This document shows, piece by piece, positions 1 through 51,725 of a stretch of DNA of 51,725 bases. The notes under the pieces were generated by a model, which did not search any database, was not told where the DNA came from, and saw nothing but the letters and a program-made list of their open reading frames with translations. The position numbers were made by a program, and so were the translations under genes. The stretch's first letter is position 1. Each line of letters starts with the position of its first letter. The DNA lies in the NCBI GenBank assembly GCA_001600615.1, contig BCKK01000001.1:1-51725 (forward strand). The letters are read 5' to 3'. The stretch comes from Dioszegia crocea. Taxonomy: Eukaryota; Basidiomycota; Tremellomycetes; Tremellales; Bulleribasidiaceae.

Positions 1-1126
1 GAAAAAGGTCAACAACCCAACCTTTCGCAAGGCGTAGAAAGGCTCAAGACCTTCAATAAAGGGTAGGATGCACAGGTTGATGACGGCGCAAACGGGAGCG
101 TAGTAGTGCAGCGATACAAGGGGATTCATCTGAGAAAATAAGCTATAGCTCCAGCTGTGTGTGGATTCATGAAAATTACCTTCAGTCCATGTAGAAGGAT
201 CTGAATCAATACCAGTCGACTAGCCTCAAATAATATACCGGCGCATTGGCATAAAAAGCCGAACATCTCAAAGTGGACTTCACCGTATGCGGCAAGAATA
301 CACCCGAGGGAGATAAGCTGAAGTATAAACTTAGTCCTCCTCTCCTAGGTGAGTCTTGTTTCATGCGCAGCTTACGCCAACGATAGCCAATAGACGAGAA
401 CTGGGTTTCTGGATCCGGAACGCGAAGGAGATAAGGAGGATAGCAACAGGGTTGAATGCCTGAGGTGTTCAGCTACTGCAAAATCGAGAGCAGACAAAGA
501 ACTGACCTTAAGCATTTGGATGAACGAAACCGACAATGACAGATACGCGTAGTTACTCAGGATTAAGGAGCCGGAGAAGAGGATGCCTATAGGAAGAATA
601 GACCGCACCCAGCGGTCTCGCTGCGTCGTCAGTGTCTGCTTTTTCTCCAGTACGAGAGGTGAATGAAGCCTACGGTCATTTCGATGTCTTTCGCGCCGTC
701 AACTAAGGTCGTTGTGCGTTGCAAGACTCGAGTAGCGATCGCCTTCGCAATCAATTACTTGCGGCAATGACATCCCCGTCACCGGAAATCTAGCTGACGT
801 ACCGAAAAAGTTAGATGCCATGTAGTCAAGAAGATGGGGTAGGGAAAGTCGAGGTTGGTGAAGACGAATTCTGTGGTGTCAGTTTCATCACGTAGTGTCA
901 GGTGTGACCCGCGACTGACTATTATACAGGATGACGGAGATTGAGCAGGCCATCCAAACAGGGATGACTAGTTTATATCAGCGTGATCTACAAAGCGTGC
1001 GGAAATGAGAGTGGTTTAACTTACTTATAAAACCTGGAATGGTAATTTGCTTCTGTCGCGCTCCTTGACAAGTGTCAAATCCTCCGCTTTATCGTCATTA
1101 TGGAACGCTGCGTACACGGAAGACAT
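1..1126 (-). CDS. Triose-phosphate/nucleotide-sugar transporter, 3' part cut by window edge
   Basis: A TPT-family (DUF250) transporter, expected in the Golgi or ER membrane moving a sugar nucleotide or phosphorylated sugar. Spliced exons read, in order: VIPVWMACSISVILYN (about 935-980), FVFTNLDFPYPIFLTTWHLT (about 815-855), an exon with ATRVLQRTTTLVDGAKD, then RSILPIGILFSGSLILSNYA (from about 606), AFNPVAILL, FEASRLVLIQILLHGLK and MNPLVSLHYYAPVCAVINLC near the left edge. These are hallmark TPT segments in the right order. The proposed start is the ATG at 1126 (MSSVYAAFHNDD), but the first exon junction is unclear. The intron after ...SFIQMLK is at the same place as in the paralogue at 34042-35792. 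The last transmembrane segments lie outside the window. Substrate cannot be told from sequence. Confidence 0.82.
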
Positions 1127-2886
1127 AATTGCGACACAGCAACTCACTTGACTTCTGATCGGGGTACACAAATTGCCTCCTGATCCACAGCAGACATGCT
1201 GGGCATGGACTACATCGTCAGCTTTTGCCACACCAACTCTGGGTCAGGATACATTTGGGTGTACAGGTTGTACGTTGTTGAATTCGTCAGACGCGCTCAT
1301 CTTGACGAGAAACTAACAAATACAGGCAATTCTACAGGTAGCCGATGCAATGAGGAAGGGTCAGGGCGATGGCAGTAGCGTATAGGCAAGCGTCTCCTCG
1401 ACGTCCTTTTGCGATAGCTGGAGTGAGCCTTCGCTCGTCGCTGAAGCTATGAGTGTCGGCGGACGCTTGATGCTCGGAGTATTCGGGGCAGCGACGAGAT
1501 GTTATAGGAGAGATGCATGAAAGTAACGCGGTCCACCCCGGTGTGTTGACGCGAAAATAAGCTGACGCGACGCGCGGGGCGTGACGTAATTTGCGTTCGC
1601 CGAGAGATGGGCAAGTTCGTGGGGTGAGTCGAGTGCACGTAAATCCAGCTATAAAAGGTCCGTTTGTCCTAACTAATTATCATTGGGGGAAGATTGGGTC
1701 TTTGGCGAGGATCGGTATATGGAAACGGTTTCGCCGGTGTGGCCCGGCGGAGGTCCTTTGCTCAAGGGCGTGCATATACATGGATGAAATCTTCAGCGAG
1801 GGAGGCTCAGGGGAGTGCCATGCGTGGGGGTGGCATTTTTCGCCCAGATGGAATTGCTTCACCAGTTGATGGCGGTCATCGCGCAGCAATCCTTATACTC
1901 TCCGAACTCTGTGCTACCCTTCCCTGGCCTAACAAGTCTTCGCCCGGTGGTCCGAGGCTATTCTCAAGTATGGGCTGGGAAGAGGGACGATGGATCATCA
2001 AAGAATCATGTCAGGTTTGACGTAAGAGGACAAGCTGGTGAGAACATTGATGGACAACGGATGGGACTCCTTTGTGGATAAGGTTCATTCCATCATTTTT
2101 TGCAGATGGCGAACGATTTTCGGCTCCCGGGTACCTTCAGAATCTTTCTACCGTCCGTTGATCGGTGCGATTTGGATCACCTTCTGTACTATTGGGTGAG
2201 GAGGAGAGTTCGGCGTCATCGACGAATCACTGGGGTGAGGATTACCATTTTGGGCCACATGTCTTTCCGTGTTGGTGACAGCGGCTGTTGGAGAAAGCCT
2301 GGACAACCTCTGGACGACCTCAAGACCGCTCGCATGGTGACAATTGGTCCCGACGCTGCCATATTTTATCGGAGGGGATTTCCACAACAGTCGACTTAAG
2401 TCTTTGCCATATTTTATGCATATGGCATTTTTCGAATAACCTCTTCCACCCCTTTCATCAGCCAGGTTCACAGATCTTCGTCCTCGTTGTTATCAGCCTC
2501 ACAGACATCTTTCTCACCCTGTAATTTCTTGACACATTCGGGAAAAAGAGTGTTCGATTCCTCCACCCGCTTCGACGCGTTTCTGTCTACACCATTTTCT
2601 CCGACCAGGAAACCGGAGAAGCTTATGGAGAGGAGATGGGCCAAGCTTCACCTCTGAACTTCTATCCGGCACGAATTCGTCCAAGGTCCCAGGAATTTAG
2701 CCGTGGTATGCTTGCGTGGGCGAAGTTGGGTAACATGTGTCCATATCCCTCTGCGGCCTGATGGGTGAGACGAGCTTGCGCATACGATCAAAGAGTTCCA
2801 TCTAAAGATAACTGGATATAACATCTAAGCGGAGACTCCAAGCCATGCCTTATGTCTGTCCGGGCCCCTTTGCCGATGCCGACAGC
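1127..2886. other. Intergenic, no supported gene
   Basis: Several 60-110 codon frames overlap here on both strands, but none shows a recognisable motif, exon chain or family resemblance. The stretch separates the transporter start from the UDP-glucose dehydrogenase 3' end and would contain the transporter promoter. Confidence 0.5.
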
Positions 2887-5357
2887 CTAGACACGATCCC
2901 CAGTTCCGATAGTGATTACCGTGAACCCGATTTCTTGCAGTTTCTTCCGATCCAGCATGAGTCGGCCGTCAAATACGAAAGCAGGTCGGGGACAGTTCGC
3001 GTAGACTGAGAGATTAGCGCTGATCTCTTCACTATCCAATGGCCCCATCTTTTTCAAGTTGCCTCTCCTGTTCATCGTCCGACGGGGTGTCCCCGGTCAG
3101 ATCCTGTGCAGAACCTTGATACTCACTCTTGGCCCAATCAAGCGACTTGAACTCGTCCCATTCAGTACAGACCACAATAGCCTCAGCGTTCTTGCACGCT
3201 TCCTCAGCAGATTGCTGGATGGACACGTGGGGTTTGACTGTAGGTCAGCATCTGGAAGGCGAAGGACTTACGAGGCTCGGCCGCGATCGCTCCGTAACTA
3301 TAGGCAATCAGTATATATAGACCACGCGCAGACATCTGCCTGAGCATTGCTCCAATTAGGCTAGAAACTCACTCGGTCAAATCAAGCCAGATCTGGTCCT
3401 CGCTAACCTGAGGATCGTAGATGTTGATGCGGGCCTTTTCAGACAAAAAGTGGCCAGCGATGGAGATCGCGGGGGATTCACGGGCTGCAAAGTCAGCAAA
3501 GACCGACCATGAGATAGGACAATGGCACGCTCACTGTCTCCGGTGTCCTTCTTGAATGCCCAACCGAGCATGGCAATCTTCTTGCCGGTAATGGTGTTGA
3601 ACAAGGTCTCGACGACCTTGTGGGCGAATCGGTCTTTCTGGTATTCGTTCTGAGGATCAGCGTGTGAAGTAGAGTACAAACGCAGAAGGAAGGGACGCAC
3701 CATCTCGACGACGGCACGCCAGTACTTTGCAACAGCTGGCAAGTGGAGGGATTCAGAAAGGTAAACCAAGTTAAGAATATCCTTCTGAAAACAAGATCCA
3801 CCGAAGCCCTATTCCTTTAGCATGGGTCTTGTTTGTGCACCTAAAATTCAACTTACAACAGAGGCCTTCAGAAACTTGGGTCCGACTCGACTATCTCTCC
3901 CAACGGCATACGCAACCTCATCGATATTGGCACCTGTGGCCTCGCAGATAGCCGACAAGGCATTAACTGACGAGATGCGCTGAGCAAGCATGGCATTGGC
4001 AGCGAGTTTTGATAGCTCAGAAGACCACAGACCGACAGTAAGGATTTTATCTTCCCTCATCCAGTTGGCGTAAACGGCGGCAAGGGATGCACATGCATCT
4101 AATCCCGATTTGGTTTGAAGAGAGCCGATGAGAACTCGGTCGGGCGCGAAGAGATCGGCGATGGCTGTGCCTTCTGCGAGGAATTCTGCGGGTCAGCAAA
4201 TTCTAATAACGAGAAGATGGATCAGGGAGAGGAGTGAAAATACAACGTTCAACAGGGGTGAAAATGGGGATGAGGTGTAATTTCACTGACCGGGGTTGGA
4301 AAGGATATCAAAGTTGCATCCGGGCTTAGAGTTGGCCTCGAGAATAGTACGCATGGCGCTGTATTGTCAGCTCAATTTCGGAATGGTCATAATTGTATAC
4401 CCTGGCTCACTCGGCAGTCCTGCATGGAACGGTCGACTTCTCGACCACAATTTTACTGGATGTGGATACTTCAGCAATTCGACGAGTGGCCAGTTGCAGG
4501 TAGCTATACAATCAGACCTGCTTGTATGGGCTCAAGAAGCCAATCCGTCAACTAGCTTACTTCAAGTCCGCAGCGAAACCTGCTCCGATACCAGACTTCT
4601 TTGTCGGTGTGTTGACCGAAACGAAGATCAAGCTGCAAAGTCAGCTACAATGCCTGTTCGAGACATGAGCATGTTCACGAATACTCACTCTGCCTCCGCA
4701 ATAGCCTTGTCGACATCAGTCGAGAAGAACAAATTACGCCCCCTTGCCTCCCTCACAACCTCGTCCAGCCCAGGTTCGTAAATCGGTAGATTGTCAGAAT
4801 TCCACGCATCGATTCGGGCTTTGTTTAAGTCGACAATGGTGACCTGGATGTTGGGACTGTGGGGTCAGCATAAGTTCAGGTTGGAGAGGTTTTAAGAAGA
4901 GGGGTGGTCGAGTTGCATCAGGGGGTTTCGCCCCGGTCAGAGAAGTTTGGATGTACCATTTCACAGCGCTGCACAGTCAGCTTGATCAATTGAAAGATTT
5001 GATCAAACAGCTGAGAGAAGACTTACATGACGGCGCAAGTGGGACCGCCTGAGATCATTAGTTATATAGATTCGAGAGGGCCGTGCCCAGCGTTTAGACT
5101 TCAAGCGAAGGGCAGTGCTTATGGGTCCCTAGAGATCAGACATACCAACATAACCGGCACCGACTAAGGTGGTCAGCTATGACGATATACCTAGCATAAA
5201 ATACCTCGACAACGGGAGATGAGAGCATGATGCTAAAGCCCGGAATTTTGTTTGAAAAGAACAATTTGCAGCATGGAGGACGGGGTAATCACAATCCGCT
5301 CTGGTAGACATATCTCAACTCACTGCAGCAGATCTTTTTGACAACAACGGGCGCCAT
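2887..5357 (-). CDS. UGD1: UDP-glucose 6-dehydrogenase
   Basis: Oxidises UDP-glucose to UDP-glucuronate with NAD+, a cytosolic step supplying glucuronic acid (and, after decarboxylation, xylose) to capsule and wall polysaccharides. The start at 5357 gives [11 protein letters not shown], followed after splicing by the Rossmann fingerprint GAGYVG (about 5150) and GGPTCAV (about 5040). Further exons carry [20 protein letters not shown] (about 4000), the active-site stretch [19 protein letters not shown] with the catalytic Cys codon at 3791-3793, and the C-terminal domain with [16 protein letters not shown] (about 3570) and [17 protein letters not shown] before the stop at 2887. About ten short introns break the gene. 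All catalytic landmarks I looked for are present, so it is probably functional. The symbol follows the Cryptococcus orthologue; I did not resolve every intron. Confidence 0.93.
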
Positions 5358-7561
5358 GTTCAGGATCAGTAAGCGAATCTGAGGACTACCGTAGAGTACC
5401 AAGGTGAGGTGAAGTGGTATGGCGCGGTGAGAGATGAATTTTGAGAAAGGTTGCCCATCTCGTGTCTCGCTTCTTTCGGATGCACCAAAGTCGCGTGTTT
5501 CTGGGATCGGCATTCGGTCCGGCTGCTCCCAATCGCAACCATTACCAATCGACGCTCAGACTCTTTACTATACTTTCCTATACATGGGTTGAATGCGTTG
5601 TCTGGTTGACGTATACTAGGTATGTTTATTTTGCTCAATTATATCGCCTTTAAAATCCTGCTCCCAGTGTCTTCGCTTAAGGATGGTTGATGGGGAGAGA
5701 AGAACTGTCGGGGGATGGCGCTGCGAGATGAGTTCGGGTGCAGCGCCGGGCAGCATTCGTGAAGGACGCGTGGATTCGTGCAGGAAGGAGAGTTTGGATG
5801 TGGAGCAGGTGTGAATCGATAAGTAGGATCCAAGGGGGTCGACGTATATCCTCACCTGGCGACCGCTATCGGCGTCCTTAGGCCGCGGTCAATCATTTCC
5901 CCCCTCCCTCCTTACCTCCTCTACCTCCTCCACCTCCTCTTCTTCTCGTCTTCCTTCCAATTCATGTCCGATGTTCGCAGCAAGGCTGATCGCCTGGCCG
6001 CTCCCCTGCTCTGCCGCCGCGGCCTTTCTGGTTTTGCTCGACCTTTCTTCGCGTATGAGGCCAGGCTGATTACCGGTGGGGCAGTTGGAGGGGCGATCGC
6101 TAGAGGAAGCAGGCTGGACTTGGCGTAAGGGACGGGCTGGTGAATGGACAGGACAGAGTAGGACGGGACGTTGGTCTGGGAAGATTCGCATTCGATCGTC
6201 ATCCCTCGGTCGACTGATATACATGTCCCCTACAAGATGGCCGGAGAGTGCATGGGTTTCAGCTTTACCATTTTTAGCAGGAGAGGGGTGTCATATGAGT
6301 CGTTGTGTGGAGTGGCAGGGAGCCGGAAGGAGGGCACGAGAGTTAAGTCCGGTGTGGTCGTTAAGGCCGACGGGCGTGAAACTGAATAGCAATCGTAACT
6401 CAATTACTGCTCGGGGTATCAAATCATGAAGGGAGTCGGGGTGACCTCCGAAACGCTGGTACTGTAGCTAATGGCTCTGAGATACGGTCCGCAATGATCT
6501 GCGACTCACTCCGCGTATTATCGCGGTTTGGGGATAGGGCTTCTCACCCAACCTTACCGCGTTCTTGCATGTAGCCCGTCCGAATCTCGCAGTGCTCCGA
6601 AGCGGGATAAGCGTGGTGGCGCTTAGAGAGAATGACGGCGCCATGTTGTCATCAAGACTGACGATCGGTCACATTCCGAATTGATAGAGGAGCTCGAGGA
6701 GGGGTGGCGGAAATTGGGCGGTTCGCACGGCAGCACAGTTGCGACTAGCATTTCCCTCTGGGTCGAGAGGAGTGCTGACAAGCCGAAATGCTCTAGGTAT
6801 AGAGCTCGGGAACGTTCGAGATCGTCGGAGTACGGGGTTTGAAGCCGTAGGGTAATGGGAAAGCAGCTGGATTGCAGTTCTGCATGTCGTAATTGGTAAT
6901 TCGATGTAGTGGGATTACGGCGTGTTTAGCTTTTGGGTCTCCCTCTTTCTCAGATTTGAACGCCTGGGAGTGATTGGCTCCTCCTCCGTCTTCGCACTCG
7001 GAAATTTGTACAGGGCTGCTATGGGTACGAGCAGGTCGGAGGTGGAGGTAGAAGCGATCATCTGATCAGCTGATCTTCTGATCATCGTCGTGGACTAGGA
7101 GAATTCCAATGAGGTCGCCCTGCTGGTAGACGTAGGAGCAATGACCGGAGTCAGTAGGCTTGGATCCATTCGATGCTGGGAAAGTGTCGAGAGCTCTATT
7201 AGAGAGGTGTGAAGATTGCCTCAGACCGTAAAGGTTTCGGTCTCAGCCGTGGTAGCATATTCGCAGGGATGCCGCTGCCCGGGGGACTGGGGCTTGGACG
7301 CAGATTTCGCGGTCGATGCCGTCGTCAAGGAGAGCCCCAGGGCATCCGACTGGTTGACTTCGAGGCTCAAGTAATTGACGAGGATGAGGAAGAACTGGAC
7401 GGAGACTTTATGAGCGACCGACGACTAGCTCGGCGCAACCCAGACCAGCCATCTGCCCGTAGCCTTTACGACCATTCGGCCTCATGCGTGGCAACCTGGC
7501 CCCTACTCCCTTGAACCTCCGAGTGTACACCCATCGTACCTCTGCGGATCTCTGTCCGGCA
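5358..7561. other. Long non-coding stretch with pyrimidine tract and TGATC cluster
   Basis: No supported gene. It includes the dehydrogenase promoter, a CCTCC/CTTCTC pyrimidine-rich tract at about 5897-5950, and a cluster of TGATC/GATCA words at about 7055-7090 that can fold on itself. A 101-codon frame at 7209-7514 contains an acidic patch (DEDEEELDGDF) but no family signature; I do not call it a gene. Confidence 0.45.
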
Positions 7562-8408
7562 TCAGGAAAGACTTTCCACTAGTTTTGTGTGTCGCGCCAC
7601 CCAGTGCTCGTTGCTGATGTCTTTTCGCTCAATATAGCGCCTCAGTATATCTTTAGCTTTCAGCAATGCTGCTGGTATGTGCTTAGATTTGGCGTTAGGG
7701 CAAGAGACAAATATATGGTACTCGTCAGTTTCGGTTGCTGGTAGGTCGTACATGATATGATGCATGGATACTATACTTCGGAACTAATTCCTGACCTACC
7801 CAATCGGGCAAAGCTTTACGTGATAGTGGGCCGGCCTTGGGTTGCGCCAAGGTCGGTGGCAACTGAGAGTTAAATATCTCTCTGCCCCGGATAACATATA
7901 ACTGCACCACACCATAATGATAATTGCACCACACTCCTAAGGAGAGTTACCGCTTTCGGTAATCTGTAGAGTTCCGGGGGACCACCAAAATCCCAACTTT
8001 GAGCGTTCCTCATGCAACTCTATGCATACAAAGTCCCAAATATTAATCGATATTCGGACTCCCAGACACCTACATGTATAGTGTAGCAATTTTCAAAATA
8101 AAATGTTGATGCATGCACAAGTTACTAAGTGAAAAAGTGTGGTGCAGTTATAATTAACGTGTGGTGCAGTTATATGTTATCCTGCCCCGGTTAGTATATT
8201 GAGGCAGGTAATTCATGTCTGGTGGATTACAGTGGTCAGAGTTTGATGTCACGTGTTTGAGGGTTTTTTTCAATAAAATTAAAAAAACCCTTACCAGGAA
8301 CAACCTAACCAAACACTGTGAGAACTGCGGATGTAGTCGATATGGTTTCTGTTCGACACCTGATATAGGGCCCAGATATCCATTACTTCTCTGCAACTCC
8401 GCCATCAA
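7562..8408 (-). pseudogene. ORF fragment, possibly LINE C-terminus, interrupted by a MITE
   Basis: On the minus strand, a frame ending PDMNYLPQYTNR at the right side of the MITE continues as GREIFNSQLPPTLAQPK on its left side if the MITE and one target copy are removed. Further on, after an apparent frameshift, comes ETDEYHIFVSCPNAKSKH (about 7700). That phrase resembles the H-x-(L/F)-x-x-C-P zinc-binding tail seen after the reverse transcriptase and RNase H domains of non-LTR elements, which is my basis for the tentative LINE label. No reverse transcriptase remains. It ends next to the start of the GT23-like gene. Confidence 0.35.
7889..8182. mobile_element. MITE with double-box terminal inverted repeats
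   Basis: Both ends carry the same inverted sequence: GGATAACATATAACTGCACC at the left, its complement at the right, followed inward by a second TGCACCACAC box in each arm. The outer flanks share TGCCCCGG on both sides, consistent with an approximately 8-bp target duplication, although GG/CC at the junction leaves the exact edge ambiguous. The interior has no coding capacity. Removing the element and one flank copy restores a continuous reading frame in the interrupted ORF. The terminal architecture closely resembles the right end of the MULE at 33131-33173. Confidence 0.85.
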
Positions 8409-8409
8409 A

Positions 8410-9983
8410 ATGCGATCTCACATATGGCAAAGAACCGTGATGGCCCTGAGTGTGACCCTCTTAGCCCTCTTCCTACTCGCCTTTTACACCGGCGACCCTT
8501 TGCTACACATTCAGTCGACTCCGCCCCAGCCAGCGTTTCTCGAGGACGACCAGACACCCTACAGTCGGCAGGCGTGGATCCCTGGTACAGGAAAGTGCGA
8601 AAGGACCCTTCGTATAGAGCTTAGTTTTGATTACGGTCTTGGGAGCTCGCTCATCCTTCTGATCGTAAGTCTCATCTTTCTTTAGAACTGCCCTACCTGA
8701 CGCAATCCAGCTACCTGGCCTCGCAGCGGCGCGTCATCACGGCTTTACCCCCCTCATCGATGAATCGAATTACAATTACGGCCGGATGACGGATTACTTC
8801 AAACCGATGCAACTGGATTGCGACCCTGGCGATGACTGGCGGACGGTGTCCGCGGTTGCATTCGGTGCGGATGGCTGGGAGACCGCTGATCACGTAACCA
8901 TCGCCCGGAACAATATGCTTTTAAGCCGGGAGCATTCATCTGTGGACGAGTTTTGGCGCAACTCGTACATGCTTTACGGCCAATCCGCGAGCGTGAGGCG
9001 GACCGATAAAAAGGCTTTGCACGATGCTTTCAATTCTATGCCGTATCTCCCGAGCGAAATGACTTTTACTCAAGGTGAGTTGCTGCTTACTCTGCTCAGC
9101 ATTCGCGCTGATATCTGCTTCAGCGATGCGACCGGCCTTCCGAGCAGCCTACCCTCTTCTGATGCAGCTCTTCTCCCTCAATCGCGTGATGCTCGCGGAG
9201 GTGGAATCACTGGTGCAAGAAACGCGAGCCGCCAGGGAACAAGGCGTGCCTGTACTGGGCGCGATCGTTCGATTAGGGGACAAGGAAAGAGAAGCCAGCT
9301 GGAACGTGAGTCTCGAAGGCGGTTGAAGCGGTTGCCCGCCGCTAGTCATCCCAAATCTCAACACTGTATCCAACTTTAATGGAAAGTGCTGACGCCTTAC
9401 TCAGCCCGGAGCCAATGCATTTGCCAATTGGCACGGCTATATCGAATCTGCCAAAGAGCAGCTCGCCCTTCTCACGCTTGGTCGGGAGCGCCGTCACAAT
9501 GGAACCAAGGCCATCCTGAGGGTCATGTCTGACGACATACCACGGGCTTTGGATGGGTTGATGAGCGCAGCCGGGAGCGAATTGTTCGATATTCAGCCTC
9601 TTGACAAAGGCGTCGGGCTGATGTCATTGGACGAGTCCGACGATCGATACGAATCGTTACCGGCAGGCTTTGACCCACACAGCATTCACATTGGCGGGCA
9701 CGAGCAGGGCGCATTTAATCGTCAGCCGGTCACCCTTCGAATCGCGTCGGCGAGAACTTTCATCCGAGACCTCTATTACATCGCCAGACACACCGATAGC
9801 CTCGTTGCTAGCTCAAGCAGCAATGGTGGACGGGTAGCCCTGCTACTCGCGGGCGAGGAGAAGGCGTATGGTACCTCGCAAGTCGACGATGCGAGTCCCT
9901 TCCAGTCGATAGGCGGTTTATCGAGAAGTCTAGATACGCGATGGTTCCCATGTGTGTGGTATGCGGGCTGCTTCCAGGAGTAA
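8410..9983 (+). CDS. GT23/FUT8-like glycosyltransferase, type II membrane protein
   Basis: Four exons (8410-8664, 8711-9074, 9124-9305, 9405-9983) splice into an open frame of 459 aa. Residues about 8-28 form a signal anchor (VMALSVTLLALFLLAFY), so the enzyme is probably luminal in the Golgi. Family evidence: LIDESNYNYGRMTDYF in the N-terminal half; IVRLGDKEREA, which matches the GDP-fucose-binding HVRRTDK motif of FUT8/GT23 with the first Arg kept but the second replaced by Leu; and DLYYIARHTDSLVASSSSN near the C-terminus, matching the conserved segment where FUT8 has SQADFLVCTFSSQ. Donor is probably GDP-fucose by family, but the altered motif means another donor is possible. The next gene downstream on the same strand is the GT2 enzyme. 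Confidence 0.68.
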
Positions 9984-11430
9984 TGTCGATGCAGAAGAAA
10001 GGCGTTTTATGATGCGGAGAAGGGCTTGCGACGGCATCCCAGAGAAATGCACGCAAAGTGGCGACAGTGGGGGGAAAGCATGGAAGAGGATTCGTTCGGG
10101 ACAATTTAGGAGTAGCTTGAGGATCTAACAGGGAATATGAACATCAGGTGGGAAGGGATAGAGGCCTTGATGGGCTGGTTCGGGGAGGATATTGAGAGAT
10201 ACGTAGGATAGTGGGAGAATGGGGTATAGTGAGGGGGGTTGAGGGAATGCCTCCCACCCTCAGTCGGAGCGAAGCATAGGGGAACGGAAGGAGACGTGAC
10301 TTGGAGAGGTTGGAGAAGGACACCTGTAGTGGTTGCAGGCGGTCCTGTAGTGGTTGCAAGCGGTCATGAGGAGATCAAAAGGGCTGGAGCTGGCGGACTA
10401 CGCAACACGCAGATCATCTTGCGGGTAAATAAGCTTGAGTTTGAACCCATTGCATGCCAAGTTGCTCACGAGACGCACCTTCAAAGCAGCCGGCGATCTC
10501 TATCGCCTCAGTGATCGAGTTAGTTTTTGATCAGCCAATGCTGTGTCTGGTTCCTCGTCGCCAAACTCACATCTCCGCTGCCGCCCATGCTCGCACCTCC
10601 TTATTGCAGCATCTCATGACAGTAAAAAAGATGATTTCTAGATCGACGAGAGCAAGGTCGGAACCTGGAAGTCAGTCGACAAGTCGGAGGCGATGCGATA
10701 CTTGGTGTCAATTCATTGCGATGTCAGGTATTACTACTTCGGCAATATCTCCCTCTCTAACTTCACAATGTGCTGCCACTTCTGCTTTGGCAAAGAATGT
10801 TTTCAACTTCTTGTTCGTAATATGTATGTACTCGGTCAATAGGCTTCTCAAAGCTGCGAGCCAGTTGCGATGGCCGATGTGGGAATTTGGAACGCCATCC
10901 AGCGATCCAGTAAAAAGACAACCATCAACATCCAATGGCCTTCCATCATGGCGTTTCCCCCTCCATATCATTGGTCAAGTCCTCTCCTTACCTGCATTGA
11001 ACGCCGGGTCATGAAAATTTGAATTTAGCCACACAATCGAATCAATGGCACCGCTACTGGTAAGGACAGCAATAAATCCGGGGAGGTGTACCTCCCTAGG
11101 TGTACCTCCCTTGCGCATTCGATCGAAGCAATCTTCTTCACCCGCTGTGAAGAAGTGACAGCCGAAACATGCTGTTCCTGCGTCTGTCGACCGCGGTAAC
11201 TCGTGGAATGTCTTTTGTACGTTGAGCGGAGGGGGACCTGTCGTTCCATCTGACCTGGGCAACTACAGCGCGAAAGACTGAGAATAATATTTCTCGTAAT
11301 TGCCGGTAGCGGTCGGGCCTTTGTGCAGCTTGGTGCCACACATAACGATAACGCCGATATAGATTCCAGTTGTCCCGCTGGACAGATAGGCGACCCTTGC
11401 ATTAGAGTCCGATCACCCGCAAAACATAAC
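9984..11430. other. Intergenic; unassigned coding-like minus-strand fragments
   Basis: No intact gene is recognised. On the minus strand two pieces look coding-like: one around 10990-11230 containing STDAGTACFGCHFFTAGEED and IDSIVWLNSNFHDPAF, followed by a possible donor, and one at about 10708-10960 with LRSLLTEYIHITNKKLKTFF. I could not join them into a family I know, so a decayed or unrecognised gene is possible. A 21-bp unit is repeated twice in tandem at about 10322-10366, and a GGGAGGT/ACCTCCC inverted repeat lies at 11081-11096, about 335 bp before the GT2 start. Confidence 0.35.
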
Positions 11431-12691
11431 ATGACTTACGCTGTTCGACCTCGAATCGCGACATTTGCCTTGCTCTCGCTCGCATTTGCGTGCGCCTGCC
11501 TTATCCTGTCCATCTATCCAACACATGCAATCGGCCGACTGGCCTGGGTCACTACCGAGCCGTCGGTGCAAACTGCAAAAACGGTGAAGCAGTCGGGTTG
11601 GCATCCTTTGTTCGATAATGCGGTCAATATTCCGGTGCCCCCGGCATACCACCATACCGCCCCCGCCGGTGTAGCTGTGAGCATAATCCTGTTGATCTTC
11701 AACCAAGCAGGGGCGATCGACCAGGTTGTACGATCAATCTTAATGACTACGACGGGACCGTACGAAATAATAGGTAAGTTTGCATTTATGTACCAAAGGA
11801 GGAAGCGCGTTCTAGCTAGCATCAGATACCGACTGCTAGGCCCATCCAGAGAACGAGATATCCCCGGCTGATACCACATAGCTGTTTTCGATAATTGCTC
11901 CGACAACTCCTCTTTGGTTGTTGCCAGTACTATCTCCGAGTGGTTTGCTGAACACCCTCCCAATCTCGAGCATGGACTTACGGCCTACCATCCCGTGTCA
12001 CTGTCAGAGACGCACTACGAGGTCAAGGGCAACAATGTTGGCCTCCGCCGAGCAACCAATCCATATGGCATTATTGTTCAGGACGACATGATCATGGTTC
12101 AGCCGGGTTGGGATCGCCACCTCCTCCGCCCGGCTCTTGGCTACCAAGACGTGCTCGCTGTCTCAGCGCGTTGTGGCCACAACGATAGATGGCATGATGC
12201 GGGTCAGCTTTGGATGCCAGAAACAGTGGCGGGCAATTGTGGGGAACACAACTATGATGTGGGCCTCCGGAACGAATTTCACGTGCGCGATTTAGCCGTG
12301 CGAGGGCCGTTGTTGCTGGATATGGACAAGCTGAGGGCTCTCGATTATTTTGACGAGATATTCTATCCTCAAGAGGCGGATGACCACGATGTGAGTATCG
12401 CGTCTCTGACTCATGGCCAGGCAAACGTGCGCGCTCGGCTGTTTGAGATTATGCTCATAGAATTAGCTCTGCTTGCGGGCGTTCCAGCTCTACGGTTGGG
12501 TCTGTGGCGTAAGCCAGATCAGCGTGCACTCAACCGCCAAAAATCACCGCGTTGCGGATACCGGAAGCCGCCCTACCGTGCTAATCGGCGCGGAGAGCCG
12601 CAACATGGATCACCTTCGACGCAGGCATCCGGCCTACTTACGGGAAGCCGTAAAACACGATCAGACACGGTACTTCGAGACGGAAGACTGA
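11431..12691 (+). CDS. GT2-fold glycosyltransferase, type II membrane protein
   Basis: Exons 11431-11773, 11882-12390 and 12467-12691 splice into 358 aa. An N-terminal anchor (FALLSLAFACACLILSIY, about residues 11-28) precedes a GT-A domain: VSIILLIFNQAGAIDQVVRS is the usual first strand, IIAVFDNCSDNSS the D-N-x-S-x-D-x-S nucleotide-binding turn formed exactly across the first splice junction, IIVQDDMIMVQPGWDR the metal-binding acidic motif, and EADDHDLCLRAFQLYGW the acceptor/base motif formed across the second junction. The pattern is that of a GT2 transferase acting on a lumenal glycan; the donor sugar is not predictable. The nearest recognised gene upstream is the GT23-like one, same strand. 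Confidence 0.82.
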
Positions 12692-13725
12692 CGGTCCCTG
12701 GTCCGGTAAACACAATACGTTGGCCCCTTGACGTCTAAAACCTTGCGATCCCGTAACCTCCCCGGCCTTTCGACCCACCCATCTCGCTTCCCCGCCCCCC
12801 CAACCCCCGCCCCCCCAACCCCCACCCCCCCGCCGCCCCCCTTCCCTCCCCTACCCACTCCCCTCCCGGAATTCCCCACCGCCCTCCAGGGGTCCCAGCG
12901 CACTGCCGCTGCGTTCGACGTTTTACACGAGCACTCTCATCTCCTTTTTGTCAAGGAATGTGCTGTGAGCGGTCGAAATCTCGAAACCCAAATCGAGTCA
13001 GTTATAAATTTATCCACTTGAGGCCGAGAATGCTAGAGCGAATCGACGCTGACGATCAATAGAATCATAAGCGTAGGAAAGGCAAGAGCGCTGTGCCTTA
13101 CATTGGATCCTACCAAGCAAAGAATATCCCCCACGTGTGATCGATTCGCACTTCTTCTCAAAACAGCAGTCTACTACCCCACCAAACCCCTCCCCCATTC
13201 TATCCGCCTAAGATAGGCTTCGGCTCAGTATTTGATGCATTCAACAATTGATGCCCTCTACCAATCTCGCGAGGTTGTCTCCCCGCAATGTACGGCTCTT
13301 CTCAGCCTTAAAACGAACGTGGAAGAGCCCCTCAACTTTGCGCTTTTTCGCACAGGCGGATGCTCTTTACGTCACGACTCACGACTGCCGTTTTAAGGCG
13401 GAACAGCTTGAAATCTGCGCGCTGAATAACAGTTGACATAGTACTCGCCTGATATCACGGGTGTCTCAAAGAACTGCGGCGACAGCACACCCCACAAGGG
13501 GCCTGCCTGTCTTAGAGTTGCTGAGTTGAGGGGCACTGCTCTCGCGTCACGTTGACAGGCGCCAGTAAGCGCAGCGGCGAACCTTTGGCGAGCGGGGGAC
13601 GAGTCGGTGAATCACTTCGCGATGTCCTGACTGTTGGGATATAGGAATGTGCCGGTGGTGGGGCATTACCGGTAGTGAAGGCAAGGTACCCGGGTTCGCC
13701 ACTTTTACTTAGTCATGGGGAGGGT
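12692..13725. other. Intergenic with poly-C tract
   Basis: No supported gene. A strongly C-rich tract (CCCCCC runs separated by AA or A) occupies about 12788-12870 just after the GT2 gene; the glycine- or proline-rich frames across it are composition artefacts. The rest shows no recognisable element. Confidence 0.5.
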
Positions 13726-13911
13726 TACTAGATGAATATTCTCATCGATGTGAAGATGTATTGAGCTCGTCTGCCTGTCATGTGGCCCGCAGCCTGTTCG
13801 GTTGTTGCCATGGTCCCATGACCAAGTGAAACCGGCGAACTCGTGTATCCTGCCTCGACTCCCGGTATTACGTCAGCCTCCACGGGCACATTCCTCCTGC
13901 TATATCCCACA
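13726..13911 (-). repeat. Solo-LTR-like repeat, copy 1
   Basis: An approximately 186-bp sequence present three times in the window (also 26593-26776 and 51390-51573). Read on the minus strand it starts TGTGGGATATA and ends ATATTCATCTAGTA. The TATA-like site seen in the other copies is degraded here, and no flanking duplication is evident, suggesting an older copy. Confidence 0.6.
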
Positions 13912-14578
13912 CTCCCCTTTGCGCTCAATGCTCCATGATTCCACCCTCCTATACTCGTACACGGTTCCCCTGAGGTCCCTCACACTCTCGCAATCCCCAA
14001 TATCTCGGTACTGCCTCCCCTACCCCTTCGTTCCTTCCGCAAAATTCACTTTCTTCCCAAACACACGCACATTTACCCAGCTTCGCTCCGCTCGGATACG
14101 CCATTCCGATGTCATTGGTGTTCCCGACGTGACGGTTTTGATGCAGGGATTTAGTGAAAATATCCGCCTGCTGCTCGTCCGCTTTGATGTACTCGAGATG
14201 AAACGAGCCTCGCTGGACCTCATGTCGGATCCAGTGCTGATTGTGTTGGATTGCACGCTAATCTAAACCAGGGTTCAGTACTACGACGGAGAAGTAGGGA
14301 ATAGAGACAATAGCTAACTACCCTACTCTACTGGCTGTACTACATACTGAAGGGAAGCTGCTGCGGGACTGAAACGCCAAGAACGCTACTAATAAGAAAT
14401 CTATGATAAGTAGGACAACAGCCAATCCCGAGGCTATACCGCCAAACCGCCAAGCCTCCTTATCGCTTGGCCTGCTCCTCATCTCCTCTGCCTTATCTTC
14501 CCCATGGGTCATCAGAGTTACTCGGTGCACCATACTCTGACACTCCCCCTCGCTCGAGTAAGCCATGAGCCTGATAGA

Positions 14579-16205
14579 CTAGCCCCTGGCTGCCACACCG
14601 ATGAGATCCCGAAGCCGGTCGAAGGTGACCTGAGGGAGGGACTTGGTGAGGAGATCGGCTAGATTCTTGGCAGATGAGATGAAGTCGAGACGGACAGTGT
14701 TGTACTCAACCTTCTCCCTGAGATAGCGATATCGCATCGCAATGTGTTTGGAGCGCTCGTGATATACGGGATTCTTGGAGAGGGCGCGGCGATGCAACCG
14801 TTGTTGTCGTTACGGATGGAGATGGGTTCGTTAACAGGTAGATCAACGCTTAGATCTTCGGGGTGGAGTCGGAGCCAGGTGGCCTGACGGGTGGCATCAG
14901 CCGAAGCCATGTAGTCGGCCTCGGTGGTAGAGAGGGCGACCATGGGCTGACGACGGGATTTCCAGGCAGCGATGCCGCCGCAGACGATGAAGAGATACCC
15001 AGTAGTGGACTTCCGGGTATCATGATCATTGATCACCTCCTCAGTCGGCATCTACGTAGCCTTGGATGAGACGACCTTCGGCACTGGCATCAAAGGTCAG
15101 GCAATGACTCGGTGTACCTCTCATGTACCGAAGTAATGCCCTGCTGCCGCGTTATGGGAGTCGTTCCACTTGCTGATGTACCGGGAGGATACCGTCGCGG
15201 GATGAGCGAGATCGGGACGTAAGATGGTAGCGGCGTACAGGATGGAGCCGACGATTTGGGGATGGGGATGATGACGAGCAGAGGTGAATTCATTGTCGGT
15301 AGCAGGAAGAGGTCTGAAGCCGGAGGGGAGAGGGATCTTGCACGGGTTGCAGTCGGACAGACCAAAGCCGTCAGGAAGAGCCTCGACGTAGTGCTCCTGC
15401 GAGATATACAGCTTGCGCTGCGCACAGTCCCGCTGGACGTTGAAGCCCAGGAAGTAATTGACCGGCCCCGGGTCCGAGCACTCGAATTGAGCGTCGAGCT
15501 GGACTTTGAACGCATCAAGAGCAAAACGGGGATTGCTAGCGATAAGCTGGTTGTCGACGTGGATAGAGAGCATGATGAAATTGCCGTCGACGGAGCGGGT
15601 GTATGGGCAGAAATCGGCCCGAGTGGCAGAGAATCCCTCCTCTCTCTGCCACTCCACTTGTCGAACGCCTTGTTGACGCAGCGCGGGGGCTCACGGAGAC
15701 CTTAGAGGGATTTGCGAAGGCGCAGGACTTTGGGGGAAGGGATGTCTGAGCCCTCTGGAGAATCCATGTATATGGTTTCGTCCAGATCGCCATTGAGGAA
15801 GGCGGCGACGATGTCGACTTGATCGCACTCGAGGTCAAAGTGGTTGACTAGGGATAGAAAGACTCGAAATGTATCCTTGTGAGCGACACCAGCGTAGAGC
15901 TCGGTGAATTCGACACCCTCGAGTTGGGAGTAGCCCTTGGCGACCCGGCTAGCCTTGTACTATGAGGGCAGACCCGTGACCCCGTCCACCTTCCGAGTAT
16001 ACACCCATCTCGCCCCAACAACTTTCAATCTCGACTCCTTGACCACCACATCCCAGACTTTGTACTCTTCCATCTTATCCATTTCAGCCTTCATGGCCGT
16101 CTCCAAGTGCGGCCAGTCTGCAGAGTGCCGGGCCTGAGAGAAGGAGTTGGGCGAGTCGTGAGCCGAGGTAGCGCTGACCATGGCAACGGAATAATGACCG
16201 GCCAT
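14579..16205 (-). pseudogene. copia A reverse transcriptase and RNase H, frameshifted
   Basis: Reverse transcriptase and RNase H spread over at least five frames. The reverse transcriptase begins near WVYTRKVDGVTG (about 16000) and includes FIMLSIHVDNQLIAS, where the usual YVDD catalytic box reads HVDN, itself a likely loss of function. RNase H shows [31 protein letters not shown] and the terminal [14 protein letters not shown] motif ending at 14579. Multiple frameshifts make it a pseudogene. Confidence 0.85.
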
Positions 16206-16535
16206 GGCGCCGGACTTTGTGTAAAGGGGACTGTCTCGTCAGGGGAAGGGATCGCCGCATTGGCGTGAGCGTGACCGGACCGAGTACGAGCGGGAGGGGG
16301 CGCGTCTTCGAGTTCGGGTGATGGTGCACGGGCCCGGGCGAACCGCGGATCATCCTCGTACACCCAGCCTCTGACCACACGAGGGATCTCATCCACCTGC
16401 TCCTCATAATCCTGCTCTACTCGAGGCACACAATCCGGCGGATTGGCATTGACCTCAATGTCGATGGCTGGAGGTGGAATCTTCTCTGGCTTACCCTCTC
16501 CGACAGGCAGGAAAGTGGGGTTGTCTCCGACAAGG

Positions 16536-17384
16536 TCATAAGTGACGCTGCGGCGCTCGCGGGCGTCGACTGAATTTGAGAAGATGAGACAATGTTTTGG
16601 CGCTCGTCGTCCCACCGGAGAGGTAGCCATCCAGGCGACCCTCTAAGTACCGGGGCTCGAGCTTGGGGATGGCCTCGTGGCGGCGGTAGAAGAGGGAAGC
16701 GCCGAAGGGCTGAAGGTGATTGTGGAACTTCGGTTTCCCGTACCACAGGTCGTCCGGGATGGTGTTGGAGGGTTTGGCCGGTACTCGGTTTCGCAGGTAA
16801 GCGGCATGGGATGTGGCTTCTGCCCAGAGGCGAAAGGGAAGACCGGAGTCAACGAGGAAGGTTCGAACAGAGTCGAGGAGGGTAAGGTGTACTCGCTCTA
16901 CACGGCTATTCTGGGCATGCGCACCAGGAGTGACTATCACGTGATCAATTCCCTTCTCCTCAAAATAGAGTTTAGCCGCTCCGTTGACGAATTCACCGCC
17001 TCCGTCACTCCTGATTATCTTGACCTTCTCTCCAGTAGTGTTCTCCGTTCCCGCGATATGGGTCTGCAAGGTTGCAAGAGCGTGCGATTTGCTGGCGAGG
17101 AAGTAGACGGAGATGTGATGGGAGAAGTCGTCATAGCAGGTGAGAAAGTACCGCTTGCCGCCAAGGGATGTGACTGACGCAGGACCCCAGAGATCAACGT
17201 GTACGACTTCTAAGAGCACGCTCGCGCGAGTCTCGGGAGCAGCGGGAGGGGATGGCAGTCGCTTGCTTTTGCCCATGATGCAGGATTTGCACTCAAGAGA
17301 TGAGAGGTGGGCAGAGGTGATGAAACTGAGTGCATCCGAAGTGACTAATCTACCAGCCCTAAACAACCACATGATCCCCTTCAT
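16536..17384 (-). pseudogene. copia A integrase
   Basis: A 282-codon frame with a GAG-pre-integrase tail (SLECKSCIMGKSKRLP) and a DDE integrase core. The acidic residues are seen in VVHVDLWGP, IIRSDGGGEF and NSRVERVHLTL, with the expected D-D-35-E order. The frame then shifts at about 16540-16630 into the region before reverse transcriptase, so polyprotein production is broken. Confidence 0.85.
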
Positions 17385-17425
17385 CCCGAGATGGCCTAGC
17401 CGGTGATGCCAAGATCTCAGAGCTA

Positions 17426-18547
17426 CTACAGGGTCAGCGCTGCTAGCTGATAGGGCATGGGAGGGACGACGTACATCGGGACGACGTACATCGTCGATGA
17501 GGTAAAGATCGTTGTTGATCTTAGCGGTGAGGATAGGGTTGAAGGAGGTACCGGGGCGGACGCAGATAGCATCCTTAGGGGTGAAATGCCAGACATAGGG
17601 GGGGGGNNNNNNNNNNNNNNNNNNNNNNNNNNNNNNNNNNNNNNNNNNNNNNNNNNNNNNNNNNNNNNNNNNNNNNNNNNNNNNNNNNNNNNNNNNNNNN
17701 NNNNNNNNNNNNNNNNNNNNNNNNNNNNNNNNNNNNNNNNNNNNNNNNNNNNNNNNNNNNNNNNNNNNNNNNNNNNNNNNNNNNNNNNNNNNNNNNNNNN
17801 NNNNNNNNNNNNNNNNGGGATGTAGGAAGCCGGGGGAGTGCCGCCCTGCTTAATGCACTGGGCATTTGTGTGGGAGTTGGTGTGATGGTACGAACAGGCC
17901 CACTGCTGCGACGTAGCTAACGCAACCGCAGGAATGATGGCCCCGTCCATCCGCCGCCTACCCCGTTCCGCCCTTACTGCCGCCATTACCTTCTCCGAGG
18001 TCAGATGGCCATCCATCCAGAGACTCTGTTTCTGGGTGGACCAGGACTCAGGCTGAGCCAAGGCCATGGCGTACGCCAGGATGGAGTCAGAGATCTTTTC
18101 CCCGCCAGCCGAGAGCTGGGCGTGGGCAGAGAGAAGACGGGACAGGATGTCGATAGGGCTCTCACCCTCGCTGACGGTGGTGCGAAAGAGTTGCTGGACG
18201 AGGGCGGCTTGGCGGGCGCCGACCATCGCAGAGTAGGACTCTTTGAGGTGAGTCCAGAGCTTAGCGGTCTGGGGATCAAACGCGTCCGCACATGCAGCTG
18301 GGAGGGATTGGCTGATGACGCTCGAAAGGGAGTTGTACATGATAGAGTAGGCCTTGCCGTGTTTGACCTTGTCCTCGGGGGAGAGAGTGGAAAGGGTGTC
18401 CTCGTCAATATTGACGTAGGAGAGGAGGTCCTTGCCCAGGAGGGCTGCGGCAAGAGATCTGGCCGAGACGGAGTAATTCTCGGATCCGATGAGAGGGGGA
18501 ATCCGATAGGTGACACGGTCGTCGTCTGTGATTGATGGATTGTGCAT
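17426..18547 (-). pseudogene. copia A gag region
   Basis: A 373-codon frame starting at 18547 (MHNPSITDDDRVTYRIPPL) reads through a typical fungal copia gag: an N-terminal domain with LLGKDLLSYVNIDEDTL, a UBN2-like middle with SVISQSLPAACADAFDPQTA, and a CSYHHTNSHTNAQC zinc-binding box. The 3' quarter contains the undetermined bases, so continuity into integrase is unknown. Confidence 0.75.
17607..17816. other. Assembly gap (Ns)
   Basis: About 210 undetermined bases within the copia A gag-integrase junction, flanked by a GGGGGGG run. The gap length may be nominal. Reading frames spanning it are not evidence of coding. Confidence 0.98.
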
Positions 18548-18677
18548 GATGAGAGCGTGATAGCTGATTGTATAGTCCGCGGAGAGGGGTGCCGAGTTGA
18601 AAGTGAAGGGCGATGATGGTAAAGTGGATTCGATTGCTAGTTTGCCAGGCTCATAATCTTACTTGAGCGAGGGGGGG

Positions 18678-18784
18678 TGTCTGAGTATGGTGCGCCGAGT
18701 CCTTGTGGCTTGGCCTGCTCCTCATCTCCTCTGCCTTATTTCCCCATGAGCCATCGGAGTTACTCGGCGGACCATACTCTGACA
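18678..18784. repeat. 107-bp segment with 23-bp inverted LTR ends
   Basis: The left 23 bases (from TGTCTGAGTATGG) and the right 23 bases (ending CCATACTCTGACA) are inverted copies with two mismatches by my count. Just left of it, on the plus strand, lies a polypurine-tract-like GAGCGAGGGGGGG preceded by AGGCTCAT, the same order as at the 3' end of copia A but in the opposite orientation. This means LTR sequence from both orientations meets here, a rearrangement rather than a normal 5' LTR. Confidence 0.7.
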
Positions 18785-18785
18785 G

Positions 18786-19393
18786 TTTGACATCGTAGTG
18801 CTTGGTTCGTTGATGTGATTTGGGGGACTCGGTAATGGCGATAACGCTGTTGCTGTCGCAGTGAATGATGATAGGGTTGCGCTGATGATCCCCCATATCC
18901 CCTAGCAACCGCCTTAGGTGAACCACCTCGCTGAATCCTGACGATACAGCGATGTATTCCGCCTCGGTGGTAGATTTAGCCATCATAGATTGACGGATTG
19001 CGGTCTAGGATATGAGTGAATTGTGGAGTTTGAATGACATACCGCTGGTAAATTTTCGGGTTTCCTGGCATCCTCCAAAGTTCGCATCAATCCATCCCTC
19101 CAAAGGAGCCTTTTTCCTCCTATTTCTATGCCTAGCTCCCTCGTATTCTTGGCATATGCCACTAGCCTCATCACCATCTGAAAGTGACCCTCGGTGGGGT
19201 TCGCGCAAGCTCGCGCGAGGACTCCGACAGCATAGCTGATGTCCGGTCTGGTGGACCCGCCCAGCCAGCCTAGACTGCCGATGAGTTGGCGGTTTGGGGT
19301 GAGTTCATAGCTTGTAGTGTCGGTTGACTCGATAGATGCGCCAAGGGGTGTGAGGTATAATCGATCAAGAGATGAAGGGGAAACTTTCGACAA
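18786..19393 (-). pseudogene. copia B 3' fragment (late reverse transcriptase and RNase H)
   Basis: A second copia fragment directly abuts the copia A LTR. It reads NRQLIGSLGWLGGSTRPDIS (the conserved Y/GSL-x-x-x-x-x-TRPDI segment), then after a frame change AKSTTEAEYIAVSSGFSEVV and SHQRTKHYDVK of RNase H. The sequence stops at the TGTCAGAGTATGG of copia A, so it looks as if copia A or its LTR inserted into it. Its 5' part is missing beyond about 19410. Confidence 0.8.
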
Positions 19394-19638
19394 TCTTGTC
19401 GGCGTAAGTTGGCTGACTAAGCCAGATTTTCCCCTGCACCTCAGTCGTGACAGCGTTGCGTAATAGCCAATTAGCCACTTCTCTCACCCATAGACATTTC
19501 CATATGTCTCGCCCTGGGTCTCTTCTTCATCCTCTGGAACATAGGCTGAAGCTGAGATTCAAAGTCTACGTGATTCCGCCTTGGTAACTCCGCCCCGCAG
19601 ATCAACAAACGATCCTGGGCGAGTCTTTCAGCAAACTA

Positions 19639-20997
19639 ATGAACCGCCAGAGGATCCCAAAGATGGAGTCCATATCGATCACCTCCACCACCAAACTTCC
19701 TGGTCTTCTCTATGATGGGACCGACTTCATTCCCTGGAAGAAGCGTATTCAAAACACCTTATCATCACAATCCCTCCAACAACACCTCGGTGACCTCACA
19801 AAAGACCTCGATACAATCCAGGCGGAGATCCGGAGCTTGTACGACTTGGATTGCTAGATCCCTGAGGGAATGGCTCAGTGAGAAGGGAATATCACACATC
19901 ATCGTGCCCCCTACCGTCCATAGACAAAATGGGCGCGTCGAACGGCGCATCTTACCCTTGCCAATGACATTCGTACACTGCTTGTCTCGAGCGAGCTCCC
20001 CCATTCTTTGTGGACTGAGGCCGCCAAGTACTCCGCGTACACCGGTAATCGTACTCTTCGGCAGGGTCAGATTCAATCTCCGGAAGATCTTTGGCAGCAC
20101 CGCAGAGTTGATCTCAGCAAACTCTGCGCTTTCGGCCAAGGCGGGGTATATCGCGTTACGGAACAACAGGGCAAACTCAACCCTTGAGCGAGGAAAGCAG
20201 TAATCGTTGGCTACGAGCCAGATGCCTCTTTCTACCGGTTATACGATCCACTCCTGCGCCGAATAGTCACCTCTCGAGACGTAACCCCCTTGATATCATC
20301 GGTATCAATTTCCTTATGAATCAAACGATACTGTTCCCCCGGTCGAGATTGCCCCCATATTCGAGTCCATCCCTGTACATCCACTGTTTCTTCCCACACC
20401 CCTCAGCCACCTCTACCCAGTTCGGAGCCGATCCTTCATGTCAACCAAGACAGTGATGATGAAAATGAGGAGTATGATGAAACTATCGATGACGAGCTGG
20501 CTAACATACCGGCGGGAGAGGAGGTGGAATTGCGAATTCCCCGAGCCGATAACAGGAACTGGACATACGTCCAGGAAGCAGCACCTTTGCCCGGCTTCCA
20601 GGAACGACCAGTGAAAGTTACCGAGCTTCGCGATCCCGACAGGCGTCATCTTACCCGTGCCGCTCGCATACAAGAGCGAGCGCAGATCGCTCTTCTCGCA
20701 GCTACGTCTGCGCAGAAAATCTCAAAAGCTACAAGGAGGCAACGCGATCTCAGGAGTCTGAAGAATGGCATGGGCTCATGCGCGATTCGAATCTCAAGCA
20801 TCAAAGGCAAGAGAAATTTCCACAAGTCGGCCGAGGACGGAGCGCGGGAACAGGGGGGGATACCCAAAATCAGGCAGCATGTGAAGCTAGATCGAAGCAT
20901 GAAGGCCAGAGCTGCGACGTGCATGTTGATGGGGCCGAATGAATACCGAGCGGCATGTCGAGAGGAGTTGGCGTCCGTCCAATCGTTACCCAATTAA
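19639..20997 (+). pseudogene. copia C, internally deleted gag-integrase remnant
   Basis: Plus-strand copia remnant. The start MNRQRIPKMESISI and KLPGLLYDGTDFIPWKKRI are gag N-terminal features; then the frame jumps to integrase (SLREWLSEKGISHIIVPPTV, HRQNGRVERR, with the conserved N-G-x-x-E-R context). Downstream come the integrase-reverse transcriptase linker (LYDPLLRRIVTSRDV) and a polar, acidic linker (ENEEYDETIDDELANIPAGE). Most of gag and the integrase core is deleted and frames are broken. It lies head to head with copia B. Confidence 0.7.
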
Positions 20998-21120
20998 GAC
21001 ACTTGGAGAGAGCACCTGCAATCGTCGCTTAGGGCCAATCTGACCCATTATCCTGTTCCCGTACCTTTTGCCCCATGTATTCCCCCGTCCCTCAGCATCC
21101 TCCTTGCTCCTCTGAGATTT

Positions 21121-22541
21121 TCACTCCTCCCTCTTCTCTATCGCTCCTTCCATCCCTAGTATCCTCAAAAGCCGCCCTGGCTCCAACACTGGCAGCCGGC
21201 GAGGAGACTGGAGGACTCGAACCTTTCCATCAAGCTTGAAAGGGGTGCAGTGCTTATAAATTTCCGGTAGCATTGAGAGCACCCTTCGGTCCGTCGTATC
21301 GTGATCGAAACAGGTGTGGTTACAATCATAGGCTACGGTAGACCGGATGAGCAATTTGTCGAAGGTCGAGTTCTAACCGTTTTAAGCAGGGTCTTGCTAG
21401 ATTTGGGTATGTCGAATTGAGGAGGGGGAACTCCAGCCGAATCTGGAGGGATATCTAGGTTCGGAATGTCGAGCATTCTTAGAATGTCATCGTCGGGCTG
21501 CTGGCAGGGCCGGAGCCTCGTCAGCAGTTCTGTATAAGCTGTTTCTCTTCCTTCTCGGTAACCCTTTTCAACTCCCTCGATTGATGTGCGGCATGATGTA
21601 CATCATTGGGGACGACTCGGGCCCAATTGAGGATCAGATCGACCTCTCGCCGAGGTGCATTGTATGTGCCGACAAGAGTTAAGAATGAGGACGTAAACAC
21701 CTCGAATCACCGGCGAGGGCTGAGGATCGGGGGCGAAGAGCTAATGAGAGCTGGGTAGGGGTTGGGAAGATGATTGTCGTGATGAGACTCGAGGAGGGAA
21801 GGAGGAATGTGATGGGGCCACCGCCGGACATAGGATCATCGAGCAGATCGTGGACGACGGGTTCGAGCTGAGCGAGGGTGGCGAAGTCGGTGGGCAGGAT
21901 ATTAGGTGAGGAGGAGACGATGACAGGGGATGATGGCGGGCTATACTTAGGCAGCTGGCCGATGTTACTGTCGAGCACATCCTGTTCATATGCTCTCTGA
22001 CGAAGCAAGAAAATTGCTCACCGCATCGGACCCCGGTTCCGGATACACAGAGTCAGGCCCACTTTCTCCACTGCATGCCCATCAGCTGCAGTCTGAAGTA
22101 AGGGCAGATGCTGCATATCCTCCTTGGGCGAACTGTCTTCCCCTCCGATATCCCAAGCAGTCCCACCATCCCGGATCCGTGGCGACTATCCGCAACTCCA
22201 ATATCCGCCGTCTCGAAATCTTCGACGGGCGGTATCTCGCCATTGTCTCAAAAGCATCAGATCTCGAGGTTTAATCCTCATCGGCCTCGTCCCCCTGCTC
22301 CCGGGCGGAAACATCTTTGGTAGCCGTATGAACCCAGAACTTCGCTGCTGAAATCCCTCTTGGCGGTTTAATGGGAAGGCATCTCAAACAGTTGCAATAG
22401 CCCTTGGTCCGGCTAGGCTGACAGTCAGCACGAGCAGAGGATTCCAGGATTTTCACAAGACATAACTCACAGCTTCATCGCCGATCCGAGTGAGATACTT
22501 TGCTCTCCACAATTCCGACAGCTTGGGGCGCTTGACAGGCA
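21121..22541 (-). pseudogene. Degenerate fragment, possibly Tnp2-type (CACTA) transposase N-terminus
   Basis: From 22541 (MPVKRPKLSELWRAKYLTRI) a clean intron leads to KGYCNCLRCLPIKPPRG and FWVHTATKD, a C-x-C-x-x-C...H pattern like the zinc-binding N-terminus of fungal Tnp2 transposases, before a stop at 22272. Further left, acidic/Pro-rich stretches such as QLPKYSPPSSPVIVSSSPN and DDDILRMLDIPNLDIPPDSA lie in changing frames. No transposase core is seen. A small zinc protein of about 75 aa is the alternative reading. Confidence 0.3.
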
Positions 22542-23184
22542 TGATGAGACCGATCAGATGCGTGGAGGGAAAGGGTAGGTACGTGGTGCGGGAAGTCGAA
22601 AGGGTAGATATAGAGCAAGGTAGAGAAATGGATCAAGAGCGAGCAAATATCTTTAGGAGCACTCCGGAGCCTAGACTACCTATATGATGTTCGTCAAGAG
22701 CGGAATGAAACTCGACTGGCGCCGAAGCCAGTCTGAGTAGAGCTCTCGTGATGGGGTAATGGTTGTTGTAGATTTAGAATATGTATGTACGTACGTCATG
22801 GCTGTAGTGCGGACCAGCATCCTGCCAGCTGATCAACTGTAATTGGACCTCAACCTATAGCGTAGTCGGTCCTGGGGTGTTATCGCTGGGAGTGGGTGTT
22901 CCTCGTGTGGGTGTCCCTCGTGCCCCGGGAGAAACCACTCGTATAACAGAGGAGTGCGCACGAAGCGGAGTTCCACCAGGATACACGGAGACGAAGGGAA
23001 GTGGTCGTGGATGATGAAGAGGATTTATCTGAGTTTGGTGAAGGCGAGGGCGCGGACCATGACGTGGTAAATAATTGAGTTAGCGTGAACCTCATCCCGT
23101 AGCTCGTACAGTACTAAGACACATGCACTTGACATAATACTTTCATCCTGTATTCGATCTTTCCACCGGAGTGACCAAAGCCAA

Positions 23185-24799
23185 ATGTCGATAACGACTC
23201 GCCAATCCCCGACGCTTGAACTGCGATACAAAAGATTGATTACTCGTCGGCAAGGAATTGCATGCGCCTTATCAACCCTTCTGCTGCTAGGATTCTTGCT
23301 GGCAGCACGACACAGGCCGCGGATCCCTACCGATTCTGCTCCATCGGTCTGGGCCTGGACAAGTGCATCAGAGACTGAGTTTGATGGAAAGCTATTGCGA
23401 TCAGACCCTATATACGGTGAGGCATCCCGCGAAAGGATCGAACAGATTAAAAATACACTCATTGGCTCTTGATTTATCGCGGCTCACACTTTTCAGATTA
23501 TCCTTATTCCTCCGCCGAGTTCGACACAGACGATGGCCTTTTACCCAATAGCTCGTCCGCAACCTCATTCCCAGTCTACAGTGCAGCCGTGCTGTGGTTG
23601 ACCAGTCGAGATAAATTGGCAGATACTATCATCTCCATTATTTCCGTCGCTCGTAACGTGCCTATGGTACAGCCCTACGCTATTCTACTACTCCATGAGG
23701 GCGACCTAAGCTCTCCGCCGATCCAACAAGAGTTTCGCAGCCGGATCCTTGCCCGCTGCCAGACACTCGACGAGGCGGAACACGGATTAGGCGCAAAGGT
23801 CAGCGCCCTGGAGGGCCGGATCGAATTTGTCTTGATAAATCTCGATGTACCGTTAAACGTTGCCACGAAGGGGAGAGCTGGCATGGAACCTGTATTCTTT
23901 GGACAGTCTTGGCCAGGTAAGCGTATCATATGACTAAATGTATAGATCTACTAGAGCTGACGATCTACGGCTATCATTCGATGTGCAGATTCTACTCTGT
24001 CTCGATATTCTGGCATCCTGAGATTCGCAAATATGATTACTACAGTGAGCTTGTTCATGCTAAGTGGCCCAACATAAGTATTTTGACGCTCACATGATAT
24101 CCACAGTGCGCATGGATACGGATTCTCTTATTCTTACACCGATGGTGCAAGATCCCTTCCTCCGCGCTGTGACGCACGGTGTCCGATATGCGTACCGCTC
24201 AGGCGATCCTCGCGACCCTGCTGTAGCAGTGCAAGCGCTACAGGCTCATGTCGTTGATTATTCGGCTCGGCACCCTGAGCTTGGCCTAATTGAGAGACTG
24301 CGTGAAGCGGGAATGCCGACAACGTCACACGATCAGGACTCACCAGCATGGTTCACAAACTGGGAAATTGTTCACATCGCGAGTTTCCGACGGCCAGCCG
24401 TAGCGGATTTCTTGATAGACCTGCTTCACAATCAGGAGGCCGGTTTCTATCAGCATCGATGGGGTAAGTCCACACTGAGATATGTCGCCCTGTTCGACAT
24501 GGGAATTCGAAGTCTGTGGCACGCATAGAAATCTGGCTGATGCTTCGATCAGGAGACGCTCCCATTCGTCGAATAACAACCGCTATGTTCTTTGACCCTA
24601 TAAGCGTCGTTCCGTACTGCGATTTTAAATATTACCATAGAGGACGATACGACCGGACTGCTCTGCCTAATGGCATCGTGAGTTCGCTTGCAAGGCACGC
24701 GTAATCCTCACCACTTCAATACAGTCTGCCATCGCAACGAGTGACGAGGCCCTGATCAAGTACAGGAAGCGTTTCCGACCTGTTAATCCAGACTATTAG
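23185..24799 (+). CDS. GT15 (Kre2/Mnt1-like) mannosyltransferase
   Basis: Six exons (23185-23416, 23497-23916, 23955-24044, 24107-24463, 24553-24677, 24725-24799) give an open 432-aa product. Residues about 27-40 (CALSTLLLLGFLLAA) form a signal anchor. Family evidence: YGYHSMCRFYSVSIFWHPEI, built across a splice junction and matching the S-Y-R-x-M-C-R-F hallmark; KYDYYMRMDTDSLILTPMV at the metal/donor site, where yeast Kre2 has a Glu-Pro motif; FTNWEIVHIASFRRPAVADF; and FYQHRWGDAPIRRITTAMFF. GT15 enzymes are Golgi alpha-1,2-mannosyltransferases using GDP-mannose, in O- and N-glycan or wall mannan elongation. The MDTDS variant suggests a divergent subfamily, so the sugar is not certain. Confidence 0.85.
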
Positions 24800-26592
24800 C
24801 CGAGTCTCTGCAGAAAAGGGACTCAAGCCAAATGGCCTGACGCAGTGGTGGGCGGGATGCGAATTTTTGGGGCTGAGGTGGTGTGTGGTGACTTGCTCGT
24901 TGCGTGTATAATATTAGCTGTATTTCTCTTTCGTTGTCTTTCAAGCAGCCGAGTACTCCGACATTCCCCTCACCCGGAAGGAATTTCCCAGGTCGTTCGT
25001 GCTCTAACTAGTCTCAGCGATACCCTCAGCGATTGTTACATTCACACGCATGATACCTTCACCTGCCACCATTCCGCTGCGTTAAGACCAACCCCCAGCA
25101 GAGTATACCAGTGGAAAAACTGGTCCGACAGCCCCTCCTACACCTTCGCCACCATCTCGCTATGGACACTATTGAGAGATGCTGTGCTTATGACAGCGTT
25201 TCTGCCACAGATTGGCCTCCGCTGGAGGGGCATCCGTAAGCAGCAGAGGGGAAATTTTCAAGTCAAACAGTTCGCCAGTGACGTTTAGGCGCAACTACAG
25301 TGAACAAAGCGGCAATTGCGGCCAAGTACCAAACCGTTTTCTCCATTGACTTGCGCTCCCCTGGCTTTGGTGCGACCCATTCACTCATCTCCAGGCGTCT
25401 CCAGTGCCCCCTTGCGCCTCTCGCCTGTTTTCTTCGTCACTGACTCGCCTCCTTCCTCTCTGCCTCGTCCAAGATTGCACGAACGTGCTATCAGACAGCT
25501 CGACTGCCGCTGTGCACGCTTGACTCGAACAACGCCGAGGAGAGAACAGTGAGCGGGGAAGGAGAGGAAGCAAAGGGTGAGCCCCGCTGGAGTGAAATTT
25601 GGAGCTGAGAGCGACCTCCGACGCCCACAGATGAGATGCCGTCACTGGTGAACTCAACTCACTAGCACGGCTCGACAATCGAGATACCCTAGTCCATTAT
25701 CGACATTCGCTGCTAGGACGCGACTAAGTCATATAAGCACCTCCAAAGCGTGATATGCCCGCGTCTCAGCCTTGCTGCTAGCTTAGTCCATGCCTCCGAC
25801 GTGTTACGACATGAGGGGTTAGCTGGAATTAGCCACGCCCGGGATTGCGTTAGATAGGTTCGGCGCTACCGCAATTCGCTTAGAAGTTTCTCGAGAGTCG
25901 TATCTAGCTGTCTCTTTGATACTTTCTAGATATCAAGGCCGTAGCTCTAGATCACTACTAAATGCCTCGGGCCAACGGACATCCATGCCTAAAGGATACC
26001 ATGGCATGACGCCAAGCGGTACCGTGAATTCTAGATTCGGGTAGTAAACGCCGTCAAACGATTATCTGAACGCTGGTTGGAGACCCCCTGAGAAGAAAAA
26101 GAAGTAGGCCGAACGTCACCGTGATGAAACGGTGATGGTAATCAGCATAGACCTCCGTTTGCGAGCAGCTCACGAGACATGCTGGCTGGCAGTAGGTAGA
26201 TCACAAAAGCAGATTTCATTCCCAATTTTTGTCGAGCGAGATTGATACGACAGCTCCAGCGGAGTTTTGCTTCTTGGACGTTTCCTGCAGGTCATGCCTT
26301 CCGATGAGCGGTGTGGGTCGATGGTGCTTGGGCCTCACTTGTAGATACTGGAAAGGAAAGGTACGCGGCGGAACTTGATGATTAGCCGCATCAAACAAAC
26401 AGAGTGAGGGGGATACGCTACAGAAGGCCATATCTACCTGTCCCCAATGAACCCTAAAAGAAAGATGAATAGGTAGTAACGTGACAGGGGATGGTGGTAG
26501 ACGTGACCAGAGATCAAGAGTTAGAGCACCGGCAACATAGATGTCGAGGAAGGCAATGCAAGATCTGGCAACCAAGGGGACGGCGTGACAAC
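24800..26592. other. Intergenic, no supported gene
   Basis: A 147-codon frame at 24845-25288 with one hydrophobic run (LLVACIILAVFLFRC) and opposing frames around 25316-25678 show no family signature; I judge them chance. The remainder up to the solo LTR shows nothing recognisable. Confidence 0.45.
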
Positions 26593-26776
26593 TATTAGAT
26601 GAATATTCTCAGCGATGTGAAGATGCATTGAGCTCGACTGCCTAGTATATACCCCGCAGCCTGTTCGGTTGACGCCATCTTCCCATGACCCAGTGAGAGT
26701 AGGGAACTCGGGTAACCTGCCTCTACTCCCGACATTACGTCAGCTTCCACCGGCACATTCCTTCTACATCCTAACA
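26593..26776 (-). repeat. Solo LTR, copy 2, with 5-bp target duplication
   Basis: A 184-bp unit starting TGTTAGGATGTA and ending ATATTCATCTAATA on the minus strand. It is flanked on both sides by ACAAC (26588-26592 and 26777-26781), a perfect 5-bp direct repeat as expected for LTR retrotransposon integration. It contains GGGTATATACT, a TATA-like promoter site. There is no internal coding region, so it is a solo LTR. It lies about 470 bp beyond the GT18 stop codon. Confidence 0.8.
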
Positions 26777-27241
26777 ACAACGACTTCCCGATATTCCGCA
26801 ATTGGGGACATATCAGGTCTGGAGTACCATGACCCATACCGGGTTCGGATTCAGGTGACTTCTCCTCATCACTAGCGACGGCCGCAGTCCCGCGCATTGT
26901 TCCCGTTCAATTGTGATCTGAAAGGCGTCAAGTGTTACTGATAGGGTATGCAAACACAGCTCCCACTCTTACTTCGTTGTCACTGTATTCGTTTTGCGCA
27001 TACGGATACTCAATAGTTTGATACTACTCCACTGACCGTGGTTTGACAAAACGACACATGAAACAGATGACGACCATCGTTGCCGGTTCATTTACCTATA
27101 ATCCCCGCTAAGCGATAGGTGGCTTGCCTCATTGAACTACTTCCGCCGCCACACAGAGGGACAGGTATGCGCGCCTTTGACCGCTGTGAGCATTTAAAGC
27201 AGATATCGTTCCTGTCAAATGTCAGGAGGATCTCAGGGAGC

Positions 27242-29089
27242 TCAAAGGGGTCTCACATTTGGCCCAAAGAGTTCAGGGAACATCCTGGATGCGTCTTGCC
27301 TCCAGTCGCGCTGGACCATTTCCCTGTGCCTTTGCGCCGTCGCTTCCAAAGTCATAGCTGGAGCTACATACCATTAGCAGAGCCTGGTAGTAAAACACGA
27401 CAAGCCTTACGGATAAACCGGTCTATGGGATTCGCCAAAATTGCCTGAATGGCCTCCTCTAGTTCGAACTCGCTCTTCTCGAGCTAGCGGATGAGATTCG
27501 GCGACTTGGCATGCTGACGACCGCCACTCACGACATGGTAGACATAGGGAGGATCAAGAAATTTAAGCGCATCGTGTTGGGTTTGCCAGTGTCTCCTGTC
27601 ATCCGGCGCATCGCGATTCCGAGCGTAGAGGCTAAGCTGTAAGCGTTATCGATTACGACTCAACATCATACACGTTGATCACGGGAACACCTGTATGTTA
27701 GCTTTCATTGATAATGGTTGTTAGGGTTTTTCATACCGAAACACATTGCATCGTATGCTATACCATGTCAGTCTCTTACAATCTTGCGCGATCCGGCTTA
27801 CGTGAAGGTGACAAGAACGGTCGTCCAATCATTAACTGGATGGTAAGCCTCACGACAGGCAGAATTAAGCCTAAACTCACCATAAATTTGCTCTCCGCCA
27901 GCTCTCTGAGCCAGTCTTCCCTGGGTTGTTGACCGATGTTTCTGACGCCAATGCTGGCGTCAAGGTGTCCGTCCGCAGTCGCAACGATCTCGAACGAGCT
28001 ACCCATATCATCAGGCTCAACACGAGAAATGATTTTCGGCAACAAGCCAGGCCAGGAATACGTTGATCCGGAACCTGAACGGAAGTAATCGGCTCGCTTC
28101 CCCAAAGCGAGCCCTCGATGACGGCGGTGATGGTGTGGCACGAACGGTATCGCAGTGCACCGATCTTCCACTGAGTAACCTGCAGATGAACGATCGACTT
28201 AATGAAGCATATTTTGAGACTTACCGAGATAATTATTACCGATATTATGCTTGAAGTGGCCCCAATCCTCGGGACCAACTGTCCACAACTTCCCCATCGG
28301 GTGAGCGGCGAATTCCCACCACACCCACGCCATCATCTTCCACAGCGGTATACCTCCCTCGTACCCCGTTGTCTTTACGCACCCATGGCGACCTGGGGTT
28401 TGCCAATCGGTAGAAAAGCCTGAAGCTTTGTTCAGGTCGAGGAAGTTTGACCCATTACGTCGTAGGCAAGATTCGAGAGTGTCGGGCTGAACATAGAGAA
28501 GCCGAACGAGCTCCGGAATCAAAGAATGGATAAAGTCCATTTCGGTGTCGGTAAGAGCGTAAAGAACTGTGTGGTGCAGCCCGTCAAGCGCAACTTGCAT
28601 GGAATGAGCCCTGTAATCAGTTCTCTTGAAACGATCGCGACCTACCATATCTCCTCCCCCGCCATCCATCCCATGCGAGCCTGCGCTGGGGACATCAGCT
28701 GGTTGATGATCGAGCAAATCACCGTGTGATGAGATGGAGAAGGAACATACAGAAGTGGTGACTGGCGAGAATGACCACCTGGTCTTGTCCTTCTAAACAG
28801 CTCTTGGCCTCCAGGCAATCCCCTAACGCGTCGAGGGCCATGTAATTGAACACCGCGGCATCGTGGTTCCAGCCGAGGCTATAGTAGTCCCTGAGTCTGC
28901 TTCGCAGGACACGCACGGAGGCGGCAGCGCTGTGCGAGCCTGTATTGATGAGACGCGTAAGATTGCAGACTCACTGATCGACCGCCCTCCGGTCGAGACC
29001 CATAGCTGCCGGAAAGCGAATAAGACAAGTGACGCCAATGCCACCCTTACATAGAACTTGTAGGATCTTTTACGGGATTTATCGCCCAT
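27242..29089 (-). CDS. GT18 (MGAT5-like) beta-1,6-GlcNAc-transferase homologue
   Basis: Ten exons from 29089 to 27242 splice into an open 481-aa product: 29089-28975, 28939-28751, 28698-28225, 28179-27881, 27835-27802, 27757-27737, 27690-27672, 27631-27532, 27483-27411, 27363-27242. It begins with a basic tail and signal anchor (YVRVALASLVLFAF). Hallmarks are GCVKTTGYEGGIPLWKMMAW, LWTVGPEDW, NNYLGYSVED (made across a junction), SKFMLMIGRPFLSPSPYDAM aligning with MGAT5's donor-site segment, KFLDPPYVYHV, and a C-terminal RFIPPAMTLEATAQRHREMV. MGAT5 enzymes transfer GlcNAc in beta-1,6 linkage to mannose in the Golgi; whether this one acts on N-glycans or another polymer is unknown. Several introns are only 35-45 nt. 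Confidence 0.82.
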
Positions 29090-29838
29090 AATGAGAAGTG
29101 GGAAGATGTCAGATGTCATGGTGCGAGAAACGCATACGCCCATGATCAATGATTGTGAACGGGTTTTGGGCAATATAACAATTACTTCCGTGAGAAACAT
29201 AGCTTAATCGACAACCCAATACCGTATCTTGGTTATAATACGTCAATGACCTCAAAACACGACAATGTGCAACGAGAGGAGGTTTGGTTTCACGATTCGA
29301 TGTTCTGTACGGAAATGCCTTCAACCAGATGACATCGTGATAGGTGAGAGTGAATAATGCGAAAGGATCCGCCGTCATGCGATTGGCTGTTTCGCAAGCC
29401 TGCTTACGTCATACACTTGGTCTTTGCCCTAGCCGCCCGGATAAGGAGATGATCTGTAGGGTTGTTTTCCCTGTCCGATGGTATTCAACACAAATTTTGT
29501 CTACGTATCGCGGTTAATCACTATACGCTCTCCGACCAGAGTAGGTTTCAATTCTAGAATATGAATTCGGCGGGCTGATTTGGGAGCGGCCCAACCGACG
29601 AGACCCTGCATGACGGCACTCGCCTGCGCCGCGAAAATCGGTTGATGTGATGCATGGAAACTACTACTTGAGGGTTCGTTGGTGGCAGATTTCGTAATTG
29701 TCAACGGGCGATTTTAGCTACAGGGTTTGCGGATGACGGCAGACCGCGTCCGTGTCTGCCGAAGATCCCAAGCCTAATGTTGACGTTGCCACGTCCGCCG
29801 CGTGAGTTTCAGATACCTAAATACTTACTGATGGATAG

Positions 29839-30291
29839 ATGATGGAAGCACTCCTGCTCCTGGCCAGCCGCTATCTCGACCCCGACTCCCGTCGTGAATA
29901 CAAGACACACAGAAAGCAGAACGATGGTGACGCTGCCTTCGACAGCAACTTCAATCAGATACACGACAAGTATCTCAGAAAGCAGATTCGCTGCGATCGC
30001 GAGGATTTCGTCGATCTTTGCAACAAGCTACGAGGCCACTGGGTCTTCCAGAGCATCGGTCAAAAACCTCAGCCGAAAATAGAGGTGCAGGTGTTTGTGG
30101 TGTTGTACAGATTTGGGCATAACGGGAACGGGGCGAAGGTGAACGACAGCGTTTACGATTCGGAGATTTCTGGTGAGCATACCTTTACAGCTGTGTAGAG
30201 TTTATGGCCAAGCACGTGCTGATTTCTCAGAGGGCTCAGTCCTCAGATACACTAATCGGGTCATCTACGCGATCTGCGACTGCCTCGAGCC
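29839..30291 (+). pseudogene. Harbinger/PIF-type transposase fragment (N-terminal part)
   Basis: Starts MMEALLLLASRYLDPDSRRE and contains FVDLCNKLRGHWVFQSIGQK, PQPKIEVQVFVVLYRFGHNG, a phrase typical of fungal Harbinger-like DDE transposases, followed after a probable intron by FSEGSVLRYTNRVIYAICD. The frame ends near 30291, just where the oppositely oriented MULE reading frame ends, and the DDE catalytic domain is absent. It is probably truncated by the neighbouring element. Confidence 0.65.
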
Positions 30292-32868
30292 CGCCAACCT
30301 GTGCTGGCCGACTCCTCTTTGGCGGTATACAGATCGCCATTGTCGCCCTCGCACAGCCAGTCCACCACGAATTGATCCAGGTTGGTATTATTGTAGATAC
30401 CTCTTCCCTTCCTATGGACGGCAGTACGACTACCAGTGCCTGTCTCCTCGTTCTCGTCCTCGTCCTCATCCTCGCCACATAGCCCATCTGTAACTCCAGC
30501 GGCAGTCATGGCTTGCCCAGAAGGTGCGCTTGGAGCGGGCTCGATGCGATCCGGGGTGACGGAGGGAGCACAGCCTCGGCGAGAGGTCTGCAGACCACCG
30601 TGGGATTGCGGTGGGGGTGGGGGAGAGGAAGCGAAGGCGGAAGGATCATGGGGAGAGAAAAAACGATCTGCGTAGGGCTGTTGAAAAGCAGCACCGTTGT
30701 GAAGCTGCTTGGAATGCTGATGCTGACTCTGCTGGAGATAACGCTGCTGCTGCTAATGCTGTGGATGGTAGAAAGGGACATATTGGGGGCGAAAGATAGG
30801 TCGGCGGTGTCTGTGAACCTTCTTCCCTTCCTGCGGATGATGGGATAACCCGTGCTGTGGAGTGTAGGGATGGCCCTGGTTGTACGCGGCAGGGGCGGAC
30901 GAGCCTGGTTGTCTTCTTGCATAATGTCTGTAGCGAGCTGGAAGTTGAGAAAAGAGTAACATGCGAACAAGAAATCCAGTCGCGTACCGGTGTCGACGCG
31001 ACAAGCTTTCGAGATAAGATAGTAGTGTTCGGCGAGGTTCGGCAGAAATCGGCAGCCGTGGCCTTGTCCCATTGGGTGGGATAAGGGACGACTGGACTTC
31101 CTACTGCCCCGCCCGATCCTCGGCGATCGATGGATTAGGTGGGTCAACTTCGCATCCTGTGGGCCAACTTCGCATCCTGCCGGAGTTGCCCAAAGAAGCG
31201 GTTAAGCTTTTTGTTTGTGTCCCCTCAGAATGGTGTAGAAGTTTTGGAGGGATCGAGGTATGCCTTGAGAGCACGATGTCGACCCTCAATCCTGGAGTTG
31301 GCACGTTGACCCAGATGGGTATACTGATCGATTGAGTACCAGCAAAAGTGCTCGTACTCGCCATGCGCCAGCAGACCGAGAGCGTAGTCGATAGGGTGGC
31401 CTAACGAGATGCCATTGATGGTGACGTTCCAGGCATCACGGAACATGGTAATGGCCTCGTTTCTGGCCTCGGGTGCCGGTGGCTGGACATCACACTGATT
31501 CCAGTGATTGTGGAAGGAGCTGAGCTCAGATGACCACTTCGGACGATTGTTCTCATCCTTGAGATCTCGGTATATCGCCTTGAAGTCTTTCGCGCATTCG
31601 CCTTTATGTTCTCGACGAGGTGCCAAAGGCAGCGTATCCGGAAAGCGTTAGGGAAGAGGAGGGTTATAGTCGAGTGCAGTGCCTTCTCCCCCTCCGCGCA
31701 GATGTCTCCACCTTCTCCCCAATCTCCCCACCCATAGCCTCCAAGAAAGCTGACAGCCCTCGCAGGTACCAGTCTTCCTTCTCCGCAAATAGGAATACCA
31801 CGCCAGCAGTGAATGTATTGTTTGGGCTGGTGAAGCCGACGATGTGGAGCATGGGGAGTCCGTACAGATTGGTGGAGTAGGTACAATCCATTAGGAGGAC
31901 CGTGGGGAACTGGTGTACAAGGCCTAGTACAGTCCCTTTCTCCGCCCTGAACACCCTATACAGGTTGCCCGGATCTTCCCTCATCTTGATGACAGCCGCC
32001 TCCACCGCCGAATGACCACCTCTCTGCTTCAAACGATGACCGTAACGCTCAAACCATATGTCTCGAGTGATGAGCCGGAGCTTCGGGTAGGTCTCGCTCA
32101 TCACCCGCATATAATCCTTGGTTCGCAAACCCGAGACAGATGCTTTCTCAGCTCTTCCCTCTGTTCCGGCTTAATCCTTCTCATGTACGCAATAATTGAG
32201 GTGGTGAGGGGAGGGTGATTATGCTCCTCACAATTTTCCTCCACCTCAAATCTCCATCTACATCCCTTGCTCAGATCCGCCCGCTTTCTATCCCGATTCC
32301 CATCCTTGCAGTTGATCTCGAATGGACAACCATCTTTGTGAGATGCCCTGTCCCTCCCACCCATCTCAGTCCTACGTGGCTGTGAGCCTTTGACACACTG
32401 CAGGCGCAGCCTCCCTTCCTTCGAGTCAGAGCGCTTGGTTACCAAGCAGACTCCCTGCTCTTCTATGTACGCCTGAAGATAGTCTTTCATATCCTCCCGA
32501 TTATAGAACACGGCTGGTGGAGGGGGATCGTGAACGAGGAGTAGCGATTCGTCCTCCTCAGCCCATACATATGGGGCAGAGGAGACTGCGTGAGAGTTGG
32601 TGTCAGGGGGCGAGAAGCCAGCGTGGGTGGCAGGGGATGGGGAGTTAGCTTTGGCGGCGGCACCGGGCTGCTGCTGCTGCTTGAGGCGAGCAAGAGCGTC
32701 CTTTAGGGATATGAGCAGAGGGGAGTCGTCCCGATCGGATCTGTCATCTTCTCTCGCGTCCTGCTCGTCCTCTTCGTCTTCTTCGTCGGATAGAAAGCAG
32801 TCTTTGTGGGGCAATGGAGGGAGATGCGAAGGACGAGGCAGACGGCGGGGACGCGATTGTTGACGCAA
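30261..32868 (-). pseudogene. MULE transposase, frameshifted
   Basis: Starting at 32868, an acidic N-terminus (CFLSDEEDEEDEQD) leads to a FAR1-like zinc region (GCPFEINCKDGNRD ... CEEHNHPP). The MULE core follows in another frame (YPKLRLITRDIWFERYGHRL; VLLMDCTYSTNLYGLPMLHI with the first catalytic Asp; FLFAEKEDWYLRGLSAFLEA), then NAFRIRCLWHLVENIKANAR in a third, and WSSELSSFHNHWNQC, HLGQRANSRIEGRHRALKAY in a fourth. At least three frameshifts (about 32130, 31700, 31600) break it. A Gln/Ser/Pro-rich tail runs to 30261. The right terminus is probably 33131-33173; the left terminus was not found. Confidence 0.8.
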
Positions 32869-33130
32869 TTGAGGTCTACGGCGCCGAGGATCGCCCGAGA
32901 CGGAAAGGAGGAGGCGCGGGATGATTTAGGGGGCGAGCGGACAGGGCGAAGCATACTCATACGTTGTGTCTGCAAGTGTACAAACTAGTTTGGGCACTGT
33001 CAAAGAGTTGTAGATTCACTCTGGACTAAAAATCAGACGCGACCCGTCGCAGTCAACATGCACGCGCACAGATGAATTCCGACCAGGAAACAGCAACGGA
33101 ATTAAATAAAACCGGAATTCCGGCCGGACC

Positions 33131-33173
33131 CTGGTACAAGTATAATGTAAGCCTGGTGCAGGTATATGTTATC
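33131..33173. repeat. Probable right terminus of the MULE (double-box TIR)
   Basis: Two related boxes, CTGGTACAAGTATAATG and CTGGTGCAGGTATATGTTAT, lie in tandem beyond the 5' end of the MULE frame. Spacing and sequence match the right end of the MITE at 7889-8182, which reads GTGGTGCAGTTATAATT then GTGGTGCAGTTATATGTTAT. The left partner could not be located near 30.2 kb. Confidence 0.6.
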
Positions 33174-33320
33174 TAGCATTTTAGACCGTCTAAGTGGGGA
33201 TCAACAGCAATCGCCCGCTTTTTGAAGATATGAAGATGTGCAAAACAGCAGATCCGAAGTTTACAGAAGTACATCTGTCATGCAGCTGAGATCTTCCAGA
33301 AAAGCGGGACCCAAAAATTA

Positions 33321-33400
33321 TACACCGTAAGGGAGTCGAACCCTTGCCGCATCCATTTGTCAAATGGCAAGGATGCATGATACCGTTTCACCAACGGTGT
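33321..33400 (-). tRNA. tRNA-like gene with 9-nt intron, best read as tRNA-Gly(GCC)
   Basis: The minus strand folds as a cloverleaf: a 7-bp acceptor stem (ACACCGT/ACGGTGT), a D-arm with loop AACGGTA, anticodon stem CATCC/GGATG, and T-arm AAGGG-TTCGACT-CCCTT with the invariant TTCGA. The anticodon loop TTGCCA gives GCC if a 9-nt insertion (TTTGACAAA) after position 37 is removed, the canonical intron site; short tRNA introns are common in Cryptococcus-like fungi. A tRNA-Val(GAC) reading is possible but leaves an overlong D-arm. An A at position 1 is unusual, so a pseudo-tRNA cannot be excluded. Confidence 0.6.
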
Positions 33401-34041
33401 AACTACGGGTCTGCAGTCTGCAACATATATAAGAAGCGAGTTCTGTTGTCATCTTGAAGCCTCCGAATCCGGCTAACAGGCAGCTACCGCACTGATTGAT
33501 TTGCCAATGATGATGGTGACTTCTGCACATTGGACGACCAAGAGATCCAGAGACAGCCTAAGTCGACGTTCCACTGCATAGCAACCTCAATGTGCAGCAA
33601 AAGGTCTTCATCGCGCACCCGCCTTGCCTGAGACACCTTTATAAAGCAATAATCTGCTATAGTGTCGGCATGATTCACTCTCTAAGTCGTTTTGCAACTG
33701 CGTCTGACTATCCCGACCCTAAACCTTTCCGCATGATGTCGACTCGCCATACTCCGAACTAAATCGGTACATGCCGGCCTCTACACGCCGGCCACCTCCC
33801 ATCGCCTTGTCCTGCCCTCCTCCTGCTCGACCGATCATCCGCCTGATCCGGAGTGTGCAATCTGGAAATCGAAGGCGTATTTTGAGATCGTAGATTAGGT
33901 CCGGACGACCTCTAGTGACGGGTGAAAAAGTAGACTGTCCCCATCAGCTACTTTTACTCCGATCGCCTGCAGAAATATGAGGCCAGGCACGACGCACGAG
34001 CACCCAAAATAAGCAAAATAATCCCCGATCCAGCGAAGGCC

Positions 34042-35792
34042 TTATTCTTGAAGCCGGTATTGATGTTCCGGCCTCTGAAGCGCGCCAAAGCAGGCGGTAT
34101 AGCCCGTATCGCCTTCATTGGGAGAGCCTGCCCCATCAGTACTCATCATTGGGTAGACGGGGCGGGCACATACGAAGATCCCCTGAGTGAATCTGACAAG
34201 ACGCCGTCCATTTGGCGTATTAGGAGATCCATCAGTCAGGCGGAGAGTCATCAAACCCGAAACAGCAATAGCGTAACCTAGCATTAGCGTCATCATCGAG
34301 AGGACATGCCGATTATTTGTATACAAGAAATGTAGGAACCTATCACCCACGCTAGGCAGATAAGAATGACGTCCTTCTTAGTCAGACATGGTGCGGGTTT
34401 ATGTGCCGGAGGACACACCTTTCCAACACCCGACAGGGTCAATACGAGACTTCCAGCTGAATCGATCAAGAAGAGGCTGGCGATATTTAGGCAAAACGCA
34501 ATAAGGCCGTTCATGATCAATACCGGGGCGCCGACACGGTAGAGGTTGTGAAAGGGAGCTGATCCCTCTACGAATGGCAGGCAGACACTGATCAAAGCCA
34601 AGCAGACCTGATGATCAGCATGGAAGAGGATGAGAGTAACAGCATACCGGAGCATACATGGCGATACTGCTCAGAGGATCGAGCCTGTAATCTTTTAGGA
34701 TGATCTGAATGAGAACCAGGCGGACTGATTCGACCTGAACATCAGCTCGGTAGCGCCATGAGGAGCATTGGCCGTGACCCACAACCACTGCCGCGACTTG
34801 ACAGATGAAACCAAAAACCGCGAACTTGATTTCACCGGCTGCAGCGATGAGGCAACCGAATGCAGTCACTACGACTACACCAAAGAGGATATGGTTGTAC
34901 TCTGTTTATCAGTACGTTCTATGTCAAGCAATGGCCTGTAACTACCTTGAATCCCCGCGGCGAGCTGGATGACAAGGGTGAAGATCGGAATGAATGCCTG
35001 AACCATTAACCTCAGGAAGTGACCCGGATCAAGTTACTCGCCTTGAGCATTTGCACAAAGCTGACGTTGAGATAGACGTAGGCCATATTGCTCAATATGA
35101 GCGATGCGGAGAAGAGTAGACTGAGAGGCAGGATAGTCTTGGACCATAACGACCACTGAAGATCAGCTTGTCTCTTCCCGCATTTATCGTTAGAGCTCAC
35201 ATTCATCGGTATGCGCTTCGCCTTCAATCGCTCGAAAGGCAGCCGCTCCAAGATTCTCGTTCCGAGAGTGGCGACTAGCATGTGATAGGCTGTCATGAAG
35301 ACAGGCTGTTGTGTGAGCTTAGAGGAGAATTCGGACATACGTAGGCAAAGTTGAGATCTGTGAAAATGTGCTTGTTGAGCAGGATCAGCCCTCCACTTAG
35401 CCCAATCTGGTGGTGAGTCCCGCAATTCCGAAGTCTAGCATACGACATACCCAGATGGCTATCTCTATTAGCCATCATTCACAAATTTCTTATGCGCGGC
35501 CAGACTCACGTATCACAATTTTAGCAGGCATAATTGTTCTCCCAAGTGGTTGTTCTGGACTAGCTCCACCAACACCCAGGGATTTGGCCTTTTGATCACC
35601 ACGCGCCGTGAAACGCGCTGCCTCTTCCTTCCCAACCTCATCCTCTGGCTCTTTACCATAGCTACTCCGCAAGGAGCTAATCGCGCTCGTCCCATTCCCG
35701 GCGTCATCGTCCGGAACCGACTGGGAGTTTTGCAATGGTAATGGCTCCTTCAGTGCGAGAAACGCGGGGTCTTCTCCTCCTCCTGGATCCAT
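34042..35792 (-). CDS. Triose-phosphate/nucleotide-sugar transporter (paralogue 2)
   Basis: About eleven exons give roughly 440 aa. A polar cytosolic N-terminus (MDPGGGEDPAFLAL...) is followed by a 14-nt microexon and then GLSGGLILLNKHIFTDLNFA, VFMTAYHMLVATLGTRILER, LSLLFSASLILSNMAYVYLN, AFIPIFTLVIQL, EIKFAVFGFICQVAA, SVRLVLIQIILKDYRLDPLS, LFLIDSAGSLVLTLSGVGK, DVILICLAWVIGSYISC and YAIAVSGL, the full TPT order with about ten membrane segments. Two introns appear to use GC donors: after ...FVQMLK (GCGAGT), where the paralogue at the left edge has GTCAGT at the same position, and before YAIAVSGL. The C-terminal tail (to the stop at 34042) is unusually long and polar. Substrate unknown. Confidence 0.85.
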
Positions 35793-38700
35793 TTGGGGGG
35801 TATGCTTGGCAGACGTGTATTCAAATTGTGTCCAACCCGGACGCTAATGCCGAATTATCGTCTGGACGGTCGAGGATGTGAACGAGTCGTGGCTCAAGAG
35901 GTTACCTACATGCTGTATATACGACCGGGTGGACGGACACGCAGTAGGAAGGCAGGATGGCTTGGTAAATTGGTCCCGCATCCGAATAGTATTATCGGTC
36001 AGCCAAGCTCTCATCTACAGCAATCTTACCGCCGTAATAAAGCAGCCATTCACCCGTACCGTGGTGGACAGCTGCAGCCTAGAGAGAAACCTAGGCCACA
36101 ACATTCCCCCACGCGACAAGGACTGTGACTCCACAGTCCACGTACGGATGTCCTCTGGACCATGGATGAGCATTACCGCGGGGTGTGCTTGAGCTTCAGT
36201 CGAACACCTACCAACACATCCAGCATCCCCCCCACTGCCGGTACTACTCTTCAATAGGCACGCTAGCCTTTCCGTCCGACGCCGCTTCTACCGGGTCTTC
36301 CTACTTCTTCAAGACCTTCCTCGGCTCCCCCTCCTCGCGCGCCGAAAGCCATACCAGCTCAAGCAGCTCAGCCATTATCGTCCTTTTCGATTATCTGATG
36401 GCAAGCGGCAATAGGGCTCCAACTGTCGTCCAGGCTGCGTGATCGATTCCGTGCATGGCAGTTGAGCGCCTCTAGAGTCGTCCTTGGCCAGCAGCGCCGA
36501 TTCCAATGTTGGGTACAGCACTCAATCTCAGCGCTCCATTTCCGCCAGACTCGCAGCATTGTCCGTCCAGTCCAAGGATATGCCCATCGTCACATCTCCC
36601 CCATCCTCCTTATAAGCTGGACAGACCATCTCCTCCCGTGCTACGGCCCAGGCAGGTCCGTGGGACATCTGGCAGCCCGCCTCCCACCGCGAGCCTCACT
36701 CCAGCCCATCATCGATCTGGTACTCCTCCAGCGACTTCTGCTGCTTGAGAATCAGACAGCTGGGCGGAGATAGATGTCGACGAGACCCAGCCCATCAGCA
36801 GTGGCTCTTTGGCCACTCTCGTTTCCCTTTCCATCCACACTGCAAAAATGCCCAGGAGTAGCGCAACATCGATCTTTACAGTTCGATACTGGCCAACTTC
36901 CCATCCGGCCCAGATCACCTCATCTGAATATATCGATCAACCGATCTTACCGTTTCCCATCTTACTTCCGCTAAATCGACCCGAAAGACAGCTATCTCTC
37001 CTACCAGCTCGGGAGCTAGCGGCGAATCCATACCACTCACATCGGCCCTATCTGACGCTTCCGAGTCGTTACGGAAACACATCGCGCAAAATCATCTCGA
37101 CCAACTGAACTCATCGCGCTTCTGCACCTCCATCTCCAATACTACCGGACGGACGAGCATCTGCGCAAACCTCTCCGTCCCGCTCAGATGGGGTGTATAC
37201 GCGCCATGTTCACGAAAAAACGTTATCTTCACCCAAGATCTGACTGGACCAAATTTGGCCAGTCACCTAACATCGGGAGGGGGCAGCGGGGGTATGTCCC
37301 GCAGGCGTCATAGCTAGGCCTGGCAGTGCGCCTAACAATTCGACCAAAAGATTATCCGCAAAAAGGGCATTTCGTCCAGCTCGACTGCAGATACGCAGAG
37401 CGCACAAAGCGCCCCAAAGCCCCGTCCACCCTGACGAAAACCGCGCCTCGCCTGTACCTTCAAACGCACAGTCAATCCACTCCTCGCGTGACTCTCGCGC
37501 CGAACCCAGCTCCGAAGACTTTCATCGATCTGCGACAGCGGATCACTGATACTCTCCGATCTGGAGTCCCGGAACAGGGTTCAATAGACCGCGCGCATGT
37601 CAAAGTCGGACAGGAGAGCATGGTGCGAACTGCTTTAGCCGAACGAGGTGCAAGAAGTGCTTCATTCAAATCCGGCGGCATTGTTGTACCTCGGCCGGCC
37701 TAGGGTCGTTTGCCACCCGGCGTACGGGAAGATCGCCGCAAGTCCTTAAGTATCAAAGCGAAGGAGCTGGAAGGGTACTGATTAGGGGTCTACCGTAAGG
37801 CGGAAAATCAGTAGCGGACCCTTCATCCGGTGGCTCTCGACATCCAGCTCGGGCTGGATATCCGCCAATCCGCTCGGTCTCTTTGATCACCATTCCCAGT
37901 TGAAGTAGATCTCCGCCGCAATCGGCATCCCTCGCCTCGGGAAAGGGGACCAATGGAAAGCTCCAAGTTTCACCCGGATTAAAGGACGCAGTCTAGCAGG
38001 CATCGTAAGCGCCAAGCCCTGCCTTTCCTCAGACTCGCTATTATCCGTCAACGCGATTCCGCTAAAGAATCCCCTCGTCATGCGCTACTTGAGCACTCAG
38101 CTCGATTTCTGCTCTATGGTTGAGCCTACTAGCCCGCCAGATACTGCGCCACCGCCACTTCGGATGTGGCGCGGGCAGATGAGGCGGAAGGGAAACGAAA
38201 TGACTTACATATTGCAGTTGAAGAAATCTGAGTTTGAGTATAACGTTGGACAATGAACTGACCTAGATTCAGATGGGGATGTCAGGCTGGTCAATGTGGC
38301 CCCTCCTGTACTCGACACCGGGTTTGGTTGAGGTCTGGAAGTATTGGGGGCGATGAAGGTGAAGCCGCAGGATCGGTCTCTGGGTCGGGGATTTTGACGG
38401 CAAGAATTGCGAGGACAGGGCATATGGGTCTGGCGGATGAGCGGTCTGGCGAGAAGAGCGAGGTCGGGCGGGTGAACAGGTGGGCGACTGGCGGTGGTGG
38501 ATTTGGCATTGCGGGTTGAGAGAGCAGAGGGGGCGGTGCCAGGGTCAGGTTTTGGATCGATTATGGTCTGAGTCGCTTGAGTCGGCAGTGAAGGAAGGAG
38601 GCCCGGGATATTGGTGCGGTGAGAGAAAGAGGCGGAGGGCGAGGGGTGTCGGAAAGGGCTGGGAGGTTTTGGGAAGGGCTGGGAAGGTTGGGAACTGATG

Positions 38701-39149
38701 TAGGCCTGCTTTGGGATCGGGTTCTGCCTGGCAGGGGTAGAGATTAAGGGTCAAGGGTCCGACTGCGGGTAAGGAGGGATTTTCGAATCGTGTCGATCTT
38801 GGGGAATTGGGAATCTCATTGTGTGTGTACGTGTTGTCCATCTAGTCCAGTCGTAAGTTTTGTTCGTCTGGTTCAGTCATGTTTCAAAGCTATAGCTGTA
38901 ATGAGGTTGATCTTTCAAGAGTGACTTGGTGTGGCAAGGCGTAAGAGTAATGATGTATGGTAGTAATGCTACGTTGCAATTGGGACTTCTGATAGATATT
39001 ACTGTTCCACTTTTCCCCGCTTATTATACTTGCTACTGAACGCTTCTCGTTTCCACGCCCAGTACTAGAGTCCCAGTGGTGCGGGCTCGGGCAAGAGGCC
39101 TTGAATACCAAAGTATTCAAGTGAGTTGGAGTTACCGATATCCTCCTCC
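35793..39149. other. No intact gene; Ser/Pro-rich coding-like tracts in broken frames
   Basis: Two areas look like former or misassembled genes. On the plus strand at about 36190-37230, Ser/Pro-rich phrases such as GSPPPTASLTPAHHRSGTPP, WAEIDVDETQPISSGSLATL and SSGASGESIPLTSALSDASE succeed one another in different frames. On the minus strand at about 37880-38700, TIIDPKPDPGTAPSALSTRN and FFSGIALTDNSESEERQGLA are the most coding-like pieces. I could not splice either into a continuous product or assign a family. A decayed low-complexity regulatory protein or sequencing frameshifts would both explain this. Confidence 0.3.
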
Positions 39150-39790
39150 TCAGTCTGAATCATCAGCGAAGTCAAAAAGATCATCTCCAGTACATACATT
39201 CTCACCAATCAGAGCATTTGCTGTCTGATCAATGACGTATGCTACGCTCTGGCAGAGACCCTCGTTCTGGGCGATCTGATCGTCCGCCTGCTGGATGCAG
39301 AGGGTGCGGACCGCCTGGTCGATCTGTTCCATATTGCTGGGCTATACCTTCAGCTATAGTTGGCATCGGTCTTTGCCCGTGAGGAGGAACTGACGCCCAG
39401 AGAATCGGCTACGAACTGATACGTCCATCCCTTCTGCTGGGCGACATACCAAGTGTGCGCGTAAATGAACAGCAAGTTACAAAGGCTTCCCTGGCCTGCA
39501 CCGGCAATACAGAGCCGGTCAGCGAGGACGTCGATGGCCGTGAGCTGAGGTCGCCCGACGAGGCCCCCTAGCGTGCCGGAGATGGGCAAGAGGGTATTGG
39601 GGTAGTCGCCTAGGAAGGCACCGCGGGCCCCGGAGATACCGAAGGCCTCATTGATCCGGGTATGGATTTGGGCGCGGATTTCGGGGATGCCTAGTGGTGG
39701 GAGAGTGGGAATGATCTGTTGGTGCGCTGAGAGGGAAAGGGGGGCTGCAAGGGCGAGAGCTGGGAGGAGGAGGATGGAGGTGAAGTGCAT
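39150..39790 (-). CDS. Small secreted protein of unknown function
   Basis: Exons 39395-39790 and 39150-39341, joined over a 53-nt intron, encode 195 aa. The N-terminus (MHFTSILLLPALALAAPLSL) is a textbook signal peptide with cleavage likely after ALAAP or nearby. The mature part is Ala/Leu-rich with five cysteines (RLCIAG, SLCNLL, TLCIQQ, GLCQSV, NVCTGD) and ends in an acidic tail, DDLFDFADDSD. It contains no further membrane segment, so it is probably secreted or wall-associated. I recognise no family. Confidence 0.72.
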
Positions 39791-40668
39791 GTTGTGTGTT
39801 GGGTGTTGGGTGTGTGGTATGAGTTGAAGTGTCAGTGCGGAGTTCGGGGATTACCGAGAGGAATATACGGGACCCGCGGGAGGAGTCGAGCTTATATATC
39901 GCTGAACAGCCGCTCCTCTCTTAATTCCACCACCCCGATTGCATACACTATATCACCCGACACACACAGTTGGAGCAGGTTCGATCGAATTTGCTGACAC
40001 ACAGCCTCTGGCAGGAGTGACGGCAAGATGGGGAGAGACATGGTGCTCTAACAGATGACATGATGATGGAGTAGGGATGACGGCAGCTTCATGAGGCCGT
40101 ACGACTGTGAATTGCTTCTAGTGGACCCAAAGATCTAAGATTAAATGTACCATCGGCAGCGATGTCAGCATCCGGCCTCACGCTGAGGCTACGGGCGGCG
40201 GGCAGGTTGAGGCCCCTCGCGCCTGGCGTCGCGATCATCTTCGGTAGCCCTTGCTAGCCTCGTCTTGTAGAGTTTGCAATCGGATATCATACACATGCTG
40301 TCAACAGGTGACAGTCCAGATTTCATGTGGAGCTACCACAGCCCGACATCAGCGGGCCGGGCAGGACGGTGGTGGAGCGAAGTGGAGGTAATTGCAGGCA
40401 CCGGCAGCTGATCGAGATCTGCCGAGTTCCGTCGGAACATTCGGTGGATGCCGACCGATGCGGAACTATCGGTGTTAGCTAACGCCGATGACCACTGCCA
40501 CATCTTCTTTTGGCTGACTTGGCCCGGGGCGGAATTATGCAATAACGCCGAGGGTGCCACGTGTCTCCACCCTACTGGATTCCCATCTCTTACCCGGCCC
40601 CCCGTCCAGCCAAATCGAGCCAGCGACCAGATTTTCTCTCTCCTCAACCAACACGTATCGATACCAAA

Positions 40669-41528
40669 ATGGCACAGAGAGTCACCCTCCGAAAGCGCCA
40701 GCCGTATAACACCACCTCTAACCGCAGGAGGGTCGTCAAGACTCCCGGTGGGAAGTTGGTCGTTCACCACATCAGGAAGCTCGCTGTGAGTTGACGATTC
40801 AAATTTGGCGGTGCAGGGAAGAGTGATCTTGGCAGGATGGGATGGACGAGAATGGGCAACGTTGGTAATGCTGGGGTTGCGATCTTGGAGGGTTCACTGG
40901 AGGGAAAGTATAGCTCGCCAGTCCGGTGGAGCTCGAGGGCACCTTCAATTCGCAATAGGGTGCGGCAGATAGGGATTCGGAAAGGACTAGGAGGGCTATG
41001 TTGGTGATTGCTGGGGCTGTCTAGGAGAGCGAGGTGGCCGGGGGAGCAGAATGTGCCGGGGCCATGTCTTCTGATCAAGCATTTGCTAACATCCATAGTC
41101 TGCCCCCAAATGCGGTGACTGCGGTATCGCTCTTCCTGGTGTAAGTTCTCATTTTCCCCCATACACCCATGAGAAATGCATGCTGACTTTATAGATCCCC
41201 GCACTCCGCCCCCGTCAATGTCAGTAGCACTTCCATCTTCGCTATCCGGACAGATTGGAAGTTTGAATGAATGCTGATTTCCAGACGCTACCCTTTCCAA
41301 ACGCCAAAAGACCGTCAACCGAGCTTACGGTGGATCCTGCTGTGCTCCCTGTGTCAAGCAACGGTTAGTTTTGTGTTACCGGATTAGGCCTGTAGCTGAT
41401 CACTGTCCTTTACCACCCAACACCCACTATCACCTTCATCAAACAGCATCACCCGAGCGTTCTTGATTGAGGAGGCCACAATTGTCAAGAGGGTGCTCAA
41501 GTCAAAGGCGGTCGGCGGCAAGAAGTAG
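40669..41528 (+). CDS. RPL34: 60S ribosomal protein eL34
   Basis: Five exons (40669-40785, 41099-41140, 41195-41219, 41285-41363, 41447-41528) encode 114 aa, the usual size. The product starts MAQRVTLRKRQPYNTTSNRR, continues TPGGKLVVHHIRKLASAPKC, and carries the zinc-binding cysteine pairs CGDC and CAPC before ITRAFLIEEATIVKRVLK. eL34 is a structural component of the large ribosomal subunit. The long first intron (313 nt) is typical of fungal ribosomal protein genes. It anchors this part of the window as ordinary chromosomal sequence. Confidence 0.97.
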
Positions 41529-42851
41529 AGGGCGGGACAGGGATACGGAGTTTGGCTGGGACTGAGGGTTGCGGGCGGCCGGATTCCGACGGGACTGAGG
41601 GGATTATCGATGGATTCCTCTTAGTCTTGCTGAAGGGCTGGGGCGCATGTATACCACACTGCATGATCTTACTGAGTTGCTTTGGGTTGAGCGAGGTAGG
41701 TTGGCCTGATTGTACTTATATTAGGGTAGCTTTGCGTCGGTCAGGTCCACCCTTCGCGAAACTCGGCATGGGATCATCTATCCCGAGACACTAGCGACAC
41801 CTCCAATATCCACTTGCTCTGGTCTACGACTTCCAGCACCTCACCTTTCTCAGACATCGCATCCTCGTCTACTTCACTACAATCCCACCTTCTTTTCCCC
41901 CTATCCATCTCCTAATCTCGAAACCGTCGTACGACTCGATTCGGGGGTGCCTCTCAGTCCATGTGTATCGGTTTATTCCGGGGTGGTGCATTTCGGTTGA
42001 TTGGAGGAGAAACGCGTGCGTGTCGAGAGGTGTGTGTATGTGTGTGTGTGTGTGTTTACGTGTGTGCATCCTTTCCTTCGACGTTCCTTTCCCTCCGGCG
42101 CGCGAGCTTGTTTGGAAACTTCACCAGCCGCGTCGATGCCTACTGATGTACTGGGTCATCTAGCCCGCTGATGTTAACCCATAGCAGCCCCACTATTCCT
42201 CCTTAGGATTCCCACTACCCATCCCCAAATCCACCTCCGCATTCCTCGCCAAAGTAGCTCGGTTCTCAAAAGCGGCAGAAGCGATCGCCCTCCTTTCGCC
42301 TAGCCTAAATCACACACACACACACACGGGAATAAGCTTTAGCTTCTCCGCCGCCCTGGACGCGGAGCCCTTATCGAAATCTGATAAGCCGCCCGCGGTC
42401 GGAGGTAGGTTTGGCTTCGGGCCGGGAGGAATGGGTCGGGATGATTGGTTTACTGGATGGCGGGTTCGACAGCGGCGCCTACGCCGAGGGTTGTTAGGAG
42501 TGTCGGGGAGGGACGAGGTGTGTGTGTCTAATTCCCCCTGATTGGGCAGCTAAGCGAGGGGTGGTAGGAGTGACGCGCAGAGACGCCAGTTTGGGGCAGA
42601 CTGGAATTTGGGGTTCATGGGGATTCCTACTTTCCCCCCCTCCCTCTTTACTTCACACTTCTTCCTTCTTCCTCCCTCACTATCTTTGACAACCTTTTGT
42701 CTTTCCTTCACTCCGAATCCCCCACGCAGTCTTCCGACTCTTGCCCTCAAGTCCTCCGTCCATCTCGTCCGAAACAACCTTCTTTCCTTCTTTCCCCCGG
42801 GCCGATCCCTCCCCTCCTCTCCGGCTACACCCCTCCCAACCCTCGCACACA
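41529..42851. other. Intergenic with dinucleotide repeats
   Basis: No gene seen. It holds the eL34 3' region, a TG-rich microsatellite at about 42031-42066, a CA repeat at about 42309-42326 and pyrimidine-rich sequence (CTTCC, TCCCTC) from about 42630 that probably belongs to the promoter or leader of the HSF-type gene. Confidence 0.5.
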
Positions 42852-45800
42852 ATGTTCACCGCCCTTGATCCCCCTTCGCCGGCACTCGACCTGGCGTACT
42901 CTGACATCTTCTCCGACGCGTCGCGCTCTGACTCAGGCAACAACGAGGCTGAGTCCGGACTGGCCCATGCTGGCTATCACCACAATGACGATGCTGGTGT
43001 TATGGGTGGAGGGGTGGAAGCGGGGATAAGTCATGCTGAAGCTGTGCTTGCATCGGAAACAGGTAAGTCACCCCCATTTCCTTCCTCCACCCCAGTCCTG
43101 ATCAAACCCCCATGTCCACTCAGTAGTCCAATCGCTGATCCCCCCAGACCTACCCCTTCCTTCTCCCATTCCAACCTACAACTACTACCACACCCACCTC
43201 CCCTACGTCCCCCAATCCCAACATGAGCAGGCCTATCACCTATCCTCCACTTCCGCCCACTCGCAGGTCGAGTCCCGGTCTTCACTCGTCGAGGCTATTT
43301 CCGCCGACCTTGCAGCCAACCCCAGTACCACTCTCGGTTCCTATCCCGAGCTATACTCTCAGTTCCTCCCTCACGCTTCTACCTCCTCGGGCTATTCCGA
43401 CCCAGCCTCCATCCCCATCCCCAACCCCTCCTCTTCCATCGAAACCGACATCGACGTCAACATCGCACCGACTCCATTCCGTCCTTCCCCTTCACGAGTC
43501 TACTCAACCTCCAAAGCCCTACACGCCGCCGTCTCCCACCCGCTCATGCGCACCCAGAGCCATTCGGACTCATCGACAGCGTACGCCCGTCCTCACCCTT
43601 ACGCCCGACTCCCCCACTCTGCCTCATTCTCCAGTAACCTTCACACCATCTCTCGATCAGCCAGCACAGCTTCACTCCGCCATATCTCCGGAACACCCAC
43701 AGGCTCGGGTTACTCCGCACTCTCCATGCCCCCACCTCCACCTTATCAATACCTTACCCAGCCCCAACGACCCATATCGAGCTTGTCCGCCTATTCTTCT
43801 TCTTCTTTCCCCCACTTCGGCGTCTCAGCCGGATCAAGCTCGGAATACTCCCTCTCGCAACCTGCTTCCCGCTCAACCTCTGGTTCTGGGTCAGATGTCG
43901 ATCACTATCAGTATCAGCTCGACACGCCCACAACGTCGTTCCTTCAGGTTCAACAAGGTACATCCCGATACTTCCCACCTTCCACTTCTGAGGTTTTCGG
44001 GTCATACGGCCCGGCGGGTCCAGTATCGGCCGATGCGGCATTGTGGATGGTCAATCCTAAATCGGCCTATCTGCCCCAAGGCGCTGAAGCGGACTCGGCG
44101 ATGAATGTCGGTGCTGAGCATTTGTACATGTCTGGTCTGGGGCCGATTTCGGGTTCTGGGCCTGACAAAGAGACAAGGCGGATAGAGGATGAAGCTACTT
44201 GGAGAAACATTAAGGGGAATGGGATCACGGGTGGGGGAGATTCTGATGATGATGATGATGATGATGAAGAGGCGGATGAAGAAGAGTATGAATCAGTCGG
44301 AGGAGGAGGAGGAGGGGATGGGGTGGATGGCGAGATGATGGGTGGAGACCCGGATGACAGAGCCATCAGCCCCGGAACTAGCGAAATGGGGGATGAAACC
44401 GCGTACGTCGATCCTGGAGCCGATTCCGACACCGAGGCAGATATACCCCTTGCATCACGGACCCAACCCATACCCCCTTCTACTCAGCTTGCATCCTCAC
44501 CAATCCCCCGTCCACCAACACTCCAACTTATCCTTTCTCAAGATCTCCCCAAGCCCGAAAAGAAACCCAGTAAGGCCTGGAGCGGCTCAAAGCGCCGATC
44601 AAGGGCTGAGCGGGGGTTGGTGGGTGTGGAGGTCTTCATGGTTCCTAAAGGCGGAAATGAGTTTGTGGAGAGACGAAGGGAAGAGGCATTGGGATTGGGG
44701 TTGAGCCCTGGTTTGGAGGTTGAGGCGGAGGCGGAGGAACCGGATGATGTTGGAGTTGAAGAGAAGGAGGTTCAGGATAGTCCTACTGCTCTTAATCTCC
44801 TTGATGACAATCAAGAGGACATCCCCAACTCCATTCCCGCCCCCTTCCTGATCCCGATCCTCGCGCCCGGTGTGGAGACTGGCAATGGCGGCAGCACCCT
44901 TGCCCGCTCGGGCCTTCGGAACAGGCGACATCTCACTAACCCTCTTCCCGCTCTCATACCTTCCCCCCGCCCCTCTATCCCCAAGCTGCCAAGTTCCCCG
45001 ATTCAGGAAATCGAATATTACCCCTCAGGTCGACCCAAGCGGAGCACAGCATTCACAATCAAGACGGAATACCCGGCGCCTGATGACGAGGCCGGATTTA
45101 CCGCCGAGGTCGAGGTCGAGGACGACGATGAAAGTGATGAGGGTGAGGATGAGAGAGACATCTATTCCGAGACTGGAGAGAGGGAATCAGGAGAGGCAAC
45201 TCCACTCTGGTCTTTAGGCGGATCTCAGATCCGGAGTCGAAAATTCGGTTCCCCTTTTGTGGTCAGAAGGGGAAACAACTCAGGAGTGGGCGTGATTAGG
45301 CGACAACATGCGGATCCGGAAGTGAGGGCTAAATTTGAGAGTCTCCGTAAGAGGTTGTTGGATCCCGAATTGAGGACGGGGAACTTTGATGAGAAGTTCT
45401 GTCAGTGAGTTGTTGGATTGGTTCATTCGATGCGTTCTCGCCTCTGGTCTCTCCTCTGCCTCTCCCTACTTCCTCTCCTTCTCCTCTTCCCCTTCCTCTT
45501 GATTCACGAGCCACGTTATACAGCTGTGATTGTTGCTGATCCCTTCTAGACTACTTGTAGACCCCAGATTCTCCGGATTGACGGGCTGGAGTGAAGATGG
45601 CGAAAAGATTGTAATCCCTGATTTTGAGGCATTCTGGAAGACGGGTAAGTACTAGTCCAACCGGAGACTACTTTCCCTCCGCACATTGAATCTGGTTTCT
45701 TTCCCCTCAAATCCCCACACTCTCCATGTCCCATCTTGCCCCCTGACCACTTCGCTCTCTTCATCCGGACATCCGCTAATACCTCAGCTGCACCATACGT

Positions 45801-46776
45801 TATGCGCACCCAAACCAAAAGATCAGCCTTCGATAAGCAACTTTCCAAGTAAGCCCCTTGCGTCTACTGTGCTTAGATCTAGCTGACGCCATTAGCCATG
45901 GATTCAAACGCGAAACGTCTAGTGATACCGGTACTAAAGTGCGCAAGACGCTCCATCATCCTGCGCTGTCTGAAGGAGATACGACGCTTTGGAATAAGGT
46001 CGGGAAATTGGAGCAATTGACGAAGTGGGGTAAAGGGTCGGTGAGTCTTTGAGTTTCCGCTCTGAATCCCCATCTTCCCCTCACTCCTTACCAGCTCGTC
46101 ACCCTCCCCTTCCAAATCCTCTACTCTTCCCTTCCGTATATCCGCCCGCACCCTCGCTGACCCATCCCAGAAATCATCCCAGTCAAGCAACACCACCTCC
46201 CGCACAACCCTCCGCCACCTCGTAGCTGTCCGAGACTCCACAATTGTAGAATTAACAGAGCGTGTGGAGTCACTGCAGCTAGAGAAGGACAAGAGCTTGG
46301 GACAGTTCTATGCTCATTTCCCTCAGTTGTGGACTGAGGATAACGGTATGTGTCCTTTCACATCCTTAGCTAAAGCTGATTCATCAGTCATGGCTATCTT
46401 CAGCCTTGGTATTTCTGATATCCCCGCTCACCTCGCTCTTCCTCCCCCTTCACCTTTGGCTACATTGCATCTTACCTCCTCTCTTCTCGTGAAGCCCAAT
46501 ACCACCAAACTGGAAGTGCTCTACACCGCCAGTTCCGCTTCCGCCTCTGCGTCTAAATCCGGTACTGGCGCGAAGCAGATTGTTCGCAAGAGGAGCCGGC
46601 AGGACGATCTAGTCGCTGAGCATGCCGAAGCGGCGACGATAAAAAAAGGGACTGGGACGGAGCAGACATTAGATGTGGTGGTGGAGGTTGAGGCGGAAGG
46701 TAAGGCTTTAGTGAAGAGGACGACGGTATCGAGGAAGAGGTCGAAGTTGGTTTTGGCCAAGGTTGGGAGGAAGTAG
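42852..46776 (+). CDS. Large HSF-type transcription factor
   Basis: Seven exons (42852-43062, 43148-45404, 45550-45644, 45788-45848, 45896-46040, 46171-46345, 46388-46776) give an open 1110-aa protein. The long N-terminal half is Ser/Pro/Tyr-rich and disordered, with an acidic run (DSDDDDDDDEEADEEE). Residues about 810-880 form a heat-shock-factor-type winged helix split over four exons: FCQLLVDPRFSGLTGWSED, IVIPDFEAFWKT, then KRSAFDKQLSNHGFKRE, matching the W-S, F-x-R-Q-L-N-x-Y-G-F-K pattern with Asp and His substitutions in the recognition helix. A short heptad stretch (IVELTERVESLQLEKD) could oligomerise. The C-terminus is basic. Probably a nuclear DNA-binding regulator of the HSF/Sfl1/Skn7 group; which one is unclear. 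Confidence 0.82.
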
Positions 46777-47112
46777 GCGGCGCTAGCTGAGGGGGTAAGG
46801 AAAGGGTGCGAGATGATCTGGTTTCTCCTTGCTCGGTGTTTGGGAAGAGGGAGTTGGAGTATGTGTGTCTGCGGGGTCTGCTGGTATGTGCGGTGGTTTA
46901 GGCGGATATCGGGGAATCTTTCGCTTTGACAGTTGAGGAAATGCGGGAATGGGGTGGCCCGAAGAGAATCAGGGGGTCCGGATCTGAAGCATCATCTTTG
47001 TGTTTCTCAGTTTGTCTCTTTCTTTACTGTCGATAAGTTGTAGCCCCTGTTTCTACATACATATATTATATCAATCATACATGTCATATACACTGACAGC
47101 TGAGTCGTTGGA
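46777..47112. other. Convergent intergenic spacer
   Basis: About 340 bases between the 3' ends of the HSF-type gene and prephenate dehydratase. It should hold both polyadenylation regions; an AT-rich ATACATATATTATAT stretch at about 47055-47070 fits that role. No gene is seen. Confidence 0.5.
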
Positions 47113-48307
47113 CTATGGAGGGAAAGACAAATGTGACGCCGTGCCAAGATACAAACCCCCTTCTTTGTCGAAATCTGGACGCTGGCCAGGGGGTGTGGGT
47201 CCAACTTCGACCAGGACCAAATGAGGATATCGGTCTAAGGGCGTGGCGAGTGCCGGGTGAGGCCGGGTATGTATACTCCGAATCGAGCCGAGAGAGGGGT
47301 TGGATAAGAGAGAAAGGGAAGACAGGGCGTAGAACCGGGAAGGAGAAGCGGGGGAGTCTGGGTTTGGGTTTGGGTTTGGGTTTGGGTTTGGGTTTGGGTT
47401 TGTGTGGTTGATGGCCAGGAAATGAGCGTTCCTAGTAAGGAGAATAAATCGTGTGTAGTTATCTGAACCATCAGCACTAAGCCACAAGATGAGAGAATGA
47501 TCATACCCCTGATAGCCTGAGTGCCCTCGTATAACACTTCCAACTCCGGGTTCCCCTCCATTGCCGATGCTGAACATATCGCCGCTCCTTTCCCTTCCCA
47601 CATCCCCCACTCTGACCCTAATCCCAACCCGCCATCCTCTCCTTCAGTCAATAATGACATCGCAGCACCTGCTGTTGAGGCCCAAAGAACCTGTTTGGCC
47701 CGAGGGAGATATTTCGCCAGAAAAGCCGAAGACTGGCCTAACGCCTTGAGAGGTCAGCTTCTTCATGGCTCTTGAGAATCGAAAGAGACTAACCTGTTCA
47801 TGGCTCCGGATCCACTGAATATCCTCCATCCTCGTACCTCGCCTGACTACCAGACTGTGCCGGATCGGCAAATCCAGATCGGCCACTATGCGCGGTCGGA
47901 ATAGCGAGCGGGCTGTCGATAGGCCCGGTGCGTCGGATAGAGGAGATAGTAAGGAGTCGATGGTGTCTAGCACGCCGCCTTGTATGATGTTTTGTAAGGG
48001 CATTACGAGGTATTGGGCGGGATGGAGGTAGATATCTTGGAGCGTTAGCATCAGTTTAGGATTTGAACGGGTGGTAGAGTGAGACTGACCGGAGATAGTC
48101 GGACATGGTATGAGCTGAATCTCGCCTTGGGAGCTAGTTAGAATAGAGACGAAGAGCTTAGCGGCCTGTCCTGATAAGTACACGCCGTGCCTAGACGATA
48201 GGGTGTAGATGGGTAGATGTGGTGTAGAGGAACTTGGCTGACGCACATACCTGATGCCCGTACGTGCCTGCGGGGCCTAAATAGGCACATGTGCTCGGCG
48301 ATACCAT
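47113..48307 (-). CDS. PHA2: Prephenate dehydratase
   Basis: Converts prephenate to phenylpyruvate in phenylalanine synthesis. Five exons (48307-48251, 48165-48090, 48035-47794, 47744-47507, 47462-47113) give 320 aa. Landmarks: CAYLGPAGTYGHQ at the N-terminus; YLVMPLQNIIQGGVLDTIDS, where the usual P-x-E-N-S reads P-L-Q-N-I; SHEQALGQ, formed across a junction; and DNYTRFILLTRN, the T-R-F catalytic motif. A C-terminal ACT-like regulatory domain follows, containing seven Asn-Pro repeats encoded by a 42-bp hexanucleotide tract. An upstream in-frame ATG at 48328 would add seven residues. The Glu-to-Gln change in the P-x-E-N-S box is worth noting but the rest looks intact. Confidence 0.88.
47360..47401. 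repeat. Hexanucleotide (GGGTTT) x7 tandem repeat inside PHA2
   Basis: Seven perfect GGGTTT units on the plus strand, read as Asn-Pro repeats on the coding strand in the last exon of prephenate dehydratase. The period is a multiple of three, so unit gains or losses keep the frame. Confidence 0.97.
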
Positions 48308-48739
48308 GTGTGTGTCTGTATCTTGCATGCTGAGCTGTCCTACCTTGGCAGTATAGGGATAGAGATGTATGCACAATGTGGGTGCCACTCTCAACTGCCA
48401 CATATGCATGTAAACAACCGCACGGACTACCCCGGGGGGACTAAAAAGTGAAAGTGCCACACCCATTTCTGTAATCCCGAAACTCCGCTGGCTCATCGAA
48501 ATCCGTCGGTTTTTGCCGCCCAACGCTGATTTGACCTGTAGCATTCATCCATATCGGCAATCATCAGGTAGGTCATTCGTTCGATCAAAGCACAGAGAGG
48601 GACAGGCAGGGAGGCGGTCTAGGGAAATAGCTGATCACTGCCTTTTTCCTCATACCCAAATTCGACTTATTCATCAAATTAACCCCTATTACGCTCAACC
48701 ATCGAATTGCTCCATCGCCATTTTACACGCACAGACATC

Positions 48740-49587
48740 ATGGGAAAAGTCCACGGATCCCTCGCTCGTGCCGGTAAGGTCAAGCAGCAGGTGAGTTGCG
48801 ATATTGGATTGTGGAGAGTGGGGATGTTGAGTTGGACGTAAGGAGGATTAGGGTGGTGTGGTGAGGACATGGGCGGAAGAGTGGATGAGGATTGGGCACA
48901 GTCGGTGGACATCCTAGGGAGTACTCGCTAATGATCCAGTGCCCCAAAGTCGAGAAGCAGGAGAAGAAGAAGACACCTAAGGGACGAGCGAGTAAGTCGT
49001 GTTCACAATGATGGCAGATGAGCGCGGATGGATGGAGGGTGTGGATCAGAAGGGAGAGTCAGGAAGACATGGGGACAATGGGCAGGAACAGGACTATCTA
49101 ATAAGGAGGAAGATGGCTGGGCACGAGATGGTGGTCAAGGGTGATCGGCGTAGAGACAGGGTCTGAGCGGGAGAATTGAAGCGCGGTTGCAACCTGTTGA
49201 ACAACGCTGACCTCGCACAGAGAAGAGGATGCAATACGTGAGCCTCCACTCGATCTACACCAGCCCTCATTCCGCTGGATAAATCGTCTGTGTACTTACT
49301 TTCCAGAACCGTCGATTCGTCAATGTTGTCCTTGCCCCCGGAGGCAAGCGGAAGATGTACGTATACATTTTCTTACTCTCATCCATCACAGACCTCCTAC
49401 TGGCCTTTCAATGATGATCCACAAATCAAGCATAGTTCAATCAGATTATTCCATGATCGATATCGCGACCATCTATATAGTCTTTCGCTCCTATCTGACA
49501 CTCTCTTCCTCTTTACCTTATCCAGTAATATGAGGACAGAGCGCTAATGATGTCAGGAACGCCCAACCTGCCGGCAAGTCTGGATAG
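48740..49587 (+). CDS. RPS30: 40S ribosomal protein eS30
   Basis: Five exons (48740-48790, 48940-48991, 49221-49237, 49307-49356, 49557-49587) encode 66 aa. The product reads MGKVHGSLARAGKVKQQ, CPKVEKQEKKKTPKGRA, KKRMQYNRRFVNVV, LAPGGKRKMNAQPAGKSG, the expected small basic eS30 with no ubiquitin-like fusion. The third exon is only 17 nt. The last intron (49357-49556) contains a 70-bp segment duplicated downstream. Transcribed divergently from prephenate dehydratase with about 430 bp between the starts. Confidence 0.96.
49427..49496 (+). repeat. 70-bp segment in eS30 intron 4, duplicated at 50146-50215
   Basis: From CAAGCATAGTTCA to TCGCTCCTATCT, this intronic stretch matches 50146-50215 without gaps at about 58 of 70 positions by my count; the last 16 bases are identical. 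An ATGATGA (C-box-like) word lies shortly before it and CTGA (D-box-like) immediately overlaps its end, so an intron-encoded snoRNA is conceivable, but I see no terminal stem. Confidence 0.6.
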
Positions 49588-51389
49588 AGAGGGAGTGCCG
49601 GGGGGGGGTTGTTGTAGTCGTTCATGCCCATGGCCGCATGCAGATTGGGACTTGAGTTATTCCTGTGATCGCGGCATCGTGCGGGTTGAGGATTTTGCAG
49701 CTGATGTAGGGCGTTTAGAAATTGAGCATCCGGAAGCCTGATGCCTTGTCAAATATCGTGTTTCGCTGACGATGCGGCATACGATCCTCTTGATCTGGTT
49801 CTACTCAATCGCCAAGCTGACTGGCAGATACCACACCGCGCCTCTCGATTCTTCAAAGATATCAGTACCGGTATTGCCTGCTGGATCAGCTCGACCCTTA
49901 CCTGACAAGTCTCGCTCGTCCAACACGTAAGCATAGTCCTCTACCAGCTTTTCTACGAGCGCACGATGCCTTTCCACCTTCTACATACTCTCCTCACCCT
50001 GCATATCCCGCTACATACCCCTTTCCTCTCCACATATACAGACACAGACACCCCCGTCTACCCCGCTTATGCCCGTTTTCCCCTCTGAATATTCCACCAC
50101 ACTTATTCTTATTACCTCTTCTTTCAACGGTGAATTACCTAAATGCAAGCATAGTTCAGTCAGATCAAATCATGATTGATACCGCAACCATCTGTGGGGT
50201 CTTTCGCTCCTATCTCTTCCCGAAACATCCGCTTATCGTCTCTCGTCTGACCTAGGCTCGTTGAGTACGGAGATGTAGTTGCTGATGATGCAGTCGCTTC
50301 TACGATTTGTTATCTAATTTTTGGGCAGCAAGAGGTCCCGTCATTCGGAAATTGCGAAGATGCAAAGTCTGCAAAGATGTACATTCACATGCCCAGTCCG
50401 TGCACGTCAAACAAATGCCTGACCTATAGCTACTGACAGACTGAGTCCGTGCTCGCTGCATAAATGCGTGACTTACTGACTGACTGGCTGGCCAGGCCCA
50501 TCCCTGCAAACAAAATCTATCGCCGCCAGCTTGATGTCATAATGCGCCCAGCCGACACGTACACACTCCCTGCGCATGATAAATATCACCCTCCGCGGCG
50601 AACCTTCTCGGACTGTTACTGTGCCCAGTTGTGACGAGGTCGATAGCAAGGAATGCGCATGTAGCAGATCAGCAGAGAAGACGCTTTGATCATTCCTTTG
50701 AGGGAAGGGTGTGGGACTTAGGCAATGTACTCGAGCTGGACATGGTTGTGTATGGCATAAAAAAAAGCAGACGGTGCGTGTGTGAGAATGCGTGCGTTCG
50801 TGGATGACGTGGAGTTGGTAGCGGGGCAGAAGACTGGAGTGACTGCGAGTATGGCCTGCCGCCAAGCTTATCAATGAGAGTAGGGACAGCAACAGTGCGA
50901 TTGGTCGAAGGCTCAGCCTATGATGTGCTCGCTCCAGTCCCGCTTTCGCCCGAACTCAGGAAAGGATAACGCGGCGATGCCGTGCGGCAAATGACGGTCG
51001 GGCCCGCCGTTCACCGCCGTTGCAACATGAGCGCGAGTCGCTACGCTCTAAAACAAACCAGGATTGGCATTTCATCCACAGGACCACTCTGACCCAAACC
51101 CGCCAGCATCACGCTTGGCTTAGATGGAAAGGCTTTTCGGCGGATACACCCTCTACTTTGTAGGCGATTGCTGACTGGCTGCACTTCGCCAGACACCGTG
51201 TCGTATGGACAAGGTATGCTCACAACCGACTCAACCCCCATTGAGCATGAGAAACGCTGCTGATTGAGGACCTGCCTGACGGTGTCGACAGCCTATCAAT
51301 TGGCCTACTCACTGCCGCTTGATTAATCTGCTCGATGCGCGTCGACCCTGACCAAGTACACTAATTTACACCCGAGGGAGAGGCAATAA
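49588..51389. other. Gene-poor stretch
   Basis: No supported gene. The only structured feature is the second copy of the eS30 intron segment at 50146-50215, plus a short A-run at about 50759-50766. Frames such as 50473-50892 (minus) show no family signal. Confidence 0.45.
50146..50215 (+). repeat. Second copy of the eS30 intron segment
   Basis: Same length and orientation as 49427-49496, about 560 bases beyond the eS30 stop codon. It keeps CAAGCATAGTTCA and the last 16 bases (TCTTTCGCTCCTATCT) but lacks the CTGA at the end. It could be a local duplication of the eS30 3' region or part of an unannotated transcript. Confidence 0.6.
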
Positions 51390-51573
51390 TATTAGATGAA
51401 TATTCTCAGCGATGTGAAGATGCATTGAGCTCGACTGCCCAGTATATACCCCGCAGCCTGTTCGGTTTACGCCATCATCCCATAACTAAGTGCAAGTGGC
51501 GAACTCGGGTATCCTCCCTCCACTACCGTTATTACGTCAGCCTCCACCGGCACATTCCTCTTATATCCTAACA
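51390..51573 (-). repeat. Solo LTR, copy 3
   Basis: A 184-bp unit, the same length as copy 2, starting TGTTAGGATATA and ending ATATTCATCTAATA on the minus strand. Flanks are AATAA (51385-51389) and AATAC (51574-51578), a 4-of-5 match compatible with a 5-bp target duplication with one later mutation. It carries the same GGGTATATACT TATA-like site. Confidence 0.75.
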
Positions 51574-51632
51574 AATACGCTGAACTGACATGACGGCCCA
51601 TTGGATTTGCGCCCGTGTTCCTCACTGCTGAC

Positions 51633-51725
51633 TAGTGCTGGGCATCTCGGTATCCGGTACCGGTATCCGACCTCTGCAAAATTGGCCGACCTCAGATCCG
51701 GATCCCTACCGGTATCCGGTTCGAG
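51633..51725 (+). mobile_element. Possible hAT element terminus, cut by window edge
   Basis: The sequence from TAGTGCTGGGCATC onward is followed by repeated short palindromic words (CGGTATCCGG, TACCGGTATCC) up to the edge. hAT elements commonly begin with TAG/CAG-G-TGGGCA and have such subterminal repeats. The transposase, other end and target duplication are outside the window, so this is tentative. Confidence 0.35.

Follow-up and report, generated by a model that had tools for sequence, protein, structure and literature searches.

Polysaccharide genes in yeasts related to Dioszegia crocea are thought to be scattered, and GT69 (the CAP59 family) is a marker of cryptococcal capsule synthesis. 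In Aspergillus fumigatus, gtb3, agd3, ega3, sph3 and uge3 constitute the galactosaminogalactan (GAG) cluster, which is described as patchily distributed and, in Trichosporon asahii, as having a MULE transposase near its boundary (PMC4817252, PMC7329490). Because that cluster had been published, fungal polysaccharide clusters were already known (PMC4817252), which qualifies the statement in a first-pass annotation of this DNA that such genes are usually dispersed. The GXM capsule of Cryptococcus depends on Ugd1, Uxs1 and the transporters Uut1, Uxt1 and Uxt2 (PMC5773217, PMC5790919); of the capsule proteins, CAP10 belongs to GT90 and CAP59/60 to GT69 (PMC8355462). Tremella has a fucose-containing GXM-like polysaccharide (PMC8355462, citing de Baets and Vandamme 2001), and GDP-L-fucose synthase is predicted in Tremella and Cyphobasidium genomes (PMC8355462).

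The locus considered here lies at the start of contig C1 of the 20.6-Mb D. crocea genome, the first 51.7 kb of which make up the window, that is, the whole stretch analyzed (51,725 nucleotides). It resembles the GAG cluster, as described in the sections we draw on, in linking sugar-nucleotide enzymes to glycosyltransferases for what we infer to be one extracellular polysaccharide, with a patchy distribution and a MULE transposase (near the GAG boundary in T. asahii) as further points of likeness. It differs in that GAG has five genes, including a deacetylase and a hydrolase, and a Gal/GalNAc product, whereas here there are 19 gene models, a predicted GlcA/Xyl/Fuc/Man/GlcNAc product, a precursor cassette present three times, and ordinary genes in between. 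No deacetylase of the agd3 type or hydrolase of the ega3/sph3 types appeared in the Pfam results of the scanned models (C13 being covered to 20 kb), and we therefore rejected a GAG cluster proper. With the Cryptococcus GXM pathway, as those sources present it, the locus shares the route from UDP-Glc through UDP-GlcA to UDP-Xyl with secretory-pathway transporters, as well as GT90 enzymes; unlike that pathway, its genes are close together and repeated, and GDP-fucose genes, GT18, GT15 and a PLOD-type glycosyltransferase are added. GT69 (PF11735) was absent from the scanned models of the locus, and an exon-wise genome search, which can miss divergent genes, placed four GT69 loci outside it (C7:361k and C1:338k, 800k and 1066k), so the core of the cryptococcal GXM capsule was likewise rejected as an identity for this region. 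The likeness to Tremella lies in a GXM-like polysaccharide with fucose; the sections of PMC8355462 that we draw on describe no Tremella gene cluster.

Glycan genes at the start of contig C1

Across C1:1–101,725, 19 of the 27 non-transposon gene models were glycan genes, with weak, cut and broken members counted (19 of 25 if two weak models without a family are left out). They comprise ~12 different kinds rather than a single amplified family and include, besides the genes of the window (Table 1), a GDP-mannose 4,6-dehydratase (GMD), a GDP-L-fucose synthase, three GT90s (one weak) and the PLOD-type glycosyltransferase. Elsewhere in the genome, at a threshold of E 1e-4, none of 30 exons matched families of glycosyltransferases, transporters or sugar-nucleotide genes, in a control that was less sensitive than the analysis of the region because it used single exons and a stricter threshold instead of spliced models. 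These were the longest exons of 30 of the 71 modelled genes, taken from 17 of the 19 other 10-kb samples, and 15 of them had no family match at all. The high density of glycan genes noted in the first pass was thus upheld, and several of these genes are linked beyond chance, though the run is split. Its extent needed revision: the dense run, originally put at 36 kb, reaches at least C1:101.7 kb and continues onto C13, and five ordinary gene models (39.1–49.6 kb) cut it into two parts. A RING-finger gene sits in the second part.

Table 1. Features of the window, in order of position.
Feature	Position	Strand	Remarks
TPT1, TPT-family nucleotide-sugar transporter	1–~1300 (model 1–1197)	-	Truncated by contig start; PF03151
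UGDH, UDP-glucose 6-dehydrogenase	2887–5357	-	~15 exons, 449 aa, last exon 2887–3005; Pfam, NCBIfam
'GT23-like' gene	8440–9983	+	449 aa in four exons, hydrophobic near the N-terminus; gene models; no Pfam or PDB family
GT2-type glycosyltransferase with hydrophobic stretch	~11208–13140	+	3′ end 12466, 12653 or 13140 by model
Copia-type retroelement pieces, outside glycan set	14460–19000	-	Contain run of N 17607–17816
Second retroelement piece, outside glycan set	20098–20286	+	SH3_retrovirus 46.2 bits
GT15, KTR/Mnt1-type mannosyltransferase, divergent	~23185–24799	+	PF01793; 5′ end by eye
GT18 (MGAT5-type)	~27194–29100	-	~10 exons; PF15024 on hand-joined model
MULE transposase piece, outside glycan set	31664–32960	-	PF10551 28.1 bits, cut-off 27.6
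TPT2, second TPT-family transporter	~34240–35500	-	PF03151 26.5 bits, below cut-off 30; ends by eye
Small protein, signal-like N-terminus (by eye)	39065–39790	-	Gene model; first interrupting gene; no Pfam match
RPL34 housekeeping gene	40669–41528	+	PF01199 130.3 bits
Large gene interrupting run	42852–46776	+	Gene models; no Pfam match
Prephenate dehydratase-like gene piece	47007–47829	-	PF00800 36.3 bits, cut-off 25.2; weak gene model, score 3.5
RPS30 housekeeping gene	48740–49587	+	PF04758 45.4 bits

The first-pass annotation had named seven glycan genes, with glycosyltransferases of four families, one of each. UGDH, both TPT transporters, GT2, GT15 and GT18 were borne out by matches to profiles or relatives. 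The 'GT23-like' protein was the exception, with no Pfam or PDB family match: we found three relatives (P0001–P0003), and FUT8_N_cat matched weakly (E 0.27) in one of the four members of this family, while the predicted structure of P0001 had a pLDDT of 33.5. Its fucosyltransferase label, which would make it the user of GDP-fucose, was not confirmed. That each family is represented once holds within the window, where it was checked; exon-wise genome searches miss divergent copies, and they missed the GT15 of the window itself.

The match of the GT2 to PF00535 was marginal (24.0 bits, cut-off 23.3), and it had no PDB relative at E 0.1. GT15 matched PF01793 at 56.4 bits (cut-off 25) and the structures 1s4n (E 1.2e-11) and 5a07 (E 2e-11). 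For GT18, PF15024 scored 26.7 bits on the hand-joined model, just under the cut-off of 28, and membership of the family follows from its orthologue and from the family profile: P0004 of Kwoniella newhampshirensis, in which PF15024 is present, shares 53% identity with the protein over 98%, and a profile of eight relatives, built without the window protein, matched MGAT5-type structures at E 8e-17. Its tblastn pieces span 28931 to 27254, with stops only in stretches gapped by the alignment. As to the proposal that all four transferases are anchored, the best 19-residue hydropathy was 2.38 for GT2 and 1.71 for the GT23-like protein; GT18 is borderline at 1.47, and GT15 reached its 1.99 solely in a different frame that has a start near 23185, the hydrophobic stretch lying in the frame at 23089–23469.

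A repeated precursor cassette

UGDH was recognized by three Pfam domains (205.6, 101.9 and 98.2 bits) and by TIGR03026 of NCBIfam (334.3 bits, cut-off 189.8), and its open 449-residue reading was obtained after moving one splice site. Matches to the UGDH N-domain were found in the window, on C13 (identical to the window), at C1:72k and C1:98k, and at C7:64k. Because a further UGDH is present on C7, those of the cluster are extra copies, and the cluster thereby contains a dedicated precursor enzyme, alongside UXS, GMD and GDP-L-fucose synthase. UGDH recurs together with a TPT transporter and UXS as a cassette (UDP-glucuronate, transporter, UDP-xylose) at three places, the pieces of which are 85–100% identical. 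One UXS copy (C1:79–80.8k) is broken, a ~187-bp repeat splitting the gene.

The remaining precursor genes lie ~4–39 kb beyond the end of the window. UXS matched UDP-glucuronate decarboxylase 1 (PDB 2b69) at E 7.4e-103, and GMD matched TIGR01472 at 593.1 bits (cut-off 415). GDP-L-fucose synthase matched PDB 4e5y at E 1.4e-103; its 163 bits against GDPFucSynFcl of NCBIfam fell under the cut-off of 500, and the model probably lacks its first exon. Both enzymes of the de novo pathway to GDP-fucose, GMD and GDP-L-fucose synthase, are thus present. Together with UXS and the repeated cassettes, they strengthen the original guess that the product could contain glucuronate/xylose and a deoxy sugar.

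C1 begins inside a gene, and positions 1–8183 of the window are the same as C13:93–8275 on the minus strand (8,183 identical bases). The C-terminal exons of the truncated TPT1 are complete at C13:7761–8653, in and beyond this 100% identical overlap; the window part of TPT1 scored 27.4 bits and the C13 part 43.7 bits against PF03151 (cut-off 30), with the N-terminal exons read by eye. Read in the same way, TPT2 has the exons of a whole TPT protein.

All gene copies that we compared were under purifying selection (omega 0.02–0.09). UGDH of the window differed from that at C1:97k by 23 synonymous and 2 non-synonymous changes (omega 0.026), and gave an omega of 0.021 against the C7 copy at a dS of 0.79. 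Over the last seven exons of the TPT copies, omega was 0.063 for C13 versus copy B and 0.091 for copy B versus copy A, and C13 versus copy A showed 6 synonymous and 0 non-synonymous changes. For UXS, copy B versus C13 gave 0.047 over the last six exons.

One product or several

These results partly confirm the original observation as a whole and partly support its reading as a dedicated pathway. We consider it somewhat probable that the end of C1, continuing onto C13, is a locus of ~100 kb or more, with the window as its left part, dedicated to a glycan of GlcA, Xyl, Fuc, Man and GlcNAc, the joint function of the clustered genes being inferred from their sequences. UDP-GlcA, UDP-Xyl and GDP-Fuc would be made in the cytosol and carried by TPT1 and TPT2 into the Golgi, where a single glycan containing all five sugars would be assembled, most simply a fucosylated GXM-like polysaccharide of the surface or secreted. 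The extra precursor genes may raise supply for this product while leaving the separate UGDH on C7 untouched, and the cassette spread by segmental duplication, since its copies bear introns. Should the set indeed make a single product, many of the enzymes behind a complex basidiomycete heteropolysaccharide would be found together, among them linkage enzymes, which the scattering of capsule genes makes difficult to trace; fungi of the order of Cryptococcus would then be seen to be able to gather polysaccharide genes with a dedicated precursor supply, as happens with secondary-metabolite genes. A bolder and rather doubtful extension likens the contig-end region, ~100–170 kb made up of C13 and the start of C1, to the capsule loci of bacteria: it would gather most peculiarities of a fucose/xylose/glucuronate surface polymer, combine glycosyltransferases with transporters and repeated precursor cassettes of its own, and evolve by duplication of UGDH-TPT-UXS.

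MGAT5-type, 1s4n-type and Ktr4 enzymes act on protein glycans, and a part in making protein-linked glycans would also suit GT15 and GT18. Matches of the GT18 family profile to MGAT5-type structures and of GT15 to 1s4n and Ktr4 structures are consistent with a locus for N- or O-glycans in place of a polysaccharide, with mannose added by GT15, GlcNAc by GT18, fucose by the GT23-like enzyme and xylose by GT90. We regard this as unlikely, however, since the UDP-GlcA supplied by three UGDH copies would probably find no evident use in the N-glycans of fungi, support for the GT23 label is lacking, and neither GT2 nor the PLOD-type enzyme has a clear role there. Nor do we think it likely that a duplication hotspot at a contig end simply gathered and multiplied unrelated glycan genes of separate pathways. 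Such a hotspot would account for the copia-type elements (Retrotran_gag_2, a copia-type gag, at 40.5 bits in 17426–18655 on the minus strand, two other frames giving no match), the MULE element, the self-complementary repeat of ~187 bp that recurs at six places on C1:1–101 kb, a 294-bp element of which, apart from C13, there are six further 100% copies, the interspersed housekeeping genes and the duplicated cassette; it would not account for so many kinds of glycan gene in place of one amplified family, for purifying selection on the compared copies, for UGDH and UXS catalyzing consecutive steps, or for the lack of such genes among the 30 exons sampled elsewhere. The start of C1 within a gene, its identity to C13 and long runs of N at C1:51726–55250 and 72820–76454 might also mean that foreign or misjoined pieces make up a chimeric contig end, through contamination or as an artefact of assembly. 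To this we assign very little probability: the genes are as intron-rich as the rest of the genome, the repeats are common to C3, C4, C10, C11, C13 and C17, housekeeping genes lie within the region, and UGDH has the exon structure of the C7 copy.

Within the favored reading of a dedicated glycan locus, its genes may not travel together as a set, because the closest named relative of GMD is in Saitozyma and that of GT18 in Kwoniella, which are different Tremellales. GMD is common in other basidiomycetes too, and MGAT5-type GT18 proteins of the same family as that of the window occur in K. newhampshirensis and in Agaricomycetes. Between the two parts of the glycan run, the span of RPS30 encloses an snR60-type snoRNA (RF00309 at 49408–49498).

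Glycan genes along the start of contig C1

To the window, which forms the first 51,725 bases of a 3.59-Mb contig (C1) in a Dioszegia crocea genome of 20.57 Mb and 17 contigs, we added C1:51,726-101,725 and the first 20,000 bases of another contig (C13:1-20,000). Counting the gene models made in this analysis, glycan genes account for 19 of the 27 non-transposon models in C1:1-101,725 (the window's seven included), with eight of the 19 belonging to copies of a cassette comprising UDP-glucose 6-dehydrogenase (UGDH), a TPT-family nucleotide-sugar transporter and UDP-glucuronate decarboxylase (UXS), and with about 12 different kinds represented overall. The concentration of glycan genes that the first-pass annotation had described in the first 36 kb is thus larger in extent than claimed, loses one of its labels (GT23) and gains an interruption: ordinary genes divide the run into one glycan stretch at 1-35.8 kb and another at 55.9-101.7 kb.

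Features of the extended region; positions are those of the window unless a contig is named
Feature	Position	Remarks
Family-less model	10106-10588	99 aa; no Pfam match
Family-less model	29650-30482	208 aa; best match no better than E 0.07
GDP-L-fucose synthase	C1:55.9-57.8k	
GDP-mannose 4,6-dehydratase (GMD)	C1:58.8-60.2k	
MULE transposase	C1:60.7-62.1k	43.7 bits
GT90, first	C1:65.6-67.2k	44.4 bits
UGDH (cassette A)	C1:71.2k-	cut by N run
TPT (cassette A)	C1:76.5-77.4k	
UXS (cassette A)	C1:78.9-80.8k	
GT90, second	C1:82.4-85.2k	15.6 bits, under cut-off 24
PLOD-type GT	C1:85.9-87.4k	31.2 bits, cut-off 27
UXS (cassette B)	C1:88.9-90.5k	
TPT (cassette B)	C1:92.8k-	
UGDH (cassette B)	C1:96-98.7k	
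GT90, third	C1:101.0k-	26.2 bits
Cassette A	C1:71.2-80.8k	
Cassette B	C1:87.8-100.3k	inverted
Cassette C	window 1-7.1k + C13:1-11.6k	

The ordinary models, at 39.1-49.6 kb, comprise a small protein that looks secreted, RPL34, a large domain-less gene (42852-46776, about 1,085 amino acids, no Pfam match), a piece of prephenate dehydratase and RPS30. A perfect TGGGTT repeat of 7.3 copies (47359-47402) lies within the prephenate dehydratase model, where it is read as an Asn-Pro run. The remaining non-glycan, non-transposon models are a RING-finger gene (C1:68.1-71.2k) and two family-less ones. At the one setting applied to the whole region, the other models scoring at least 5 in 1-35.8 kb were retroelement pieces, MULE pieces and two without family. 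Runs of Ns resembling scaffold gaps, though possibly sequence that was withheld, occur at window 17607-17816, C1:51726-55250 and C1:72820-76454, and the window stops exactly where the second of these starts.

Introns are short and numerous (median 59 bases, 497 in 84 genes modelled over 252 kb), and a Pfam search of stop-masked reading frames returned few matches because the exons are short. Exon-wise searches of the genome overlooked divergent genes, among them the window's GT15 and the region's GT90s, and the copy numbers reported here are therefore lower bounds. As a control we took the longest exons from 30 of 71 modelled genes in 17 of 19 other 10-kb samples: at E 1e-4 none of the 30 matched a family of glycosyltransferases, transporters or sugar-nucleotide enzymes, in a test that, working from single exons, has lower sensitivity than the spliced models of the glycan region. 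Half of these exons (15/30) had no family at all, and two were glycoside hydrolases. If such genes made up an assumed 2% of the genome, the probability that six given genes would all be of glycan type is ~6e-11.

Family assignments in the window

Six of the seven glycan genes proposed for the window held up (UGDH, two TPT transporters, GT2, GT15 and GT18). UGDH and GT15 scored clearly above their cut-offs and GT2 barely so, with TPT2 and the hand-joined GT18 model slightly below theirs. The GT18 assignment is secured in two ways: PF15024 is present in an orthologue, and a profile of the family matches MGAT5-type structures; the PDB entries that we name as human enzymes, Kre2/Mnt1 and MGAT5 are presumably those proteins. 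The nearest relative of GT18 is IAR55_005681 in Kwoniella newhampshirensis (53%) and that of GMD, among the best 120 matches listed, EHS25_006139 in Saitozyma podzolica (83%), both species being Tremellales; Saitozyma was the only recognized Tremellomycete among those 120 GMD matches, part of which carried no names.

The seventh gene, labelled GT23-like, has a four-exon model with a hydrophobic N terminus and matched no family in any library searched. Scoring 7,996 candidates picked by shared five-residue words yielded three relatives, of which two are Rhodotorula proteins; the lone hint of a transferase was a FUT8_N_cat match at E 0.27 in one of the four family members, and structure prediction from the three relatives reached a pLDDT of 33.5. 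The family profile's one PDB match below E 0.001, to a PfpI-type protease (a 75-position stretch, E 4.6e-4), was judged unrelated to transferases and set aside.

Copies of the UGDH-TPT-UXS cassette

UGDH produces UDP-GlcA, which UXS converts to UDP-Xyl, and the transporter of the cassette, judged by its family, may carry either UDP-GlcA or UDP-Xyl. Self-comparison placed the cassette in the region three times, in pieces 85-100% identical. Between the window and copy B UGDHs we counted 23 synonymous changes against 2 non-synonymous ones (omega 0.026), and window and C7 UGDH, with the first exon outside the alignment, give dS 0.79 and omega 0.021. Over the last seven TPT exons, omega was 0.063 for C13-B and 0.091 for B-A, and C13-A showed 6 synonymous and 0 non-synonymous changes. 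For UXS, B-C13 gave 0.047 over the last six exons, in a dN/dS comparison that leaves out copy A, whose alignment gap shifts the frame. On these substitution patterns the cassette copies are not decayed, except for UXS of copy A, which is interrupted by a ~187-bp repeat. The repeat is self-complementary and recurs often across the glycan region (window 13726-13909, 26593-26777 and 51390-51574; C1:78.4k, 80.1k and 90.8k; C13:14.0k and 25.7k), with more copies on C4, C10 and C17.

One more UGDH lies at C7:64k, and the cassette UGDHs are therefore extra copies. The region's UXS and GMD may or may not be extra copies, a search with the family of GMD-type enzymes having also matched nine loci elsewhere in the genome (C2:3225k, C1:193k, C4:12k, C6:1598k, C2:2802k, C10:349k, C1:833k, C1:2552k and C7:555k), of which C2:3225k may be the ordinary UXS.

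Window 1-8183 equals C13:93-8275 with zero mismatches, the first base of C1 falls within a gene, and C13:1-95 recurs at C13:21107-21201, a recurrence compatible both with C13 adjoining C1 and with C13 duplicating C1; C13 may be the left neighbour missing from C1 or a copy. The glycan set may continue on C13, where tblastn with the Kwoniella GT18 orthologue (P0004) found a weak, divergent GT18-like stretch on the minus strand (C13:16664-16918, E 0.03); a short model there has no Pfam match. A 294-bp element at window 7889-8182, with inverted ends of ~47 bases, has six other 100% copies on C1, C3 and C11 besides that on C13 and has therefore moved recently.

A candidate glycan-assembly locus and its alternatives

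Capsule genes of Cryptococcus are generally taken to be dispersed, as the first-pass annotation also stated. A search of open-licence PMC articles gave no paper on that dispersal, and no title or abstract opening among the matches listed described a cluster like this one. Published precedent for the clustering of polysaccharide genes in a fungus comes from the galactosaminogalactan (GAG) cluster of Aspergillus, which is also reported from one basidiomycete, Trichosporon asahii (PMC4817252).

In the pathway we propose, UGDH, UXS, GMD and GDP-fucose synthase would supply UDP-GlcA, UDP-Xyl and GDP-Fuc in the cytosol, TPT1 and TPT2 would carry these into the secretory pathway, and the anchored GT15, GT18 and GT90 enzymes, with other transferases, would build the glycan. 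Two articles indicate that UDP-GlcA and UDP-Xyl require transporters in Cryptococcus, the same precursor logic as proposed here (PMC5773217, PMC5790919), and another reports a GXM-like polysaccharide (GXM being the Cryptococcus capsule polysaccharide) containing fucose in Tremella (PMC8355462). GT69 loci lie elsewhere in the genome, so that either dispersed genes would make the backbone, with this locus decorating it, or the product would be another glycan.

A dedicated glycan-assembly locus seems to us a slightly better than even explanation of the region, and the joint pathway suggested earlier is plausible, with greater support from gene content than the window alone provided. That C13 and the start of C1 together form a fungal counterpart of a bacterial capsule locus is a tentative idea that we lean against. 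Under the rival explanation, which we consider unlikely, a duplication hotspot at the contig end gathered glycan genes of separate pathways; the prephenate dehydratase in the middle of the run and the open copy numbers of UXS and GMD led us to raise our estimate for such a hotspot and to lower those for a dedicated locus and for a counterpart of a bacterial capsule locus. The pattern TTAGGG with spacers of 0-3 bases, the only telomere type sought, is absent from the genome, and "end" here therefore means contig end. Canonical GT15 genes at C6:14105-15179 and C14:8556-9630 have equal scores and both lie <16 kb from the contig start, as with C1 and C13, a pair that points to possible duplication or overlap of contig ends.
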